Shown here: piece by piece, positions 1 to 64,000 of the stretch
Position numbering within the stretch: the stretch's first letter is position 1
Layout of the letters: each line of letters opens with the position of its first letter
DNA from: Actinomycetota bacterium
Lineage (GTDB): Bacteria > Actinomycetota > Thermoleophilia > Solirubrobacterales > 70-9
Assembly: GCA_018268415.1 (NCBI GenBank)
Contig: JAFDWO010000011.1
Coordinates: forward strand, 1-64,000
Length of the DNA stretch: 64,000 nt
Reading direction: 5' to 3'
Translations under genes and position numbers: made by a program
The notes under the pieces: generated by a model
Told to the model about the DNA's origin: nothing
The model's database searches: none
What the model saw: only the letters and a program-made list of their open reading frames with translations

Positions 1-124
1 GATCTCGATGCTGATCGAGATGGTCCCCCTGCTCGTCCTCTTCGAGTTGAGTATCTTGCTGGCACGTTGGTTCGGCCGTCCGCGCGAAGGGGCGGGAGCG
101 GCGGAGCCGAGCACGCAGGAGTGA
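1..124 (+). CDS. tatC: TatC, twin-arginine translocase subunit (C-terminal end only)
   Basis: Only the last 40 codons are present; the frame enters from the left edge and stops with TGA at 122-124. The visible part is a final transmembrane helix with the motif EMVPLLVLFELSILLARW followed by a short acidic cytoplasmic tail. Ending on that helix with LLVLFELSI is typical of TatC, the multi-spanning receptor of the Tat export pathway for folded proteins. The next gene starts 10 bases downstream on the same strand, so the two may be cotranscribed. The family call rests on this one helix and is therefore good but not certain. Confidence 0.8.
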   Translation, partial: ISMLIEMVPLLVLFELSILLARWFGRPREGAGAAEPSTQE

Positions 125-134
125 GAAGGGGCAG

Positions 135-941
135 ATGGCGCAGGGCAGCGACGAGCATCGAATGGTCTTTGACATCCGCGGCCGCAGGCGGCACGTGGTC
201 AAAGTCGTCTACGCGATCCTCGCGATCCTGATGGCGGCCAGCCTCTTCCTGGTCACCGGGGCCGTCAACCTCAACTCGATCTTCGGTACCGCCTCGAGCG
301 TCGAAAGCGCCGCCTCGAGCTTCATCAAGCAGGCCGAACACATCGAAACGAAGCTGGCGAAAACGCCGGAAGACGAAGCGCTGATGGCGAACCTGACGCG
401 CACCCGGATCAACGCCGCCAACTCGATGATCACCAACGGCAAGGGCGAATCCGCGGGCGGGGTCGAAGAAATCAAGCAGCAGCTCGCCCTGGCGAGCGAA
501 AGCTGGTCGAAATACGCCGCCACGGCGAGCGAACCGAGCGCTGGGCTGGCGATCCAGGCCGCTCCGGCCCTGTTCCAGCTCGCCGAACTCTCGAGCAACG
601 GCGAAGAAGCGTTGGAAAACGTGAAAGCGGCGGCGGAAGCCGAGCAGGTCGTCGCCGCGAAGCGCAACGACCTGAACAGCTGGAGCACGCTCTCCTTCTA
701 CGCGCTCTTCGCCCAGAACTACAAGCTGGCCGAAGAAGCCAAAGAAGAAGCGGTCAAACTGGCGAACACGAAGTTCGAACGCGAATCCTTCGAAAATAAA
801 TACGAAGAAGTCGAAAAAAACGCCAAAAAATTTGGCCAACAGCTGCAGGTCGAAAAAGCGTCGAAGAGCAAGTCGGCCGGCAAGGAATCGCTCGAAAACC
901 CGATCCAGGGTCTCGGCGGCACGTCTCTGGGCGGCGAATAG
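135..941 (+). CDS. Single-pass membrane protein with exported helical (TPR-like) domain
   Basis: 268 residues with ATG start preceded by GAAGGGG. A short basic cytoplasmic N-terminus (about residues 1-20) is followed by one membrane helix (about 21-44). The rest is a charged, almost purely helical extracytoplasmic domain. Residues about 180-215 (LSFYALFAQNYKLAEEAKEEA) read like a tetratricopeptide helix pair, suggesting a protein-protein scaffold. It directly follows tatC and may be in its transcript, but a link to Tat export is only positional. Codon use is remarkable: after the membrane helix 29 of 30 Glu codons are GAA, while the single Glu before it is GAG. I do not recognise a named family; the reaction or partner is unknown. 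Confidence 0.75.
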   Translation: MAQGSDEHRMVFDIRGRRRHVVKVVYAILAILMAASLFLVTGAVNLNSIFGTASSVESAASSFIKQAEHIETKLAKTPEDEALMANLTRTRINAANSMITNGKGESAGGVEEIKQQLALASESWSKYAATASEPSAGLAIQAAPALFQLAELSSNGEEALENVKAAAEAEQVVAAKRNDLNSWSTLSFYALFAQNYKLAEEAKEEAVKLANTKFERESFENKYEEVEKNAKKFGQQLQVEKASKSKSAGKESLENPIQGLGGTSLGGE

Positions 942-961
942 GCGCCTGACCGGGTGCTGAG

Positions 962-1034
962 TGGGCCGTGTTGGGCTCGAACCAACGACCTTGAGATTAA
1001 GAGTCTCCTGCTCTACCAACTGAGCTAACGGCCC
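962..1034 (-). tRNA. tRNA-Lys (CTT anticodon)
   Basis: Read on the minus strand, a 73-nt cloverleaf starts GGGCCGTTAGCTCAGTTGG. The 7-bp acceptor GGGCCGT pairs with ACGGCCC, there is a canonical D arm, an anticodon loop CTCTTAA giving CTT, and a T arm with GGTTCGAGCCC. Four of five anticodon-stem pairs form; the outermost is a G-A mismatch. The discriminator is A and CCA is not encoded. CTT reads AAG, the main Lys codon of this GC-rich genome. Confidence 0.95.
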
Positions 1035-1081
1035 CGGGCGGAGGATTATAGGAATCCCGGGCCGCCGGGGACCGCCGGGCC

Positions 1082-1852
1082 TCAGCGCTGGGCGCAGTAC
1101 TTTTCGAGCCCGACGCCTTCGATCACCAGGCCGTTGGCGAAGGTGAAGATGCCGTGGCTGCGCAGGATGTGGTCGGAGCAGCGGGCGGCGACGTAGCTGC
1201 GCTGCACGCCTCCGGCGGCGTACCGCCGGCCGATCTTGACGTTGATGTGGGTGATCGAGGCGAGGCCGCCTGCCAGTTCCGGCAGGTTGACGGTGGCCCG
1301 GTAGCGGAATTCACCGGGGCGCTTTTCGATCGGTACGAGGAAGGCGTAGGTCTGCGTCGCGGGCACGTCGATGCGAGCGTGGACGACGACGGTGGGGTGG
1401 CCTTCTTCGCGCGGGCCGTTGAAGAGGGTGAGCGCGGAGCTGGTCGGCACCGGGCCGCCGGGCAGCGAGACCAGCGCTTCGAGCCTGCCGGTGCCGACGA
1501 TCGCGCTCTTACAGATGGCGCGCGCTTCTTCGACGCTCGCCGCCGCGATCCGTTCAGGCGCGCAGGTCGGCAGCCCGGCGACGTCGAGGCGCCCGTCGCG
1601 GTCGAAGTCCATGACCACCTGCCGCAGGGCGGGAGGCGCGCCGCCGCCGGGCCTGGCGATATCGAGGTAGCCCTCGAACCGGACCGGGGCAAAGCTCTTC
1701 CTCGGCAGGTTGAGCGGCTGGAAGTCGGCGTTCAGCCGCAGTCGAATTTCCCGGGTTTCCACCATCGCGGCGCCGAGCGCGCCCTCGGCCAGGGCCGCGC
1801 AGACGAAGATCGTGAGGAAGAAGGGGAGGGCGCGCCTCAGTCGGTGTGGCAT
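1082..1852 (-). CDS. Secreted four-cysteine family protein, paralog A
   Basis: 256 residues. I chose ATG at 1852 because it gives a clean signal peptide (RRALPFFLTIFVCAALAEGALGA) and overlaps the upstream gene by 16 bases; a longer in-frame start at 1933 would lie deep inside that gene. The mature protein shares a pattern with four other proteins of the window: G-L-P-T-C near residue 115, an A-x3-C about 20 residues on, L-F-N then H-A, LPELAGG, a Cys after SYVAAR, and a C-terminal Cys. The four conserved cysteines could form two disulfides outside the cell. No domain name is recognised. It is the last gene of a three-paralog operon. Confidence 0.75.
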   Translation of the reverse strand: MPHRLRRALPFFLTIFVCAALAEGALGAAMVETREIRLRLNADFQPLNLPRKSFAPVRFEGYLDIARPGGGAPPALRQVVMDFDRDGRLDVAGLPTCAPERIAAASVEEARAICKSAIVGTGRLEALVSLPGGPVPTSSALTLFNGPREEGHPTVVVHARIDVPATQTYAFLVPIEKRPGEFRYRATVNLPELAGGLASITHINVKIGRRYAAGGVQRSYVAARCSDHILRSHGIFTFANGLVIEGVGLEKYCAQR

Positions 1853-2604
1853 GGCGAGGTCAGCAGCGACTGTAGGTGGCTGCCGTCCGCGAAGGTCAAT
1901 TTGCCGAAGACCTGGAGGCGGCCGCCGACGCATTCGGCTTCGGCGTACCCGACCTTCCGGCCGTGGCGGGTGTAGGTGCGGCCGAATTGGGTTTCGGCGA
2001 GGATCGCGGCGCCGGCGCCACCGGCGATCTCCGGTAGCTGGATTTCCGTGCGGTAGCCATAACGGCCGTGATCCACCTTTTCGACCGTGAACGGGACGAT
2101 CAGAGCCTGCGGCGCGGGCACGGTCTCGTAGGCGTGGGCGATCAGCGCCGGTCGGCCGCCCTGCGGCGGCGCGTTGAAGATCGAGATCGGCGAGCTGATC
2201 GTGAAGGGTGGTTTGCCCATCATCGCCACGCGCGCCCTGCCGATCCCGGTGCCGAGCAACGCCCCGGCGCAGCGCTTGCGGGCTTCGTCCGGCGTCGTCC
2301 CTTCGAGCTTCGCCACCGTGCAGGTCGGCACGCCCTTGAAGTTCAGCCTGCCGTGCTTGTCGAATTCGAAGGTCAGCGATCGCAGCGCCGGCGGCTGTTC
2401 GCCGTTCACCGAGTTGATCCGGACGATGCTGCCGAAGTGGGCCGGGAGGGTGCCGTGCCTGGGGAAGGCGCGCGGCTGGAATTCGGCGGTCGCGCTGACC
2501 TTGAGGTTGCCGATCTGGGTGGTGACCGCGCCGGCGACGGCGGCGAGGATCAGCACGGCCGCGACGACCGCGGCCGTGGGTAGGGCTGCCCGGCGTCGCC
2601 TCAA
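1837..2604 (-). CDS. Secreted four-cysteine family protein, paralog B
   Basis: 255 residues starting at TTG (2604); the start overlaps the stop of the upstream paralog by four bases (TTGA), which argues for translational coupling and for this start. An N-terminal hydrophobic stretch (about residues 8-27) is a signal peptide or anchor. The family signature is complete: GVPTC, a second Cys after EARKR, SIFNAPPQGGRP, AHAY, LPEIAGGAG, a Cys after YAEAE, and a terminal Cys. Most likely extracytoplasmic. Function unknown; the operon context next to an MMPL lipid-type transporter and the mce locus suggests an envelope or lipid role, which is inference only. Confidence 0.75.
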   Translation of the reverse strand: MRRRRAALPTAAVVAAVLILAAVAGAVTTQIGNLKVSATAEFQPRAFPRHGTLPAHFGSIVRINSVNGEQPPALRSLTFEFDKHGRLNFKGVPTCTVAKLEGTTPDEARKRCAGALLGTGIGRARVAMMGKPPFTISSPISIFNAPPQGGRPALIAHAYETVPAPQALIVPFTVEKVDHGRYGYRTEIQLPEIAGGAGAAILAETQFGRTYTRHGRKVGYAEAECVGGRLQVFGKLTFADGSHLQSLLTSPCHTD

Positions 2605-3371
2605 TCAGCCCCCTTGCAGTGTTTGATGATGATCCCGTTCAATTTCGTTCCTTCGTTGAATTCGGTTTCGACTTTCGCCTGCAGCTTGCCGCCCGGGCAG
2701 CTGGCGTTCGCGTAGCTCAGCTTCTGGCCCTTGAAGGTCCAGCGTTTGCCGATCGTCAGCCGCCCTTCGAGGGGGATCCCGTAGCCGCCCGCGATCCGCG
2801 GGATCCTCGCTTCGGTGCGGAAACCGAACGGTCCCGCGTGCACCTTCTGGATTTCCACCGGGACGATGTAGGTGGTCGGCGCGGGCACGCTCAGGTAGGC
2901 GTGGGCGAGCACGGTCGGGTTGCCGTTGTGGGGCGCGGCGTTGAAGATCGTGATCGGTGAGCCGGCCTTGAACGGCCGCTGTTCGGGGAAGGCGATCAGG
3001 GCGGTGCCGTGGCCCTCACCCACGATCGAGCCCGCGCAAACCTTGCGCGCCGTCGCCGAGGTGGTCGCCGCCAGCTTGTTCTTCGTGCAGTACGGGAGGC
3101 CTTTCGTGACCACCGCGCCGTGCTTGTCGTACCAGACGGTCAGCGTCTTCAGGATCGGCGCCAGTCCGCCGTCGGTGGCCGCGATCCGGCCTTCCCCGTG
3201 CAGCGTGATCGCGCCGGGCTCGTGCCTGGGCAGGGTGGTCGGCGTGAAACCTCCTTCGGCCACGACTTCGACCGGGCCGGCCCGCAACACGATCGTCGCC
3301 AGTGCAACCCCGCCCATGGCCAGCAACGCGACGGCGGTAAGAACCGCCGTCCTTAACACAGTCTTCCGCAT
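2601..3371 (-). CDS. Secreted four-cysteine family protein, paralog C (first gene of the operon)
   Basis: 256 residues from ATG at 3371, preceded by GGGAGGAGCGAACCT, a strong ribosome site; an upstream in-frame start at 3404 has no such site. The signal peptide is about residues 1-26 (TAVLTAVALLAMGGVALA). Family landmarks are KGLPYC, KVCAGSIVGEG, ITIFNAAPHNGNP, LAHAYLSVPAP, RIPRIAGGYG, a Cys in NASCPGG, and a final KHC. It is transcribed divergently from the MMPL transporter with only 43 bases between starts, so the two promoters must overlap. Function unknown. Confidence 0.78.
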   Translation of the reverse strand: MRKTVLRTAVLTAVALLAMGGVALATIVLRAGPVEVVAEGGFTPTTLPRHEPGAITLHGEGRIAATDGGLAPILKTLTVWYDKHGAVVTKGLPYCTKNKLAATTSATARKVCAGSIVGEGHGTALIAFPEQRPFKAGSPITIFNAAPHNGNPTVLAHAYLSVPAPTTYIVPVEIQKVHAGPFGFRTEARIPRIAGGYGIPLEGRLTIGKRWTFKGQKLSYANASCPGGKLQAKVETEFNEGTKLNGIIIKHCKGAD

Positions 3372-3414
3372 AGGTTCGCTCCTCCCGTAGCCCCCGCACG
3401 CCAAACTACCACGG

Positions 3415-6400
3415 GTGGGAAGCAGCAGGAGGAGGGGAAGCGAGCGCCCCGGCGGGCCGGACGCGGGCCCGGGCGCGCCGTGGTTGCTGCGTCATCCACG
3501 CGAGATCCTGGTGGTCGCGGCGATCGTTCTGGCCGCGCTGGCGGTCGTCGGCACCGGCGTCGATTCGCGGCTCGACCCGACCACCCTCAACGTGCCCGGC
3601 AGCTCCTCGGCGGAAGCCAACGAGATGCTGGAAGAACACTTCGGACCCTCGGCGCCGTTCGCGATCCTGCTGCGCGGCCCGGCCGCCGCGCTCGAAGAAC
3701 AGGGGCCGCGCCTGGTCCGGGCGCTGCGGGCGGAACCGAACGTCTCGACGCTCTCGCCCTGGGACCAGGGATCGGTCGAAGGGCTGCGCCCGACCCCCGA
3801 AAAGGCGCTGATCCTCGCCGACTTCCACGTCGACACGAAAACGGCGGTCGACGAGACCGTGCCGCGCCTCGACGAAATCCTCGAAGAAAGCGTGACGGCC
3901 CCGGTGCGGGCGACGCAGACCGGGTACGCGACCCTCTCGCGATCGTTGCAGCAGGAATCGATCGACGCCGCCGAGCGGGGCGAGCTGATCGCGCTACCGA
4001 TCCTCCTGGTCGTCCTCCTGCTCGTCTTCCGCTCGCCGATCGCGGCGGTGATCCCGCTCGGCTTCGGCGCGATCACCGTGCTCGCGTCACGGGGGATCCT
4101 CTACTTCGCCACGGAATGGTTCTCGATCGACGCGTTCGCGCTGACCGTCTGCACGATGATCGGCCTGGCGCTGGGGGTGGACTACGCCCTCTTGATGGTG
4201 TCGCGCTTCCGCGAGGAGCTCGAGGCCGGCGCCGAGCCGCTCGAGGCGGCGCGCCGAACCCGGCGCCACGCGGGGCGGACCGTCTCCTTCGCGGGCTCGA
4301 CCCTGCTGCTCTCGATGCTCGTCTCGCTGTTGATCCTGCCCGGGTCGCTGCTCGTGTCGTTGGCCGGGACGGTGGCGATGGTCGTCGTTCTCAGCGTCAC
4401 CGTGGCGACGCTGGTCGGTCCCGCGATCCTCACGCTGGTCGGAAGGAACGTCGACCGCTGGCGGATCGGATCGCGGGCGAGTGCCGAGCGCTCCGCGGTG
4501 ATGCGCTTCGTCAACGGGGCGCTGCGCCGCCCGCTCCTCGCGGCGCTGGTGATCGGCGCGGTCCTGCTCGCTCTGGCGGGCCCGGCGATCGGGTTGAAGC
4601 TCGGCCCGCCGAGCCCCGAACAGCTGGCCAAGGACGCGCCCGCGCGGGTGAACGCCGAACTGATCGACCACGCGATCGGATCCGGCTGGGACGCCCCGTT
4701 CCAGGTCGTCGCCACCAACCCGAACGGGCCGATCACCGACGCGGGCAGCATGGCGGCTCTCCAGCACTTCCAGCACAAGGTCGCCAGGTTCGAAGGGGTC
4801 AAAGTCGTGATCGGTCCGCAGGCGGCGACGAAGCGGGTGAAGCCGTTGCAGGAATTCGGCAACTCGGCGCTCGCCTCGCGCGGGAACCTCGGCCCGGTCA
4901 AGGAACTGGGGAAGCTCGGCAGGGAACTGAACGTCGCCGCGGGCGGGGTGGGGGAACTGCGCGGCGGGATCACCGAAGCGAGCAACGGCGCCGGTCTCCT
5001 GGCGCTCGGCTCCGACCACGCCGGCGAAGGCGCGCAGTTGATCGCGCGGGGGCTGGGGCGCGCGGCGGGAGGAAGCCAACGGGCGATCGACGCCCTGGAA
5101 CGCCTGGCGAAGGGCACCGAAAAGCTCGCGGAAGGGCTGCTGCAGGCGGAAATCGGAGCGCAGCAGGTCCGGGTCACCGGGATCAACGGAATCACCAGCT
5201 CACTCAACTACAACGGGCGACGGGCTCAGCGCGAACAGCTCCGGGGGCTCCGGGCCGAGCAGAACGAAACGGTTCCGCGACTGCTCGCACCGGCCCAGGC
5301 AAGCGTCGAAAAGCTGGCCGCGGCGGAAGCCGAGCTGAAGGAAGCGGCGCCCGACGACCCGACGGCCGCCGCGGCGCTGGAATCGGTTCAGGCCGCGCGG
5401 GCCGCGCTGACGGGCACCAACCCGGTCGACGGTGCCCCCTATCGGGAGGGCTATGCCGGTCTGACCGCCGAACTCGAAGGTCTCCGGGAACGGCTGGATC
5501 AGTACGCCGAACTCAACAGGAGAACGACGTCGTTCATACATTCCTCGGTTGAAGGATTGAAGAAAACCGGGCGGGCGACGGGGCGGCTGATCGAAGGCCT
5601 ACAGAGGCTTCGCCGCGGCAGCAACACGCTCGCCCGTGGCGCCGACAAGCTGGCCAAGGAAGCGGGCCGGCTCGGCGAGGGCATCGAACGGCTGGGCGCC
5701 GGGGCGGCCTCCCTGGTCAGCGGGCTCGACCAGCTCAGCGGTGGCGCCGAAGCGCTGGAAGCGAACCTCGCGGCCGGCGCGGTGGAAGTCGAACCGCTGG
5801 AAGCGGGGCTCGCGGAAGCGAGCGTGAAGGTGCTGGAAGGCAAGGCGAAGATCCGCCGGCAGGCGGGCAAAGTGCAGGAGCAGACGCCGGGCCTCTTCAA
5901 CTCGGGGTACTTCGTGCTCTCGGCGCTCGACGGGGCGCCGCCCGGCCCGCGCGAAAAGGCGGCAACGACCATCGACCTCAACAAGGGTGGCCAGGCGGCC
6001 TCGATGTTGGTGATCTCGAAGTACGAATTCAACTCGCCCGGATCGATCCGGCTGAACCAGGAACTGGCGGCCGCGGCGGCCGAACTGGGGAAGGACGCGA
6101 GCCTCCTGACCGGCGTCGCGGGCGGTGCGGCGCAGCTGAACGACTACAGCAAGATCACCCGCGACCGGATCCCCTGGATCATCGCGGTCATCACCTTCGT
6201 CACCTTCCTGGTGCTCGTGGTGGTGCTGCGGGCGCTGCCGCTGGCGGCGATCGCGGTCGGCCTCAACCTGCTCACGGTCGGGGTCGCCTTCGGCATCCTG
6301 ACGCTGCTCTTCCACGTCCCCGCGGACTGGCCGCTGGGCGGCCACGATTACGTCGACGCGGTCGGGGCCTGCATGATCTTCGCGGTCGTCTTCGGCCTCT

Positions 6401-6729
6401 CGATCGATTACGCCGTCTTCCTGCTGAGCCGCATGCGCGAGCGCTACGACGCCGGCGACGACAACGAGACCGCGGTCCGTTACGGCCTCGAGAAGACGGC
6501 GCGGGTGATCACCGGCGCCGCGGTGATCATGCTGGCGGTCTTCGTCGTCTTCGCCGGCGAGCCGATCGCGACGGTGAGCCAACTCGGCGTCGGCCTCACC
6601 GTCGCGGTCGTCCTTGACGCCACCGTCGTGCGGATCGTCCTCCTCCCGGCCCTGATGCTCCTGCTCGGCGACCGCGTCTGGTGGCTCCCGCGTCCGCTCG
6701 AGCGGGTGCTGCCACGGCTGAACGTGTAG
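3415..6729 (+). CDS. MMPL/RND-family membrane transporter
   Basis: 1104 residues, GTG start without an obvious ribosome site; no better in-frame start is visible before the first helix. The architecture is two MMPL halves: one helix (about 29-50), a large extracytoplasmic loop, five helices with GVDYALLMVSRFREEL (about 253), then helix 7, a very long second loop (about 400-915), and five more helices with GLSIDYAVFLLSRMRER (about 1000). The Asp-Tyr pairs in helices 4 and 10 are the usual proton-relay positions. The second loop carries long heptad-like stretches (ARGADKLAKEAGRLGEGIE), as in coiled-coil extensions of actinobacterial MmpL proteins that export lipids. The substrate is not determinable. 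Every cytoplasmic Glu uses GAG, while the big loops use mainly GAA. Confidence 0.9.
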   Translation: MGSSRRRGSERPGGPDAGPGAPWLLRHPREILVVAAIVLAALAVVGTGVDSRLDPTTLNVPGSSSAEANEMLEEHFGPSAPFAILLRGPAAALEEQGPRLVRALRAEPNVSTLSPWDQGSVEGLRPTPEKALILADFHVDTKTAVDETVPRLDEILEESVTAPVRATQTGYATLSRSLQQESIDAAERGELIALPILLVVLLLVFRSPIAAVIPLGFGAITVLASRGILYFATEWFSIDAFALTVCTMIGLALGVDYALLMVSRFREELEAGAEPLEAARRTRRHAGRTVSFAGSTLLLSMLVSLLILPGSLLVSLAGTVAMVVVLSVTVATLVGPAILTLVGRNVDRWRIGSRASAERSAVMRFVNGALRRPLLAALVIGAVLLALAGPAIGLKLGPPSPEQLAKDAPARVNAELIDHAIGSGWDAPFQVVATNPNGPITDAGSMAALQHFQHKVARFEGVKVVIGPQAATKRVKPLQEFGNSALASRGNLGPVKELGKLGRELNVAAGGVGELRGGITEASNGAGLLALGSDHAGEGAQLIARGLGRAAGGSQRAIDALERLAKGTEKLAEGLLQAEIGAQQVRVTGINGITSSLNYNGRRAQREQLRGLRAEQNETVPRLLAPAQASVEKLAAAEAELKEAAPDDPTAAAALESVQAARAALTGTNPVDGAPYREGYAGLTAELEGLRERLDQYAELNRRTTSFIHSSVEGLKKTGRATGRLIEGLQRLRRGSNTLARGADKLAKEAGRLGEGIERLGAGAASLVSGLDQLSGGAEALEANLAAGAVEVEPLEAGLAEASVKVLEGKAKIRRQAGKVQEQTPGLFNSGYFVLSALDGAPPGPREKAATTIDLNKGGQAASMLVISKYEFNSPGSIRLNQELAAAAAELGKDASLLTGVAGGAAQLNDYSKITRDRIPWIIAVITFVTFLVLVVVLRALPLAAIAVGLNLLTVGVAFGILTLLFHVPADWPLGGHDYVDAVGACMIFAVVFGLSIDYAVFLLSRMRERYDAGDDNETAVRYGLEKTARVITGAAVIMLAVFVVFAGEPIATVSQLGVGLTVAVVLDATVVRIVLLPALMLLLGDRVWWLPRPLERVLPRLNV

Positions 6730-6795
6730 AGCGTCCCCGATCGCGACGGTGGGCCGCTCGGGGCGGCCTCACCGCGCGATCGCGCCCGGCGGGGG

Positions 6796-7584
6796 TTACT
6801 TCTTCTTCGGTTCCGCCTTCGGCGTGCAGGCCTGCGTCGTGTCGGCGTTGATCGTGGTGCCGTCCTGGTAAGTGAAGGCGCCGCGGTACTTCAGCTTCTT
6901 CGAGGCCGGGCATTTGGCGTTGACGAAGCTCACCTTCTTGCCCTTGTAGGTCCAGGATTTCTGGATCTTCACCTTGAAGTCGGTGATCACGCCGACGCCG
7001 CCGGCGATCGGGGGGATCGTGACGTCGAGGCGCGGGCCGTAGCCTTCCTTGCCGTAGCTGGAGACGGTGCCGACCAGGACCAGCGTGGTCTGGATCGGCG
7101 CCTGGCCGTAGGCGTGCAGCAGCACCACCGGCTTGCCGCCCTGTGGCACCCCGTTGAAGGCGGTGACCTTCGTCGGCTCGGTGTAGAGGACGCTCAGCGG
7201 CAGCAGGGTGATCGCCGAGCCGCTGCCGATCTTGGCCTTGCCGCAGGCCAGTTCCGCAGCTTCCGTGGTCGTGTTCTGCAACTGCGCCGCCGAGCAGGTG
7301 GGCAGGCCCTTGGTCATCAGCGAGAGGTTCTGGTCGAAGTCGATGACGTCATGGACGGCCGGGCTCGGCACCCCGCTGCCGCTCTTGCCCGTTTTCACCT
7401 CGACGCTCAGCGCCACGGGCGAGGCGGTCTTCTTGTAGAGGGCCTTGGGCGAAACCGAGGCTTCGATCGACTGGGTGTTGCCGTCGGGCCCGGTCACCGT
7501 TTCCCCGGCAAGGGCGGCCGAAGCCGGGATCGCGAACGCCGCGAGAGCGGCAAGGCTCGCGATCAGAGTGAAACGTTTGTGCAT
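6796..7584 (-). CDS. Secreted four-cysteine family protein, paralog D
   Basis: 262 residues, ATG preceded by AGGAGCACTCA. A signal peptide (about 1-26, AAFAIPASAALA) is followed by the same pattern as paralogs A-C: KGLPTC, a second Cys in ELACGKA, TAFNGVPQGGKP, LLHAYGQAP, IPPIAGGVGVI, a Cys in NAKCPAS, and a Cys near the C-terminus before a Lys-rich tail. It sits between the MMPL transporter (convergent) and the mce operon (divergent, 189 bases apart), so it shares a promoter region with mce. Function unknown. Confidence 0.78.
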   Translation of the reverse strand: MHKRFTLIASLAALAAFAIPASAALAGETVTGPDGNTQSIEASVSPKALYKKTASPVALSVEVKTGKSGSGVPSPAVHDVIDFDQNLSLMTKGLPTCSAAQLQNTTTEAAELACGKAKIGSGSAITLLPLSVLYTEPTKVTAFNGVPQGGKPVVLLHAYGQAPIQTTLVLVGTVSSYGKEGYGPRLDVTIPPIAGGVGVITDFKVKIQKSWTYKGKKVSFVNAKCPASKKLKYRGAFTYQDGTTINADTTQACTPKAEPKKK

Positions 7585-7773
7585 TGAGTGCTCCTGGATC
7601 GGAAATTGTGCGGATCGCCTCCCATTCCCCTAACCGGTCCGCGGCGCCAGAGTAGCGCGTTGAATTCCCATTAAGTCCCCGCTCCACCGGCTTTTGGCGG
7701 GTATCGCCTCGGATACGATTCCCGCGCCCATCCGCAGGGTCGAGGGGGCCAAGGGAGGGGCAGGCGACGACCT

Positions 7774-9168
7774 GTGGCTGCGAAACCCCAAGGCGAGGAG
7801 AAACGCTCGGCTCCGAGCCGAGGAACCACTCCTGCCCGCATGGCCGCGATCGGGGCCCTTGCGGTGGCCGTGATCGTCCTCGCGATCGTGCTCTTCACCG
7901 GGGGCGGTGGGCACAACTACACGTTCATGTTCCAGAACGCGGGCCAGTTGGTCAACGACAACCAGGTGACGATCGGCGGCTCGCCGGTCGGGACCGTCTC
8001 CGGGATCGACCTGAGCCCGAACAACCTTGCCGAAGTCCACGTCGAAGTGGAACAGGAGCTGCACGAAGGCACCACCGCGGTGATCCGCGCCACCTCGCTC
8101 TCCGGCGTCGCCAACCACTATCTGTCGATCAGCCCGGGACCGAACAGCAGCCCGGCGCTCGACGAAGGCACCCCGCTCGGGCTCGCCTCGACCACGACGC
8201 CGGTCGACATCGACCAGCTCTTCAACAGCTTCCCGGCGAAAGTGCGCGAAGGGCTGCAGAACTTCATCAAGGGCAATGGCCAGATTTATGCCGGCCGCGG
8301 CAAGGACGCGAACGAAAGCTACAAGTACTTCGGCACGGCGCTGAACCGGGCGACGGCGTTGGCCGCCGAACTGAACGCCGACGAACAGCTGCTCTCCAAG
8401 TTCCTGGTGAGCTCCAGCAACCTCACCAGCGCCGTCGCCGGTCGCGGCGCCCAGCTCTCGAGCGCGATCTCCAACGCCAACCAGGCCTTCCAGGCGATCA
8501 GCAGCCAGAACGTGGCGCTGGAACGGACCTTGGAACAGCTGCCGCCGGTGATGCGCCAGGCCAACACGACCTTCGTCAACCTGCGCGCCGCGCTCGACGA
8601 CGTCGAACCGTTGGTCAACACCGCCAAGCCGGCGACCAAGAACCTCGCTCCCTTCCTGGCCGAACTGCGTCCGGTCCTGAACAAGTTCATCCCCTTCACC
8701 CGCAACCTCGGCCTGGCGCTGAGCCGCCCCGGCCCGCATAACGACACCGCCTCGCTGCTGAAGGAAATCCCGGTCGTCCAGCAGCGCGCCTCGCGCACCT
8801 TCCCCCACGCCGAAGACGCGATCGCCGCCTTCCAGCCGCAGCTCACCTTCGCCCGCTCCTACACGCCTGACCTGTTCAACGCGCTGGGCAATCTCGGGGT
8901 CGCCGCTGGTGGTTATGACGGGAGCGGTCACTATGTGCGGGCTTCGATCTCAGCCGCGAACCTCTTCAAATACGACGGCGGCAAGCTGACGCCGATCACC
9001 CGCGCCGAACAGTTCAACGGCTTCACCTCGACCTCGATCCCGCGCCGTTGTCCCGGGGGCGCCACGCAGCCCGCCGCCGACGCGTCGAACCCCTACGTCA
9101 ACCCGCCCCACGGCGGCAGCTCCGTGAGCCCGTCCGAATGCAACGTGAATCAAGGGGCCGGCGGATGA
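7774..9168 (+). CDS. Mce-family protein, 1st of six
   Basis: 464 residues, GTG start. A short basic cytoplasmic N-terminus is followed by one helix (about 23-43), the MCE/MlaD domain (about 47-120, with VTIGGSPVGTVSGI), and a long helical region to the C-terminus. Mce proteins form hexameric tubes or needles that shuttle lipids or sterols between the membrane and the outside. It heads an operon in which every junction overlaps by 1 or 4 bases. No YrbE/MlaE permease precedes it, unlike classical mce operons. In the part after the helix I count 17 GAA to 1 GAG; before it both Glu are GAG. Confidence 0.92.
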   Translation: MAAKPQGEEKRSAPSRGTTPARMAAIGALAVAVIVLAIVLFTGGGGHNYTFMFQNAGQLVNDNQVTIGGSPVGTVSGIDLSPNNLAEVHVEVEQELHEGTTAVIRATSLSGVANHYLSISPGPNSSPALDEGTPLGLASTTTPVDIDQLFNSFPAKVREGLQNFIKGNGQIYAGRGKDANESYKYFGTALNRATALAAELNADEQLLSKFLVSSSNLTSAVAGRGAQLSSAISNANQAFQAISSQNVALERTLEQLPPVMRQANTTFVNLRAALDDVEPLVNTAKPATKNLAPFLAELRPVLNKFIPFTRNLGLALSRPGPHNDTASLLKEIPVVQQRASRTFPHAEDAIAAFQPQLTFARSYTPDLFNALGNLGVAAGGYDGSGHYVRASISAANLFKYDGGKLTPITRAEQFNGFTSTSIPRRCPGGATQPAADASNPYVNPPHGGSSVSPSECNVNQGAGG

Positions 9169-10715
9169 AACGCGCGTTCGCAGGGCTCCTCGTCGTCGCG
9201 GCCGTGGTGGCCGTGATCGTGCTGATCTCCGGCAGCTCGAGCGAAGGCTACGTCGTGCGAGCGGTCTTCAGCAACGGCTCGTTCATGGTCGCCGGCGAGC
9301 AGGTGCGGGTGGCGGGCGCCAACGTCGGCACGATCAAGTCCGTCAGCGTCTCGCTGCCCGGTGAACCGACCGCCGAAAGGGGCGGCAAGCTCGTCGACGT
9401 CCCCGGCAAGGCGATCATCGAGCTCGAAATCTCGGACCCGAGCTTCCAGGACTTCCGCCAGGACGCCGGCTGCGAAATCCGGCCGCAGTCGCTGATCGGC
9501 GAGAAGTACGTCGACTGCCACCCCACCGAGCCGCGCGCGCCGGGGCAGCAGCCCCCGCCGCCGCTGACGCGGATCCCGGACGGCGAACCGGGCGCGGGGC
9601 AGTACCTGCTGCCGCTCGGGCGCAACCAGACCACGGTCGACCCGGACCTGATCAACAACATCAACTCGTTGCCCTACGCGCAGCGCTTCCGGTTGATCTT
9701 CAATGAACTCGGTGCCGGCTTGGCGGGCCGCGGCCAGGACCTCGAGGCGGCGATCAAGCACGCGAACCCGACCCTACGCTCGGTCGACAAGCTGTTCGGC
9801 CAGCTGACCGAACAGAAGGACCAGCTTGCCCAGTTGGCCGCCGAATCGCAGGAAATCCTCGAACCGCTGACCCGCGAAAAAGAACACGTGGTCGGCTTCC
9901 TCGCCCACTCTGGCGAAGCGGCGGAAGCGAGCTCCGAACATGGCGCCGAACTCGAAGCGGCGCTGCAGAAGTTCCCCACCTTCCTCGTGGAGTTCCGCGA
10001 AACGATGAGGAATCTCAAGGAGTTCTCGGACGCCGGCACGCCGTTGCTCGAAGACCTCGGCGTCGCCGCCCCGGCGCTGACCAACGCGACGCGGACGCTC
10101 ACGCCGTTCTCGGAAGCGACGACGGTGGCGCTGAAGAGCCTCGCCACCGCCGGTGAAGCGTCGGGCCCGGTGTTCGCCCAGGCCACGCCGGTCGTGCGGA
10201 AGGCGGGCAAGCTGGCGAAGACCGGCGTCGTCCCGACCAAGGAACTGGCGGGATTGTTCAGGAGCCTCGAGGGGACCGGCGGCTGGAGGAGCCTCACCGA
10301 ACTGATCTACAACTCGGCCGGCGCATTCAACGGTTTCGACAAGTATGGGCACTACGGGCGGGCTGCGGTGACCCTGACGACCTGCCTGAAATACGAAGCC
10401 AACAAGGGCGGCTACAGCGGTTGTGTCGCCCGCTTCAACGGCTACCAGCACGCAGAACCGGCGGAATCGCTCACCTCGGTCGCCCAGCTGCGACAGCTTC
10501 TTGAACAGACTCGGGCGGCACGGAGCGGCGGTACGAGCGCCGGGACCGAAGGTCGCGCAGGCCTGACGACCGGCCTCGGCTCGGCGGAATCGACCGAACC
10601 GTCGGCGCCCGCCGAACGCCTCAGGGGTGAACGCGAAGAAGAAGCCGGGCTCGGCGAAGCCAGGCAAACCGAAGGGGGCACCGAACCCCTTCTCAACTAC
10701 CTCTTGGGCCAATGA
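9165..10715 (+). CDS. Mce-family protein, 2nd of six
   Basis: 516 residues from the ATG at 9165, which overlaps the previous stop as ATGA; an in-frame ATG further upstream (9048) lies inside the first mce gene and would displace the membrane helix. It has one helix at residues 4-22, then an MCE domain (about 30-120) with QVRVAGANVGTIKSV and RPQSLIGEKYVDC, and a helical stretch ending in a low-complexity tail rich in Ser, Gly and Glu. Expected to be one of the six different subunits of a hetero-hexameric lipid channel outside the membrane. Confidence 0.92.
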   Translation: MKRAFAGLLVVAAVVAVIVLISGSSSEGYVVRAVFSNGSFMVAGEQVRVAGANVGTIKSVSVSLPGEPTAERGGKLVDVPGKAIIELEISDPSFQDFRQDAGCEIRPQSLIGEKYVDCHPTEPRAPGQQPPPPLTRIPDGEPGAGQYLLPLGRNQTTVDPDLINNINSLPYAQRFRLIFNELGAGLAGRGQDLEAAIKHANPTLRSVDKLFGQLTEQKDQLAQLAAESQEILEPLTREKEHVVGFLAHSGEAAEASSEHGAELEAALQKFPTFLVEFRETMRNLKEFSDAGTPLLEDLGVAAPALTNATRTLTPFSEATTVALKSLATAGEASGPVFAQATPVVRKAGKLAKTGVVPTKELAGLFRSLEGTGGWRSLTELIYNSAGAFNGFDKYGHYGRAAVTLTTCLKYEANKGGYSGCVARFNGYQHAEPAESLTSVAQLRQLLEQTRAARSGGTSAGTEGRAGLTTGLGSAESTEPSAPAERLRGEREEEAGLGEARQTEGGTEPLLNYLLGQ

Positions 10716-12136
10716 GGAACCGCAACGGAGGATTCGCGGTGAGCCCGGTGCTGGTCGGTGCGGTGACCGTCCTGGTGATCATCGTCGCCGTCTTTCTCGC
10801 CTACAACGCGAACAACGGGCTCCCGTTCGTGTCGACTTACAACATCAAGGCGCGGGTTCCCAACGCGGACGCGCTGGTGAAGGCGAACGAGGTGCGGATC
10901 GGCGGCGCCCGTGTCGGCGTGGTCAAGTCAGTGGTTCCAGTGCAGCTGCCGAACGGTGGGGTGGAGGCCGAACTCACGCTGAGCCTCGACAAGAGCGCCG
11001 AACCCATCCCGAAGGGCTCGACGCTGTTGATCCGGCCGAAATCGCCGCTCGGGCTGAAGTACCTGCAGATCACCCCCGGTACCTCGAACGAATCGATCAA
11101 GGCCGGCGAAACGATCCCGGTCCGGTACGCGAGGCCGGAACCAGGGGACATCGACAGATTCTTCGACATGTTCAACACGCCGACCCGCAAGGCGATCCAG
11201 CGCAACCTGGCGGGCTTCGGAAACGCGCTGGCGGGCCGCGGCCCGCAGCTGAACGAAGCGATCGGTGCGCTGCGCGGGCTGGTCGAACAAGGCGAGCCGG
11301 CGGCGGCGAACCTGGCGGCGCCGAGCACCAACTTCGCCGGGTTCTTCAAGGCGCTCGAGGCGCTCGCGGCGACCGTCGCTCCGGTCGCCCAGGAGCAGGC
11401 GAGCATGTTCGTCGTTCTCGACCAGACGTTCACCGCCTTCGCCAACGTCTCGCGGCCCTACATCCAGGAAACGATCGAGAAAGGCCCGCCGACGCTGGAA
11501 ACGGTGAACGCCGGCCTGCCGAAGGTAAACCCCTTCCTGCACGACACCGCGCGCTTCTTCACTGCTCTGCGACCGGGTGCCAAGGCGCTGCAGGAAACCG
11601 CACCGATCATCGCCGAATCCCTGCGCGCCGGCGTCCCGGCGCTGAACGCCTCCCCGGTGCTCAACAACCAGCTGCTCCCGACCGCCGAAGCGCTGCTCGC
11701 GTTCCAGCAGTCCGAAGGGGTCTTTACGGGGTTGGACCTCCTCACCGACCTGAACAAGAACCTCAAGGAACCGCTCGAATACATCGTCCCGGCCCAGACC
11801 AAGTGCTTCTACGGGACGCTGCTGTTCGCCAATCTGGCCAGCTCAAACAGTCAGGGCAACGACTATGGGAAGTGGCTCAACGTAATTTCATTCGAGCCCG
11901 CGACGGGGCCCAATAGTGAGGGTGGCCAGGCGTCAGCGCCAGCATCGGGTCCGAGGAGGAACCACCTCCACTTCAATCCGTACCCGCAGACCGCCGCCCC
12001 GGGCCAAAACGACATCTGTGAAGCCGGCAACGAGAAGTACATCCCCGGCAAGACGGTTATCGGGCATACCAAGCTCTGGGGTACGACCACCAGGAACCTG
12101 GCGCCTACCTCTTCCGGAACGGAAAAGGGGAGATGA
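10712..12136 (+). CDS. Mce-family protein, 3rd of six
   Basis: 474 residues, ATGA overlap with the preceding gene. The N-terminal helix lies at about 10-30. The MCE domain is about 38-120 with EVRIGGARVGVVKSV and LLIRPKSPLGLKYLQI, followed by the helical tube region. The C-terminal tail mentions no lipobox. Same presumed role as its neighbours; the order within the operon suggests it is the mceC-position subunit, but sequence alone does not let me assign letters. Confidence 0.92.
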   Translation: MRNRNGGFAVSPVLVGAVTVLVIIVAVFLAYNANNGLPFVSTYNIKARVPNADALVKANEVRIGGARVGVVKSVVPVQLPNGGVEAELTLSLDKSAEPIPKGSTLLIRPKSPLGLKYLQITPGTSNESIKAGETIPVRYARPEPGDIDRFFDMFNTPTRKAIQRNLAGFGNALAGRGPQLNEAIGALRGLVEQGEPAAANLAAPSTNFAGFFKALEALAATVAPVAQEQASMFVVLDQTFTAFANVSRPYIQETIEKGPPTLETVNAGLPKVNPFLHDTARFFTALRPGAKALQETAPIIAESLRAGVPALNASPVLNNQLLPTAEALLAFQQSEGVFTGLDLLTDLNKNLKEPLEYIVPAQTKCFYGTLLFANLASSNSQGNDYGKWLNVISFEPATGPNSEGGQASAPASGPRRNHLHFNPYPQTAAPGQNDICEAGNEKYIPGKTVIGHTKLWGTTTRNLAPTSSGTEKGR

Positions 12137-13653
12137 CGTCCGACGCCCGACAGAGCAGATCGGCCGGGGCCACGCCGAAGAAACGGCGCCACGGCAAGCC
12201 GCGCGTGCCGAACTGGCTGATCGCTGTGATCTTCATCCTGATCTTCACGATCGGGCCGTACCTGGCGTTCACCAAACACATCCCGTTCACCAGCTACGGG
12301 TACGAGCTGAAGGCGACCTTCACCAACTCAGCGAACATCTCGCTGAAGTCGCCGGTGCGGATCGCCGGGGTGGAAGTCGGGAAGGTGGTCTCGACCGAAC
12401 GCGATGGCGATGCCACCACCGTCACCTTCACCGTCGACGACTCCGGCCGGCCGATCCACCAGAACGCGTTCGCCACGGTCAAGCCGCGGATCTTCCTCGA
12501 GGGGAACTTCTTCATCGACCTCGATCCCGGCAGTCCCGGTTCGCCCGAACTGGGCAGCGGCGGGACGATCCCGATCAGCCACACCGCGACGGCGGTGCAG
12601 ATCGACGAAGTGCTGACCGCGCTGCAGTCGCCGGTTCGCGCCAACCTCGGCCGGTTGCTGGAGAGCTACGGGCAAGCGCTCACCCATGAGCCGACCGCTG
12701 CGGAAAACGCGAACCAGCTACCGCAGGTTGCTGGTCTCTCCGGCGGGCAGGCGCTCAACAAGACCTTCGAATACGGCGGCGAAGCCGGGAAATACAGCGC
12801 CCAGGTCACCCAGGCACTCACCGGCACCCGGAAGCACGATCTCGCCAGGCTGGTCTCGGGCTCGGCCCGAACCTTCAACGCCTTCAGCGCCGACCAGGCG
12901 GCCTTGCAAGGGCTGATCGACAACTTCGACACTTTCACCGGGGCGCTTGCCAACCAGTCGGAAAACCTGCAGACCACGGTCCGCGAGCTGGCGCCGACCC
13001 TACAGACCGCGCACACCTCGCTGATCAGCCTCGATCGTTCGCTGCCGCCCCTGCGAACCTACGCGATCGAGCTGACTCCCGCGGTCGCCGAGCTGCCGGG
13101 CCTGATCAAGGCATCGAAACCGTGGCTCGCCCAGGTGCGCCCGTTGCTCACCGGCAAGGAGGCGGGCGGCGCGGTGAAGCTGCTGGCCGAAGCGACGCCG
13201 GGACTCGCCGGCGCGACGCAGGCCGGTAAGTCGGTCGCGCTGCCACAGCTCAACCAGCTCAGCCAGTGCACCACCAAGGTTCTGGTGCCGACCTCTGAAG
13301 AGCCGATCAACGACCGCTTCGGCGACGGCGGACCGAACTACCGCGACTTCTGGCGGCTGCTCACCAACCTCGCGGGCGCCAGTCAGAACTTCGACGGCAA
13401 CGGTCCATACGTACGCGCTCAAGGCGGCGGCGGCCCATATTTGCTCGAAGAACTCAGCCCACATGCTGAAAACCCTCCGCAGCGTCGCCAGTACACGCGG
13501 TCGATCGAACCCCCCCTTGGCATCCAGCCGCAGCTCGCCGGCCAACCGGAATCAAAGCCTGACGTTCGTTGTGAAACCAATCCCGTCCCTGACATCAACG
13601 GTGGCCCCGGCAGTGTCGGCGCGACCGGCGTGAAAGTGATCAGCGGACCCTGA
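12133..13653 (+). CDS. Mce-family protein, 4th of six
   Basis: 506 residues, ATGA overlap. Basic N-terminus, helix about 29-48 (LIAVIFILIFTIGPYLAF), MCE domain about 55-145 with VRIAGVEVGKVVST and PRIFLEGNFFIDLDPG, then the helical region with repeated leucines and an extracytoplasmic C-terminus rich in Pro and Gly. Operon position and spacing support co-translation with the other five subunits. Confidence 0.92.
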   Translation: MTSDARQSRSAGATPKKRRHGKPRVPNWLIAVIFILIFTIGPYLAFTKHIPFTSYGYELKATFTNSANISLKSPVRIAGVEVGKVVSTERDGDATTVTFTVDDSGRPIHQNAFATVKPRIFLEGNFFIDLDPGSPGSPELGSGGTIPISHTATAVQIDEVLTALQSPVRANLGRLLESYGQALTHEPTAAENANQLPQVAGLSGGQALNKTFEYGGEAGKYSAQVTQALTGTRKHDLARLVSGSARTFNAFSADQAALQGLIDNFDTFTGALANQSENLQTTVRELAPTLQTAHTSLISLDRSLPPLRTYAIELTPAVAELPGLIKASKPWLAQVRPLLTGKEAGGAVKLLAEATPGLAGATQAGKSVALPQLNQLSQCTTKVLVPTSEEPINDRFGDGGPNYRDFWRLLTNLAGASQNFDGNGPYVRAQGGGGPYLLEELSPHAENPPQRRQYTRSIEPPLGIQPQLAGQPESKPDVRCETNPVPDINGGPGSVGATGVKVISGP

Positions 13654-15092
13654 TGGCGACCCAGACTCCGAAACCCACGCCGACCCCTGAACGGCGCAGT
13701 CGCATCGGGCACTTCCGCGCCTGGCTCACTCGACAGGCGCGCGGGCACCGCACCGACACGATCGCGATCCTCGTCCTCGCCTTTGTCGGCATCGTGATGA
13801 TGCTCGGGATCTTCACCCAGCAGAAAGCTTCGCTGCCGTCATGGCTGCCGTTCGTCGGCGAAGAATTCAAGAGCATCTCGGCCGAATTCACCACTGCCCA
13901 GGCGGTCACTCCCGGCCAGGGTCAGGCGGTCGATGTTGCCGGCCTGCAGATCGGCAAGGTCTCCTCGGTCAGCCTCGAAGACGGGCACGCGATCGTCGGC
14001 ATGCAGATCGAGCCGAAGTACATGCAGCTGATCCACCCTGATGCCCATTTCCTGCTGCGGCCGAAAACCGGGCTCAACGACATGACCGTCGAGGTCGAAC
14101 CGGGCAGCGGTACGGAAGCCGTGGAAGACGGGCACCGGTTCCCCCTCGCCCAGACCGAAGCGAACGTGCAGCTGGAAGCACTGTGGAACAGCCTCGACGC
14201 CGATACGCGCCAGTACATCCAGTTGCTGGTGGCCGGCGGGGCGCAGGGGATCGGTGGCCGTGGCGTGCAGCTCGGCAACGCCCTGCGGCGCTTCGAGCCG
14301 TTCGTCGAGTACACCGCGAAACTGAACAAAGCCATCGCGGGCCGTCGCACCGAGTTGGCGAAGGTGATCCATGATTTCGGCGAACTCACCACCGAACTCG
14401 GCAAGCATGATGCCCAGATCCGCCGCTTCGTCGGCTCCTCCGAAAAGGCGCTCGGCAACTTCGCGCACCAGCAGGCGGCGCTGGAAGAAACCTTTGAAGA
14501 GTTCCCCGAAACGTTGAAGGTCGCGAACGAAGGCCTGGCGAGCTCGAACGAATTCTCGACCGTCGCCTTGCCGACGCTGACCAAGCTGATCCCGCAGGCA
14601 CAGGCATCGACGCCCGCCTTCAAGGCGACGGAGCGGCTCTTCAGCCAGACGACGGCGCCGATCCGCGATGGCATCCGCCCGTTCTCGCAGGAAGTTCGGC
14701 CGTTGCTGACCGCCGCCAACGAAGGCTCGAAGCCGCTCGAAAAGACGGTGCGGAGCTTTGGCGAAGGCCTCGGCGGACTGAACTCCTTCTTCAACGAACT
14801 CGCCTATAAGCCGAAGGGCAGCAAGCAGAGCTACCTCTTCTACGTCCCCTGGGTCAACCACGATTTCAGCACCGCCTTCAGCCTCGAAGACGGTGGGGGG
14901 CCGGTTTTGCGGAGCTCCGTCCAGCTCAGCTGCACCGGCGCGGCCCTCGGCTTCGGGATCGTCGAACAAACGAAATTCGAAAACCTGCAGACGCTGCTCG
15001 AACTCATCGGCGCCCCGCGTGCGCCCGAACTGCCGAACCCCTTCGGCGAACCTGGGCATTGCACGACCGCCGAAGGGGCCGGGGAAAAATGA
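13653..15092 (+). CDS. Mce-family protein, 5th of six
   Basis: 479 residues; start and previous stop share one base (TGATG). The basic N-terminus reaches to residue 30, the helix is about 33-52, and the MCE domain (about 68-150) has AVDVAGLQIGKVSSV and LLRPKTGLNDMTVEVEPG. A helical domain with VQLGNALRRFEPFVEYTAKL follows, typical of Mce proteins. No lipoprotein box is seen, whereas the fifth gene of mycobacterial mce operons usually encodes a lipoprotein. Confidence 0.92.
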   Translation: MATQTPKPTPTPERRSRIGHFRAWLTRQARGHRTDTIAILVLAFVGIVMMLGIFTQQKASLPSWLPFVGEEFKSISAEFTTAQAVTPGQGQAVDVAGLQIGKVSSVSLEDGHAIVGMQIEPKYMQLIHPDAHFLLRPKTGLNDMTVEVEPGSGTEAVEDGHRFPLAQTEANVQLEALWNSLDADTRQYIQLLVAGGAQGIGGRGVQLGNALRRFEPFVEYTAKLNKAIAGRRTELAKVIHDFGELTTELGKHDAQIRRFVGSSEKALGNFAHQQAALEETFEEFPETLKVANEGLASSNEFSTVALPTLTKLIPQAQASTPAFKATERLFSQTTAPIRDGIRPFSQEVRPLLTAANEGSKPLEKTVRSFGEGLGGLNSFFNELAYKPKGSKQSYLFYVPWVNHDFSTAFSLEDGGGPVLRSSVQLSCTGAALGFGIVEQTKFENLQTLLELIGAPRAPELPNPFGEPGHCTTAEGAGEK

Positions 15093-16681
15093 GTAAGCGC
15101 GCCCCCAGCACCACGCAGCTCCTGGTGATAACCGCGTTTGCCCTGTCCTGCTTCGGGATCCTGCTCTTCCTTTGGGTGACCTTCGGTGGCCCCACCCCGT
15201 TCAAAGCCAAGAGCTACCAGGTCACGGTCCCGTTCACCGAGGCCTCACAGCTGGCCGAACAGTCCGACGTGCGGATCTCCGGCGTCGACGTCGGCAAAGT
15301 CGAAAGCATCGAACTGGGCCCCAAGGGCCGTGAATCGGTGGCGCTGCTGAACATCGACGACAAGTACGCGCCGCTGCCTCAGGGCACCCGCGCGATGCTG
15401 CGGACCAAGACGCTCCTCGGTGAGACCTACGTCGAACTGACGCCGGGCTCCAAGGAAGAACCGCCGCTCGAAGACGGCGGACAGCTGCCGGCGGCGCAGG
15501 TCGCCGAATCGGCCCAGCTCGACGAGATCTTCCAGACCTTCAACCCGGAAACGCGCCGCGCCTTCCAGACCTGGATGCAGGAAGCGGCGGTGGCGATCGA
15601 GGGTCAGGGTCAAAACCTCTCGTATGCGATCGGCAACTTCGAACCGACCTTCAAGGAATACGAAGGCCTCTTTCGCGTCCTCAACAGCCAGAAGCTCGCG
15701 GTCTCGAAACTGTTCAGCAACGGCGCGAAGACGTTCGAAGCACTACGCGGCCGCGAAGGCGAACTCGCGAACCTGATCCGCAGCTCCAACGACCTCTTCA
15801 AGACGACGGCAAGTCGAAACGAAGACATCGAAGCTCTCTTCCGCGCCTTCCCGACTTTCGAGGACGAGTCGCGTCTCACCGTCGCCCGCCTGCAGAGTTT
15901 CGCCACCAACGCCGACCCACTGTCGAAGCAGTTGGTCCCGGTCGCCGAACAGCTGTCGCCGACCCTGATCAAGTTCGGCGAACTGGCGCCGGAAGCAAAG
16001 AAGCTCTTCGAAGCGCTGCCCGCGGTGGAGCGTGAGGCGCCGACCGGCTTCCCTGCCCTGCGCAAGCTGTTTCGCGACCAGTTCCCGCCGTTGTTGCGAG
16101 CGGTCGATCCGTTTGTCCGTAACCTGAATCCGATAGTGACCGGGCTCGGTCTCTATAGACGCGAGGTCACCTCGTTCTTCGGCAATGTCACGGCCGCCGC
16201 CGACGCCGAACTCACCGAAACCAACGAAGCGGGAAACAAGGTGCATTTCCTGCGGACCCTTGGGCCGATCAATCCCGAATCTGTCGCCACCTATCCGTCG
16301 CGGCTCGCCCTCAACCGGAACAGTGCCTACAGACCGCCGGGCTGGGCGGAAGAAATTCTCCACGGGTTGCCCAGCTTCAGCACCGCGAACTGCAGCTCCG
16401 GTCTGGTCGCCGAACTCGACCCGTCAACGCCCACCAACCCGGCCTTCCTCGAACGCATCAGGAAGCTGAAAGAAGAAGGTCAGACCGAATTCACCGAACA
16501 GGAAAGAATTACGCAGGCCGAAAGCCTCTTCAATCGGATCAAGCGGTTCGCCTTCGGCGAACAATCAAGCACCGCCGCCGCTCCGACGCCCCCGTGTAGA
16601 CAACAGCAGAAGATCAAGTCGATCTATGGCACCGGCGAAGAGACGCAGTACCAGCACACCTTCGAACAGACGGGGCGCTGA
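15089..16681 (+). CDS. Mce-family protein, 6th of six
   Basis: 530 residues from ATG at 15089 (ATGA overlap, preceded by GGGGAAAA); a start at 15059 in the same frame would lie inside the previous gene. Helix about 13-35, MCE domain about 45-135 with VRISGVDVGKVESI and RTKTLLGETYVELTPG, then the helical region and a C-terminal stretch with three widely spaced Cys. It is the last mce gene. No permease, ATPase or mce-associated (Mas-like) gene follows, so the permease and ATPase must be encoded elsewhere. Confidence 0.92.
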   Translation: MSKRAPSTTQLLVITAFALSCFGILLFLWVTFGGPTPFKAKSYQVTVPFTEASQLAEQSDVRISGVDVGKVESIELGPKGRESVALLNIDDKYAPLPQGTRAMLRTKTLLGETYVELTPGSKEEPPLEDGGQLPAAQVAESAQLDEIFQTFNPETRRAFQTWMQEAAVAIEGQGQNLSYAIGNFEPTFKEYEGLFRVLNSQKLAVSKLFSNGAKTFEALRGREGELANLIRSSNDLFKTTASRNEDIEALFRAFPTFEDESRLTVARLQSFATNADPLSKQLVPVAEQLSPTLIKFGELAPEAKKLFEALPAVEREAPTGFPALRKLFRDQFPPLLRAVDPFVRNLNPIVTGLGLYRREVTSFFGNVTAAADAELTETNEAGNKVHFLRTLGPINPESVATYPSRLALNRNSAYRPPGWAEEILHGLPSFSTANCSSGLVAELDPSTPTNPAFLERIRKLKEEGQTEFTEQERITQAESLFNRIKRFAFGEQSSTAAAPTPPCRQQQKIKSIYGTGEETQYQHTFEQTGR

Positions 16682-16782
16682 TACGTAGGGGTACCAGCGC
16701 GGTCGTGTCTCGCAAAGACGCTTGGTCGGCGCCAGAATTTCAGTAGTCTCTATCAGGTACGAGACGAATTCCGTCAAGCTGC

Positions 16783-16811
16783 GGTTCTGACCCCTGGAAG
16801 GGGTCAGAACC
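16783..16811. repeat. Perfect 12-bp palindromic hairpin upstream of paralog E
   Basis: GGTTCTGACCCC and GGGGTCAGAACC flank the 5-nt loop TGGAA. No T-run follows, so it is not a simple intrinsic terminator of the mce operon. It ends 17 bases before the ATG of the next gene, just ahead of its ribosome site. It could be a REP-like element, an operator or a 5-prime UTR hairpin. Confidence 0.85.
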
Positions 16812-16828
16812 CAAAGAGGGAGGGGAAG

Positions 16829-17617
16829 ATGCGTAGGTATCACGTGATGCTCGTGGGGGCACTGGCTGCTTTGCTCGCCGTCTCCGCGGTGGGGATCGCG
16901 ACCGCGGCGGGAGGCGAAACCCCGGTCACGGTCAAAGTCGGCAATCTCGAACTGACGGCAAACGGTGGCTTCAGCCCGAAGGCGCTGTCGAAGACGAAAC
17001 AGACGCCGATCAGCTTCAAAGCCGCCGGCGAAGTCAAAGAGGCGGACGGCACCCATCCGCCGGCCGTCCGCGAAGTAATCCTGGAATCTGACAAAAATGG
17101 GGAAGTCCACACCAAAGGCATACCGGTGTGCAAGTCAGGTCAGATCCAGTCCACCGACACTGGGGCTGCCGAAAAGGCATGCGGGGATGCCTTGATCGGC
17201 GAAGGCCAGGCCACCGCCCAGGTGGCGATCGAAGAACAGCGACCGATCAACGTCAACTCGAAGATCCTCGTTTTCAACGGCGGTGAAACGGGCGGCGCGA
17301 CGACGTTCTTCATTCACGCCTTCTTCTCTAATCCGATCTCGGGCGCGATCATCACGACCGTGAAGATCTCGAAGATTCATAAGGGGCGTTTCGGCACCCT
17401 GGCGGTGGCAAAGATCCCCCAGCTCGTTGGCGGCACCGGCTCGATCACCAAATTCCACCTCGAAATCAAAAAGAGCGTGAAGGTTGGTGGCAAAACGATC
17501 AACCCGATCAGCGCCAAATGCACCGATGGGAAGCTCAAAGTCCACGTCCTCGGCAAGTTCGAAGACGGAACCAAAGCCGAAACCGAAATCGTCCGCGCCT
17601 GCACGTCGAAGAAGTAG
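16829..17617 (+). CDS. Secreted four-cysteine family protein, paralog E
   Basis: 262 residues, ATG after GAGGGAGGGGAAG. The signal peptide is about 1-27. The pattern matches paralogs A-D: KGIPVC, a second Cys in EKACGDALIGEGQ, LVFNGGETGG, IHAFFSNP, IPQLVGGTGSI, a Cys in SAKCTDGK, and a terminal RACTSKK. It directly follows the mce operon on the same strand, so family members bracket the operon on both sides. A good intrinsic terminator follows. Function unknown. Glu codons are almost all GAA. Confidence 0.78.
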   Translation: MRRYHVMLVGALAALLAVSAVGIATAAGGETPVTVKVGNLELTANGGFSPKALSKTKQTPISFKAAGEVKEADGTHPPAVREVILESDKNGEVHTKGIPVCKSGQIQSTDTGAAEKACGDALIGEGQATAQVAIEEQRPINVNSKILVFNGGETGGATTFFIHAFFSNPISGAIITTVKISKIHKGRFGTLAVAKIPQLVGGTGSITKFHLEIKKSVKVGGKTINPISAKCTDGKLKVHVLGKFEDGTKAETEIVRACTSKK

Positions 17618-17659
17618 GTTCGCGGCAAAGCCCACCTGGCGGTAGGTCGACGTAAAAGA

Positions 17660-17687
17660 GGGGCGGCCTCTGGGTCGCCCCTTCTTT
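17660..17687 (+). terminator. Intrinsic terminator after paralog E
   Basis: A 9-bp stem GGGGCGGCC / GGTCGCCCC (one G-U pair) with loop TCTG is followed by TTCTTT. It lies 43 bases after the stop codon of the gene ending at 17617. Confidence 0.75.
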
Positions 17688-17852
17688 GTCGGCGCTCCCG
17701 ACCGTTACACCTCGCGGATGGCCAAGGCGAGCAGACGTGGTCGCCGCCGGCGGTGGAAGCTCGGAGAGCTCGAGGGTCTGAGTCCCCTCTGCTCGACCGG
17801 GTCACCCGCGAAGGCTTCGCCACCTGCGTGACCACTCCCGGATCCTCGCCCA

Positions 17853-17890
17853 ACAGAAAAGGGGGCGACCGCTTGGCCGCCCCCTTTCTG
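17853..17890 (-). terminator. Terminator for the minus-strand lipoprotein gene
   Basis: On the minus strand GGGGGCGGCC, loop AAGC and GGTCGCCCCC form a 10-bp stem (one G-U pair) followed by TTTTCTGTTG. It lies 68 bases beyond the stop at 17958. On the plus strand an A-C mismatch weakens it. The rest of the roughly 340-base gap 17618-17957 holds only the other terminator; I see no gene in it. Confidence 0.7.
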
Positions 17891-17957
17891 GAGATATAGG
17901 ACCCGACGAGCCGTTCCTAAATCGGACGCACGCTTACCGGGACCGTCATGCGCCCGT

Positions 17958-18617
17958 TTACGGTACCACGCTTCGCCGTCTACGCAGAACAAATTCGTCT
18001 GGTGGTTCCAACGCCGAGTCGCGCAGCACGAACTCACCGCGACGCACCGGGATCGCCCTGCTCGACCTGGCGCTGCGCACGACTACGGCGCGGGTGCCGT
18101 CCGGGGCGACGCCGGCGATCGTGCGGGTCCCCGAACGTGGGTCGACCTGCGTGTTGGCGATGCCGTGGTGACGGGCCTGCTCGATCGTCGCGCAGACCGT
18201 TGCGACCCCCGGCGATCCGGGAGTTCTTGCGACCATGCAGAGGTCTCTGTTCCCGGGGACGAGCCAGTAGCGTCCCGGCAGCGTGACCGGCACGAGTCGA
18301 GCGCGATCCCAGCGCATCCCCTGGATCGGTATGTGTAGCGCCTTGGTGACGCGCCGAGGCAGCCCTTCAGCAGGCCGACGAAGAATCGAGAATTCTGCGG
18401 AAAGCTGACGTGGCGGCCGCTGCCCGGCGCCTGCTTTCGCAGCCAACCCACCCTCCCGCGCCTGAGGAACCCGGCCTTGACCTTCGATCCGTGATGACTG
18501 CGGTCCGCCGCATGCCGCAACTACGACCGTTAGGGCGAGCAAGAGCACCAGGCCGAGCCGTCGACCCGAACCATAGGGGGTGGACTCAACCTGGTGCCCG
18601 GAATGCATGATCTTCAC
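17958..18617 (-). CDS. Putative lipoprotein of unknown function
   Basis: 219 residues from GTG at 18617, or 216 from the in-frame ATG at 18608; neither has a strong ribosome site. A hydrophobic segment ending LTVVVAACGG is a lipoprotein signal with lipobox Cys about residue 36. The next part contains FSILRRPAEGLP, a short motif I associate with a lineage-specific family of secreted proteins in this group. A possible beta-rich domain follows, containing RYWLVPGNRDLCMVAR and ending RRGEFVLRDSA. Anchored outside the membrane; function unknown. Confidence 0.65.
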   Translation of the reverse strand: MKIMHSGHQVESTPYGSGRRLGLVLLLALTVVVAACGGPQSSRIEGQGRVPQAREGGLAAKAGAGQRPPRQLSAEFSILRRPAEGLPRRVTKALHIPIQGMRWDRARLVPVTLPGRYWLVPGNRDLCMVARTPGSPGVATVCATIEQARHHGIANTQVDPRSGTRTIAGVAPDGTRAVVVRSARSSRAIPVRRGEFVLRDSALEPPDEFVLRRRRSVVP

Positions 18618-18680
18618 GGCTTCGGCGGTCGTCGTAACGTGCCGTACTCCGCAGAACTCGTGCCGTCTAGCGGACGCCGC

Positions 18681-19028
18681 TCAGAAGGTGTTGGCCGCGA
18701 CGTAGGTCAAGGCAGATGCAGTGCCCTGGGCCCACGGGTTGTGTTCGCCACTCAGGCCGTCGATGTACGCCCTCTGACCCTGCGGCGCGCAGGTGCCCGA
18801 GTACGTGTCCGCGCCGGCGCAAGCGCCCGTGGACGCGCCGACCACTTCGGCCCCGCTCATGACGCGAATCACTCCCCAGCATCTTTGGACGTTGTTGACT
18901 TGCTGGCCGCCACAGTACGGCGACGCGGACGCGGGCGAGGTTCCGAGCGCCAGCGTGACCAAAGCGGTCGCGGCGAGGCTCATGACCAGACCGAGGAGAA
19001 GGTGAGTCCTCCGAACCATGTAATTCAT
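18681..19028 (-). CDS. Small secreted cysteine-containing protein
   Basis: 115 residues. ATG at 19028 is chosen because TCAAGGAGGAAAC, a near-perfect ribosome site, precedes it; a longer frame to 19148 lacks one. The signal peptide runs to about residue 36 (TLALGTSPASAS). The mature part of about 80 residues has four Cys (YCGGQ, RCWGV, GACAG, GTCAP), likely two disulfides, and ends with SALTYVAANTF. No named family. Two direct repeats 80-130 bases upstream may be regulator sites, and an orphan response-regulator gene is next upstream. Confidence 0.7.
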   Translation of the reverse strand: MNYMVRRTHLLLGLVMSLAATALVTLALGTSPASASPYCGGQQVNNVQRCWGVIRVMSGAEVVGASTGACAGADTYSGTCAPQGQRAYIDGLSGEHNPWAQGTASALTYVAANTF

Positions 19029-19107
19029 GTTTCCTCCTTGATTGACAGAGACGCACTTCACGACGGCGAGCCTGTCAGTGCCGTACGCCGTTGTCATCAA
19101 CACTTCA

Positions 19108-19158
19108 GGCACACTTATTCTTAGAGCGGCGTAGCAAGAAGGGCACACTTTCTCTTAG
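19108..19158. promoter_or_regulatory. Paired direct repeats, candidate regulator binding sites
   Basis: GGCACACTTATTCTTAG (19108-19124) and GGCACACTTTCTCTTAG (19142-19158) match at 15 of 17 positions and start 34 bp apart, about three helical turns. They lie between the start of the small secreted protein gene (19028, minus) and the stop of the LuxR-type regulator (19200). That position suits activator sites for the former. Binding is inference. Confidence 0.5.
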
Positions 19159-19199
19159 GTAGAAGTAACAAAATGGGCGATCGGGCCAATCCTCCGCTT

Positions 19200-19874
19200 C
19201 TAGTCGAGCAGACCCAGGCGGGTCGCCGTCGCGACGACGCCGAGTATCGAAGTGGCCCCGAACCTCTTGCAGAGGTCGCGACGGCACACCTTCGCCGTTC
19301 TCTCGGAGACCGTGAGGCGGGCGGCGAGGTCCGCCACCGACCTCCCTTGCGCGGCGAAGGCCAGGACTACCCGCTCCCGCTCGGTCAAGGCCCACGGGTC
19401 GTGTGGGACCGACCGACCGCCTTCGGCCTTGTGGCGTCCGGTGGAGGGTTCGCGACGAACCATTGCGACGATCTCGTCGCGCACGCAGGTCCCATCTCCC
19501 TTGCGGACAACCGAATCGGCTCGCAGGTTTTCGACTTCGCGCTCCTGTGCCTCGCTGGCGTGTCCCGTGAAGACCAGGACGCGGATCGGGAGATCGGCGG
19601 CACGCAGCCCTCGCAATACGCCCACGCCGTCCCGCTTCGGCATCTCGATGTCGAGCACCATTACGTCGGGACGGAGCTCCTCCGCCAGTCGCAGTGCCTC
19701 GATCCCGTCACCTGCTTCGGCGACGAGGCGGAGGCGCGGGTCGGACTCGATCAGGCGGCTCAGAAATTCACGGACGATCGGGTGGTCGTCGACGACCAGA
19801 ACCGAGATCGGCCGGCGGGTCGGCGCTGACCCCGCCCCCCGGGGGTCTCGCAATGGATCTTTCGGCACCGCCAT
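19200..19874 (-). CDS. NarL/LuxR-type response regulator (orphan)
   Basis: 224 residues. Receiver domain about 22-138: acidic pair DD at 29-30, phospho-acceptor Asp75 in VLDIEMP, Thr103 in FTGH, Lys125 in VVRKGDG, so phosphorylation chemistry looks intact. LuxR-type helix-turn-helix about 160-220 (LTERERVVLAFAAQGRSVAD). No histidine kinase is near, so it is an orphan. The upstream stretch 19875-19915 is unusually AT-rich (TTATATGATTATTTAAAG on the minus strand), probably the promoter; no clear ribosome site precedes the ATG. It may control the downstream small secreted protein. Confidence 0.9.
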   Translation of the reverse strand: MAVPKDPLRDPRGAGSAPTRRPISVLVVDDHPIVREFLSRLIESDPRLRLVAEAGDGIEALRLAEELRPDVMVLDIEMPKRDGVGVLRGLRAADLPIRVLVFTGHASEAQEREVENLRADSVVRKGDGTCVRDEIVAMVRREPSTGRHKAEGGRSVPHDPWALTERERVVLAFAAQGRSVADLAARLTVSERTAKVCRRDLCKRFGATSILGVVATATRLGLLD

Positions 19875-20035
19875 AAGCGTCTTTAAATAATCATATAAAT
19901 ATTCCTATATGACACTCCCGGGCCTTGGACGGATGGACGGCCGCTGATGCGACCATCTCCGATCGGCTCCGGATCCCGAAGGGCGAGATCATTTGGCGCC
20001 GCCGGGACGGCGCCACGTCCACGTCCTCGCTCGCA

Positions 20036-20614
20036 TCAACTCCGCGCGTAGGTCAGTAGCTGGATGCCGGCGCCGATCGTGCGGGCGTCGGTCAGGGTCA
20101 GAGGGACCTTGCGGCCGTCGCCGGCGAAGAGGCGCTTGCCGCCGCCGAGGGTGACGGGGAAGAGCATCAGGCGGAGCTCGTCGAGGAGGTCGTTGGCGAG
20201 GAGGCCCTGGACGAGGGCGGCGGAGCCGGCGACGAGGATGACGCCGTCCACCTCGTCTTTGACCTTGGCGATATCGGTGGCGAAGTCGCCGGACAGGACG
20301 GTGGTGTTCTGCCAGTCGGCCGCGCCGAGGGTGGTCGAGTAGACGTACTTCGGCATCGCGTTCATCTTCTTGGCGAAGCCGCCCATGGCGGGGTCGCCTT
20401 CCCGCTTCGGCCAGAATTCGGCGAAGCCTTCGTAGGTGACCCGGCCCAGCAGTTGCGCCTCCGCCTCTTCGAGCTCGCCGAGCTTGAAGGCGTCCCCCTC
20501 CTCGCCGCTGTCGATCTCGAAGGTCCAGCCGCCGTGGACGAAGTCCTCGGAACCGCCCGGATCCTCGATCACCCCGTCCAGCGAGATGAACTCGGTGGCA
20601 ACGATCTTCCCCAT
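20036..20614 (-). CDS. RibD C-terminal/dihydrofolate-reductase-like protein
   Basis: 192 residues, ATG after GGAGGAGGAGCATC. It starts MGKIVATEFISLDGVIEDPGG, the usual opening of RibD_C/DHFR-fold proteins, followed by QLLGRVTYEGFAEFWP and a C-terminal ELRLMLFPVTLGGGKRLF. This fold binds NADPH and reduces pterin- or ribityl-pyrimidine-like substrates. Stand-alone members of this group are common and mostly uncharacterised. It is cytoplasmic and monocistronic as far as can be seen. Confidence 0.85.
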   Translation of the reverse strand: MGKIVATEFISLDGVIEDPGGSEDFVHGGWTFEIDSGEEGDAFKLGELEEAEAQLLGRVTYEGFAEFWPKREGDPAMGGFAKKMNAMPKYVYSTTLGAADWQNTTVLSGDFATDIAKVKDEVDGVILVAGSAALVQGLLANDLLDELRLMLFPVTLGGGKRLFAGDGRKVPLTLTDARTIGAGIQLLTYARS

Positions 20615-20705
20615 GATGCTCCTCCTCCAAGTCGTGCGGCCGAGGCTCTTTCCCGCCGCTTTCTACCTAGACGACGAAGCAGGCGGAAACTAATCGACGG
20701 TGGCT

Positions 20706-20924
20706 TCAGGTGGCTGCCGTCGGGCATTTCCCAACGAGCCGGAGCTGCTCCGTGGGAACGAAGAGGATGTCGAGGCATTCGCCCCGCTCGTTCGCGACCT
20801 CGACCCACTTGCGGGTTGGCTGGTCGTCGACAACTGCTCCTTCGGTCCCTTTCGGCCGGCCGTCGACGGCATTGAGCAGCGCGACTACGTCGTGTTCGCC
20901 GATGACCGTCCTGGTTGCACTCAT
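20706..20924 (-). CDS. DUF4926 domain protein
   Basis: 72 residues. The ATG at 20924 follows GAACGAGGGGGAAAG. The sequence has the DUF4926 layout: EHDVVALLNAVDG, a GTEGAVVDD turn, KWVEVANERGECLDILFVP, a final short strand. DUF4926 genes are commonly next to DUF6883 genes; here the adjacent upstream DNA carries a decayed DUF6883-like sequence. The pair resembles small toxin-antitoxin or contact-type modules, but no activity is established to my knowledge. Confidence 0.65.
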   Translation of the reverse strand: MSATRTVIGEHDVVALLNAVDGRPKGTEGAVVDDQPTRKWVEVANERGECLDILFVPTEQLRLVGKCPTAAT

Positions 20925-20940
20925 CTTTCCCCCTCGTTCG

Positions 20941-21188
20941 TGGAAATGCGGTGACCAGCCGGGGTCTCGCTGAGGGTCCTTCGACCTTCGAGCCGGTCCG
21001 CAACGGTGCGTACGGTGGCTGCAGCGGCCGGGTCCGGCTATCGGAAATCGGACCGACCGGAAGCCCCTCGCCTTTGGCCCGCCGACCGTATGCTCGACAA
21101 CGAGTGCATATCTGCGCAGCTTCTCCTCGATCCCCACGGGCTCGTCACATCGAGGAAGCAATTCACCTTCTCGGGGCGGCCACTGCAC
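20941..21188 (-). pseudogene. Remnant of a DUF6883-like gene
   Basis: In one minus-strand frame (about 21125-21056) there is KLRRYALVVEHTVGGPKA followed by RGFRS, resembling the N-terminal K-YLL-HPVG-KA-FF block of DUF6883. In a different frame (20964-20941) there is PRLVTAFP, resembling the family's C-terminal PRLVTAYP block. Only about 92 bases separate them where the family has roughly 50 residues, so a frameshift plus an internal deletion is likely. The remnant sits immediately upstream of the DUF4926 gene, its usual partner. I see no other gene in 20925-21289. The identification rests on remembered family motifs. Confidence 0.45.
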
Positions 21189-21289
21189 GTTCGCGACGTT
21201 AGGCCGGAAACACGCGCGTGTGGCGCGCAGAAAGTAGAAGTGTGTGGAGAGTTTGTGACGCGACTTGCACGTCTAGGGTGGCCGCGGGT

Positions 21290-22033
21290 CTACGTGGGCA
21301 GGGCGGCGCGGTAGCAGTAGGTGCGGTAGGGGAGGGTGAAGTCGGTGCCCAGGTGGGCGTCGGCTTCCACCACGCGGCGGACGCCGGCGAGGATCTCGCG
21401 GCGGCGGCGGGGGGTCGCGGTGATGACGTAGCTGCGGGAGGCGGTCATCTCGACCAGGAGGTCGACGTCCATTGGGCGTGACCACTCGGTGACGAAGCTT
21501 TCGGTGGGACCGAATGGTGGGCCGATCTCGACCGCGTCCATGTCCATGACCTCGACCTCGGCGCTACCCATCGCCTTGGTGAGCTGGACGATCCAGTCGA
21601 CGCGGTCGTCGCGGCGGTTCCAGATCAGTCCGAGGGTGCCGCCGGGGCGCAGTACGCGTGCCACCTCGGCGGTGGCGCGTCGGGGATCGACCCAGTGCCA
21701 GGCCTGGGCGACCGTGATCGCGTCGACGCTCGCATCCGCCAGGGGGATCTGCTCCGCCGTGCCCGCCAGGGCGCGCACCTCCGGGACGGCGGCGGTGAGC
21801 GCCGCGCGCATCTCGGGGAGGGGCTCGATCGCGATCACGTCGAGACCGCGGCCGACCAGCGAGCGGCTCAGCTTGCCGGTCCCGGCGCCGAGGTCGAGGA
21901 CCGTCCGCGCTCCGTCGGGCACCAACCAGTCGACCGCGTCGTCGGGGTAGCCCGGCCGCGCCCGCTCGTAGAGGTCGGCAGCGGCCCCGAACGACCGCGC
22001 GCGTGTCGCCTTGTCCCCGTGCGTCCCAGGCAC
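21290..22033 (-). CDS. Class I SAM-dependent methyltransferase
   Basis: 247 residues from GTG at 22033, which has AGGA eight bases upstream; the open frame continues to 22114 but without a signal for starting there. Motif I VLDLGAGTGKLSRSLV (about 45-60) binds S-adenosylmethionine, then AIEPLPEMR (acidic end of strand 2), IPLADASVDAITVAQAWHW (motif IV) and VLRPGGTLGLIW. It belongs to the Methyltransf_11/UbiE-like group with an unknown substrate. Cytoplasmic. Confidence 0.88.
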   Translation of the reverse strand: MPGTHGDKATRARSFGAAADLYERARPGYPDDAVDWLVPDGARTVLDLGAGTGKLSRSLVGRGLDVIAIEPLPEMRAALTAAVPEVRALAGTAEQIPLADASVDAITVAQAWHWVDPRRATAEVARVLRPGGTLGLIWNRRDDRVDWIVQLTKAMGSAEVEVMDMDAVEIGPPFGPTESFVTEWSRPMDVDLLVEMTASRSYVITATPRRRREILAGVRRVVEADAHLGTDFTLPYRTYCYRAALPT

Positions 22034-22115
22034 GACCCCGATCCTATGCCGCTTTGGCGCCAACGCAAGCGGCGGCGACCACGGCGACCGCCGCGCGCAG
22101 CTCGCGGACGGCACC

Positions 22116-23174
22116 CTACGCGGCCGTGGGCATCGACTCCAGGTCGATCACGAAGCGGAACTTGACGTCGCCCGTGAGCATGCGGTCGTAAGCCGCGTCG
22201 ATCTGGTCCATCGAGATCATCTCGACATCGGCGGTGACGCCGTGCTCGGCGCAGAAGTCGAGCATCTCCTGCGTCTCGGCGATGCCGCCGATCAGCGAAC
22301 CGCTCAGCGAGCGCCGCCCGCGGACGAAGTTGTGGACGGCGGGGGAGGGGTGCGGCGCCGGCGGCACCCCGAGCAGCACCATCGCGCCGCCCCGGTCGAG
22401 CGCGGCGAGGTAGGGATTGAGGTCGTGGGGCGCGGCGACCGAGTCGATGATCAGGTCGAGCGTCCCCCGGGCGGCCTTCATCCGGGCAGGGTCCGTGGAG
22501 ATCACGACGTCGTCGGCGCCGAGCGCCCGGGCATCCGCGTCCTTCGCCGGCGAGGTGGTGAAGACCGTCACCTCGGCGCCCATCGCCTTGGCCAGCTTGA
22601 CCGCCATGTGGCCGAGCCCGCCGAGCCCGACCACGCCGACCCGCGAGCCCTCGCCGGCGTTCCAGTGGCGCAGCGGCGAGTAGGTGGTGATGCCGGCGCA
22701 AAGCAGCGGCGCGGTGGCGGCCAGGTCGACGTCCGCGGAGACGTGCAGGCAGAAGTCCTGGTCGACGACGATCGCGTTCGAGTAGCCGCCCTGGGTGACG
22801 CGGCCGGTCTCTTTCTCGACGCCGCCGTAGGTCAGCGTGCTGCCGCTCTCGCAGAACTGCTCGAGGTCTTCGGCGCAGGCCGAGCAGGTGCGGCAGGAGT
22901 CGACCATGCAGCCGACCCCGGCAAGGTCGCCGACCGCGAAGCCCTCGACCTCGTCCCCGACCGCGGTGACCCGGCCGATGATCTCGTGCCCCGGCACGAT
23001 CGGCCAATCCTGCTGCCCCCACTCGCCGCGTACGAAGTGGAGGTCGGAGTGGCAGACGCCGCAGTAGAGGATGTCGATGGAGACGTCGCGGGCACCGGGG
23101 TCGCGCCGCTCGATCGCGAGGGAGGCGAGGGGCTGGTCGGCGGCCGAGGCGCCGAAGGCACTGGTCTGGGACAT
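22116..23174 (-). CDS. Zinc-dependent NAD(P) alcohol dehydrogenase (cinnamyl-alcohol type)
   Basis: 352 residues. Catalytic zinc ligands are Cys38 in CGVCHSD and His63-Glu64 in GHE. Four structural-zinc Cys lie at about 93-107 (SCRTCSACAEDLEQFC). The Rossmann motif is GVVGLGGLGHMAVKLAKAMG (about 178-197). This is the YahK/CAD branch of medium-chain dehydrogenases, which reduces a broad range of aldehydes with NADPH. The N-terminus starts MSQTSAFGASAADQPL, as in close relatives. No partner gene is nearby; probably detoxification or redox balance. Confidence 0.92.
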   Translation of the reverse strand: MSQTSAFGASAADQPLASLAIERRDPGARDVSIDILYCGVCHSDLHFVRGEWGQQDWPIVPGHEIIGRVTAVGDEVEGFAVGDLAGVGCMVDSCRTCSACAEDLEQFCESGSTLTYGGVEKETGRVTQGGYSNAIVVDQDFCLHVSADVDLAATAPLLCAGITTYSPLRHWNAGEGSRVGVVGLGGLGHMAVKLAKAMGAEVTVFTTSPAKDADARALGADDVVISTDPARMKAARGTLDLIIDSVAAPHDLNPYLAALDRGGAMVLLGVPPAPHPSPAVHNFVRGRRSLSGSLIGGIAETQEMLDFCAEHGVTADVEMISMDQIDAAYDRMLTGDVKFRFVIDLESMPTAA

Positions 23175-23226
23175 GGGAACTCCGATCCGGGGGAGGTGGG
23201 AAGGGCGAGGTGAGCTTATGGAACGG

Positions 23227-23976
23227 CTAGCGCCGGCCCGCGAGGAAGGCGGTGATCGCCTGCGCCATCGACTTGGCCGCCAGGCGCTGGAAGCTCGGCT
23301 TGATCAGACGGGCGGCGTCGGCGGCGTTGCGCATGTTCAGGCACTCGATCAGGACCTTGGGGACGGTGGTGAGGTTGAGCCCGGCGAGGTTGTCCCGCGG
23401 GGCGAAGCCGTTCGTCCCGTCGTAGGTGGAGATCGGGATGCCGGTGAGCTTCGTGTAACGGGCGAGGAGGATGCGGCCGAAGCGCTTCGAGGAGGCGATC
23501 ACCCTGTCGTTGGGGCCGTCGGGGACCGGGGTGAGGACGGCGACGCCGCGGCCGCCCGCGGGGCCCCCGTCGGCGTGGATGTCGATCGCCACGTCGGCAT
23601 GGGCCCGGTCGAGGATCCGCGCGCGGCGGTCGATGCAGGGGCCGACCCCGTGGTTGGTCCGACGGGTCATCACGACCTTGGCGCCCTCGCGGACGAGGTA
23701 GGCGCGCAGGTAGGCGGCAACGTTGAAGTTGAAGCGCGCCTCGGTGTAGCCGCCGTTGGTCGCGGTCCCGGTGGTGTCGCAGGCCTCCATTTCGCGGCCG
23801 TTCCATACCGGCTTGTTGATGAAGCCGGGGTCGGAGAAGTTGCCGCCGTTGTGGCCCGGGTCGATGCCGACGACCTTGCCCGCGAGGGGCTTGGCCGGGC
23901 GCGCCGCGTGGGCCGCGCCGTGCGCGCCGGCGAGGGCGGCAGCCACCAGCAGCGCGATGACCTTCGCTCCGATCAC
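23227..23976 (-). CDS. N-acetylmuramoyl-L-alanine amidase (Amidase_3)
   Basis: 249 residues from GTG at 23976; the frame is open to 24054 but that would overlap the divergent gene. The signal peptide is about 1-24 (ALLVAAALAGAHGAAHA). Zinc-site landmarks of Amidase_3 follow: GIDPGHNGG (His), a Glu in the REMEA/TEARFN region, IDIHADGG (His), and the catalytic Glu in LIECLNM. It cleaves the amide between MurNAc and the stem peptide of peptidoglycan. No SPOR or wall-binding domain is attached. Confidence 0.88.
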   Translation of the reverse strand: MIGAKVIALLVAAALAGAHGAAHAARPAKPLAGKVVGIDPGHNGGNFSDPGFINKPVWNGREMEACDTTGTATNGGYTEARFNFNVAAYLRAYLVREGAKVVMTRRTNHGVGPCIDRRARILDRAHADVAIDIHADGGPAGGRGVAVLTPVPDGPNDRVIASSKRFGRILLARYTKLTGIPISTYDGTNGFAPRDNLAGLNLTTVPKVLIECLNMRNAADAARLIKPSFQRLAAKSMAQAITAFLAGRR

Positions 23977-24011
23977 GTGCGAGCAATTTAGCCGTGTGCA
24001 AGGCTCGGGGG

Positions 24012-24965
24012 GTGAAGCGGATCGTCCTGCTCGACGACTATCAGGGAGTGGCACTCGATTACGGCGGTTGGGACCGCGTCCCGGACGAGTGGCAGGTGGT
24101 CGCCCTGGAGCAGCACATCGACGATGCCGACGAACTTGTGGAAGCGCTCTCGGGCGCCGAGATCGTCGTCGCGATGCGGGAGCGCACGCCGCTCCCGGCG
24201 GCGATCCTCGATCGGCTCCCGGACCTGAAGCTGTTGATCACCACCGGGATGCGGAACGTCGCGATCGACGTTGCCGCCGCGCGGCAAAACGGGGTGGTCG
24301 TCTGTGGTACCGGCATCAAGGGCGCGCCGACCGCCGAGCTCAGCTGGGGACTGATCTTGACGCTGCTGCGGAAGATTCCCGCCGAGGACGCCTCGATGCG
24401 CAGCGGTGGCTGGCAGACGACGATCGGCGGCGATCTCGACGGCGCGACGCTCGGGTTGGTCGGGCTAGGCAGGCTGGGGACCAAGATGGCGACGATCGGC
24501 AGGGCCTTCGGCATGGAGGTGCTGGCCTGGAGCCAGAACCTCGACCCCGCGGCGGCCCGCGCGGCCGGCGCCGAGCCGGTCGAGAAGCCGGCGCTCTTCG
24601 AACGCGCCGACGTCGTCTCCGTCCACTACAAATTGAGCGAGCGCAGCCGTGGGCTGGTCGGCGCCGCCGAGCTCGGCGCGATGAAGCCGAGCGCCTACCT
24701 GGTCAACACCTCCCGCGGGCCCGTCGTCGACACCGACGCGCTGCTCGCGGCACTCCGGAGCGGCGCCATCGCCGGCGCCGGCATCGACGTCTACGACGCC
24801 GAGCCGCTGCCCGCCGACCACCCGCTGCGCAGCGCGCCCCGCACCGTCCTCACCCCGCACCTCGGTTACGTCACCGAGGACACCTACGACACCTTCTTCT
24901 GCGATGCGGTCGAGGACGTGCTGGCCTACCTCGACGGCGCCCCGGTGCGCGTCGTCGAGGCCTGA
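24012..24965 (+). CDS. D-2-hydroxyacid dehydrogenase
   Basis: 317 residues from GTG at 24012 (AAGG nine bases upstream) rather than the in-frame GTG at 23994, which lacks a ribosome site and lies closer to the divergent amidase. NAD-binding motif GLVGLGRLGTKMATIGRAFG (about 147-166). The catalytic triad is Arg in VNTSRGPVVD, Glu in YDAEPLP and His in LTPHLGYVT. The substrate within the family (phosphoglycerate, glyoxylate or other 2-keto acids) cannot be read from sequence; there is no serA-type C-terminal ACT domain. Confidence 0.9.
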   Translation: MKRIVLLDDYQGVALDYGGWDRVPDEWQVVALEQHIDDADELVEALSGAEIVVAMRERTPLPAAILDRLPDLKLLITTGMRNVAIDVAAARQNGVVVCGTGIKGAPTAELSWGLILTLLRKIPAEDASMRSGGWQTTIGGDLDGATLGLVGLGRLGTKMATIGRAFGMEVLAWSQNLDPAAARAAGAEPVEKPALFERADVVSVHYKLSERSRGLVGAAELGAMKPSAYLVNTSRGPVVDTDALLAALRSGAIAGAGIDVYDAEPLPADHPLRSAPRTVLTPHLGYVTEDTYDTFFCDAVEDVLAYLDGAPVRVVEA

Positions 24966-24984
24966 GTGTCGCGCCGGGCCGCGC

Positions 24985-25404
24985 CTACCCCTTGCCCGCC
25001 GTCGAGGAGACGAAGGTCGCGACGGCTTCCACTTCTTCTTCGCTGAGGGTGCTGAAGGCGGGCATCCCGCCGCCGCCGTTCACCACCTGGTGTTCGACCG
25101 TCGTCTGATCGGGTTCGAGTTCGTCGAGGTCGGGGCCGACTGCGCCGCCCGTCCCCGCCGCCTTCAGCGTGTGGCAGCCCCCGCAGTTGGTGGTGAAGAC
25201 CGTCTTGCCTTCCGCGATCAGCGCCGCTTCCCCGCCGCCCGCCGCTTCCCCACCCCCACCCTTCTTTTCGGTCGGTTCTTCCTTGGCGGTCGATTCCGCG
25301 GTGCTCGTCGAGCCACCGCCACCGCAGCCGGCCACCACGGCGGCCCCGGCGAGGGCGAGAACCACGAGCAGGGTCAGAGCTTTCGGGACTTTCGGGACGG
25401 TCAT
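24985..25404 (-). CDS. Cytochrome c lipoprotein
   Basis: 139 residues from ATG at 25404 (CGGAGG just upstream). The lipobox VVAGC gives a lipidated Cys27, then a low-complexity Gly/Glu/Lys linker, then one class I haem domain with Cys74-x2-Cys77-His78 (CGGCH) and the axial Met114 in GGGGMPAF. It is divergent from a quinoprotein gene 47 bases away, and the same haem module is fused to the quinoprotein at 38369-40642. It is therefore probably the electron acceptor of a PQQ-type dehydrogenase on the outer face of the membrane. Confidence 0.9.
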   Translation of the reverse strand: MTVPKVPKALTLLVVLALAGAAVVAGCGGGGSTSTAESTAKEEPTEKKGGGGEAAGGGEAALIAEGKTVFTTNCGGCHTLKAAGTGGAVGPDLDELEPDQTTVEHQVVNGGGGMPAFSTLSEEEVEAVATFVSSTAGKG

Positions 25405-25451
25405 CGGCACCTCCGGGCGCTGGTTGTCCTGGATCTATTCTCTGGGAGGCC

Positions 25452-27035
25452 TTGCGTACCCTTCTCGCCCTTGCCCTCACCGTCGTCGCGCTCGCGGGCT
25501 GCGGGGGCGGGCACGAAGGAGGCGCACGCGACGTCGGCTGGCCGAACTGGGGCAACGTCCCCGAGAACACCCACTCCGCCGCCCTCGACCAGGTCGACCG
25601 TGCCAACGTCTCGCGGCTGCGGGTCGCCTGGACCCGGCCCGGCGCCAAGGGACAGAACGCCTGGGAGACGTTCCCGATCGTGGTCGGGCGCACGATGTAC
25701 TACGACACCGGCCTCGACCAGGTCTTCGCCGTCGACGCCGCCACCGGCGAGGTCCGCTGGACCTACGCGCCGCCGGTCGATTTTCTCGCCGGCCCACAAC
25801 TGCAGCTGTCGGAGCCGGTCAGCCGTGGCGTCACCTACGGCGCCGGGCGGATCTACCTCACCACCGCCGATGACCAGCTGATCGCGCTCGACGCGCACAC
25901 CGGCAGGGTGCGGTGGAAGACCCAGGTCATCGACCCGGAAGCGGGCAACACGCTGAACTCGCCGGGGACCTTCTGGAAGGGGGAGCTCCTGGTCGGTGGC
26001 CCGGCCGGCAATGCGGGCCTGCGCGGTTTCGTCGCCGCCTACGACGCCGCCACCGGCAGGCAGCTCTGGCGCACCTTCATGGTCCCCCCGCCCGGCAAGG
26101 GATGGAACCGGGCCCATGGCGCGCACGGCGGCGGGGACGTCTGGATGCCGCCGACCGTCGACCCCCGCAGCGGCACCGTCTACGTCGCTACGGGCAACCC
26201 GACCCCCGGCTTCACCGCCTCTGGGCGTCCCGGCTGCAACCCCCTGTCCGACGCGATCGTCGCGCTCGACGCCAAGACCGGCCGGATCGAGTGGAGCCGC
26301 ACGCTCTTCTGCCGTGATACCTGGGATTACGACACGGTGCAGGCGCCGATGGTGCTCGACGTGGCCCGGGGCGGCGACAGCGTCCGGGCGGTCGGCACCG
26401 GCAGCAAGGCGGGCTATTACGCGGTGTTCGACGCGGCGGGCGGGGAGCCGATCTCTCGCTCCCCGTTCATCACCAGGTTCTCGCGGCCGCACCTGAGGCC
26501 GACCCGCCAGGGCACGGTGGTCTGCCCGGGGATCTACGGCGGGATCGAGTACGGGCCCGCCGCGCTGAGCGCCGATGCCGGGTCGCTCTTCATCGCCGGG
26601 AACCAGATGTGCATGCGCTACAGGCTCGCCCCGCGGGCGGAGCTGGAAGCACGGGCGCCCGGGGAGAACGACCTCGGCGGTACCGCGGAACAGGTAGGCG
26701 CGGCGACCGGCGTGCTCGTCGCGCTCAACCCGGCGACCGGGCAGGTTCGCTGGCGCGCCGCCCTCCCGCGACCCTCCAACGGCGGCGCCCTCGCCACCGC
26801 CGGGGGGCTCGTCCTGGTGGGCGACGACGATGGCTACCTCCGCGCCTTCGACCAGCGGGACGGCAAGGTGCTCTGGCGCCACGACCTCGGCCGCCGGGTC
26901 GGCTCGGCCCCGATCGCCTACGAAATCGACGGCGTCGAGTACATCGCGATCGCCGCCGGCGGGTCGCTGGTCGAAGCGAAGGGGACCGTCCCCGACGCGC
27001 CCGCCAAGCTCTTTGTCTTCCGCCTGGGCAGCTGA
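25452..27035 (+). CDS. PQQ-type beta-propeller quinoprotein lipoprotein (1st of three)
   Basis: 527 residues, TTG start with GGGAGG close upstream. The lipobox VALAGC marks Cys17. The mature protein is an eight-bladed quinoprotein propeller with many A-x-D-x-x-T-G-x-x-x-W blade motifs (AVDAATGEVRWTY, ALDAHTGRVRWKT) and WDYD in the position of the catalytic Asp region of PQQ alcohol dehydrogenases. No adjacent Cys pair is seen. Presumably oxidises an alcohol or sugar outside the membrane and passes electrons to the neighbouring cytochrome c; the substrate is unknown. Glu codons are 11 GAG to 6 GAA, unlike most exported proteins here, which might mean a different origin. Confidence 0.85.
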   Translation: MRTLLALALTVVALAGCGGGHEGGARDVGWPNWGNVPENTHSAALDQVDRANVSRLRVAWTRPGAKGQNAWETFPIVVGRTMYYDTGLDQVFAVDAATGEVRWTYAPPVDFLAGPQLQLSEPVSRGVTYGAGRIYLTTADDQLIALDAHTGRVRWKTQVIDPEAGNTLNSPGTFWKGELLVGGPAGNAGLRGFVAAYDAATGRQLWRTFMVPPPGKGWNRAHGAHGGGDVWMPPTVDPRSGTVYVATGNPTPGFTASGRPGCNPLSDAIVALDAKTGRIEWSRTLFCRDTWDYDTVQAPMVLDVARGGDSVRAVGTGSKAGYYAVFDAAGGEPISRSPFITRFSRPHLRPTRQGTVVCPGIYGGIEYGPAALSADAGSLFIAGNQMCMRYRLAPRAELEARAPGENDLGGTAEQVGAATGVLVALNPATGQVRWRAALPRPSNGGALATAGGLVLVGDDDGYLRAFDQRDGKVLWRHDLGRRVGSAPIAYEIDGVEYIAIAAGGSLVEAKGTVPDAPAKLFVFRLGS

Positions 27036-27078
27036 CCGTCCCAGATACGGGAAGCCGCTTCACTAAAGTCACCGTCTG

Positions 27079-28122
27079 ATGACCGCGGATACCGCCGCAC
27101 TCACCGGCACTGCCGATCTCGCGCCGCTGGAGCCCGAGGAGTTCCAGCGCGTCGCCGCCGCGATCGAGGAGGCCGTCGGCAAGATCGTGGTCGGCCAGCA
27201 CGAGGCCGTCCGTGGTGCCCTGATCTGCCTGATCGCGGGCGGCCACGCCCTGCTCGAGGGGGTTCCCGGGCTGGGCAAGACGACCCTCGCCCGCGCTCTC
27301 GCCGGCGCGCTCGAGCTGGAGCCCAAACGGATCCAGTTCACCCCCGACCTGATGCCCGCCGACATCACCGGCACCACCGTGCTGATCCAGGGCGCCGACA
27401 CGCAGGAGACGCAGCTGCGCTTCGAACCGGGGCCGATCTTCGCCAACGTCGTGATCGCCGACGAGATCAACCGCGCCGCGCCGCGCACCCAGAGCGCCCT
27501 GCTGGAGGCGATGCAGGAGCACACCGTCACCACCGCCAACCTGACCCGCGACCTGCCCGCGCCATTCTTCGTCCTCGCCACCCAGAACCCGGTGGAGATG
27601 TACGGGACCTACCCGCTGCCGGAGGCCGAGCTCGACCGCTTCTTCCTCAAACTGCGCTTCGACTTCCCGCCGATCAGCGAGCTGAACGAGATGGTCGGGC
27701 TGACCACCACCGCCGAGCACGACCAGGCGCGACAGGCGTCGGCCCCGGTCGCCGACGCGACCACGGTCTTGCGGATGAACGCGCTGGTCCGCTCCGTCCC
27801 CGCCGCCGACCACGTGATCGACTACGCCAGCCGGCTGGTCGTCTCGCTGCACCCGGGAAGCGCCGGCGCCACCGACGCGGTGAAGCGCTTCGTCCGGCTC
27901 GGCCCGAGCCCGCGCGGGGCCCAGGCGCTCGCCCTGGCGGGCCGCGTCGCGGCGCTGATCGAGGGTCGCCACAACCTCTCGATCGACGACATCCAGGCGA
28001 TCGCCCTGCCCGCCCTCCGCCACCGCCTCGTGCTCACGATCGACGCCGAGCGCCAGAGCGTCTCGCCCGACGACATCGTCCGGGAGGCGATCGAGGCGCT
28101 GCCGCGCGAGGCCTCCTCCTAG
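27079..28122 (+). CDS. MoxR-family AAA+ ATPase
   Basis: 347 residues. Walker A GVPGLGKTT at about 63-71, Walker B VVIADEINRA at about 127-136, sensor 1 ATQNP, and the C-terminal AAA_lid_2 region. MoxR proteins are chaperone-like ATPases that mature or regulate partner complexes, nearly always beside DUF58 and VWA genes, as here. The DUF58 gene follows after 5 bases. Cytoplasmic; Glu codons are 24 GAG to 1 GAA by hand count. Confidence 0.93.
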   Translation: MTADTAALTGTADLAPLEPEEFQRVAAAIEEAVGKIVVGQHEAVRGALICLIAGGHALLEGVPGLGKTTLARALAGALELEPKRIQFTPDLMPADITGTTVLIQGADTQETQLRFEPGPIFANVVIADEINRAAPRTQSALLEAMQEHTVTTANLTRDLPAPFFVLATQNPVEMYGTYPLPEAELDRFFLKLRFDFPPISELNEMVGLTTTAEHDQARQASAPVADATTVLRMNALVRSVPAADHVIDYASRLVVSLHPGSAGATDAVKRFVRLGPSPRGAQALALAGRVAALIEGRHNLSIDDIQAIALPALRHRLVLTIDAERQSVSPDDIVREAIEALPREASS

Positions 28123-28127
28123 CTGCG

Positions 28128-29033
28128 ATGGTGGGGTCGAGCGCGGCGGGCGCTTCCCTGGTCGACGCCCCCGCGCTGCGCCAGCTGGAAACGCTCTCGC
28201 TCGCGGGCGTCGAGGCGATCGTCGCCGGGTTCGGCGGGCAGCGCGCCGGTGCCCAGCGCACCCGCGGGCTGGAATTCGTCGACTATCGCCGCTATACGCC
28301 CGGCGACGACCTGCGCTCGATCGACTGGAACGTCTACGCGCGCCTGCGCGAGATCGTCGTCAAAGCGGCGCCCGCCGAGGGCCACGTCGACCTGGCGCTG
28401 CTGCTCGACGGCAGCCGCTCGATGGACGACGGCACGCCCTCGCGCTTCCGCTACGCCCAGGAGCTGGGCGCGATGCTCGGCACCGTCGCCCTGCTCGGCT
28501 CCGACGTGGTCGCCGTCCACATGCTCGCCGACGGCACCTCCTTTACCGGCGCCCGCCTCGCCGCGCCGCACCTGGTCGGCGAGCTGATCGAGGAGGTGGG
28601 AGAGCTGCCGCGCGGGACCAGGACCGACCTCGCCGCGGCCCTGCGGGAGTATCGCCGCGGGGCCGAGCCCGCCGACCTGGCGGTGCTGCTCTCCGACGGC
28701 CTCGCCGAGGCCGACCGCCTCGCCGAAGCGGTCGACGAGCTGGCCGGCTCCTCCCGCGCTGCCGCCTTCGTCCACCTGGTCGAGGGCGCCGCCGCCCTGG
28801 CCGCTCTCGAGGGCGCCTACGAGCTGGAGGACCGCGAGACCGGCGAGCGCCTGGTGGTCGAGGTCACTCCCCGCGTCCGTGCCACCTACGAAGAGCGCCT
28901 CGAGGCCGCCTCCACCGCCCTGAAGGACCGTTGTGCCGACCGCGGCGTCACCTACCTGCGCGCTCCCACCGACGTCGCGGCGCTCGACTTCCTCTTCGGC
29001 GCGGCGCGCGAGGCGCGGCTCGTCAGCCTCTGA
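28128..29033 (+). CDS. DUF58 domain protein (MoxR partner)
   Basis: 301 residues. The signature LEFVDYRRYTPGDDLRSIDW lies at about 46-65, followed by a VWA-like half with LLLDGSRSMDDG, a degenerate MIDAS. DUF58 proteins work with MoxR ATPases, probably as substrate-binding adaptors. The expected rest of the cluster (membrane protein, VWA protein) resumes only at 31324, after two minus-strand genes. No membrane helix is apparent, so this version is cytoplasmic. Confidence 0.9.
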   Translation: MVGSSAAGASLVDAPALRQLETLSLAGVEAIVAGFGGQRAGAQRTRGLEFVDYRRYTPGDDLRSIDWNVYARLREIVVKAAPAEGHVDLALLLDGSRSMDDGTPSRFRYAQELGAMLGTVALLGSDVVAVHMLADGTSFTGARLAAPHLVGELIEEVGELPRGTRTDLAAALREYRRGAEPADLAVLLSDGLAEADRLAEAVDELAGSSRAAAFVHLVEGAAALAALEGAYELEDRETGERLVVEVTPRVRATYEERLEAASTALKDRCADRGVTYLRAPTDVAALDFLFGAAREARLVSL

Positions 29034-29053
29034 GCGTTCGCCGGCAAGTCGCC

Positions 29054-29106
29054 GCAGGCTGTGGAGCGGAACCGTCGCTATGCGACGGCAAGGTGCCACG
29101 GCCTGC
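29054..29106. terminator. Nested palindrome between convergent genes, likely bidirectional terminator
   Basis: An 11-bp outer arm GCAGGCTGTGG (29054-29064) pairs with CCACGGCCTGC (29096-29106) with one G-U. Inside it is a perfect hairpin CCGTCGC TAT GCGACGG (29072-29088). It lies between the DUF58 stop and the quinoprotein stop. There is no clear T-run on either side. Confidence 0.55.
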
Positions 29107-29147
29107 GCTCACTCGCGACCCAGGAGATCGGACCTCCCGGCGACGCC

Positions 29148-30809
29148 TCAGCCCTTGAGCTCGGGCCCCGTCGGCAGCTTCTTGCCGCCCAGCTTGAACG
29201 CGATCACCCGGGCGCCGATTTCGCCCAGTTCTTCGGACGCGGTCAAGGCGGCGCCGCCGACCGTCGCCAGGACGTACTGGGTGCCGCCGATCGAGTAGAT
29301 CACGGGCGCCGTGCCGAACGCGAGTTTGAGGTCGGCCTGCCAGAGGTCTTCGCCGTTGGCGGCGTCGAAGGCGTAGAGGATCCCCTGCTGGTCACCGGTG
29401 AAGACGAGGCCGCCCGCGCTGGCGGTGGCGCCCCCGTCCATCGGCGTCGGCATGTCGTGCTTCCAGATGACCTTGCCGGTGTTGACGCCGACGGCGGTGA
29501 AGGTGCCGGACTTCTCGGTGTCTTTGGGGACGACGCGGTCGCCGGCGAACTGTTTCTCACCGTTGTGGTTTTCGTAGGTGACCCGCAGGTACATGCAGAG
29601 TTCGATCCCCGAGATGTAGACCGCCTGCGTTTCCGGGCTGTAGGCGAGCGGGGAGTACTGCGAGCCGCCGACCGGGCCGGGGCACTCGAGCGTCGGCTTC
29701 GTCGTCGGCGGCGTGTGGTCGCGCTTGACGAAGCCGACCGGCGGGAAGAGGTCTTCGCCGGTCTTTGCGTCGAGGAGGAAGAGCAGGCCGTTCTTGCCCG
29801 CCTCGGCCACGCCCCGCTTCATTTCCCCGTTGATTTCGGCGTTGAAGAGGACGACCGGGCTCTCGGCGTCGTAATCCCAGAGGTCGTGGGCCTGCTCCTG
29901 GTGGAACCACTTCAGCTTGCCGGTGCCGGCGTCGAGAGCGAGGATCGAGTCGGTGTAGAGGTTCCTGCCCGGGCGTTTGGCGCCGACCAGGACGGGAGCC
30001 GGGTTGCCGGTGCCGACGTAGACCGTGTTGGTCGCCGGGTCGACCGTGGGCGGCATGTAGATGGTGCCGCCCCCGCCACCTTCGGGCACCCACTTCGTCC
30101 CTGCCTTGGGCACGGTGTAGAAGGTCCAGAGTTCCTTGCCGGTCTTCGCGTCGTAGGCGGCGATCTTGCCGCGGACCCCGTCCTCGGAGCCGGAGACGCC
30201 GACGTAGACCTTGCCGTCGTAGGCGGTCGGGGCCATCGACTCGTACGCCCCGGTGGCCGGGTCTTCGACCTGCGAGGACCAGAGGCGCTCGCCGGTCCGT
30301 TGGCTGATCGCCTGCAGGTTGTTGTCGAAGGTGAGGAGGAAGAGCTTGCCGTCTTCGGCGGCGACGCCGCGGTTGACCGTGATCCCGTAGCCGCCGACCC
30401 CGGTCGATTGGGAGAAGTCGACTTCCGGCGCGTAGGTCCAGTTGATGTGCCCGGTCTTGCCGTTGATCTGCATCACCTCGTCGGTCGAGGTGGTGACGTA
30501 GACGTTTTCTCCGATCACCAGCGGGAAGGACTCCATCAGGTACTGGTCGGGGCCGAGCCCGGTGCTCCACGCTTCGCCGAGTTCGCCGACGTTGCCGGTG
30601 TTGATTTCGTCCTGGGTCGCGAAGCGGGTGTTGTCGCGGTCACGGCCGAAGACTGGCCAGTCTTCGATGCTTGGTGCCGAGGCGGCGTTCGGGCCGTTGG
30701 CGGTCGCGGCGGTCGAGCCGCCGTCCGACGACGAACCGCCCCCGCAGGCGGCGAGCACGATCGTCACGGCGAGGGCGGCGAGGGCGAGGAACGGGGCTTT
30801 GAGTCTCAT
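29148..30809 (-). CDS. PQQ-type beta-propeller quinoprotein lipoprotein (2nd of three)
   Basis: 553 residues from ATG at 30809, preceded by GAGGAAG; the open frame runs much further upstream but the lipoprotein signal AVTIVLAACGGG (Cys about 21) fixes the start. Propeller blades carry INGKTGHINWTY, AYDAKTGKELWTF, ALDAGTGKLKWFH; WDYDAES sits at the catalytic-Asp position. No fused haem. It overlaps the upstream small secreted-protein gene by 4 bases (ATGA), so the two are one operon. It is probably a membrane-anchored dehydrogenase facing outward, substrate unknown. Confidence 0.85.
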   Translation of the reverse strand: MRLKAPFLALAALAVTIVLAACGGGSSSDGGSTAATANGPNAASAPSIEDWPVFGRDRDNTRFATQDEINTGNVGELGEAWSTGLGPDQYLMESFPLVIGENVYVTTSTDEVMQINGKTGHINWTYAPEVDFSQSTGVGGYGITVNRGVAAEDGKLFLLTFDNNLQAISQRTGERLWSSQVEDPATGAYESMAPTAYDGKVYVGVSGSEDGVRGKIAAYDAKTGKELWTFYTVPKAGTKWVPEGGGGGTIYMPPTVDPATNTVYVGTGNPAPVLVGAKRPGRNLYTDSILALDAGTGKLKWFHQEQAHDLWDYDAESPVVLFNAEINGEMKRGVAEAGKNGLLFLLDAKTGEDLFPPVGFVKRDHTPPTTKPTLECPGPVGGSQYSPLAYSPETQAVYISGIELCMYLRVTYENHNGEKQFAGDRVVPKDTEKSGTFTAVGVNTGKVIWKHDMPTPMDGGATASAGGLVFTGDQQGILYAFDAANGEDLWQADLKLAFGTAPVIYSIGGTQYVLATVGGAALTASEELGEIGARVIAFKLGGKKLPTGPELKG

Positions 30810-31261
30810 TGGGTGGGCTTCCTCGAGTAGCGGGTAAAGGCCAGCTCGACGGTGCCGAGGCTGCGGGTCGAAACGTTGGCGACGATCCGGCCCGGACGGC
30901 GCATCTTGCCGCTGAACCTGCCGATCGTCGGGCCGAGGAATGAGCCGCCCTTGACGAGCGCGGTACGAGCGCGCCCCCGGTGCTTCAGTTCCTTCAGGTA
31001 GACGACGTCGTTGTTGCGCTTCGTCCGCAGCTTGAGGATTCCGGCGGGCTCTTCGGAGCCGGGGAATTCTTCCTGGATGAACATCGTCAGTTCGCCGCCG
31101 CGGACCCCGGCGCTGCCCCCGGAGAGCACCTTGACGTGGTAACGGCCGATGAAGCTGCCGTAGCGGCCCCACCCTTCCTTGCCGCCCGCCGAGGCGGACG
31201 CCGCGAAGACCGCCGAGAGGATCAGGGCGAGGAGCAGGAGAATGACGCTTGGCCGTTTCAT
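30806..31261 (-). CDS. Secreted protein cotranslated with quinoprotein
   Basis: 151 residues. Signal peptide about 1-25 (ILLLLALILSAVFAASASA). The mature part is beta-rich and basic, starting with GKEGWGRYGSFIGRYHVKVL and ending ELAFTRYSRKPTQ; it has no Cys and no recognised domain. Its stop overlaps the quinoprotein start (ATGA), so it is probably an accessory or partner of that enzyme. The divergent membrane-protein gene begins about 60 bases away. Confidence 0.75.
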   Translation of the reverse strand: MKRPSVILLLLALILSAVFAASASAGGKEGWGRYGSFIGRYHVKVLSGGSAGVRGGELTMFIQEEFPGSEEPAGILKLRTKRNNDVVYLKELKHRGRARTALVKGGSFLGPTIGRFSGKMRRPGRIVANVSTRSLGTVELAFTRYSRKPTQ

Positions 31262-31323
31262 CGACGGCCAACCCTAATAGAGCTGCGCCTTCGGCCATTC
31301 ATGCGGCTTGGTACCGTCGATTG

Positions 31324-32751
31324 GTGTGGCGATGGCTGGCCGCTGATCCCCGCGATGTAGTCGACCTGGCCGGAGCCGGGGAGCTTGGCGAGCCCGCCCG
31401 GGGGGCGAACCTCGGCGAGGAGCTCCGCCGGTGGCGCGGGATCGTCGCCCGCCGCCGGCTGGCCGTGCTGGCGCGTCGGCATGCCGCGGTGGCGCTGGGG
31501 CTGGCGGCCCTGCTGGAGATCGGGGCGCAGCTCGATGCCTTCCCGCAGTGGGTGACGGTCGCGGTGCCGCTCGTCCTCTTCCTCGCCTCGGTCACGACCA
31601 TGGCCCTGCGCGGGCCCTCGCCCTTCGGGCTGGCGCGGCTGCTCGACGAGAAGCTCGGGCTGAACGACCGGCTGGCGACGGCGCTGGAGATCGAGGCGCG
31701 TGGCGGCGAGACGCCGCTCGAGCGGCGCACGGTCGCCGACGCGGCGGCGCTCCTCGCGGCGGGGCGGGAGGACTGGCACGCGAGCGCGGCCCCCGCGGGG
31801 TGCGAGTGGTGGGTGCTGGTCGGGTCGGCGGCGGCGGTCGCGGTGGTCCTCGGCATCGGTGCGCTGGCCGCGGGCAGCTCGTCCTCGGGCGGACGGCTCG
31901 ACGCGCTCGGGCCCCGTCATGGCGGCCGCGGCGGCGGCGGCGGCGCGATGGAAAGCGAATACGTCAAACACGCCAACAAAGGCAAAAAAGGCGTGGCGCC
32001 GACCGGCAGGCTCCACAAGTTCGAAGCGAAAAAAGGGCCGCCGCCGAGCGCCGAGCAATCCGCAAGCTCCGGTTACCAGAAGATCCCCCAGGCCGAACGG
32101 ACCGGCGGCCGGGAGAAGAAGGGCCGGCCCGGGAAAGGCGAAAGCGGCGAAGGGAACGCGCCGAAGCCCGGCAGCAAGCTGAAGAAGGGCGCCAACTCGG
32201 AAGTCAAGGGGGGCAACGAAAAAGGCGGCGACAAAGCCGCCGCCAACCTGCCCAAGGAACCGGAACACCCGACGCTTGGCTTCAACGTGAAAAGCAAAGG
32301 CAATGGGGACCACGCCCGGCGTGGGCCGACGAAGGTCCGCGGTGCGGCGGGCAAGAAATCCACGCCTAACGGGGCGGGCGACGAAACCACCGCCGGCGAA
32401 AGCGAAAAACGGGGCGGCGCCCAGGCGGGCGCCAACCACGCGGGCGGTGAACAGGGCACCAGCCGGCAGGGCAAGGCGACGCCGGTCAAGGGGGAGGCCT
32501 CCCAGGCGGTGCGGATCCAGCCCGCGTACGCGCCCTCGCGCTCCAACAAAGCCGGTAAGGAACGCAAAAAGGCGGGCCGCGAAGAGGGCGCGGGCGGCAA
32601 GGCGCGCACCGCTCAGGTCACCGGCGCCACCCAGGTCGGCGAGAAGTTCTCCTTCGTGCCGGTGACCGGGGGCGCCGTCCCGGGCCCGAGCAGCGGGTTG
32701 CAGCTGAACTACCTCGAATCGCTGAAGTGGGTCGAACGCCTCCCGTGGTGA
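31324..32751 (+). CDS. Membrane protein with long disordered extracytoplasmic tail (MoxR cluster)
   Basis: About 475 residues if GTG at 31324 is the start; TTG at 31321 and an ATG at 31249 inside the divergent gene are alternatives, and no ribosome site decides. Two helices (about 55-95) are followed by a cytoplasmic segment with RLLDEKLGLNDRLATALE, a third helix (about 165-187, VLVGSAAAVAVVLGIGALAAG), and about 280 low-complexity residues rich in Lys, Gly, Ala and Glu. The layout resembles the DUF4175-like proteins of MoxR/VWA clusters. Before the third helix all 12 Glu are GAG; after it I count 18 GAA to 5 GAG. Confidence 0.75.
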   Translation: MWRWLAADPRDVVDLAGAGELGEPARGANLGEELRRWRGIVARRRLAVLARRHAAVALGLAALLEIGAQLDAFPQWVTVAVPLVLFLASVTTMALRGPSPFGLARLLDEKLGLNDRLATALEIEARGGETPLERRTVADAAALLAAGREDWHASAAPAGCEWWVLVGSAAAVAVVLGIGALAAGSSSSGGRLDALGPRHGGRGGGGGAMESEYVKHANKGKKGVAPTGRLHKFEAKKGPPPSAEQSASSGYQKIPQAERTGGREKKGRPGKGESGEGNAPKPGSKLKKGANSEVKGGNEKGGDKAAANLPKEPEHPTLGFNVKSKGNGDHARRGPTKVRGAAGKKSTPNGAGDETTAGESEKRGGAQAGANHAGGEQGTSRQGKATPVKGEASQAVRIQPAYAPSRSNKAGKERKKAGREEGAGGKARTAQVTGATQVGEKFSFVPVTGGAVPGPSSGLQLNYLESLKWVERLPW

Positions 32752-32758
32752 GGGCGCG

Positions 32759-35700
32759 TTGACGTTGCTGAGCGGGGCGGCGCTGGCCGCCCTCCTTCTC
32801 GCCGCACCCTTGGTGGCGTTGCACCTGCGCCGCCGCAAGCCGCCGCGCCGCGCCGTCGGCAGCCTGCTCGCCTGGCGTGATCTGCCCGCCGCCGGGGGTG
32901 GCGGCGCCCGCCGGATCGGCCGCCCACCGTTGCCCCTCCTGCTCGCCTTGCAGCTGCTCGCCCTGGTCCTGCTGGTCGTCGCGCTCGCTCGCCCGGTGAG
33001 TAACGGAAGCGCCACGACTTCCGCACACGTCTACGTCGTCGACGAGTCGATGTGGATGGCGGCCGAAGCGGGAGGGACGCCGCGGATCGACGCCGCCCGG
33101 GGGGTGCTGCGCGAACGCCTCGCCGCGCTGCCGGGCGATGAAGCCGTGCGGATCGTCGGTGCGGAAGCGACGCCCACCGTCCTCTTCGAAGGCAAGGCCG
33201 CCGACGCGGGGGCGGCGCTCGGTGACCTGCGGGCCGGCCCCGGCGCCGCCAACCTGACCGCGGCGCTGCGCCTCGCCGCCGGTCTGCGGGCCGGCTCGGG
33301 TGACCGGATCGCCCTGCTGCGGGCGCCCGAGGAAGCGGCGCCGAAGGTGCGCGGCGGCGGCTCCGCCTACGAAGACCTCGAAGTGGGAGAACCGGTCCAG
33401 GACGCCTCCCTCTCCGGGGCCAGTGCCCACTGCGATCGGCTCGGCGCCGAAGCCTGCGAAGTCTTCGTCCGCGTCGCCGACGCCGGTGGGGCGGCGCGGA
33501 CCCTGCCGGTCCGGGTTGCAATCAGCGGCGAACCGGTCCACACCGTGCCGGTCGAACTGCCCGCCGGCGAAGCGGCGCCGCTCGTCTTCACCGCCCCGCC
33601 CGGCGCCACGGTGCGGATGAGCCTCCCGCCCGGGGACGGCCTTGCCGCCAACGACTCCGCCTTCGTCTCGGTGCCGCAACCGGGCGGCGAGAACATCACC
33701 CTGGTCGGCAACCGCACCCGCGCCCTGCCGCTGGCCCGCGCTCTCGCCTCGGTCCCCGGGGTGAAGCTCCGCCTGCGGACCCCGCAGACCTACCGGTCCA
33801 CGGATCCGGGGACGAGCGACCTGCTGGTGCTCGACGACTTCGTGCCGCCGGGCGGCCTGCCGAAGGCGCCGGCGCTACTGCTCGTCAACCCGCCGCGCTT
33901 TCCCACCGGCGGCGCAGGGGGCGAAGCCCGAGAGCAGGGCGAGCCGAGGATGTACGACAGTCGCCTGAGCGGCACCGAAGCGGCGAGCCCGCTGCTCGAA
34001 GGCGCCGATATCTCCTCGCTGACGATCGGCGCCGGCGCCGCCCGGAAGCTCACCCTGCCGGCCGCGATGACCGCCGCGGCGTGGAGCGCCGAAGGCCCGC
34101 TGATCGCCTCCGGCGCCGACGGCGGCCGCCGGGTGGCGGTGATCGCGTTCGAGCCCTCCGAATCGAACCTGCCCCAGCTCGCCGCCTTCCCGGCCCTGAT
34201 CGACAACATCGTCGCCTGGTCCCAGCGCCTCGCGCCGCAGGCGGCCGCGGCGGGGACGCCCTTCGCGCTGGCCGAGCCGCCCGGGACCACCGCCGCGACC
34301 CTGCGGCCCGCGGCGGGCGGCCCGCCGCGGCAGCTCGCGGTGGCGGCGGGGGCCGAAGTCCCGGTCGCGATCGCCCGGCCCGGCAACTACGTGGTCACCC
34401 TCGCAGGGCCGTGGGGGACGCGCGCGCTGGCGCTTGCCGTCAACCCCGGGCTCGCGGCGACACCGGGCGCCCCGGTCGACCTCACCGCCCCGGCGCCGCC
34501 CGCGCAGGCGGGCCAAACCGACCTCTGGCCCTGGCTGCTGGCGGCGGTCCTCCTCGTCCTGATCCTGGAGGCGCTCTACGCCTGGTGGCGGGAACCGGAA
34601 CGCGACAGCTCCACCCGCCGGCGGATCGCGGTGGGCCTCCAGGTGGCGACCATCGTCCTCGTCGCCATCGCCCTGTTCGACCCGACGGTCGGCTCGAAAC
34701 CGCCGCCGACCACGCTCGTGCTCGACCGCTCGCTCAGCATCGGGGCGGCCGCGGGCGAAGTCGAGAGCGAATGGCTCGCCGCCAACCGGGGCTGCGGCGA
34801 GAACTGCCGCGTCGTCCAGTTCGGCGGCGGCGCCGAATTCACCGGCGCGGGCGCCGCGCCGTTGCCGCAGGGGGCGGGCGGCAGCGTCGAAGGCCGCGAA
34901 AGCAACCTCGGGGTGGCGCTGGAATTGGCGCTCGCGCGCACCCCGCGCGGCGGCCGCGTGGTCCTGCTCAGCGACGGTCGGCAGACCGCGGGCGAACCGC
35001 TGGGCCTCGCCGCCGCGGCGCGCGCTCGCGGCGTCGCCGTCGACACCGTCGCCCTCACCACCCAGCCCGCCGACGCGGCCGTCACCCGCCTGCAGGTGCC
35101 CGCCGCCCTGCACGCCGGCGACCCGCTCTCGCTCGAGGTGACGGTGCGCAGCACCGTCGAAGCGCCCGCCGTCCTCACCGTGCGCCGCAATGGCGTGGCG
35201 GTCGGTCACCAGAAGGTCACGCTGGGGGCGGGGGACAATCCGTTCCTCTTCTCGGTGCGGGCGCCGCAGCACGCCGGCTCCTACGGCTACGAAGTCGAGG
35301 TGCGCAGCGAACGTGACTCGCGTCCCGGCAACGACGCGCTGGGGACGGCGGTCCGGGTGCAGGCTCCGCCGAAGGTCCTGGTCGCCGGCGCCGATGGCTC
35401 GAGCGCCGCCGAGCTGCTGCGCGCCGACGGCTTCGCCGTCACCCCGGTCGCGCCCGGCGCCCTGCCGGAGAGCGGCGCCGGCTACAAGGGCTTCGACGCG
35501 GTCGTTCTCGAAGACGTCTCGGCCGAAGAACTCGGCAAGCCGCGTGCCCAGGCGATCGTCGCGGCGGTCCGCAACCAGGCCCTCGGGCTGCTGACGTTCG
35601 GCGGTGACCACTCCTTCTCGCTCGGCAGGTACTACAAATCGCCGCTCCAGGACGCGCTGCCGGTCAAATCCCTCGTGCCCGGCAAATTGCAGCGCAAAAA

Positions 35701-37102
35701 CGTCGCGGTCGAGCTGATCCTCGACCGCTCCGGCTCGATGATCAACGAGGTCGGCGGGGTGCCGAAGATCGCGATGGCGCAGGCGGCGGCCCGCGGCGCG
35801 CTCGACTTCCTGCTCAAGCACCGTGACCAGATCGGCATCGTCGCCTTCGAAGTCAAACCGAAGACGGTGGTGCCGCTGACCCGCGTGGGCCCCGGCAACG
35901 TTCGGGAAATCGAACGCAAGATCAACAACATCCCTGCCAACGGCGGTACCAACGTCTACAAGGGCCTCGCCGAAGGGGTCAAGGAGATCGAACGCTCCAC
36001 CGCCAAAGAGCGCCACATCATCCTGCTCACCGACGGGATCAGCGAACCGGGCAGCTACGCCCGGCTGCTGCCGGGGCTGAAGCGGGGCAAGATCAGCGTC
36101 GCCACGGTGGCGCTCGGCGCCGAAGCCGACTTCAAGCTGTTGAAAGAAATCGCCGCCGACACGGGGGGCAACTACTACCGGACCGAAAACGCGCGCGAAC
36201 TGCCGAAGATCTTCGACAAAGAGACGCGCCTCAACACCCGCACGGTGCGCTTACGCGGAGAAATCGGCGTTTCGGCTGGGGACCCCAGCCCGATCACCGG
36301 CAGCCTCGTCGGGGAACACCTGCCGCCGCTGGGCGGCAACGTGGTGACCGAACTGAAGCCCGGCGCCGAGGCTGCGCTGCTCGGCCAGGACAAAAACCAC
36401 CCGCCGGACCCGGTGCTCGCCCAGTGGCAGTACGGCTCCGGCCGCGTCGCCGCCTGGACCCCCGGCCTCACCCCCGAATGGGCGGGTGAATGGCTCGGGC
36501 ACGAACGCCTCTTCCAGGACGCCGGCCGCTGGGTCGAGCGCGGGGTGGCGCCTCCGCCCCTCACCCCGAGCCTCGCTCCTGGCGATCAGCGCATGCTCGA
36601 AGTCGTCCCGACCACCGCTCGCGGCCGCTCGATCGTGCTGGAAACGCTCGCGGGCTCGCTCACCTCGCCGCAGGGCAGGACGATCCCGCTGCGCTTCGAA
36701 GAGTCCGCGCCGGGGCGCTGGACCGCGCCGCTCCCGGCGCTCGCGGCGGGGGAATACGACTACGCGCTCGTCTCCGCGGGCGCGGGCTCGCTGTCCGGCA
36801 CCCTGGCGATCCCCTACCCGGCCGAGTTCCGGCTTGGGCGGATCGACACGACGCCGCTCGGGCCGCTTGCCGCGGCGTCGGCGGGAACCACCCTCAGCGC
36901 CGCCGACCCGGGCGCGATCGAAGGCTCCTCGCACCGCATCTGGTGGCTGTTCGCGGCGGCAGCGCTCGCCTGCTTCCTGCTCGGGGCCGCCCTGCGACTG
37001 CTCGCCCGCGGCTGGGGCGGGGAGGACGACGAGACGTCGAATCGCCAAGATCTGACGGATCGTGACGCAGACTCCGCAGACCTCCAACCCGACCCCGTCT
37101 GA
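32759..37102 (+). CDS. Giant BatA/VWA membrane protein
   Basis: 1447 residues, TTG start with GAGGG six bases upstream. It opens with a BatA-type N-terminus (helix, LHLRRRKPPRR, helix about 58-80) and a first extracytoplasmic VWA-like region with VVDESMW. Two helices follow (about 585-605 and 622-642), then a second degenerate VWA (VLDRSLSIG), a class-I-amidotransferase-like fold (LLTFGGDHSFSLGRYY, about 945), and an intact VWA with MIDAS DRSGSM (about 988), GGTN (about 1061) and TDG. A last helix (about 1400-1420) precedes a short acidic tail. It looks like a fusion of two proteins usually encoded separately in MoxR clusters. The likely role is a MoxR-controlled metal-dependent adhesion scaffold outside the membrane. 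Confidence 0.85.
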   Translation: MTLLSGAALAALLLAAPLVALHLRRRKPPRRAVGSLLAWRDLPAAGGGGARRIGRPPLPLLLALQLLALVLLVVALARPVSNGSATTSAHVYVVDESMWMAAEAGGTPRIDAARGVLRERLAALPGDEAVRIVGAEATPTVLFEGKAADAGAALGDLRAGPGAANLTAALRLAAGLRAGSGDRIALLRAPEEAAPKVRGGGSAYEDLEVGEPVQDASLSGASAHCDRLGAEACEVFVRVADAGGAARTLPVRVAISGEPVHTVPVELPAGEAAPLVFTAPPGATVRMSLPPGDGLAANDSAFVSVPQPGGENITLVGNRTRALPLARALASVPGVKLRLRTPQTYRSTDPGTSDLLVLDDFVPPGGLPKAPALLLVNPPRFPTGGAGGEAREQGEPRMYDSRLSGTEAASPLLEGADISSLTIGAGAARKLTLPAAMTAAAWSAEGPLIASGADGGRRVAVIAFEPSESNLPQLAAFPALIDNIVAWSQRLAPQAAAAGTPFALAEPPGTTAATLRPAAGGPPRQLAVAAGAEVPVAIARPGNYVVTLAGPWGTRALALAVNPGLAATPGAPVDLTAPAPPAQAGQTDLWPWLLAAVLLVLILEALYAWWREPERDSSTRRRIAVGLQVATIVLVAIALFDPTVGSKPPPTTLVLDRSLSIGAAAGEVESEWLAANRGCGENCRVVQFGGGAEFTGAGAAPLPQGAGGSVEGRESNLGVALELALARTPRGGRVVLLSDGRQTAGEPLGLAAAARARGVAVDTVALTTQPADAAVTRLQVPAALHAGDPLSLEVTVRSTVEAPAVLTVRRNGVAVGHQKVTLGAGDNPFLFSVRAPQHAGSYGYEVEVRSERDSRPGNDALGTAVRVQAPPKVLVAGADGSSAAELLRADGFAVTPVAPGALPESGAGYKGFDAVVLEDVSAEELGKPRAQAIVAAVRNQALGLLTFGGDHSFSLGRYYKSPLQDALPVKSLVPGKLQRKNVAVELILDRSGSMINEVGGVPKIAMAQAAARGALDFLLKHRDQIGIVAFEVKPKTVVPLTRVGPGNVREIERKINNIPANGGTNVYKGLAEGVKEIERSTAKERHIILLTDGISEPGSYARLLPGLKRGKISVATVALGAEADFKLLKEIAADTGGNYYRTENARELPKIFDKETRLNTRTVRLRGEIGVSAGDPSPITGSLVGEHLPPLGGNVVTELKPGAEAALLGQDKNHPPDPVLAQWQYGSGRVAAWTPGLTPEWAGEWLGHERLFQDAGRWVERGVAPPPLTPSLAPGDQRMLEVVPTTARGRSIVLETLAGSLTSPQGRTIPLRFEESAPGRWTAPLPALAAGEYDYALVSAGAGSLSGTLAIPYPAEFRLGRIDTTPLGPLAAASAGTTLSAADPGAIEGSSHRIWWLFAAAALACFLLGAALRLLARGWGGEDDETSNRQDLTDRDADSADLQPDPV

Positions 37103-38237
37103 GCAGAGGCCGCCGCAGACCGGCGCCGTCCTCGTCCTCGGCGAGGCCGGCGGGCTCGGTGCGGCGCTGCTGCGGCGCTTCGAACAGAGCGGCTCGCCGG
37201 CCGCCTCGGCGCTCAACCTGACCGACGGCGAGGCCGCCGCCATGTTGCGCGAGGGGAAGTGGCGCGCCGTCGCCGTCGTCACCCGCGATGACGCCCACGC
37301 CCTGCGCCTCACCCTGCTGAGCGCCCACGTGCGCCCCGACCTGCCGCTCTGGGTGACGATGTTCGACCAGACGGTCTCCCGCGAGCTGCAGCACGTCGCT
37401 CCCAAGGTCCACGTGCTCTCGCCCTCGGAGATCGTCGCCGGCGACCTCGCCGAGGGCTGCCTCGCCGAAGCCGACGCAGCGGTCCTCCGTCGCCGCCACG
37501 GGGTCCGCCTCGTCGACGACGCGCTCCGCCTCCTCGCCGCCTCGGCCTGCGGTCTCTTCCTCGCCCTGGCGATCGAGATGGCGATCACGATGATCGCCTT
37601 CCACCACGGCGTCGTCGACGCCCTCTACTTCTCCACCCGGGTGGTCGCGACCGTCGCCGGCCCGCCCGGCGCGGAGAGCGGCCCCGCCTGGTTCAAGCTC
37701 GTCTCGGCCGCCAACATGGTGATGGCCATCGCCCTGGTCGCGATCTTCACCGCGGCGCTGGTCCGCCGGCTCAGCCGCCGCCGGCTCACCGCCTTCTTCG
37801 GCCCGCGCGCGGCGCCCGCCCGCCACCACGTCGTGCTGGTCGGCTTCGGCCAGGTCGGCTTCCGCCTCGCCCAGGCCCTGAAGGGACGTGGCGTCGCCGT
37901 GATGGCGATCGAGCGTGATGCCGAAGCACCAAGCATCCGCCTCGCCAAAGCGGCGGGGATCCCGGTCGCCGTCGGTCGCGGCGACGACCGCGAGGTATTG
38001 CAGCGGGTCGGCATCGCCCACTGCGCCGCCGTCGCCGCGGTCACCTCCGACGACCTCGTCAACGTCGCGGTCGGCCTGGCTGCCGAGGACCTCCGCCCCG
38101 ACGTCCCGATCGTCCTGCGCCTCGGCGACGGCGAGGTGGCCACCGAGACCGACTCCCTGCTGCATCTGGGCCGCATCTGCGATGCCCACAAACTCGCCGC
38201 CGAGACCATCCAGCAAGCGATCGAAGCCGCCGCGTAG
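37062..38237 (+). CDS. TrkA-N/RCK-type NAD-binding protein with two-helix channel-like core
   Basis: 391 residues, GTG start; the gene overlaps the VWA gene by 41 bases. An N-terminal Rossmann-like half (AVLVLGEAGGLGAALL) is followed by a membrane part of two helices (about 157-178 and 206-230) flanking VVDALYFSTRVVATVAGPPG, which aligns with a potassium-channel pore loop but has TVAGP instead of TVGYG. A second, canonical RCK domain comes next with VVLVGFGQVGFRLAQ (about 253). The doubled RCK around a pore resembles actinobacterial TrkA-like channels. The altered filter means potassium selectivity is doubtful. Confidence 0.8.
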   Translation: MTQTPQTSNPTPSEQRPPQTGAVLVLGEAGGLGAALLRRFEQSGSPAASALNLTDGEAAAMLREGKWRAVAVVTRDDAHALRLTLLSAHVRPDLPLWVTMFDQTVSRELQHVAPKVHVLSPSEIVAGDLAEGCLAEADAAVLRRRHGVRLVDDALRLLAASACGLFLALAIEMAITMIAFHHGVVDALYFSTRVVATVAGPPGAESGPAWFKLVSAANMVMAIALVAIFTAALVRRLSRRRLTAFFGPRAAPARHHVVLVGFGQVGFRLAQALKGRGVAVMAIERDAEAPSIRLAKAAGIPVAVGRGDDREVLQRVGIAHCAAVAAVTSDDLVNVAVGLAAEDLRPDVPIVLRLGDGEVATETDSLLHLGRICDAHKLAAETIQQAIEAAA

Positions 38238-38254
38238 GCACCGACACCCAGGTA

Positions 38255-38358
38255 GGAAGGGCCCGGGGGACCCCCGAACGAACCTCCCGCAGTTCGTGAA
38301 GGAGGGGGTCCCCCGGGCCCTTCCCCCGCGCAAGCCCAAAAACTGGCCTGCGCGGGGG
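38255..38358. terminator. Two adjacent long perfect hairpins between convergent genes
   Basis: Hairpin 1: 21-bp perfect arms, 38255-38275 (starting GGAAGGGCCCGG) and 38304-38324, with an inner CGAAC/GTTCG helix. Hairpin 2: 10-bp perfect arms CCCCCGCGCA (38323-38332) and TGCGCGGGGG (38349-38358). They fill the gap between the stop at 38237 and the convergent stop at 38369, so a bidirectional terminator is likely. The unusually long perfect arms also fit a REP/MITE-like element. Confidence 0.7.
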
Positions 38359-38368
38359 AGAGACGCCC

Positions 38369-40642
38369 TTATTTACCGCCGACGATGTCTTCGACTACGT
38401 ACGCGGCGACGTTTTCGATTTCTTCGGTGCTCAGTGAGCCTTTGAACGGGGGCATGCCGCCACCGCCGTTGGTCACCTGTTCCTCGGCGCCGGCCTGTTC
38501 TTTGGCTTTCGGCATCGTCGTCAGGTCAGGACCGCCGTTGCCGCCATGGCCGGTGGCGCCGTGGCAGGTCGAGCAGTTTTCGGCGAACACTTCTTTGCCG
38601 GCTTCCGCGTTCGGAGCACCGGCGGTTTCGCCGCCTTCCGCTTCTTCGGGCGCTTTGCCTTCTTCGGCTTCGGCGCCTTCACCGCCCGCTTCTTTTTCCT
38701 CGCCGGCGTGTTCGGTGCCTTCTTCTTTCTCTTCCAGGCCTTTCGGTTCGGCCGCGGTCCCGTTGAGGGAGAAGACCCAGAAGTTTTCACCATGGGCCGT
38801 CGCCGCCAGCGAGTTGCCGCCGGCGTAGATCGCGACTTTCTCTTCGCCTTCGTCTTCGAAGACGGTCACCGTCGTGTTGGCCCCGGCCCCGGTCTGCCAG
38901 TGCCAGAGTTCTTTGCCGGTTTCCGAGTCGTAGGCGACCAGGTTGCCGTCGTTCTTACCGACGAAGAGCAGGCCACCCGCCGTCGTCGTGGTGCCCGAGT
39001 AACACGATTCGCCTTTGAGTTCGTTCTGCCAGGCGATCTTGCCGGTCGACATGTCGTAGGCGGTGATGTAGCCGGTCGTGTTGAAACCGGTCGCCACGAT
39101 CGTGTTGGAGCCGATGTACGTCTGTCCTTCTTTGAACTTTTCCGGGTGCGGCGGGACGATCAGCCCCAGCGCGCCGGACTGCGAGCAGACGAAGTACATG
39201 TTCTTTTCCGGGTCGAACGAGGACGGCGGCCAGTTGTCGCCACCGACCGCGGAGTTCGCGCCGAGGTTCACCACGTTCGGGTCCGAGCTCTGCGGGGTGA
39301 AGATTTTCGACCCCACGATTTTCGGCGGATTCTTTTCCGAGCTGACCGCTTCTTCGGCGGTTTCCACAGCTTCCGGCGTGGCTTCGATCGGGCTGAACGG
39401 TTCCATCGTCGGCTCCGGCTGGGTCGGCCAGGTGTTCTGCGACGGATCCTGCGGGACCTTGACCTCGGGGATCGGGTAGACCGGTTTGCAGTTTTCCTGA
39501 TCCACGACGTAGGCCCAGCCGGTCTTCTGCGGCTGGCCGACGGCTTCCACCGTCTTGCCGTTCATTTCGCCGGTCATGAGGACCGTCGGGCTCGGCGAGT
39601 CGAAGTCCCAGAGGTCGTGGTGGACCTGCTGGAAGTGGCATTTGTATTCGCCGGTTTCGGCATCGAGGCCGACGATCGACGCGGTGAAGAGGTTTTCACC
39701 GGGCCGTTCGTCACCGACCCACGGCGAGGCGTTCGAGGTCGAGAAGAACAGCATGCCGTTTTTGGGGTTCACGGTCGGCGTGTTCCAGATCGAGGCGCCG
39801 CCGCGTTTGTAGGCGTCGGAGTTCTTCGGCCAGGTGTCGCCGCCCGGTTCGTTCGGGGCGGGCGTGGTCCAGAAGCGCCAGTCGACCTTGCCGGTCTTGG
39901 CATCGAGCGCGGTGAGACGACCGCGGATCCCGTACTCGCCGCCGGAGCCGCCGACGTACACGCGGCCGTTGTAGTAAAGCGGCGCGCTGGTGATCGAGAA
40001 GCCGGAGCGGAATTTTTCGATGTTGGTCGACCATTTGACTTTGCCCGTCGCCTGATCGAGGGCCACCTGGTTACCGTTCAGCTGCGACAGGAAGACCATG
40101 CCCTCGCCGATCGCGACGCCGCGGTTGTCCCAGCCGCAACAGACGACTTCGCCGAGCGGGTCGGGGGGGAGGTGCGGTTCGTAGGTCCAGAGGCGGTGAC
40201 CGCTGTGGGCGTCGATGGCGAAGACGTCGTCGGCTCCGTCGGAGATGTAGATCGTGCCTTCGTACTCGATCGCGGTTCCCTCGGCGGAGAACTTCGCCGC
40301 GGTGGCGTTCTGGCCGATCTTGGTCACCCAGTCGCCTTTGAGGTCCTTGACGTTTTCGGTGTTGATTTCGTCAAGCGTGGAGAAGCGGTCGTTCGTCGTG
40401 CCGCCGCCGTTGGTGATCCAGTTGTCGCCGGCGTGTTCAAAGAGTTCGTCGGAGGTGAATTCGGGCGCCAACGCGACGCCGCCAGATTCACTCGATTCGC
40501 CGCCGCCCGCGGTAGCGCTGGTGGTGGTCGTACCACCGCTGCCACCACATGCGGCGAGGATGACCGACGCCGCCAATGCCATAAGTGCGGCCGCGAACCA
40601 CAAGCGGCGGCCCCCACTTCCCCTTCCTGTACCTCTCACCAT
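38369..40642 (-). CDS. PQQ-type quinoprotein with fused C-terminal cytochrome c (3rd of three)
   Basis: 757 residues from ATG at 40642, nine bases after AGGAAAGG. Lipoprotein signal ALAASVILAACGG. Propeller blades include AIDAHSGHRLWTY and ALDAKTGKVDWRFW. The vicinal Cys pair in EVVCCGWDNRG matches the adjacent-Cys disulfide of PQQ alcohol dehydrogenases, and HHDLWDFDSPS supplies the catalytic-Asp region. A Glu/Ala-rich linker (about 625-680) leads to a haem c domain with NCSTCHG and axial Met in GGGGMPPF. Oxidation and electron uptake are thus on one lipid-anchored chain. Of the three quinoproteins it keeps the most catalytic features. Substrate unknown. Confidence 0.9.
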   Translation of the reverse strand: MVRGTGRGSGGRRLWFAAALMALAASVILAACGGSGGTTTTSATAGGGESSESGGVALAPEFTSDELFEHAGDNWITNGGGTTNDRFSTLDEINTENVKDLKGDWVTKIGQNATAAKFSAEGTAIEYEGTIYISDGADDVFAIDAHSGHRLWTYEPHLPPDPLGEVVCCGWDNRGVAIGEGMVFLSQLNGNQVALDQATGKVKWSTNIEKFRSGFSITSAPLYYNGRVYVGGSGGEYGIRGRLTALDAKTGKVDWRFWTTPAPNEPGGDTWPKNSDAYKRGGASIWNTPTVNPKNGMLFFSTSNASPWVGDERPGENLFTASIVGLDAETGEYKCHFQQVHHDLWDFDSPSPTVLMTGEMNGKTVEAVGQPQKTGWAYVVDQENCKPVYPIPEVKVPQDPSQNTWPTQPEPTMEPFSPIEATPEAVETAEEAVSSEKNPPKIVGSKIFTPQSSDPNVVNLGANSAVGGDNWPPSSFDPEKNMYFVCSQSGALGLIVPPHPEKFKEGQTYIGSNTIVATGFNTTGYITAYDMSTGKIAWQNELKGESCYSGTTTTAGGLLFVGKNDGNLVAYDSETGKELWHWQTGAGANTTVTVFEDEGEEKVAIYAGGNSLAATAHGENFWVFSLNGTAAEPKGLEEKEEGTEHAGEEKEAGGEGAEAEEGKAPEEAEGGETAGAPNAEAGKEVFAENCSTCHGATGHGGNGGPDLTTMPKAKEQAGAEEQVTNGGGGMPPFKGSLSTEEIENVAAYVVEDIVGGK

Positions 40643-40750
40643 CAATCCCACCCTTTCCTGGCGGGCGGAGGCGTCGAGGATGGCCTTCGGCCCGCTCTTT
40701 GAAGATGCTTCGAAGAACGGGACGCTACCACAGGGTAAAGACCAGCTAAA

Positions 40751-41071
40751 TCAGCGGAATCGCAAGGGCGGCGAGGTGCCTCGGTGGCGCCGTAGGTGGA
40801 CCCCGCGCCGGCGCCTCCGCGAGCCGCTCTCGAGCACCCGCGGCACGTACTTCTCGGGGATCCTCTGGCGACTCGCCGACGAATGCGACGCCGAGTCGCG
40901 ACGGCCTTCCAGCGCCCGGTGGAAGACGGCGATCGCGAGCGCCGCGACGACCACGCCGACCGCTGCCACCAGCAGCGCCGGCACGCCCACGAGCCCGAGT
41001 GCGACCAGCCCGATCAAGAACGCCAAGATTACGGCGGCGTAGGGACGGTCTTCGATGCGCTGGCCCTTCAT
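40751..41071 (-). CDS. Small two-helix membrane protein
   Basis: 106 residues from ATG at 41071 (GGAGCGAGCGAG upstream); a longer frame to 41248 encodes unlikely Arg/Pro-rich sequence. Two hydrophobic helices (about 11-30 and 32-50) are followed by a strongly basic C-terminal half with many Arg and Ser. No family is recognised. It has a Lys/Arg-rich cytoplasmic tail, so a membrane-bound nucleic-acid- or lipid-contacting role is possible but unsupported. Confidence 0.55.
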   Translation of the reverse strand: MKGQRIEDRPYAAVILAFLIGLVALGLVGVPALLVAAVGVVVAALAIAVFHRALEGRRDSASHSSASRQRIPEKYVPRVLESGSRRRRRGVHLRRHRGTSPPLRFR

Positions 41072-41174
41072 CTCGCTCGCTCCGAAAGTACTCCGGAGCA
41101 ACGGCGGGCAGGGGCAATCGAAACGGCCCTGCAACGAAACTGGCGGACGCCGCCGGGGCGTCCGCCAGGGCCGC

Positions 41175-42293
41175 TCAGCGGGCGAAGCGCTTGTAGGCCG
41201 ACCAGGAGGGCTTCGGCGCGAAGCCCTCGTTGAAGAGGCCGGAGCCATCGCAGAAGTTGCAGCTGCCGGGCTCGTCGGTAAGGGAGAACCAGTACACCCG
41301 CTTGATTCGCCAGGCTGCCGCTTTCGCGCGCAGCAGATTGAAGGCGCCGTTCAGTTCGCGGACCTGTCCCTGGACCCCCTTCTCGAACTGATTGTGGCCG
41401 TTGGCGGCGCTGGGATGGCCGCTGCTCCAGCCGAGCTCCGTCACCCACAGCGCCCGGCCCGGGTCGCCGGACTTCTTCAGGGCGGCGCGAACTTCTTCGA
41501 TTTCACCGCTGAGCCTGCCGTAGTACTTGGAGTAGGGGTGGAGGGCGACCGCCATGAACTTGCCGCGCACGGCGGGGGTCGTCCGGTACATCCGTTCGAG
41601 GAATTCGGCGGCGAAATAGGCGCGCTTGATCCGGCCCGGCGCGGGCTTGACGTTGCCGCCCTTGGGCTGCAGGAAGAGGCCGCCGAGGACCATCCGGGCG
41701 CCGCCGTCGGCGCTGCGCAGGTCGTGGAACGACTGGACCACGAGCTTGCCGTACTGGGCCGGGTTCGGGCGCGCCGCGAAGTACTTGAAGTTCTCCTCGT
41801 TCCAGATCTGCCAGATGCGGATCGGCCGCGCGGGCAGCAGCGGGTTTTCGGCCCAGAAGCTGCCCCCGGGGCCGTAACGGAAGACGGCGAGGCGCAGGAG
41901 TTCGCGCCAGGCGGACCGCTGTGCGGCAGTCTGCACCGGCAGGCTGACGGGCGCTCGCGCCCCGCCGACGCCTTCGTAGTTGACCACCCAGGTCGGCGGG
42001 CCGACGAAGAAGGGCAGGACCGAGATGCCCGTTTCGGCGGCACCGCGCACGAACGGGTCGACCGAGCTCCAATCGGGCTCCGCCCCGGGTGAGGGCTGCA
42101 CCGCCGACCAGTTGATCGGCACGCGCAGGCTTTCGACGCCGCCTTGCCGGAGGGTCTGCGCCTGGTTCGGGTCAGGCGCCCGATTGGCGACCAGGCCCCA
42201 GAAGTCGGCGGGCAGCGCCGCCGAGGCGGCCGCGGGAGTCAGGGCCAGCGCGAGGAGGGTCAGGGCGAGGGAGAGGAGGGCATTGCGTTTCAA
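41175..42293 (-). CDS. Secreted clan-A glycoside hydrolase-like TIM barrel
   Basis: 372 residues, signal peptide about 1-25 (LALALTPAAASA). It begins FWGLVANRAPDPNQAQTLRQ, then VESLRVPINWSAVQP. The acid/base motif is IWQIWNEENFKYF (about 164-176) and the nucleophile motif WVTELGWSS (about 284-292). Those two Glu on strands 4 and 7 are the hallmark of clan GH-A (GH5/GH39-like). It would hydrolyse a beta-linked glycan outside the cell. No carbohydrate-binding module is attached. The exact GH family is not determinable by eye. Confidence 0.82.
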   Translation of the reverse strand: MKRNALLSLALTLLALALTPAAASAALPADFWGLVANRAPDPNQAQTLRQGGVESLRVPINWSAVQPSPGAEPDWSSVDPFVRGAAETGISVLPFFVGPPTWVVNYEGVGGARAPVSLPVQTAAQRSAWRELLRLAVFRYGPGGSFWAENPLLPARPIRIWQIWNEENFKYFAARPNPAQYGKLVVQSFHDLRSADGGARMVLGGLFLQPKGGNVKPAPGRIKRAYFAAEFLERMYRTTPAVRGKFMAVALHPYSKYYGRLSGEIEEVRAALKKSGDPGRALWVTELGWSSGHPSAANGHNQFEKGVQGQVRELNGAFNLLRAKAAAWRIKRVYWFSLTDEPGSCNFCDGSGLFNEGFAPKPSWSAYKRFAR

Positions 42294-42344
42294 GGTCTCC
42301 CAACAACAGGCAACCCCCCGTCACAGTTGCGCCTCACCCCCCAT

Positions 42345-42393
42345 GTTGATGGGCCGAAAACTCAAGCCATTCTTGAGTTTTCGGCCCATCAAC
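42345..42393. terminator. 22-bp perfect hairpin between two minus-strand genes
   Basis: Arms 42345-42366 (GTTGATGGGCCGAAAACTCAAG) and 42372-42393 are exact inverse complements around the loop CCATT. The flanks CACCCCCC and GGGGTGGGTG extend it imperfectly. It lies after the DUF4232 gene stop and before the glycoside hydrolase start on the minus strand, so it may end one transcript or shape the leader of the next. No T-run follows. Confidence 0.7.
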
Positions 42394-42416
42394 GGGGTGG
42401 GTGTCACGGATGTGCG

Positions 42417-42941
42417 TCAGCTGGCGGCGGTCACGGGGGCGACGGCGAGGGTCTTGGTGATCGACCGGGCGCAGGTTTCGAAGGCGAGCGGCGCGACCTT
42501 GTTGCCCGAGCCGCCGGGGATGCCGATCCGCAGGCCCGCCGCCAGGGTCGCCTTGCACTTGTCGGCGGGGTAGTTCAGCGCGTCCACGATCCGCAGCGTC
42601 GCGACCGCGCTCTGGCCGGGGGCGAGCGTGACCCGCCCCGCTTTCCTGCCCGTTTCGTGGGTGGCGAAGGCGCCGATCCGGCGGCCCTTCAGGTCGACGG
42701 CGTTCACCTTCGGGTAGCCCTTCAGGGTGCAGGTGGTGGTGGCGAGATTGGTGAACTCGATCCGGTAGTAGACGCTGCCGGCGGTGCCGCCGCCCGGTTC
42801 TTCGCCCGCCCAGACGACCAGGCCGGGGGCGGCGCAGGCCTTGGTCGCCGTCGCCGCCGGGGCGGCGGGAGCGGTGGAGGTCACGGCTGCCAGGAGGAGC
42901 GCGGCGGCCAGGCAGGGGGCGAGGAAGAGGCGGGCTTTCAT
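42417..42941 (-). CDS. Secreted DUF4232 protein
   Basis: 174 residues. Signal peptide about 1-28. The mature part fits DUF4232: Cys near the start (KACAAPGL), YYRIEFTNLATTTCTLKGYP, a middle VTLAPGQSAVATLRIVD, and a C-terminal Cys in FETCARSI. DUF4232 domains are small extracellular beta-sandwiches common in actinobacteria, function unknown. Its start overlaps the stop of the upstream TetR gene by four bases (ATGA), an unusual pairing of a regulator with a secreted protein. Confidence 0.8.
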   Translation of the reverse strand: MKARLFLAPCLAAALLLAAVTSTAPAAPAATATKACAAPGLVVWAGEEPGGGTAGSVYYRIEFTNLATTTCTLKGYPKVNAVDLKGRRIGAFATHETGRKAGRVTLAPGQSAVATLRIVDALNYPADKCKATLAAGLRIGIPGGSGNKVAPLAFETCARSITKTLAVAPVTAAS

Positions 42942-43495
42942 GCCCTCAAATTTAGCCCCTCGAGGGCGATCTCGAAAGCTCTTTCCGCGGCCCGTTCACG
43001 TTCGTCGCGATCGCGTAGCGGAGCTACCGCGCCGTCGACCATCGCCAGCACGATCAGGGTGTCCTCGGCGGTCAGATCGGGGCGCACCAGGCCCGCCGCG
43101 CGGGCCGCGTCCAGCCGCGGCGCCATGAGGGTGCGGACCCGCTCGGTCAGCCGCTCGACCTGGCTCTCCTCGACCTCGCCGGCGCGGATCGCGGCAATCA
43201 GCCCTTGCGAGCGCAACTGCGCCGCGATCATCTCCCGCAGCAGCTCCTCCAGGGAGCCCGGCTCGATCGGCTCGGCGGCGAGCCGCTGCTCGAGCGCGCC
43301 CATGTCCTCCTCGGCCAGTGCCACCAGCAGCGCCCGGTGGTCGGTGAAGTGGCGGTAGACGGTCGCCTGCCCGACGCCCGCCTCGTGGGCGATCTCGGCG
43401 AACGACGCCTCGGCGTCATCACGGTAGAGCTCGCGTGCGGCGTCGAGGATCGCCCGCCGGCTGCGGACCGCGTCTTTACGCAGGCTCGTCGTCAC
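42938..43495 (-). CDS. TetR-family transcriptional regulator
   Basis: 185 residues, GTG start. The N-terminal helix-turn-helix (about 12-55) has ILDAARELYRDD, ASFAEIAHEAGVGQATVYRHF; the C-terminal ligand domain is helical with ELLREMIAAQLRSQG. It is divergent from an MFS drug transporter 78 bases away, the classic repressor/efflux pair, and probably represses that gene until a ligand binds. Cytoplasmic. Confidence 0.9.
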   Translation of the reverse strand: MTTSLRKDAVRSRRAILDAARELYRDDAEASFAEIAHEAGVGQATVYRHFTDHRALLVALAEEDMGALEQRLAAEPIEPGSLEELLREMIAAQLRSQGLIAAIRAGEVEESQVERLTERVRTLMAPRLDAARAAGLVRPDLTAEDTLIVLAMVDGAVAPLRDRDERERAAERAFEIALEGLNLRA

Positions 43496-43539
43496 CGCCC
43501 CAACTTACGCCGCAAACAGCGACGGCGCCAGAACTGAGA

Positions 43540-43558
43540 AGCAATTATCAATTTTGCT
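43540..43558. promoter_or_regulatory. Candidate TetR operator between tetR-type and MFS genes
   Basis: AGCAATTATCAATTTTGCT has 5-bp inverted arms AGCAA/TTGCT around a 9-bp AT-rich core, in the only AT-rich part of the 78-base divergent gap. It ends 15 bases before the MFS start. The symmetry is short, so confidence is low. Confidence 0.35.
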
Positions 43559-43573
43559 AGGCTGCGCCTCGGC

Positions 43574-45151
43574 ATGTCGGTGACCGCCGAGACAGCACCC
43601 GCCGCGCCCTCCGGTCACGCCGGCCGCCGCGGGCACCCCTGGTTGACCTTGATCAGCGTTGCCCTCGGCGTGATCATGGTCGGGCTCGATGGCTCGGTGG
43701 TCGCGATCGCCAACCCGGCGATCGGCGAAGACCTCGGCGCCTCGCTCTCGCAGCTGCAGTGGATCACCAACGCCTACCTACTGACCCTTGGGGTCACGCT
43801 GATCCTCGCGGGCAAACTCGGCGACCGTTACGGCCGCCGCCTGATGTTCCTGATCGGCGTGGTCGGCTTCGGCCTCGCCTCGGCGGGCATCGGGCTGATC
43901 GGCTCGACCACCGGCGTGATCGCCCTGCGCGTTGTCCAGGGGGCCTTCGGCGCGCTTCTGATGCCGAACTCGCTGGCGATCCTGCGCGCGACCTTCCCAC
44001 CCGAGAAGCTGAACATGGCGATCGGCATCTGGGGCGGCTCCTCGGCGATCTCGGTGGCGCTCGGGCCGATCGTCGGCGGCCTCCTGGTCGAGCACGTCTC
44101 CTGGGAGTCGGTCTTCTTCCTCAATCTGCCGATCGCCGCGATCGCCCTGGTTATCGGCGCCGCGGTCCTCGCCGAGAGCCGTTCGAATGCCGAGCACCAC
44201 GCCGACTTCCCGGGCATCGCCCTGCTCGCCGCGGGCCTCTTCGCTCTCGTCTTCGGCCTGATCAAGGCACAGGAATGGGGCTGGGGCTCGGCCCGGACGC
44301 TCGGCCTCCTGGCGGGCGGGATCGTCCTCCTCGTCGCCTTCGGCCTGGTCGAGGCGCGCACCCGCTTCGCCCTGCTGCCGATGCGTCTCTTCCGCAACCG
44401 CTCGCTGTCGATCGGGACGGGGACGATCCTGGTCGGCTTCCTCGGCATGTTCGGCGTCCTCTTCTTCCTCACGCTCTACCTGCAGAACGTGCACGGCTAC
44501 TCGCCGGTCCAGGCGGGCGTGCGGCTGTTGCCGCTGAGCATCTCGATGATGTTCGGCTCGCCGCTCGGGGGCGTCCTCACCGAGAAGCTCGGCCCGCGGC
44601 CGCCGCTGGTCGCCGGGCTCGCCCTGCTCGGCGCCGCCCTGCTGTTGATGACCGGGCTCGAACCCGACTCCAGCTACGGCAGCCTGTGGCCGCCGCTGGT
44701 GATGGTCGGTCTTGGGCTCGGCCTCGTGATCACCGCCTCGGCCGAGGCGATCGTCGGCAACGCCCCGGTCGACGACGCCGGTGTCGCCAGCGGCCTGCAG
44801 TCGACGGCGATCCAGGTCGGCGGGGTGATGGGCACCGCGATCCTCGGCTCGATCCTCGCCGGCAAGGTCGGCTCCGTCCTCTTCGAAAAGCTGACCGGCG
44901 CAGGGGTCCCCGCCCCGGTCGCGAGGCAGCTGGAAGGCGCGAAAGAGCTGGTCGGCCAGGGTGCGGCGCCGGTCCAGGGCGTCCCCGCCAACCTGCAGAG
45001 CGCAGTGGTCACCGGCAGCCACGAAGCCTTCATGGCCGGCCTCCACACGGCGATGCTGGTCGGCGGCATCCTCGCCCTGCTCGCCGCCGGGGCGGCGCTC
45101 TTCGTGCAGCGGACGGAAAACCCGGGCGCCGCCGGCGTCGCAGCTTCTTAG
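43574..45151 (+). CDS. MFS drug efflux transporter, DHA2 (EmrB/QacA-like)
   Basis: 525 residues with 14 predicted membrane helices, as in the DHA2 family. Motif A is [13 protein letters not shown] (about 80-92), motif C-like segment [17 protein letters not shown] (about 155-171). It exports drugs or other lipophilic compounds by proton antiport. The extracellular loop between the last helices (about 430-490) is long, as in the family. Probably controlled by the divergent TetR regulator. Most GAA-coded Glu of this protein fall in predicted extracellular loops (GED, QEW, LEPD, FEK, LEG, HEA). Confidence 0.9.
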
Positions 45152-45194
45152 ACCGCTTCTCCCGCAGCGGGCCGCCATCGGCGAGGATGGGGCG

Positions 45195-46694
45195 ATGGCG
45201 GACTACGTCGCGGCGATCGATCAGGGGACCACGTCGAGCCGCCTGATCCTCTTCGACCGGGACGGGCGGATCCGACAGATCGACCAACGTGAGCACCGGC
45301 AGGTCACGCCGCGTGCGGGCTGGGTCGAGCACGATCCGCTGGAGATCTGGCAGCGGGTGCGCGAGGTGGTCGGCGGGGCGCTGGCGAGCTCCGGCGCCGA
45401 GGCCGGCGACGTCGCCGCGATCGGCATCACCAACCAGCGTGAGACGACCGTGGTCTGGGACCGGGAGACCGGGGAGCCGATCCATAACGCGATCGTCTGG
45501 CAGGACACGCGGACCGCGGAGATCGTGCGGGACCTGGCCGGCGACGAGGGCCCGGACCGGCTGCGCCGCGACGTCGGCCTGCCGCTCTCGACCTACTTCT
45601 CAGGGCCGAAGATCAGGTGGATCCTCGACCACGTGGAGGGGGCGCGGGCGCGCGCCGAGGCCGGCGAGCTGGCCTTCGGGACGATGGACACCTGGGTGCT
45701 CTGGAACCTCACCGGCGGTAAGGACGGCGGCGTCCACGCCACCGATGTCACCAACGCGAGCCGCACCATGCTGATGAGCCTGGAGACGCTCGACTGGCAC
45801 CAGCCGAGCCTCGACCTGATGGGGATCCCGCGGGCGCTCCTGCCGGCGATCCGCTCCTCCTCGGAGGTCTACGGCGAGGTGCGGGGTACGGCGCTCGGGG
45901 GTCGGCCGGTGGCGGGCATCCTCGGTGACCAACAGGCGGCGATGTTCGGTCAGACCTGCTTCGACCCGGGCGACGCGAAGAACACCTATGGGACCGGTTC
46001 GTTCCTGCTCGTCAACACCGGCGGGGAGATCGTCCACACCGAGAAGCTGCTGACCACGGTGGGGGCGAGGCTCGGGCCGGACGGGCCGCCCGTCTACATG
46101 CTCGAGGGCTCGATCGCGGTGACCGGTGCCGCGGTGCAGTGGCTGCGCGACCGGCTCGGCCTGATCAAGGAGGCGCCGGAAATCGAGAAGCTGGCGCGGA
46201 GCGTCGACGACAACGGTGGCGTCTACTTCGTCCCCGCCTTCTCCGGCCTCTTCGCTCCCTACTGGCGCGAAGACGCCCGCGGCGCCATCGTCGGCCTCAC
46301 CGCCTACGCCAACAAGGGCCACCTCGCCCGGGCGACGCTGGAGGCGACCGCCTGGCAGAGCCGCGAGGTGGTCGACGCCGCCAACGAGGTCGCCGACGTG
46401 CCCTTCTCGGAGCTGAAGGTGGACGGTGGAATGACCGCCGACGGGCTGCTGATGCAGCTCCAGGCCGATGTGCTCGGCGTGCCGGTGGTCCGCCCGTCGG
46501 TGACCGAGACGACGGCGCTCGGTGCCGCCTACGCGGCGGGCCTCGCCGCCGGCTTCTGGGCGGGCACCGACGAGCTGCGCGAGCGCTGGGCCGAGGACCG
46601 GCGCTGGGAGCCGCGGATGGCCGAGGCCGATCGCGAGCGCCAGTACCGGCAGTGGAAGAAGGCCGTGGAGCGGACCTTCGACTGGGTTGAGTGA
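45195..46694 (+). CDS. glpK: Glycerol kinase
   Basis: 499 residues from ATG at 45195 (GAGGATGGGGCG before it); the frame is open further upstream inside the MFS gene, but this start gives the standard N-terminus [24 protein letters not shown] landmarks: [66 protein letters not shown], and [19 protein letters not shown]. It phosphorylates glycerol to sn-glycerol-3-phosphate. No glpF or glpD is near. Cytoplasmic; 34 GAG to 2 GAA by hand count, in sharp contrast with the next gene. Confidence 0.96.
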
Positions 46695-46753
46695 GCGGCG
46701 ATTACCTAATAGTCACGGCTACCGATACCCAGTCTCAGTAGACTCGCGCGCCA

Positions 46754-47830
46754 GTGCTTCGTCTGCGCTTCGCCGTCACCCTGATCCTGGTCTTGCTGCT
46801 CGGCCTTGCGCTCGCCGCCGCGGCAGCAGGCAAGAAAGCGGCGCCGCTCTCGGTCAGCGCGCCGAAGGCGGCGAGCCTCTCGGTCGGCGTCCCGACGAAG
46901 GTGAAGGTCAAGGTCGCCAACCGCGGCCCGGGGCCGATCGCCGGGGTGGTGCTCCTCGCCAAGGGCTCCAGGCAGGTCAAGGTGAAGCCCGCCAAGGCGA
47001 CGGTCGGCACCCTGAAGGCGCACAAGGCCAAGTCGGTGTCCTTCACGGTCACCGCCACCGCGACCGCGGGGCCGAAGCTCCGGTTCCTCGCCACCGCCCC
47101 GAACGGGATGAAGGCGCGTGACGGGGTGGCGCTGAAGGTCGCGCCGGGGGCGAAGAAGGAAGCACCGAAAAAGGAAGAAGCGAAGAAGGTCCCCGACATC
47201 GTCGGCCGCTATTTCTGGAACTCGGAATACCTCATCACCACCTACGTCCACGGTTACTACGTCGTCGACGAACACTGGATCTACCGGGGGATCCCGAAGG
47301 AAGGGCCGCCGGCGTGCAGCGGCCAGACCGCCAACGGCGACGAAGACGGCTGCCTGCCCTACACCTGGAACGAAGAAACCGGGGCGCTGACGGTGGGCGG
47401 CGAAGGCGGCGAATACAAGGTCGGCTCGCACATCATGAAGGTCGGCTCGAAGACCTTCGAAGAAGCCGTGATGCCGGAAGCGGGGGCGCGGTTCGACGCG
47501 AGCGGCAGCTACATCAACCAGTACGGCATCTGCCCGATCAGCTGCACCTTCGTCACGATCGACCTACAGATGTCGAGCAACGGCGAATTCGCCCGCGCGT
47601 CCGGCGTCGCCGGGTTCTTCGGCGAAGGCGGTAGCTACGGTGCCCTGCCGCCCACCAGCCACGGCACCTACGCGGTCGACCCGCGCGGCCGCATCACCTT
47701 CAGCTATGCCGACGGGCATACGGCCACGGAAACGATCGGCATCATGCTGGACGGGTCGAACAACCCCGATCCCAACTACGGCCTGGTGCTGGGCAGCTCC
47801 ATCTTCCTCGGGCCGCACTCGAAGTCCTAG
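46754..47830 (+). CDS. Secreted two-part protein with CARDB-like domain
   Basis: 358 residues, GTG start. Signal peptide about 1-24. A first Ig-like region (about 28-128) has AASLSVGVPTKVKVKVANRG and AHKAKSVSFTVTAT, as in CARDB-type adhesion domains. A Lys/Glu linker (about 130-145) leads to a second domain of about 210 residues with YFWNSEYLITTYVHGYYVVD, four Cys (ACSGQ, GCLP, GICPISC) and IDLQMSSNGEFARASG. The second domain is not recognised. All 17 Glu codons are GAA, none GAG, although the adjacent glpK is almost entirely GAG. Confidence 0.75.
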   Translation: MLRLRFAVTLILVLLLGLALAAAAAGKKAAPLSVSAPKAASLSVGVPTKVKVKVANRGPGPIAGVVLLAKGSRQVKVKPAKATVGTLKAHKAKSVSFTVTATATAGPKLRFLATAPNGMKARDGVALKVAPGAKKEAPKKEEAKKVPDIVGRYFWNSEYLITTYVHGYYVVDEHWIYRGIPKEGPPACSGQTANGDEDGCLPYTWNEETGALTVGGEGGEYKVGSHIMKVGSKTFEEAVMPEAGARFDASGSYINQYGICPISCTFVTIDLQMSSNGEFARASGVAGFFGEGGSYGALPPTSHGTYAVDPRGRITFSYADGHTATETIGIMLDGSNNPDPNYGLVLGSSIFLGPHSKS

Positions 47831-47878
47831 TAGACCGGGAGCGCACCCGCCGCGGGCCGGTGGCTCTAGGCTTCAGCC

Positions 47879-48532
47879 ATGAACGACGACTGGCGCCTGC
47901 AGATCAATCTTGCCGATGAGGGGGTCGCGGGGAAGGTCGCCGATGCGATGCGCTCCGCCGAGCTGGAGCACGAGCTCGCGAACGATTTCGGCCGACGGGT
48001 GATCGTCAGCCACGAAGGCGAGACGATTTTCCTCTACGCCGGCGACCGCGATCAGGTCGATCGTGCCGAGGTTGCGGTGCGGAAGTACCTCGACGAGAAG
48101 GGCTGGGAGGCGAAGCTGGAGCTCCGCCACTGGCACTCGGCCGCCGAGGATTGGGAGGACCCCGACGCCGCCGAGCCGACCACGGCGGCCGCGGCTGCGG
48201 CCGAGCACGAGCGCCTGATGCAGACCGAGGACGAAGAGGCCGCCGAACGCGGCGGGCTTGCCGAGTTCGAGGTGCGGGTCGAGTTTCCCTCCCACCGCGA
48301 GGCGAAGGAGTTCGCCGCGAAGCTGGAGGGCGAGGGCCTCGAGCCGGTGCGCCGCTGGCGCTACATGGTCGTCGGCGCCGCCGACGAGGACGCCGCCAAC
48401 GAGCTGGCCGACCGGATCCGCGCCGAGGCCCCCGCGGACAGCAAGGTCACCGCCGAGGGCTCCCTTGCGGCCGCCTGGCGCGAGCGCCCCCCGAACCCCT
48501 TCTTCTTTCTCGGCGGTCTGGCTGACGGGTAG
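47879..48532 (+). CDS. Cytoplasmic protein of unknown function with two similar alpha/beta halves
   Basis: 217 residues, ATG start, no signal or helix. Residues about 1-85 (WRLQINLADEGVAGKVADAM through VAVRKYLDEKGWEAKLEL) and about 128-205 (FEVRVEFPSHREAKEFAAKL through NELADRIRAEAPADSKVTAEG) share the same strand-helix-strand-strand-helix-strand order, suggesting an internal duplication of a ferredoxin-like unit. The linker is Ala/Glu-rich. The function is not recognisable. Glu is mostly GAG, as expected for a cytoplasmic protein here. Confidence 0.7.
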   Translation: MNDDWRLQINLADEGVAGKVADAMRSAELEHELANDFGRRVIVSHEGETIFLYAGDRDQVDRAEVAVRKYLDEKGWEAKLELRHWHSAAEDWEDPDAAEPTTAAAAAAEHERLMQTEDEEAAERGGLAEFEVRVEFPSHREAKEFAAKLEGEGLEPVRRWRYMVVGAADEDAANELADRIRAEAPADSKVTAEGSLAAAWRERPPNPFFFLGGLADG

Positions 48533-48567
48533 CGCCCCGACCCCCGGCCCGGGGCTCTTTGAAGGCA

Positions 48568-49266
48568 TCACCTGGTAGCCCCGCCCCGCCCCGCGCGGCG
48601 CGCGAGGTGCCGCCGCACCGACTCGACGACCGCCGCCGGTTCGCGATCGAGGCGCGGCCCGGTGACGCGCGTGGTCTCGATCCCGGCGAGCATCGCGGGC
48701 TCGGGCAGCCCCGCCTCCCTCGTCAGCTCGAGGAAGCGGCGCTCCAGGCCCGAGCGGGTGAAGGGCGGATCCTCCTCGTAGATGTCGAGCGCCGCGCTGA
48801 CCTTGGCCTGGCCCCTGTGCCCCTTGGTCCGGTCGAGCAGGTCATGCATCTCGCGCAGGTCGAAGACCTTGAGCTCATCGGCGATGCGGATGTGACGTCC
48901 CACGGTCTCCCGGCGACTCGTGATCGCCACGTCGAGGATCGTCCACGAGAGGGAGGTGGCCGGGATCCCGTCCACCCGGCACCGGTCGCCGGGCGCCAGT
49001 TCGGACCGGTGCACGACGAACGGGCGCGCGCCATGACGCGGACCTCGGCCGGTGATGTCGATCCGGTCCGGTCGGGAGCGGAGCAGTCCCCAGAGCCAGG
49101 CCGCCGAGAGGTGGCTCGCGACCGATGGATAGGAGGCGAGGACCGCCGCCATGCAGCGCCGGTGCCCGACCGCGTAGACGCCGCGGTGGACGCGATGCAG
49201 CCGCCCTACTCTCGCTGCCTTGTGGGCGGCGTTCCGCCCGTACCCCAGCTCCGCGAGCTGCCTCAT
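48568..49266 (-). pseudogene. AbiEi-type/DUF559 gene with deleted nuclease core
   Basis: 232 codons remain open from ATG 49266. The N-terminal part has the AbiEi wing-helix (HRVHRGVYAVGH) and the following domain (SHLSAAWLWGLL, SLSWTILDVAI). After LTREAGLPEP (about residue 190) the text jumps to AMLAGIETTRVTGPRLDREP, which resembles the extreme C-terminus of DUF559-type endonuclease domains. The 60 or so residues in between, including the Glu/Asp catalytic strands, are missing. Upstream of the ATG the frame still encodes ELAARQHGVVA, the usual family N-terminus, but has no start codon before a TGA. Both signs point to a decayed gene, although a truncated DNA-binding protein could still be made. 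Confidence 0.6.
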
Positions 49267-49441
49267 CGCGACGACTCCGTGTTGCCGCGCCGCCAGCTCC
49301 GCAAGCCCCGATGCCCGACCTGTTGTCGTTTGTCACCCACAGGGTGACCAAGGTCTACGGGTTGGGTTCTCTCTCCCCGTCCTCTCCTCTGCTCGGCGGG
49401 GACTGCGCAACGTGCGGGGGGTTCGCCCGGCGCTCAAGTCC

Positions 49442-49461
49442 TCTTCGGCGGCTGCCGAAGA
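49442..49461 (+). repeat. Short hairpin ahead of GH18-like gene
   Basis: TCTTCGGC and GCCGAAGA form a perfect 8-bp stem with loop GGCT, ending 12 bases before the ATG at 49474 and next to the ribosome site. The 207-base leader 49267-49473 is otherwise without a gene. I could not match it to a known riboswitch. Confidence 0.55.
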
Positions 49462-49473
49462 CGGGGTGGACAG

Positions 49474-51069
49474 ATGGTCATCGTCAAGGAGAAACCGAAG
49501 GCCCCGCTGGAGCCGCCGCCGCGTGAACTTTCGGTGGTGCGGGTCGTCGTCCTGGTGGTCGTGCTCTGCGCGATCGGCTTCGGGGTGTGGCAGCTGGCGA
49601 GCAAGGAAACCCCGGCGGCGAGCGCCAAATCGGACGCGGTGCCGGTCTACTCCCCTTATGTAGACGTCACCCAGACGCCGACCTATCCGTTCCAGCTGCC
49701 GTCGTCGAACCCGGTCTCGAGCGTCTACCTGGCCTTCATCGTCAGCGACAAGGAAGAACCGTGCACGCCCTCCTGGGGGACCTTCTACACGCTGGCCGGC
49801 GCCGAGCAGGGCCTCGACCTCGACGCCCGCACCGCGCAGCTGCGCAGTCAGGGCGGCAGCGTGATGATCTCCTACGGCGGCCAGGCCAACACCGAGCTGG
49901 CGGTCGACTGCACCGATCCGGCGAAGCTCCAGCAGGCCTACCTGGAACCGATTCAGCGCTACCACGCGACGGCGATCGACCTCGACGTCGAGGGCGCCGC
50001 CCTCGCCGATGCCGCCGCCAACGCGCGCCGCGCCACCGCGATCGCCGCGGTGCAGAAGCAGCTCGCGGCCGAAAAGAAGCCGCTGAGGGTGTGGATGACG
50101 CTGCCGGTCGCGAGCAGTGGCCTCACCGCCGAAGGGATCGCTGCGGTGCGGGCGACGCTGAAGGCCGGAGTGAAGCTGGCGGGCGTCAACGCGATGACGA
50201 TGGACTTCGGCCCCGGCGAAGGGGCCGCGCACGACATGATCGCGACGATCGAGGGGTCGCTCGTCGCCACCCAGGCGCAGGTGCAGGCGCTCTGGCGCGC
50301 CGCCGGCCTGCCGAGCAGCGCGGCCGCCGCCTGGGGCCACGTCGGCGTCACCCCGATGATCGGCGTCAACGACGTGACCGCGGAGCGCTTCACCACCAAG
50401 GACGCCCACGAACTTGCGGACTTCGTCAAGCAGCGCGGCATCCCGCGCGTCTCGATCTGGTCGCTGAACCGCGATTCGCAGTGCGGCGGCGCCTTCGCCA
50501 AGGTCGGCGAGCTCTCCGACACCTGCAGCGGCGTCGAACAGAAGCCGCTCGAGTTCACCCACATCTTCAGTGCGCTGCGCGGCACCAAGACGGCCCATCG
50601 CGCGCAGGCCGAAGCTGCGGCAGCGCCGCAGACCCACGCGTCCCCGGAAGCCGACGACCCGGCCACCAGCCCCTACCCGATCTGGCGCCCCGCGGCCGCC
50701 TACGTCAGCGGCTACAAGGTCGTCTGGCAGGGCCAGATCTACCAGGCCGGCTGGTGGAACCAAGGCACCCCGCCCGGCACCGCCGCCGCCGACTCGCCGA
50801 CCGGCCCCTGGCAGCCGATCGGCCCGGTGCCGCCCGGCAGCCACGCGCCGGGGCTGGTCAAGCTCGATCACGGCAACCACTCCAGGTGGTCGCCGACGAC
50901 CGTCTACCACGGCGGCGACATGGTGACCTTCGAAAAGCTCCCCTACAAGGCCCGCTGGTACACGCAGGGCGAACAGCCGCTGGACGCCCTGCCCGCCGAC
51001 CCGAGCGCCCCGTGGGAACCGCTCTTCAAGTACCCGGGCGAGCCGAACCCAGGAGTGGAAGGCGAATGA
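49474..51069 (+). CDS. Membrane-anchored GH18-like (chitinase-type) protein with two chitin-binding repeats
   Basis: 531 residues. A cytoplasmic N-terminus (1-20) is followed by one helix (about 21-42), then a catalytic-like barrel (about 60-370) with SYGGQANTELA and AIDLDVEG (about 168-174), the D-x-D-x-E signature of GH18. A Pro/Ala linker follows and then two CBM5/12-type units: YPIWRPAAAYVSGYKVVWQG with QAGWWNQGTPP (about 401-450), and RWSPTTVYHGGDMVTFE with RWYTQGEQP (about 470-515). It overlaps the following glycosyltransferase by four bases (ATGA), so synthesis and trimming of one polysaccharide are probably coupled. Confidence 0.85.
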   Translation: MVIVKEKPKAPLEPPPRELSVVRVVVLVVVLCAIGFGVWQLASKETPAASAKSDAVPVYSPYVDVTQTPTYPFQLPSSNPVSSVYLAFIVSDKEEPCTPSWGTFYTLAGAEQGLDLDARTAQLRSQGGSVMISYGGQANTELAVDCTDPAKLQQAYLEPIQRYHATAIDLDVEGAALADAAANARRATAIAAVQKQLAAEKKPLRVWMTLPVASSGLTAEGIAAVRATLKAGVKLAGVNAMTMDFGPGEGAAHDMIATIEGSLVATQAQVQALWRAAGLPSSAAAAWGHVGVTPMIGVNDVTAERFTTKDAHELADFVKQRGIPRVSIWSLNRDSQCGGAFAKVGELSDTCSGVEQKPLEFTHIFSALRGTKTAHRAQAEAAAAPQTHASPEADDPATSPYPIWRPAAAYVSGYKVVWQGQIYQAGWWNQGTPPGTAAADSPTGPWQPIGPVPPGSHAPGLVKLDHGNHSRWSPTTVYHGGDMVTFEKLPYKARWYTQGEQPLDALPADPSAPWEPLFKYPGEPNPGVEGE

Positions 51070-53438
51070 GCATCTTCCGCCGCAAGCAAGACGGTCCGCG
51101 CCGCCAGTGGGGCGCCGACGCCCACAAGGACCCGATGCCGCAGGTGCCGCGCATCGTCGGCGATTGGACGATGACGATCGGCCGCGCCGCGGTCGTCCTC
51201 ACCGTCGCCGCCTGGGCGGCGCTCTTCTTCAGCGTCGTCAACGGCCAGGTGATCGAAGGGGTCGTCGGCCACGCCAGCCTGGTCGAGACGGTCGGCTTCC
51301 TCACCGCGGTCACCCTGCTCGCCGCCTCGGCGACCGCCTACCTCTTCGGCCGCCTCGGCTTCTACTACCGGACCAAAACCGGCCGCCGCACGCCGCGCGC
51401 GATGCTCGACGAGTTCTACGCCGAACACCGGCCCGCGGTCACCGCGCTGATCCCCTCCTACCAGGAGGAGCCCGGCGTGATCCTGATGACGCTGCTCTCG
51501 ACCGCCCTGCAGGAGTACCCGGACCTGCGCGTCGTCCTCCTCGTCGACGATCCGCCGAACCCGCGCTATGCCGGGCCGCGGCGCCTCCTCGACAGCGCCG
51601 AGGCGCTGCCCGCCGAGGTCGAGCGGCTGCTCTCGGAGCCGCGGCGCCGCTTCGACCGCGCGCTCGAGGCCTACGAGCGGAGCGCCGACCCGTCGCTGCC
51701 GACCACCGCGGCCGAGGTCCACGCCGCCGCCGCCGAGTACGAGTACGCGGGCGGCTGGGTCCGCTCCCTGAGCGACCGCTATCACGTGTCTGACCACAAC
51801 GAGGCGTTCTTCGCCAACCACGTGCTCGGCAAACTCTCCGCCGACCTGGCGGTGATCGGCGGCGCCCTGCGCAACGCCGCCGACGACGAGCCGGAGAAGA
51901 TCGACGCCGCCCGCATGGCGCAGCTCTACCGTCGCCTCGCCTGGACTTTCCGCTGCGAGGTGTCGAGCTTCCAGCGCAAGCAGTTCGCCTCGCTCTCGGC
52001 GGAGCCGAACAAGGCGATGAACCTGAACAGCTACATCGGCCTGATGGGTGGCGCCTACCGCGAAGACCTGACCCCGGCGGGCCTCTTCCTCACCCCGGTC
52101 GCCGAGCACGAGGCCGACCTCGTCGTGCCGGAAGCCGATTACGTGCTGACGATCGACGCCGACAGCGTGATCATGCCCGAGTACTGCCTGCGGCTGGTCC
52201 ACCTGATGGAGTGCGAGGAGCACCGCAACGTCGCCGTCGCCCAGTCTCCCTACAGCGCGTTCCCCGGGGCGGCGACGCGGATCGAGCGGATCGCCGGCGC
52301 CACCACCGACCTCCAGCACATCATCCACCAGGGGATGACCTACAACAACGCGACCTTCTGGGTCGGCGCCAACGCGGTCCTCCGCAAACGCGCCCTCGCC
52401 GACATTGAGCAGGTCGAGTACAAGGGCCCGTTCAAGATCTACCGTTACATCTCCGACCGCACGGTGATCGAGGACACCGAGTCGACGATCGACCTCGCGG
52501 CGGGCGGCTGGGCCCTCCACAACTACAACGAGCGCCTTGCCTTCAGCGCCACGCCGCCGGACTTCGGCTCGCTCTGCATCCAGCGCAACCGGTGGGCCAA
52601 CGGCGGCCTGCTGATCCTGCCGAACCTGTGGCGGGCGGTGCGCGAGCGCCGCAAGCGCGGTGAACGGACGAGCATCGGCGAGCTGCTGCTGCGGCTCAAC
52701 TACATGGCCTCGACCTTTTGGGCCTCGCTCTTCGTCCTCTGCCTGATGATCATCCCCTTCAACGGCCACCTGGTCTCGCCGCTCACCTACGCGGTCGCGA
52801 TCCCCTACTTCGTGGTGATGGCGATCGACCTCAAGTACTGCGGCTACAAATACTCCGACGCGCTCCGCATCTACGGCTTCAACCTGCTGCTCCTGCCGGT
52901 CAACCTGGCGGGCAGCCTCAGCTCGATCGTCCAGGCGCTGACCGGCGCCAAGGGCAAATTCATGCGCACGCCGAAGGTGCGCAACCGCACCGTGCCAGCG
53001 TTCATGTACGTCACCCTGCCCTACCTGCTGGTTGCCTGGTCGGTCTACACCTTCAAGGTCGCCTACGACAACAACCTCTGGTCGAACGCGGTCTTCGCGG
53101 CGATCAACGGGGTGCTCGGCACCTACGCGATCGTTGCCTTCATCGGTGTCCGGACCTCACTTGCCGACATCTGGGTCAACGTCGTCTCCTGGCTCTACAA
53201 GCCGCAGGGGCCGAAGAAGATGGCCGCCCGCGCGCCCGCGGCGCTGCAGCCGACCCCGGAGGGGACCGCCAACTGGGAGCTGGTCCTCTACCTCGGCCAC
53301 GCCGACCGGCGGCGCCGGCCGCGCGAGACCCCGGAAGCGCCGAGCGAGCTCGACCGGGCGCCGCTCACCCTGCCCGTCTCGGCCCCCGAAGTCAACCCGG
53401 CGGCGCTTGGTCGCGACGTCGCGTCGGAGACGGCCTAG
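51066..53438 (+). CDS. GT2 family polysaccharide synthase (cellulose/chitin-synthase-like)
   Basis: 790 residues; ATG overlaps the previous stop. Two N-terminal helices (about 37-60 and 72-95) precede a GT-A catalytic domain: ALIPSYQEEPGVILMTLLST (about 132), VVLLVDDPPN, TIDADSVIMPEYC (DxD, about 363-375), VIEDTESTIDL, and the QRNRW (Q-x-x-R-W, about 505) motif of processive synthases. At least four C-terminal helices follow (about 545-690), then a Pro-rich cytoplasmic tail. It should polymerise and extrude a beta-linked polysaccharide. The neighbouring GH18-like enzyme suggests an N-acetylglucosamine-containing product, as inference. Confidence 0.88.
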   Translation: MSIFRRKQDGPRRQWGADAHKDPMPQVPRIVGDWTMTIGRAAVVLTVAAWAALFFSVVNGQVIEGVVGHASLVETVGFLTAVTLLAASATAYLFGRLGFYYRTKTGRRTPRAMLDEFYAEHRPAVTALIPSYQEEPGVILMTLLSTALQEYPDLRVVLLVDDPPNPRYAGPRRLLDSAEALPAEVERLLSEPRRRFDRALEAYERSADPSLPTTAAEVHAAAAEYEYAGGWVRSLSDRYHVSDHNEAFFANHVLGKLSADLAVIGGALRNAADDEPEKIDAARMAQLYRRLAWTFRCEVSSFQRKQFASLSAEPNKAMNLNSYIGLMGGAYREDLTPAGLFLTPVAEHEADLVVPEADYVLTIDADSVIMPEYCLRLVHLMECEEHRNVAVAQSPYSAFPGAATRIERIAGATTDLQHIIHQGMTYNNATFWVGANAVLRKRALADIEQVEYKGPFKIYRYISDRTVIEDTESTIDLAAGGWALHNYNERLAFSATPPDFGSLCIQRNRWANGGLLILPNLWRAVRERRKRGERTSIGELLLRLNYMASTFWASLFVLCLMIIPFNGHLVSPLTYAVAIPYFVVMAIDLKYCGYKYSDALRIYGFNLLLLPVNLAGSLSSIVQALTGAKGKFMRTPKVRNRTVPAFMYVTLPYLLVAWSVYTFKVAYDNNLWSNAVFAAINGVLGTYAIVAFIGVRTSLADIWVNVVSWLYKPQGPKKMAARAPAALQPTPEGTANWELVLYLGHADRRRRPRETPEAPSELDRAPLTLPVSAPEVNPAALGRDVASETA

Positions 53439-53457
53439 GCGATCGATCGGCCCCGGC

Positions 53458-53640
53458 AAGCTGTCGCCCGGGGAGGGTTGGAGCCTCGAGAAGCCGGCGC
53501 CCGGGAAGGGACTCGGCCCCGTCAAGCTGCCGCCCGAGGGGAAAGGGTGCCGGGCCCCTGGAAGCTGTCGCCACCCAGGCGAAAGGCCCCCGGCCCCCTC
53601 GAGCTGTCGCCCGCGGCGGAAAGGGATGCGGCCGCCTCGT
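53458..53640. repeat. Degenerate tandem repeat, about 33-39 bp units
   Basis: Five units begin AAGCTGTCGCCCGG (53458), AAGCCGGCGCCCGG (53491), AAGCTGCCGCCCGA (53524), AAGCTGTCGCCACC (53562) and GAGCTGTCGCCCGC (53601), each followed by GGGAAAGG-like sequence and CGGCCCC. They lie just after the GT2 stop in a gap with no convincing gene. Confidence 0.65.
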
Positions 53641-53761
53641 CCACGGCCCTGGCAGGCTGTGGCCGTGGCCGAGACGGCCGGGGGTGCGGGGAGCGGGCGG
53701 GAAGCGCGGAAGGCCCCCGGGAGGGTGCGGGCGGATCCCTCACGCGAGCGACACGGCGCTC

Positions 53762-54079
53762 CCACGGATCCCCCGATCCCGGCCCCGGGGCCGGAGGGTG
53801 CGACCGATCCGTCACGGGACCGTCACCGAAGGGAGACCCCGTCACGAAGCCGTCGGGAACGTCACCCTTCCTCCCCACCCTTCGCCGTTACTCAAGGACC
53901 TCCGTGTTTGGTTTCGGTTGCACAGCAACCAAAACTCGACGCGCGTCCCACGGGCCCCCGATCCCGGCGTCCGGGGGCCGGAGGGTGCCACGGATCCCCC
54001 CGATCCCGGCCCCGGGGGCCGGGAGGTGTGACGGGACCGTCACGGAACGGGGACTGGTCACGAAGACGTAGGGAACCCC
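53762..54079. repeat. Duplicated roughly 100-bp GC-rich repeat with palindromic cores
   Basis: Unit 1 (about 53762-53865) and unit 2 (about 53988-54079) share CCACGGATCCCC, a palindromic core CGATCCCGGCCCCGGGG, ACGGGACCGTCAC and GTCACGAAGCCG/GACG with GGGAAC. A third copy of the core alone is at 53956-53987. There is no coding evidence. The whole 989-base gap 53439-54427 is made of such sequence. Confidence 0.65.
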
Positions 54080-54214
54080 ACGCCTCCTCCCGTGTTGTCC
54101 AACCGTCACGGACGCGCTGCGTGGGTTTTCCACCGTATAGGGGGGTCAAAGCATGCAGCGCGTTCCCGGGCCTTCTTCTCCGGCCCGGAAAGGGACCGAA
54201 AGTTTCCCGGGAAT

Positions 54215-54239
54215 GTGACGTTCCCAGCGTCTTCGTCAC
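54215..54239. repeat. Inverted partial copy of the 25-bp repeat end
   Basis: The reverse complement of 54215-54239 is GTGACGAAGACGCTGGGAAC plus GTCAC, matching 53841-53865 at 21 of 25 positions and 54057-54079 in part. It shows the repeat family also occurs in the opposite orientation within the same gap. Confidence 0.55.
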
Positions 54240-54427
54240 CGATCGGGGTGGGGTGTGGCCCCTCCCGCACGGACCCGTCACGGAAGTCCGACCTCGTGCC
54301 GTCCCTGCGTCTCCCCCCATCCCTGTGTCGTCTTTTTCACGAGCGCGCCCGGGACGCATCTCGGACGGGTGCGGGGCCCGGGCGCCTGCGCGCAGGCCTC
54401 GAGCCCCTGCCCGCCCCGTTCCCAGGC

Positions 54428-55300
54428 TCAGCTATCGAGCTCGCGGGCGCGGGCGACCATGGCCACGGTGGCGGCGCGCAGGCCGTCGGGCTCCCCCACC
54501 GGCTCCTCGAAGCCGACTCGCGCCGTGGTGCGGCCCCGGGGGGTGGAGAGGTCGAGGTCGAGGCCGTAGCGGTCGGCGCCGACGCAGCTCGCCTTCTCGG
54601 CGTCGGTGTGGCCGCCGAGGTTGCGGGCGATGAGCAGGAGCGAGTCGGCGTGGTCGGCGTTCAGGTGGCTGATCGCGCCCGGGGCGTGGGGGGCGACCGG
54701 ATCGGCCTCGGCGGCGGCAAAGGACTCCGGCCCGACCGAGTCCATCCGACCGAAGCCGCCGACCCAGCGGACCCGCTCGACCCGCAGGACCCACCAGCTG
54801 AAGTCGCTGAAGCTGCCGAAGATCGCCGCCGAGGCGATCGCTTCCTCGTAGACGTGCCGCGCTTCCTCGAGCCGCTCGCCGGCCGGCTCCTCGGCCACCC
54901 CGGCCACCGTGACGCGACCGGTGTCGGCGGGGTCGCGGGCGGGCGGGACCGACTCGGAGACGGCGAGGCTCGCCCGCTGGTCCCGCTTCAGGTTGCGGCC
55001 GTGGAGGGCGAGGGTGGAGAGGGAGAAGACCGGGCTGCCGTCGGCGAGGACGCCGTAGTTGACGATCGACGCCCACGGGTCGCCGTCGGCGGTGAGGGTC
55101 GCCAGCGCCCCGGTGACGTTTGCGGCGAGGATCGTCCGCGCCTCCTCCGCGGCGCTCCGCGAGCGGGCGCTCGGGACCTCGACCAGCGGCGGCAGCGCCG
55201 CCATCAGCTCGGCCGCGGCCGATCCCACGCCCACCGGGACCCCGTGGCCGCCCATGTTGATGGTCTGCATGTCGTTCGGAGTCGCGTCGGAAGTGCTCAT
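54428..55300 (-). CDS. HugZ-like flavin/haem protein (pyridoxamine oxidase fold plus DUF2470)
   Basis: 290 residues. The N-terminal split-barrel (about 50-185) has AARTILAANVTGALATLTADG and ASIVNYGVLADGSPVFSLST. The C-terminal DUF2470 domain (about 205-285) has ISHLNADHADSLLLIARNLG, whose His residues are associated with haem contacts in HugZ. HugZ proteins degrade haem to release iron. Two DtxR/IdeR-like palindromes lie just upstream of the start, and the divergent gene encodes an HtaA haem protein. The role is therefore probably cytoplasmic haem iron release, iron-repressed. Confidence 0.85.
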   Translation of the reverse strand: MSTSDATPNDMQTINMGGHGVPVGVGSAAAELMAALPPLVEVPSARSRSAAEEARTILAANVTGALATLTADGDPWASIVNYGVLADGSPVFSLSTLALHGRNLKRDQRASLAVSESVPPARDPADTGRVTVAGVAEEPAGERLEEARHVYEEAIASAAIFGSFSDFSWWVLRVERVRWVGGFGRMDSVGPESFAAAEADPVAPHAPGAISHLNADHADSLLLIARNLGGHTDAEKASCVGADRYGLDLDLSTPRGRTTARVGFEEPVGEPDGLRAATVAMVARARELDS

Positions 55301-55322
55301 GGCATCCAGCCTAACAAAGCGG

Positions 55323-55353
55323 AATTAGGCTTGCCTAATTAGGGTCCCCTAAT
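55323..55353. promoter_or_regulatory. Tandem DtxR/IdeR-type iron boxes (divergent promoter)
   Basis: Box 1, AATTAGGC TT GCCTAATT (55323-55340), and box 2, ATTAGGG TC CCCTAAT (55338-55353), are perfect palindromes that overlap by three bases. They match the TTAGG-CCTAA pattern of DtxR/IdeR operators. They sit between the HugZ-like gene (minus) and the HtaA-like gene (plus), so both are probably repressed by iron. Confidence 0.85.
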
Positions 55354-55436
55354 ACCTGCTAGGGTCCGCCACGCTCGTCGTCGGAGACGTCCTTCGGCGA
55401 GCACAAATTCGACGCAAAGCAAGCGGAAGGAGAAGC

Positions 55437-56774
55437 ATGATCAGGGCAGTCGAAGAGCGAGGCAGACGGGCCTGGCTCGCGGCGACGGTGGGCTTCGTGC
55501 TCGCCGCGGCGCTCGGTATCGCGACGGCGGGTGCGGCGAGGGCGACGATCCCGACGGGGGGAGTCGACATCACCGCGGCCTCGCTGGACTGGCTCGGCAA
55601 CGAGGAGGTGCAGTCGGCAGCGCCGTTCGGCGGTTCGAACTACCTGTCGGCCGGGCTCTCGAACGGCGCCGAAGCCACCTACCACGCGACCGAAGGCAAC
55701 GTCGCGATCTACCAGGTCTCGAGCGCGGGCGAAGAAACCCTCGCCACCTGGGCCACCCGGGCGGCTCACGTCGCCGCCGGCGGCCGCCAGGTGGCCCGCC
55801 TCTCCGCGGGCCAAGGTCACCTCGATGCCGACGGGTCCGGCGAAGTCGCCTGGGAAGGCTCCTTCTCGGTGAACTTCTACGGCGGGCTGGTTCCCTTCAC
55901 GATCACCGATCCCGAGCTTCATTTCGCCGCGGACGGGACCGGCGAGCTCTCCGCCACCCTCGAAGGCTGCGCCTCGAGCATGGCCAACCCCAACGAATGC
56001 GCGGCGCTGGCGCCGTCGCCGGAAGCGACCATCGCGGCCTTCCAGGGCGTGCACGTCGATCCCGACGCGGAGCTCACGATCCAGCCCGACTACGCGGGCG
56101 TCGAAGTCGCCATCCCCGCAGGTTCCACCCCCCAGAGCACTGCCGTTTCCGGCTGGGGAGCCTGGCCGCAGGACATGGTCGACTTCCAGCTGCAGACCGG
56201 TCTCTCGTCCTACTGGTACACGTCGGGCGGCGGCGCCGACCCGAAGAAGCCGCCGTTGCCGTTCACGGTGAACTTCGAAGGGGTCGAGGCCCACGGGCCG
56301 GAAACGCCCGCCCCCGAGCCGGAAGCACCGGGTCCGGAAGCACCGGAGACGAAGCCTGACGCCCCCGCGGCGAACCCGCAGGGCGGTGCCTCCCAGGCTC
56401 CGATCACGACCGTCGCTCCGGAGCCCACGGCCAAGCCCGCCCGGGTCTCGCTGCCCGGCGGTCCCCGCAAGCTCGATGCCCGTGGATCGGCGTCACTCGC
56501 CCGCGTCGCCTGCCCGGCGGGCACCGCGGCCTGCCGGCTGGTCGTCCCGGAGCGGACCGCCGTCCGGATCGGCGGCAAGCGGTTCCTCCTCACGGTGCTC
56601 GCGCCCGGCAAGGTCAAGGCCGGCGGCAGCACGACCGTGCGGGTCAGCCTGCCGAAGGGCGCCCGCGCCGCGCTCGGTGCGGGGAAGGTGACCCTGCGCG
56701 TGCCGATCGTGGTCGACTCCGGCGGCCGGTCGACCAAGCAGATCGCCAAGGTGACGCTCGTCGGCGGAGCCTGA
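55437..56774 (+). CDS. Secreted HtaA-domain haem-binding protein (1st of three)
   Basis: 445 residues, ATG after GGAAGGAGAAGC. The signal peptide runs to about residue 36. The HtaA domain (about 38-285) includes YHATEGNVAIYQVSS, EVAWEGSFSVNFYGGLVPFT, TDPELHFAADGTGELSATL and WGAWPQDMVDFQLQTGLSSYWYT; HtaA domains bind haem at the surface of corynebacteria. A Pro/Glu-rich linker (about 285-335) leads to a C-terminal Ig-like module of about 100 residues (RVACPAGTAACRLVVPE, VRIGGKRFLLTVLAP). Iron boxes are just upstream. It stops 12 bases from the convergent DUF2149 stop. Confidence 0.88.
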   Translation: MIRAVEERGRRAWLAATVGFVLAAALGIATAGAARATIPTGGVDITAASLDWLGNEEVQSAAPFGGSNYLSAGLSNGAEATYHATEGNVAIYQVSSAGEETLATWATRAAHVAAGGRQVARLSAGQGHLDADGSGEVAWEGSFSVNFYGGLVPFTITDPELHFAADGTGELSATLEGCASSMANPNECAALAPSPEATIAAFQGVHVDPDAELTIQPDYAGVEVAIPAGSTPQSTAVSGWGAWPQDMVDFQLQTGLSSYWYTSGGGADPKKPPLPFTVNFEGVEAHGPETPAPEPEAPGPEAPETKPDAPAANPQGGASQAPITTVAPEPTAKPARVSLPGGPRKLDARGSASLARVACPAGTAACRLVVPERTAVRIGGKRFLLTVLAPGKVKAGGSTTVRVSLPKGARAALGAGKVTLRVPIVVDSGGRSTKQIAKVTLVGGA

Positions 56775-56786
56775 GCAGATCATGCC

Positions 56787-57125
56787 TCAGCGTCGTGCGC
56801 GCGGCTTCCTGACGATGACCGTGCGCCCGTCGCTGAGGCGGTAGATCGTGCCGATCGCTTCGCCGCGGCCGACCACCTTCTCGCCCGGCTTCAGCTTCAC
56901 CCGCTGGACCTCCTGGTCCTTTTTCGCGGTGACGGTGTCGGCGGCGGGCGCCTTGGTCTTGGCCTTCTCCTTGCCAGTGATCGCCGAGGTCAGGTTCAGG
57001 GAGGAGAGAGCGGCGAGCAGGAAGGCGACCGAGAGGACGATGCCCAGGTCGAAGAGGTTGACGAGCCCGTCCAGCGGGTCGCCCGCCCGGTCCTCGCGAC
57101 TGCGCGCCCTGGCGGTGACCTTCAC
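56787..57125 (-). CDS. DUF2149 protein, ExbD-like partner of the proton-channel protein
   Basis: 112 residues from GTG at 57125, overlapping the upstream stop (GTGA). A cytoplasmic basic N-terminus leads to DPLDGLVNLFDLGIVLSVAF, a single helix with a conserved Asp, then LLAALSSLNL, a charged linker and a small beta domain GRGEAIGTIYRLSDGRTVIV. This is the DUF2149 layout, a protein usually encoded beside MotA/TolQ/ExbB genes. By topology (one helix with an Asp, small outer domain) it can replace ExbD. It is the last gene of the haem-uptake operon. Confidence 0.8.
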   Translation of the reverse strand: MKVTARARSREDRAGDPLDGLVNLFDLGIVLSVAFLLAALSSLNLTSAITGKEKAKTKAPAADTVTAKKDQEVQRVKLKPGEKVVGRGEAIGTIYRLSDGRTVIVRKPRARR

Positions 57126-57790
57126 GGCGCTCCGACCCGATCGGCGGCGGGAGGGGTCGGGAGCCCGGCTTCCGGGTGCGGGGCGGTAAGGCAGGCGGCC
57201 ACGTACTCGACGTCGGAGAAGTCCTGGGCGTAGAGCCGGTCGCGGACCAGGGAGATCCCGAAGGCGACGGCGCCGACGAGGAGGCCCGCGACGGTGACGC
57301 TGAAGGCGACGCGGAGGTTGTCGGTGAGCGTCGTGACGTCGCCGTCGGCGAGTCCGGCCAGGGCCGGGGAGAGGGGGATCAGGGTTCCCATCAGGCCCAG
57401 CGCGGGCCCCATCCGCACCAGGATGCGGGTGCGCTCCAGGCGGCGCAGGCTCCGGTAGTCGTACTCGGCGAGGCGCTTGGCGATCCGCGCCTCGGCGTCC
57501 GGCCGGCCTATCTGCCCGAGGATGCCCGCGAAGGCCTCCTCCATCAGCATGTTGCGGGCGAAGGGCTGGAGGGCGCGGAGCGCCGCGGTCGTCTGGCCGG
57601 CGCCGAGGTGGGCGCGGCACTGGTCGACCGCCGCCTCGAGCCGGGTGAGGCTGCGATAACGCCGCCGGCGCAGCTCGACCAGCAGCGCGCCCGCTTCGAC
57701 GATCACCACGACCAGCGCGATCACGGCCAGGACCAGCACCGGGATCCGCAGCGCGTCGGAGACGTCGTAGAGGAGGTTCTCGACCTTCAT
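57122..57790 (-). CDS. MotA/TolQ/ExbB-family proton channel protein
   Basis: 222 residues with ATGA overlap to the upstream gene. Helix 1 about 15-38 (IPVLVLAVIALVVVIVEAGALLV), a cytoplasmic helical domain (about 40-120) with RLEAAVDQCRAHLGAG and LRRLERTRILVRMGPALGLMGTLIPLSP leading into helix 2, then helix 3 with LTDNLRVAFSVTVAGLLVGAVAFG (about 155-180). The GPxLGLMGTL and FSVTVAGLL patterns are the ExbB/TolQ core. Such proteins form a pentameric channel around an ExbD-type dimer and turn proton flow into mechanical work. Here the ExbD role is probably filled by the DUF2149 protein. Confidence 0.88.
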   Translation of the reverse strand: MKVENLLYDVSDALRIPVLVLAVIALVVVIVEAGALLVELRRRRYRSLTRLEAAVDQCRAHLGAGQTTAALRALQPFARNMLMEEAFAGILGQIGRPDAEARIAKRLAEYDYRSLRRLERTRILVRMGPALGLMGTLIPLSPALAGLADGDVTTLTDNLRVAFSVTVAGLLVGAVAFGISLVRDRLYAQDFSDVEYVAACLTAPHPEAGLPTPPAADRVGAP

Positions 57791-59103
57791 CGCAGGCTCT
57801 CCTTGATTCGTGGGACGAGGTCGACGAAGCGGCCCGCCTCGACGAGGGCGCCGAGTCCCAGGAGCGCCGCGACGGCGCCGAGGCCCCAGGCCGCGCCCGG
57901 CACGCCGCCGGGCCCGCCGGCGTCGTCGGCCCGCGGCGCGCCGGTCCGCGCGGCGGTCTGGCGCCGGCGGGGCGTGGAGGACGGGCGCGCTTCGACGTTC
58001 CCGGCGAGCAGTTCGCCGGTGACGAGCTCACCGGTCGGCTTCGGCTCGAGCTTCGCCTCCTTCTGCGGCCGCTCCGGCTTCGCGGGCTTCGGCTTCGCCT
58101 GCTCGCGCCGCTTCGGCTCCGGGGTCGGGGTGGGCGTCGCTTCCGGGGTGGGCGCGACGACCGGGGAGGGGACCGCGCCCGCCGCCGACGGACCGGCCGG
58201 CCCGTCGGCGGCGCCGTGGTCGGGGGCTCCTGCAGCCTTGTTGTGGCCGCCGCCCTGACGGTCGGGGCCGCCCCCGGGCGCTTCGCCGACCTGGATCCTC
58301 ACCACCGCCGAGGTGCCGGTGTCTTCGCCGGCCGCGGTGACGCCGACGACCACCGAGTAGCTCCCCGGCTTGGCGAAGGCGTGCGTCACCGCTTCCCCTT
58401 CGGCCGCGCCGCCGTCGTCGAAGTACCAGGAGTAGCTGAGCGCCTCGCCGGAGCCGGACCGTTCGACCACGGCGCGGAAGCTGACCTTCTTGCCGACCGC
58501 GGCGCGGCGCGGCGTCGCCTCTGCGCGCACCTGCAACGAGGGGCCCTTGCGCATGACGATCGTCAGGCCCGCGGGGGACTGGAAGCTGTCGGTGGCGTTG
58601 TCGTCCTCCGGGCCGGCGGCGGGTCGCAGGAAGCCGGTGCCGGTGCCGGTGCCGGTCGAGTAGACGACCGGCGGGCCCTCGGGGAAGGCCCCCGGTTCGA
58701 TCGCCTGCAGCCGGCTCAGCTGGACCGCCCCGCCGCCCGGCCGCTGGACTTCGACGTAGGAGAAGCCATAGGGGTCGATCCCCGCCGCTTCCAGCAGTGC
58801 CGCGATCGAGAAGCCGCTGACGGCCTCGGTGCTCTCACCTCCCCCCGAGCGCAGCGTGTAGTTGCTGCCGACGACGTCCTCGCTCCCGGCCAGCGCTTCC
58901 AGCGCGAGCGTGTGCTGGACCCCGCCCGGGGTGACGATCGTGACCTGGGGAGAGTCGGCGTGCGCCGCCCCGACCGGGCCCCAGGCCCCGACCAGGACCC
59001 ACGCCAGGACCAGCACCGCGAGGCGCCGGCGGGCGCCCCCCTTCCCACGCCTGTCCTCCGTACGCGAGCAAGCGTCGGAGGGGGTTGCCGCCGGGCGCCT
59101 CAC
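57787..59103 (-). CDS. PKD-domain, proline-rich stalk protein anchored by a C-terminal helix
   Basis: 438 residues from GTG at 59103, overlapping the ABC ATPase stop (GTGA). A signal peptide (to about 50, GAWGPVGAAHA) is followed by a domain of about 130 residues with GFSIAALLEAAGIDPYGF, weakly reminiscent of oxidoreductase/ligand-binding folds. A PKD domain (about 200-265) has VGKKVSFRAVVERSGSGEAL and SWYFDDGG. A long Pro/Lys/Glu region (about 300-370, PEPKRREQAKPKPAKPERP) recalls the TonB spacer. A C-terminal helix (about 405-425) and short basic tail end the protein. It could be the load moved by the ExbB-like/DUF2149 motor, with the reverse orientation to TonB. That role is inference. Confidence 0.75.
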   Translation of the reverse strand: MRRPAATPSDACSRTEDRRGKGGARRRLAVLVLAWVLVGAWGPVGAAHADSPQVTIVTPGGVQHTLALEALAGSEDVVGSNYTLRSGGGESTEAVSGFSIAALLEAAGIDPYGFSYVEVQRPGGGAVQLSRLQAIEPGAFPEGPPVVYSTGTGTGTGFLRPAAGPEDDNATDSFQSPAGLTIVMRKGPSLQVRAEATPRRAAVGKKVSFRAVVERSGSGEALSYSWYFDDGGAAEGEAVTHAFAKPGSYSVVVGVTAAGEDTGTSAVVRIQVGEAPGGGPDRQGGGHNKAAGAPDHGAADGPAGPSAAGAVPSPVVAPTPEATPTPTPEPKRREQAKPKPAKPERPQKEAKLEPKPTGELVTGELLAGNVEARPSSTPRRRQTAARTGAPRADDAGGPGGVPGAAWGLGAVAALLGLGALVEAGRFVDLVPRIKESLR

Positions 59104-59906
59104 CGCTCGCCCAGCCAGGCGACATGGAGCGCGGTGCGGCCGTCGTGCTCGGAGAGCCGGGCGTCGGTGCGCCAGACCTCCGCCAGCCGCTCCGGGGTGA
59201 GCACCTCCCGCGGCGGTCCGGCGGCGACCGTGCGGCCTGCGGAGACGACGACCACGGTGTCGGCGATCGCCGCCGCGAGCGCCAGGTCGTGGACGACGAG
59301 CAGCACCGTCAGCCCCTGGCCGGTCAGGCTGCGCAGGAGCCCCGCGACTTCGACCGTGGCGCCGAGGTCCAGCTGGGACGTCGGCTCGTCGGCGATCAGG
59401 ACCGGCGCCTCCTGGGCCAGCCCGATCGCGATCTGCACCCGCTGGAGCTCGCCGCCGGAGAGGGTGGTGAGCGCCCGCTCGGCGAAGCGCCCGACCTCGG
59501 CCCGGGCCAGCGCCCGCTCGATCGCATCGCGGTCGGCGCGCGTCATCCGGCCCAGCACGCGCAGCTGCGAGGAGCGCCCGATCGTCACCGCTTCGCGCAC
59601 GGTGACGCCGGCCGGCACCGGCATCCGTTGCGGTACGAAGGCCCGCAGGCGGGCGAGCTCACGCCCGCGCAGCGAGCTGACGTCCCGGCCCCACCAGGCG
59701 ACGACCCCGCCGCTCGGGCGCTGTAGGCCGCAGACCGCGCGGACCAGCGTCGACTTCCCGGCCCCGTTGGGACCGACCACGGCGACCAGCTCGCCCGGGC
59801 GCACCTGCAGGGTCGCGCCGTGCACGATCGGGGTGCCGCCGATCGTCACGCGCACGTCGTAGGCCTCGAGCGGCAGCGGGTAGGCCGGCTGGACGGCGGC
59901 CTCCAT
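59100..59906 (-). CDS. ABC transporter ATP-binding protein (haem/siderophore, FecE/HmuV type)
   Basis: 268 residues. Walker A VGPNGAGKSTLVRA (about 42-55), Q-loop FVPQ, signature LSGGELQRVQIAIGLAQ (about 141-157), Walker B VLIADEPTSQLD (about 160-171), switch His in VVHDLALAAAI. The opening YDVRVTIGGTPIVHGATLQVRPGE is typical of FecCD-linked ATPases. The ATG shares one base with the permease stop. Together with the next two genes it forms a complete iron-complex or haem importer. Confidence 0.93.
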   Translation of the reverse strand: MEAAVQPAYPLPLEAYDVRVTIGGTPIVHGATLQVRPGELVAVVGPNGAGKSTLVRAVCGLQRPSGGVVAWWGRDVSSLRGRELARLRAFVPQRMPVPAGVTVREAVTIGRSSQLRVLGRMTRADRDAIERALARAEVGRFAERALTTLSGGELQRVQIAIGLAQEAPVLIADEPTSQLDLGATVEVAGLLRSLTGQGLTVLLVVHDLALAAAIADTVVVVSAGRTVAAGPPREVLTPERLAEVWRTDARLSEHDGRTALHVAWLGER

Positions 59907-60889
59907 CAGAGCGCCCTCCGCAGCAGCCAGAGGAACACCGGGACGCCGAGGATCACCATGAACGGCCCGACCGGCAGTTCGATCGGCGCCCGCACCGTGC
60001 GCGCCAGGGTGTCGCCGGCGGCCAGCAGCGCGGCGCCGCCGAGGGCCGAGGCCGGCACGACGAAGGTCTGGCTCGAGGTGCGCCCGGCCATCCGCACGAC
60101 GTGTGGGACCACCAGGCCGAGGAAGGCGAGCAGGCCGGCGATCGCCGCCGAGGCGGCGGCCAGCAGCGCCGCCGCGACCGCGGCGCCGAGCCGGATCAGC
60201 TGCGGGCGCGAGCCGAGCGAGGCGGCGACATCGTCCCCCAACGCGAGCCGGTCGAGCGGGCGGATCAGGAAGAGGACGAGGATCGCGCCGGCGAGGAAGT
60301 AGGGCCAGGTGGTGTCGAGGCTTTCCCAGCCGCTCGAGGTCAGCCCGCCGGCGAGGAAGAAGATCGCCGACGGCGCTTTTTCGGGGAAGGCGGCGAGTAG
60401 GCCGGTGGTCCCGGCGGTGAACAGCGAGAGCATCGCGATCCCGGCGAGGACGACCTTGGCGATCGAACCGCGGTTGCGCCCGGTCCAGGCGAAGAGGAAG
60501 ACCATCGCCGCCGCCAGCAGGCCGAAGAAGAGGGCGCCGATCGGCAGCAGCGCGATCTTCTCCGGGAAGAGGACGATGATCAGGATCGCCCCGAAGCCCG
60601 CCCCGCCGGTGACGCCGATCACGTCGGGAGAGGCCAGCGGGTTGGCCAGCGCCCCCTGGAGGATCGCCCCGGCGACCCCGAGCGCGGCGCCGACGACCAG
60701 CGCTTCCACCGTGCGCGGCAGGCGCAGGGACTCGACGATCTGGTGGTTCGGCCCCGCCTTGCCGTTGCCGAAGAGGATGTCGAGCACTTCCCCCGGCGGC
60801 ACCTTGACCGCGCCCAGCGCCAGCTCGGCGATCGCGGCGCCGACCAGCAGGGCGATCAGGATCGCCAGGACGATCAGGCGCCGCGTCAA
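59906..60889 (-). CDS. FecCD-type ABC permease (haem/siderophore)
   Basis: 327 residues, TTG start two bases after the upstream stop region; no strong ribosome site, so coupling to the upstream gene is likely. About ten helices. Family motifs: RLPRTVEALVVGAALGVAGA, QGALANPLASPDVIGVTGGA, GLLAFLGLVVPHVVRM and a C-terminal PIELPVGPFMVILGVPVFLW. Presumably a homodimer, since only one permease gene is present. The transported complex is inferred to be haem from the HtaA and HugZ neighbours. Confidence 0.93.
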   Translation of the reverse strand: MTRRLIVLAILIALLVGAAIAELALGAVKVPPGEVLDILFGNGKAGPNHQIVESLRLPRTVEALVVGAALGVAGAILQGALANPLASPDVIGVTGGAGFGAILIIVLFPEKIALLPIGALFFGLLAAAMVFLFAWTGRNRGSIAKVVLAGIAMLSLFTAGTTGLLAAFPEKAPSAIFFLAGGLTSSGWESLDTTWPYFLAGAILVLFLIRPLDRLALGDDVAASLGSRPQLIRLGAAVAAALLAAASAAIAGLLAFLGLVVPHVVRMAGRTSSQTFVVPASALGGAALLAAGDTLARTVRAPIELPVGPFMVILGVPVFLWLLRRAL

Positions 60890-60892
60890 GGC

Positions 60893-61777
60893 TCAGCCGG
60901 GCCAGTTGTGCAGGTAGCGCCGGCGAACTTCTTCGATCGTCTTCGCCGCGTCGGTGCCCGCCTGCAGGAGGGAGTTGTTCGTGGAGATGTAGATGTGGCC
61001 TTCCTTGGCGGCCCTGGTCGCGCCCCAGGCGGGGTCGTTTTCGAAGTACCTGGTGATGGCCGGGACGTCCTTGGGCTCACCGTGCGGCACCACGATCAGG
61101 ATTTCGGGGTTTTCGGCGACCACCACTTCGTCGGAGATTCGCTGGAAGCCGGAGCCGGAGCTGAGTCCTCCGGCGAGCACTTCGGCGCCCGCCTTGCGCA
61201 CCAGGTCACCGCCCCAGCTGTTGGGCAGGAAGGTGAACGGGGAGTGCCCGACGCCGAGGATCACCATCACGGTCGGCCGCTTGGCGATCCCTTTGCGCGC
61301 CTTCCCCAGTTCTTCCTTCATCTTCGCGACGAGCTTCTTTGCCTCCGGCAGCTTGCCGACCAGGCTGCCGATCGCCAGCGTCTTCGGGATCACGCCGTTG
61401 ACCCGCACCGGCTCGCGGGTGACGACGCGGATGCCGAGGCTCTGCATCGCCTGGTTTCCCTTCGCCCAGGTCTTGGTCGAGAGCACGAGGTCGGGTCGGA
61501 GGGAGACGAGCTGCTCCAGGTTGGGGCCGTTCGGGTGCGACAGCGGCAGCACGGTCACGCCGTTCAGCTGCGGGGCGAAGCGTTCGTTGCCGCCGACCGT
61601 CTGGCCGATCGCGACCGGCTCGACGCCGAGCTTGGCCAGGGTGTTGGCGGCGAACGGGGTGAGCGCGACGATCCGCTTCGGCGCCGCGGCCGCGGCGGTC
61701 GAGGCCGCCCAGAGGCAGAGCGCGACCGCGAGCAGCGATAGGGCTGCGGCCAGTCGGGACTTCCTCGCTTGCACCAT
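60893..61777 (-). CDS. Periplasmic-type haem/iron-complex binding protein
   Basis: 294 residues, ATG after GAGAGGAGCAGTAC. Signal peptide to about residue 32 (CLWAASTAAAAA). It then has the helical-backbone metal-receptor fold: KRIVALTPFAANTLAKLGVE, NLEQLVSLRPDLVL, a long linking helix with AKKLVAKMKEELGKA, and AENPEILIVVPHG. No lipobox Cys follows the signal, which is unusual for a binding protein of a single-membrane bacterium; it may be held by the N-terminal helix. It heads the six-gene operon down to 56787, with iron boxes upstream. Confidence 0.9.
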   Translation of the reverse strand: MVQARKSRLAAALSLLAVALCLWAASTAAAAAPKRIVALTPFAANTLAKLGVEPVAIGQTVGGNERFAPQLNGVTVLPLSHPNGPNLEQLVSLRPDLVLSTKTWAKGNQAMQSLGIRVVTREPVRVNGVIPKTLAIGSLVGKLPEAKKLVAKMKEELGKARKGIAKRPTVMVILGVGHSPFTFLPNSWGGDLVRKAGAEVLAGGLSSGSGFQRISDEVVVAENPEILIVVPHGEPKDVPAITRYFENDPAWGATRAAKEGHIYISTNNSLLQAGTDAAKTIEEVRRRYLHNWPG

Positions 61778-61810
61778 GTACTGCTCCTCTCGGGTCGGTC
61801 GCTGCTGAAG

Positions 61811-61873
61811 TTAGGGGCGCCTAATAGAATCTAGCGGGACTCTGTTAGGGTCGCCTTATTAGGTAACCCTAAC
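61811..61873. promoter_or_regulatory. Three DtxR/IdeR-type iron boxes (divergent promoter)
   Basis: TTAGGGGCGCCTAAT (61811-61825), TTAGGGTCGCCTTAT (61845-61859) and TTAGGTAACCCTAA (61859-61872) fit the TTAGG-x4-5-CCTAA iron-box pattern; the second has one mismatch (CCTTA). They fill the 109-base gap between the ABC operon (minus) and the second HtaA gene (plus). Both directions are probably iron-repressed. Confidence 0.82.
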
Positions 61874-61886
61874 AAGGAGGCCGCAG

Positions 61887-63137
61887 TTGAAGTCGATCCC
61901 GTTCACGAGCCGCTCGGTAGGGCGTCTCGGCGCTCTCGTAGCCGTGGCGGTGGCAGCCATCGCGGCCACCGTGGCGCCGGCCACGGCGGCCACGATTCCC
62001 GCCGGCGGCGTGGCGGTCGAGCACGCGAGCCTCGACTGGACCGGGAGCACGGTGATGCAGTCGCCGCTCTTCGGCATGTACCACTACTTCTCCGCCGGGG
62101 TCTCCGACGGCACGGAAGCCACCTACAAGGGAGCCGACGGCAACGCCGAGGTGCTGCTCGAAGCCGAAGGCCCGCACGCGATCGCCACCTGGGGAACGCA
62201 CACGAACTACAGCGCCGAAGCGGGCCACCACCAGGTGGTGCGGCTGCGCGAGGGGACGGGGCGGATCGAGGCCGACGGCGCGGCGAGGATCAGCTGGACC
62301 GCCTCCTTCAGCGTCAACTTCTACGGCGGCACCGCCCCCTTCTCGGTCGAGAACCCGACGCTGCTCGTCAACGCCGACGGGACCGGGGAGCTGACCGGGA
62401 CGCTCCTGGGCTGCAAAGCGAACAAAGCCGAACCGGCCGCCGGCTGCGTCCCGTTCGCCCCCACCGCGGGCGCCCAGATCGCGACCTTCACCGGCGTCAA
62501 GGTCGACCCCGAGGCGCCGCTGACCATCGCCCCGAGCTACGCCGGGGTCGCGGTTGAAACCCCGGGCGCGAAAAACCCGCAGAAACGCGAAGTCGAAGGC
62601 TGGGGCGCCTGGCCGCAGTCGATGGTCACCTTCCAGGACCAGACCGGCCTCTCCTCCTACTTCTACTCGTCCGGCAGCGGCGAAGACCCGAAGAAGCCGC
62701 CGCTGCCGTTCGTCGTCGACTTCAAGGTCCCGAAGCCGATCCCGCCGGAGAGCAAGCCCGCGGGCCCCGGCACGCCTGGCCCGTCGGCGACCCCGGCCGC
62801 GGCGAAGCTCGTGACCTTGAAGGGCGTCAAGAAGCTCGGCGCCGGCGGCGTCGCGACGGTGGCGAGGTTGGTCTGCCCGAGCGGCGGCGCGACCTGCACG
62901 ACGACCGTGCCGAGTCGCCTCGGCGTCAAGATCGCCGGCGCGCGCTACGTGCTCGGCGTGCGCGCCCCGAAGAAGATCGGCGCCGGCAAGTCGGCGACCG
63001 TGCGGGTGCGGGTGCCGAAGGCGGCGCGGCACGCCCTCGGCGCGAAGCGGCTCGCGGTCAAGGTGAAGGTCGCCCTCCACGCGAACGGCCAGACCACCAA
63101 GAAGGTAGTGAAGGCGACGATCGCGGTGGGCCGTTAG
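61887..63137 (+). CDS. Secreted HtaA-domain haem-binding protein (2nd of three)
   Basis: 416 residues, TTG start seven bases after AAGGAGG. Signal peptide to about residue 35 (TVAPATAA). The HtaA region (about 36-275) has ARISWTASFSVNFYGGTAPF, ENPTLLVNADGTGELTGTLL, GWGAWPQSMVTFQDQTGLSS, closely parallel to the protein at 55437. A short Pro-rich linker and the same roughly 100-residue Ig-like C-terminal module follow (ARLVCPSGGATCTTTVPS, GVKIAGARYVLGV). Both HtaA proteins share a PKKPPLPF sequence after the domain. It should bind haem outside the membrane and pass it to the ABC importer. Confidence 0.88.
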   Translation: MKSIPFTSRSVGRLGALVAVAVAAIAATVAPATAATIPAGGVAVEHASLDWTGSTVMQSPLFGMYHYFSAGVSDGTEATYKGADGNAEVLLEAEGPHAIATWGTHTNYSAEAGHHQVVRLREGTGRIEADGAARISWTASFSVNFYGGTAPFSVENPTLLVNADGTGELTGTLLGCKANKAEPAAGCVPFAPTAGAQIATFTGVKVDPEAPLTIAPSYAGVAVETPGAKNPQKREVEGWGAWPQSMVTFQDQTGLSSYFYSSGSGEDPKKPPLPFVVDFKVPKPIPPESKPAGPGTPGPSATPAAAKLVTLKGVKKLGAGGVATVARLVCPSGGATCTTTVPSRLGVKIAGARYVLGVRAPKKIGAGKSATVRVRVPKAARHALGAKRLAVKVKVALHANGQTTKKVVKATIAVGR

Positions 63138-64000
63138 GTGACGGGGCGGATCGCGACGGTGCTGGGGGCGCTGGCGTTGGCCGGCGCCCTCGGCAGCGGC
63201 TCGGCCGTCGCCAAGGTGCGGACGGTTCCCGCCGGCGGCCTCGTGAGGGTCGGCACCGTGCGCTGCGCGGCGAGCGAGGCCTGCGCGGTGCAGCCGCGGC
63301 CGAAGCTGATCGGGGCGAAGGTCGCCGGCAAGAAGGTGAAGGCGCGGGTCCTGGTGCCGGCCTTCCTCGGCGCCGGGGGTAAGGCAACGGTCAGGCTGCG
63401 GTTCGGCGCCGGCGCGCTCGGTCGCCTCGCCGGACACTCGGCGGTCTTCCGCGTGCGCGTCCTCGTGCGCGGGTCGGGCAGCCAGTCCACCCAGGTCTTC
63501 AGGGCGACGCTCAAGCGGCCCGCGGCGACGCCGGCGAAGCCCGGGACCGGTGGTGGCGGCAACAGCGGCGGCAGCGGCCCGACCCGTGAAGCTCCCCGCT
63601 CCGAACCGGTGACCAGCGAATCGCCGCCCTTCGCGCGGCCGCTCACGGCGAAGACGGTGGAGAGCGTCAGCGTCAAGTGGTACCCGCGCGCCTCCTGGCT
63701 GGGCTACGTCGCCAGCGGCGAGGGCACCGTCGCGACGGGCGGGGCGTCCGCGGTCAACTCGACCGTCTCACCGTGCCCGGCGCAGCCCGGCAGCGGCGAA
63801 GGCGGCGGGGTGAGCTCCGGGGTCAGCCTTCCCTACGAGATCGACTTCACCGCCGCCGAAAGCTGGTTCGACCCGGCCAGCGGGGTGGCCGCGATCAACG
63901 GCACCGGCAGCGTGAGCTTCCTCTACAAAGCTCACACGATCAACCTGACCGGCTCCGACCCGGAAATCCAGATCAACGGTTCCTCCTCCCAGGCCGTCTT
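63138..64000 (+). CDS. Secreted HtaA-like protein (3rd), runs off the right edge
   Basis: At least 287 codons. The GTG start directly follows the TAG of the previous gene. Signal peptide about 1-26. The order is reversed relative to the other two: the Ig-like module comes first (about 30-140, VGTVRCAASEACAVQPRPKL and VKARVLVPAFLGAGGKATV). A Gly/Ser/Pro linker follows and then the start of an HtaA-like domain (VKWYPRASWLGYVASGEGTV, LPYEIDFTAAESWFDPASG, GSVSFLYKAHTINLTGSDPE). The end is outside the window. Same operon as the second HtaA gene. Confidence 0.8.
   Translation, partial: MTGRIATVLGALALAGALGSGSAVAKVRTVPAGGLVRVGTVRCAASEACAVQPRPKLIGAKVAGKKVKARVLVPAFLGAGGKATVRLRFGAGALGRLAGHSAVFRVRVLVRGSGSQSTQVFRATLKRPAATPAKPGTGGGGNSGGSGPTREAPRSEPVTSESPPFARPLTAKTVESVSVKWYPRASWLGYVASGEGTVATGGASAVNSTVSPCPAQPGSGEGGGVSSGVSLPYEIDFTAAESWFDPASGVAAINGTGSVSFLYKAHTINLTGSDPEIQINGSSSQAV

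Follow-up and report, generated by a model that had tools for sequence, protein, structure and literature searches.

The pyrrolysine cassette comprises the genes pylT, pylS and pylBCD. In the few lineages that use it, a dedicated tRNA and a dedicated synthetase are accompanied by enzymes for a lysine-derived residue, according to one account (PMC3941956). The genus analyzed here has a similar combination of dedicated tRNA, dedicated synthetase and putative residue-making enzyme, also in few lineages, but pyrrolysine is encoded by the amber stop codon, whereas here the codon is a common sense codon, GAA, and its use shapes exported proteins in general; in addition, the synthetase is a LysRS2 paralog and the tRNA is tRNA-Arg-like, unlike their pyrrolysine counterparts. 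In Candida albicans, CUG codons are enriched in surface proteins. A report on this yeast describes one sense codon with two meanings and a tRNA charged by two synthetases (PMC8629427). That case involves two standard residues, Ser and Leu, in a fungus, whereas this genus is bacterial and the codon is GAA. To our knowledge, the Candida albicans CUG system includes neither a methyltransferase nor a synthetase paralog of its own, and its codon use does not split sharply between inside and outside.

The arginine codon reassignments found by Codetta reportedly go to standard residues; like GAA here, they concern a bacterial sense codon whose reading is altered alongside tRNA changes. The Codetta authors state that a codon for a non-standard residue would be called nonspecific or assigned to a residue of similar use, and that their method does not detect ambiguity directly; the main text contains no mention of Thermoleophil, Solirubrobacter or Actinobacteri and mentions GAA once. 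In the open-access papers searched, we found no counterpart of such a sharp dependence of codon choice on protein location for a single amino acid. EpmA has no anticodon-binding domain, and we know of no LysU, EpmA/PoxA or LysX with its own tRNA for another codon. Published descriptions and NCBIfam matches show these to be duplicated LysRS-type enzymes with new roles, as the paralog found here would be; it differs from EpmA in retaining an OB-fold.

The DNA studied is a 64,000-nt stretch (the window) of an Actinomycetota bacterium (Thermoleophilia; Solirubrobacterales; 70-9), positions 1-64,000 of contig JAFDWO010000011.1 in assembly GCA_018268415.1. A first-pass annotation had claimed that Glu codon choice follows protein location, with GAG inside and GAA outside, and a recount returned exactly its hand counts for the MoxR ATPase, glycerol kinase, the first Mce protein, the exported part of 135-941 and the secreted protein at 46754-47830, which are listed below with the other informative genes of the window.

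135..941, + strand, membrane-anchored exported protein; outside part 29 GAA, 1 GAG
1082..1852, - strand, exported protein; outside 13 GAA, 1 GAG
2601..3371, - strand, exported protein; 10 GAA, 2 GAG
3511..6729, + strand, multi-span protein, RND/MMPL-like by appearance; outside 39 GAA, 6 GAG, inside 12 GAA, 14 GAG
6796..7584, - strand, exported protein; 6 GAA, 2 GAG
7840..9168, + strand, first Mce protein; 17 GAA, 1 GAG (topology ambiguous to the classifier)
9165..10715, + strand, Mce-like protein; 39 GAA, 8 GAG
10712..12136, + strand, Mce-like protein; 17 GAA, 9 GAG (topology ambiguous to the classifier)
12133..13653, + strand, Mce protein (MlaD domain); 16 GAA, 9 GAG
13653..15092, + strand, Mce-like protein; outside 31 GAA, 7 GAG
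15089..16681, + strand, Mce protein (MlaD domain), basis of the 30-genome alignment; 40 GAA, 10 GAG
16829..17617, + strand, secreted protein; 15 GAA, 1 GAG
24985..25404, - strand, lipoprotein-like; 14 GAA, 0 GAG
29148..30809, - strand, lipoprotein-like; 20 GAA, 12 GAG
31324..32751, + strand, membrane protein with large exported part; outside 18 GAA, 6 GAG, inside 0 GAA, 11 GAG
32765..37102, + strand, multi-span protein with large exported part; outside 54 GAA, 22 GAG
38369..40582, - strand, lipoprotein-like; 61 GAA, 10 GAG
46754..47830, + strand, secreted protein; 17 GAA, 0 GAG
22116..23174, - strand, cytoplasmic contrast; 1 GAA, 16 GAG
27079..28122, + strand, MoxR ATPase, cytoplasmic contrast; 1 GAA, 24 GAG
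42938..43495, - strand, regulator-like, cytoplasmic contrast; 3 GAA, 20 GAG
45195..46694, + strand, glycerol kinase, cytoplasmic contrast; 2 GAA, 34 GAG
47879..48532, + strand, cytoplasmic contrast; 3 GAA, 29 GAG
51066..53438, + strand, membrane protein, domain mainly cytoplasmic; inside 6 GAA, 37 GAG, outside 1 GAA, 1 GAG
54428..55300, - strand, cytoplasmic contrast; 2 GAA, 18 GAG
25452..27035, + strand, counter-example, predicted exported; 6 GAA, 11 GAG
23227..23976, - strand, counter-example, predicted exported; 1 GAA, 4 GAG
19200..19874, - strand, weaker contrast, predicted cytoplasmic; 6 GAA, 11 GAG

The product of 3511..6729 displays the GAA/GAG switch inside a single protein. Among the 50 called genes of the window (10 cytoplasmic, 24 exported, the remainder excluded), GAA accounted for 397/520 Glu codons in exported and 25/216 in cytoplasmic proteins; the controls, cytoplasmic versus exported, were 6/52 and 84/402 for AAA, 5/63 and 20/278 for CAA, and 35/209 and 41/280 for GAT. 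The claim also held in 81 stretches of this genome that total 1.44 Mb and 1231 genes, in which the GAA share was 2675/17804 (0.150) in cytoplasmic proteins and 2085/3150 (0.662) in the strictly exported class of 147 proteins with a signal; genes were called by a home-made program and topology was assigned by hydrophobicity, with misassignments in both classes, so this contrast is probably diluted rather than inflated. The excess of GAA in exported parts is real, strong and Glu-specific, as the annotation had proposed, with no comparable move in other codon families: GC3 without Glu is 0.915 in cytoplasmic and 0.920 in exported proteins, the eight other two-fold families, Asp and Gln included, are near-flat, and the shift is seen for every neighbouring base and residue. 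The second-largest shift is a rise of AGG from 0.043 to 0.074.

The switch between the two codons is located at the membrane, since the GAA share of Glu codons is 11/59 ahead of the N-terminal membrane segment and 44/70 in the first 10 residues after it. Proteins without a Sec signal that we take to be FliE-, FlgB- and FlgC-like, and that presumably leave through the flagellar export apparatus, are also GAA-rich (16/22 Glu codons), and those we take to be FliG-, FliH- and FliI-like are GAG-rich.

Within exported proteins, GAA favours variable sites and strongly conserved Glu sites use GAG. In exported segments aligned with the related genus G012, GAA was found, where both had Glu, at 6/61 sites of high, 18/65 of middle and 26/51 of low local identity, and, where G012 had a non-Glu residue, at 120/221 sites; in Mce alignments, the counts were 11/57 in columns with at least 75% outgroup Glu and 260/313 elsewhere. 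Across ten species of the genus (70% mean identity), GAA and GAG rarely interchange, with a codon identity at shared Glu sites of 0.91 observed versus 0.61 expected. In most other two-fold families, codon exchange is close to saturation (observed/expected: Asp 0.67/0.68, Asn 0.73/0.75, Phe 0.91/0.90, His 0.70/0.69, Gln 0.87/0.83, Tyr 0.78/0.72). Lys is the exception (0.81 observed, 0.61 expected), and AAA seldom occurs at Walker A (2/68); ordinary codon accuracy may therefore account for some of the site effect.

Reassignment of GAA to another standard residue, in the Codetta sense, is ruled against, as aligned homologues still give Glu: in the alignment with G012, Glu is the best single meaning, ahead of Asp by 140 log units in cytoplasmic segments and of Lys by 25 in exported ones, and it is also favoured in the Mce columns. 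Screens for the best-fitting standard residue alone would miss a change of GAA to a Glu-like residue. In cytoplasmic proteins, GAA occurs at 23/292 locally near-identical conserved Glu positions, including those of proteins we take to be IF3-, RNase Z- and PNPase-like, which excludes that GAA has switched entirely to a residue very different from Glu. The spacing of GAA to Lys/Arg and the overall charge balance look acidic.

The first-pass annotation had also proposed a repeat in related genomes and an inspection of the tRNA-Glu genes. The repeat gave a skew in 10/10 genus members examined and no GAA shift in G012 with the same gene caller, and 43 loci of other phyla had no skew (Mantel-Haenszel odds ratio 0.95). 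The inspection found no normal tRNA-Glu(UUC) and an aberrant UUC tRNA instead, linked on contig C40, outside the window, to a LysRS paralog and a PrmC paralog. This tRNA has the UUC anticodon of tRNA-Glu(UUC) on a body that is not that of tRNA-Glu; its nearest relative in this genome is tRNA-Arg(ACG), with identical acceptor and D stems. In eight aligned copies, the seven-base anticodon loop (CTTTCAA) is invariant, the cloverleaf pairs throughout, and a D-loop hairpin pairs in 8/8, with two-sided changes at 2/7 pairs. ARAGORN mostly calls the copies unknown, Pro or Thr, and one Glu(ttc) from an inner start. The tRNA is present in 11/12 genus members and in G019, of another genus, and at full length in 0/28 other relatives; the synthetase paralog and the PrmC paralog (>60% identity) occur in the same 12/41 genomes, indicating co-inheritance. 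The genomes are drafts; in G000 (94% complete), the cassette tRNA alone among all 49 tRNA matches has the anticodon UUC, and a pattern search of G002, G006, G009 and G019 gave no convincing second UUC tRNA.

The skew accompanies lineages with this special tRNA. It is weak in G019, which has the full cassette (14/92 exported versus 75/1176 cytoplasmic GAA, p 0.004). The same tRNA recurs in the distant genus g31 (17 genomes), whose sole sampled member, G258, has 27/47 exported versus 107/621 GAA. There, a second LysRS-type enzyme, a candidate orthologue only, occurs in 5/6 genomes and is absent from G221, which has the cassette-type tRNA; in G258 it lies on a different contig from the tRNA, its pocket differs, and its 49% identity to the paralog of this genome is no higher than that of the family's normal LysRS (49-50%).

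The synthetase domain lies 0.2-2.4 kb from the tRNA in 11 genomes and 36 kb from it in this genome. The paralog is full length and exceeds the TIGR00499/NF001756 cut-offs (427.6/468) with 474/543 bits in G019 and 488/553 in this genome. We take E240, R262, E278, Y280, N424, F426 and E428 to be the lysine pocket residues of LysU; in this genome, G019 and G262 the first three are kept and the others are changed (Y280F, N424G, F426G, E428D). The kept acidic E278 suits an amine-bearing substrate better than an acid. The usual PrmC motif is NPPY. The PrmC paralog has the N-terminal and methyltransferase domains in common with the release-factor glutamine methyltransferase PrmC/HemK, but is set apart by NLPY (in the same three genomes) and by scores of 188.4 and 175.5 bits, below the TIGR03534 cut-off of 199.1. 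Of the 12 cassette genomes, 11 also have a separate PrmC homologue. A second, higher-scoring LysRS-type match is listed for 11 of them, all but G001.

Taking the codon pattern, its dependence on site, its lineage limits and the presence and linkage of the cassette as observed, we give a probability of roughly 55% to the proposal that GAA and GAG are no longer equivalent in this genus of high-GC bacteria, with the cassette tRNA reading GAA and a Glu-like but non-identical residue favoured outside. The cassette appears to replace the normal tRNA-Glu(UUC), and tRNA-Glu(CUC) would read GAG as ordinary Glu. Since GAA is probably read by this unusual tRNA, whose gene is linked to those of an altered LysRS and a methyltransferase, the codon may deliver a Glu-like residue that differs from ordinary glutamate. 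The PrmC-type enzyme would make a substrate that the LysRS paralog charges to this tRNA, and the residue, perhaps a non-standard amino acid that is acidic or resembles Glu or Gln, or a mixture of such a residue with Glu, would be favoured by selection outside the cytoplasm and kept off strongly conserved Glu positions, so that exported proteins fill with GAA. A natural sense-codon expansion of the code, in which GAA wholly or partly inserts an extra encoded amino acid made and charged by these enzymes, chiefly outside the cytoplasm, has in our estimate slightly less than an even chance; candidates are N5-methylglutamine, which matches lysine in length, and methylated lysine or glutamate.

It is unlikely, but worth serious consideration, that GAA encodes plain Glu through a special tRNA with slower, less accurate or regulated charging or decoding; conserved sites would then avoid GAA for accuracy, and folding speed or co-regulation with the cassette would make it preferable in exported proteins. 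Glu as the best alignment meaning, GAA at conserved cytoplasmic Glu sites and the similar accuracy-like avoidance of AAA all agree with this; however, relaxed accuracy alone should not yield 74-93% GAA at less conserved Mce Glu columns in the face of a GC3 of 0.92 outside Glu, the A-ending codons of Gln and Lys show no such trend in this genome, flagellar substrates without a Sec signal do show it, and a codon regulon needs no site-specific conservation. A non-translational role of the cassette tRNA, such as tRNA-dependent modification of the envelope (LysX/MprF), with a normal tRNA-Glu(UUC) missed in the drafts and a skew of other cause, is improbable: LysRS paralogs with non-translational roles have been described and G221 has the tRNA without the paralog, but the invariant UUC in a fully paired cloverleaf, the lack of another UUC tRNA in the five genomes searched and the joint occurrence of skew and tRNA in two distant lineages argue against it.

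The causes that the first-pass annotation had offered, namely decoding speed during export, avoidance of GAGG near the translocon and mRNA localisation, fit the switch at the first membrane segment, but we consider them very improbable. The rod-like proteins, GAA-rich without Sec, do not agree with export speed, and AGG, which goes up rather than down in exported parts, does not agree with GAGG avoidance. Localisation of mRNA leaves unexplained that GAG is kept at conserved Glu positions inside exported segments, where variable ones use GAA, and neither G012 nor the other-phyla loci have the skew. Local base composition, horizontal acquisition or a gene-calling artefact, which simple home-made rules on a draft genome might invite, has a negligible chance given the nearly equal GC3, the near-flat two-fold families and the lack of a shift in G012 with the same caller.

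If GAA does specify another residue, the set of naturally encoded amino acids would grow by one, and two former synonyms would now have two meanings used across exported proteins; if it is plain Glu, there is still unusually strong selection between two synonymous codons, connected with the replacement of a tRNA. The linkage of tRNA, synthetase and methyltransferase makes a direct test feasible. The suggestion in the first-pass annotation that Lys AAA may rise too is borne out to a moderate extent in the genus species G002 (0.222 to 0.321 from cytoplasmic to exported proteins) and to a small one in this genome (0.174 to 0.216).

In the window, GAA accounts for 397 of the 520 glutamate codons in exported parts versus 25 of the 216 in cytoplasmic proteins, and the hand counts of the first-pass annotation, which had described GAA as the glutamate codon of exported parts and GAG as that of cytoplasmic proteins, proved exact on recount. 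The codon model used for gene calling treated GAA and GAG as one codon, to keep the caller from creating the effect, and residues were sorted into inside and outside by simple rules for signals and membrane segments. The excess of GAA outside holds in a 1.44 Mb sample of the source genome (81 stretches, 1231 genes, ~30% of the genome), with GAA at 2675/17804 cytoplasmic and 2085/3150 exported positions (147 proteins with a signal).

The shift is specific to Glu, as originally proposed. In the 1.44 Mb sample, GC3 excluding Glu is 0.915 in cytoplasmic and 0.920 in exported parts, and the second largest codon shift is that of the Arg codon AGG, which rises from 0.043 inside to 0.074 outside. In a 728 kb sample, codon choice for Lys, Gln, Asp, Asn, His, Tyr, Phe and Cys hardly changes with location, so no equal shift across the two-fold families exists and the suggested rise of Lys AAA outside is small here, while the GAA effect is present with every neighbouring base and every neighbouring residue. 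The near-equal GC3, the flat families and the effect in all contexts rule out base composition and neighbour context as the cause. Avoidance of Shine-Dalgarno sequences, including the GAGG ribosome-site mimics raised in the first-pass annotation, was rejected from the comparison of codon shifts.

Within single-span exported proteins, GAA makes up 11/59 Glu codons before the membrane segment and 44/70 over the ten residues that follow it; the GAA fraction is 0.61-0.71 in every later bin. Comparison within 179 two-sided proteins gives Glu a Mantel-Haenszel odds ratio of 2.2, against 0.42-1.0 for seven other two-fold families; this value is diluted by wrong topologies, which show up as soluble enzymes in the protein lists. 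One flagellar locus encodes proteins that we take, by the look of their sequences, to be FliE (GAA:GAG 4:2), FlgC (6:2), FlgB (6:2), FliF (30:7), FliG (10:45), FliH (3:27) and FliI (0:34). FliE, FlgC and FlgB leave the cell through the flagellar apparatus; because their counterparts here are GAA-rich, what counts is apparently location and not the Sec route, although the numbers are small. Decoding speed at GAA during export, an earlier proposal for the cause, does not fit these proteins.

The skew also has a phylogenetic boundary. It was surveyed across genomes in the exported Mce family, at loci of ~3 kb each, of which 1/29 gave no exported gene. Nine further genus members together use GAA at 287/397 Glu codons, each between 0.60 and 0.85; the totals are 30/440 for eight genomes from other genera of the same family and 59/394 for eleven genomes from other families of the same order. 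A second species of the genus, G002, has GAA at 671/3539 cytoplasmic versus 554/1059 exported positions. The genus carries a cassette (contig C40 in the source genome) comprising a UUC tRNA with a D-loop hairpin, a LysRS paralog and a PrmC paralog; in 800 kb of G012, a cassette-free species of a related genus, GAA does not rise outside (316/9155 cytoplasmic versus 56/1776 exported). A scan of genome contigs with a MoxR query gave matches only from other phyla, and at these control loci (43 usable of 69) there is no effect of location on GAA (odds ratio 0.95). Compared with those of G012, exported proteins of the source genome differ in composition, with Asp going from 0.075 to 0.042, Arg from 0.077 to 0.054 and Lys from 0.023 to 0.040. 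The high GC content of the source genome and its series of Mce genes may point to Thermoleophilia.

The choice between GAA and GAG depends on site as well as location. The source genome yielded 139 orthologue pairs with G012, 13 of them classed as exported, and 28 with G002. At exported sites where the source genome and G012 both have Glu, GAA is found at 6/61 where the surroundings are well conserved, at 18/65 where their conservation is intermediate and at 26/51 where it is poor, and at 120/221 where G012 has another residue; the corresponding cytoplasmic values are 36/528, 69/640, 28/290 and 170/1095. In the Mce alignments (first, 16/30 sequences; second, 30/30), columns in which at least 75% of the outgroup has Glu contain GAA at 11/57, ten of these from one column, and the remaining columns at 260/313. 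Among ten species of 70% mean identity, the Glu codon is identical at 0.91 of shared sites versus 0.61 expected; Asp, Asn, Phe and His match expectation, and Gln and Tyr are slightly higher. Between the source genome and G002, the odds ratios are 22 for GAA/GAG, 21 for AAA/AAG, 0.8-7.6 for other A/G pairs and 0.7-7.8 for C/T pairs, the ACA and GTA cells being too few. GAA and GAG are thus told apart by site. Part of this effect may be ordinary codon accuracy, since Lys AAA/AAG is also conserved by site among the ten species (0.81 versus 0.61 expected), though hardly location-dependent here. At the catalytic Glu of ABC Walker B motifs GAA occurs in 0/23, but Asp GAT (1/23) and Walker A Lys AAA (2/68) are similarly rare; matches to an AAA+ pattern (3/23) and an FRxE pattern (8/28) include numerous unrelated proteins, and exported proteins contain few instances of HExxH and lytic-enzyme motifs.

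By alignment likelihood, Glu is the best meaning of GAA, and GAA stands at 23/292 near-identical cytoplasmic Glu positions. Within the genus, GAA exchanges with Asp, Gln and Ala, and its exchange partners, charge balance and spacing to Lys and Arg look acidic in character. The likelihoods and the Mce columns rule out a simple reassignment to another standard residue, and the exchange pattern, charge balance and spacing speak against a basic residue such as lysine. Together, the likelihood, the conserved positions and the acidic-looking behaviour exclude a complete change of GAA to an unlike residue. What fits best is that GAA denotes a Glu-like residue, or a mixture containing Glu, that is avoided where Glu is conserved and preferred outside. 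The method of PMC8629427 cannot predict a non-standard residue or directly detect ambiguity. Searches of the open-access literature turned up neither a rule tying Glu codons to location nor a cassette of this kind.

All 49 tRNA hits in the source genome were read, including one degenerate copy and one tRNA-Thr(CGT), and the sole UUC-anticodon tRNA among them is a 96-nt gene at C40:51643-51738 (ARAGORN type '???'). Its acceptor and D stems are those of the genome's own tRNA-Arg(ACG), and its D-loop carries the inserted hairpin. Across eight homologues, cloverleaf and hairpin are paired at all 28 positions, with both-sided changes in 2/7 hairpin pairs. The full-length tRNA is present in 11/12 genus members (missing from G005, which is 78% complete) and in G019, a carrier from another genus, and in 0/28 other relatives. 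The full tRNA list was checked for the source genome and other genomes were searched by pattern; because the first patterns overlooked normal UUC tRNAs in several of the relatives, failure to match a pattern is by itself weak evidence of absence. With such imperfect patterns, no other convincing UUC tRNA was found in the carriers G002, G006, G009 and G019; a normal-looking candidate was seen by eye in 22/28 cassette-free relatives, and none was found with the patterns tried in G012, G024, G028, G033, G036 and G039.

Several minor tRNA-like sequences were also noted. Fragments copying part of the cassette tRNA's 3' half (C40:57624-57654 in the source genome; G008:C176, G003:C208, G011:C170, G010:C48 and G019:C113) resemble what integrating elements leave behind when a tRNA gene serves as their attachment site. 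A degenerate tRNA-Lys-like copy (C149:10640-10712) is near in sequence to tRNA-Lys(UUU) on the same contig. An ARAGORN tRNA-Val at window 22140-22228 lies within a called coding sequence and is probably false, since it is absent from the Rfam search.

The PrmC paralog lies upstream on the same contig in 11/12 cassette genomes (on a separate contig in G011), with 62-100% identity across the 12 and at most 53% in every other relative. NLPY replaces NPPY in the three sequences read, and 11/12 genomes have a listed PrmC homologue distinct from the paralog. An extra PF00152 enzyme, the LysRS paralog, is on the tRNA contig in all 12 genomes (partial in G011), its domain 0.2-2.4 kb from the tRNA in 11/12 and 36 kb in the source genome; 11/12 also have a listed match for a normal LysRS. 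This paralog is above the LysRS profile cut-offs, and its source-genome and G019 versions are 70% identical. In these two and in G262 the pocket reads GGGTD(I/V)NDP, with Y280F, N424G, F426G and E428D, read according to what we take to be the roles of the LysU pocket residues, and a Trp lies within (I/L)WPLVK. The two enzymes suggest methylation and a substrate as long as lysine that carries an amine or amide, chemistry that would fit an acidic residue poorly; as to the residue, N5-methylglutamine, methylated lysine or methylated glutamate would each be a guess. Some cassette-free relatives have additional PF00152 matches as well (e.g., G021, G031, G037 and G040), that of G037 being related to the cassette paralog (53% identity). 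In G037, which lacks the cassette tRNA, locus L288 (C17 region) has a LysRS paralog with an altered pocket, SGSSDLNDP, adjoining a tRNA-Lys(UUU) gene; the two may form a related yet different pair.

Across the class, the cassette tRNA is found in 28/399 genomes and 3/128 genera: g1 (9), g9 (2) and g31 (17), the last from another family than the other two. G019 shows a weak skew despite its full cassette (14/92 exported versus 75/1176 cytoplasmic). In 37 kb of G258, from g31, GAA is at 27/47 exported versus 107/621 cytoplasmic positions, 32 of the 107 coming from two secreted-looking proteins classed as cytoplasmic (13/21 and 19/23); a post hoc reassignment of both, made by eye, changes the counts to 59/91 exported and 75/577 cytoplasmic. 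Mce GAA fractions are 0 to 0.09 in genomes of g31's family that lack the tRNA (G028, G031, G037 and G040). A second LysRS-type enzyme occurs in 5/6 g31 genomes tested, with none in G221; that of G258 has a different pocket, is on a contig other than the tRNA's, and is no closer in identity to the source-genome paralog than is the normal LysRS of the family.
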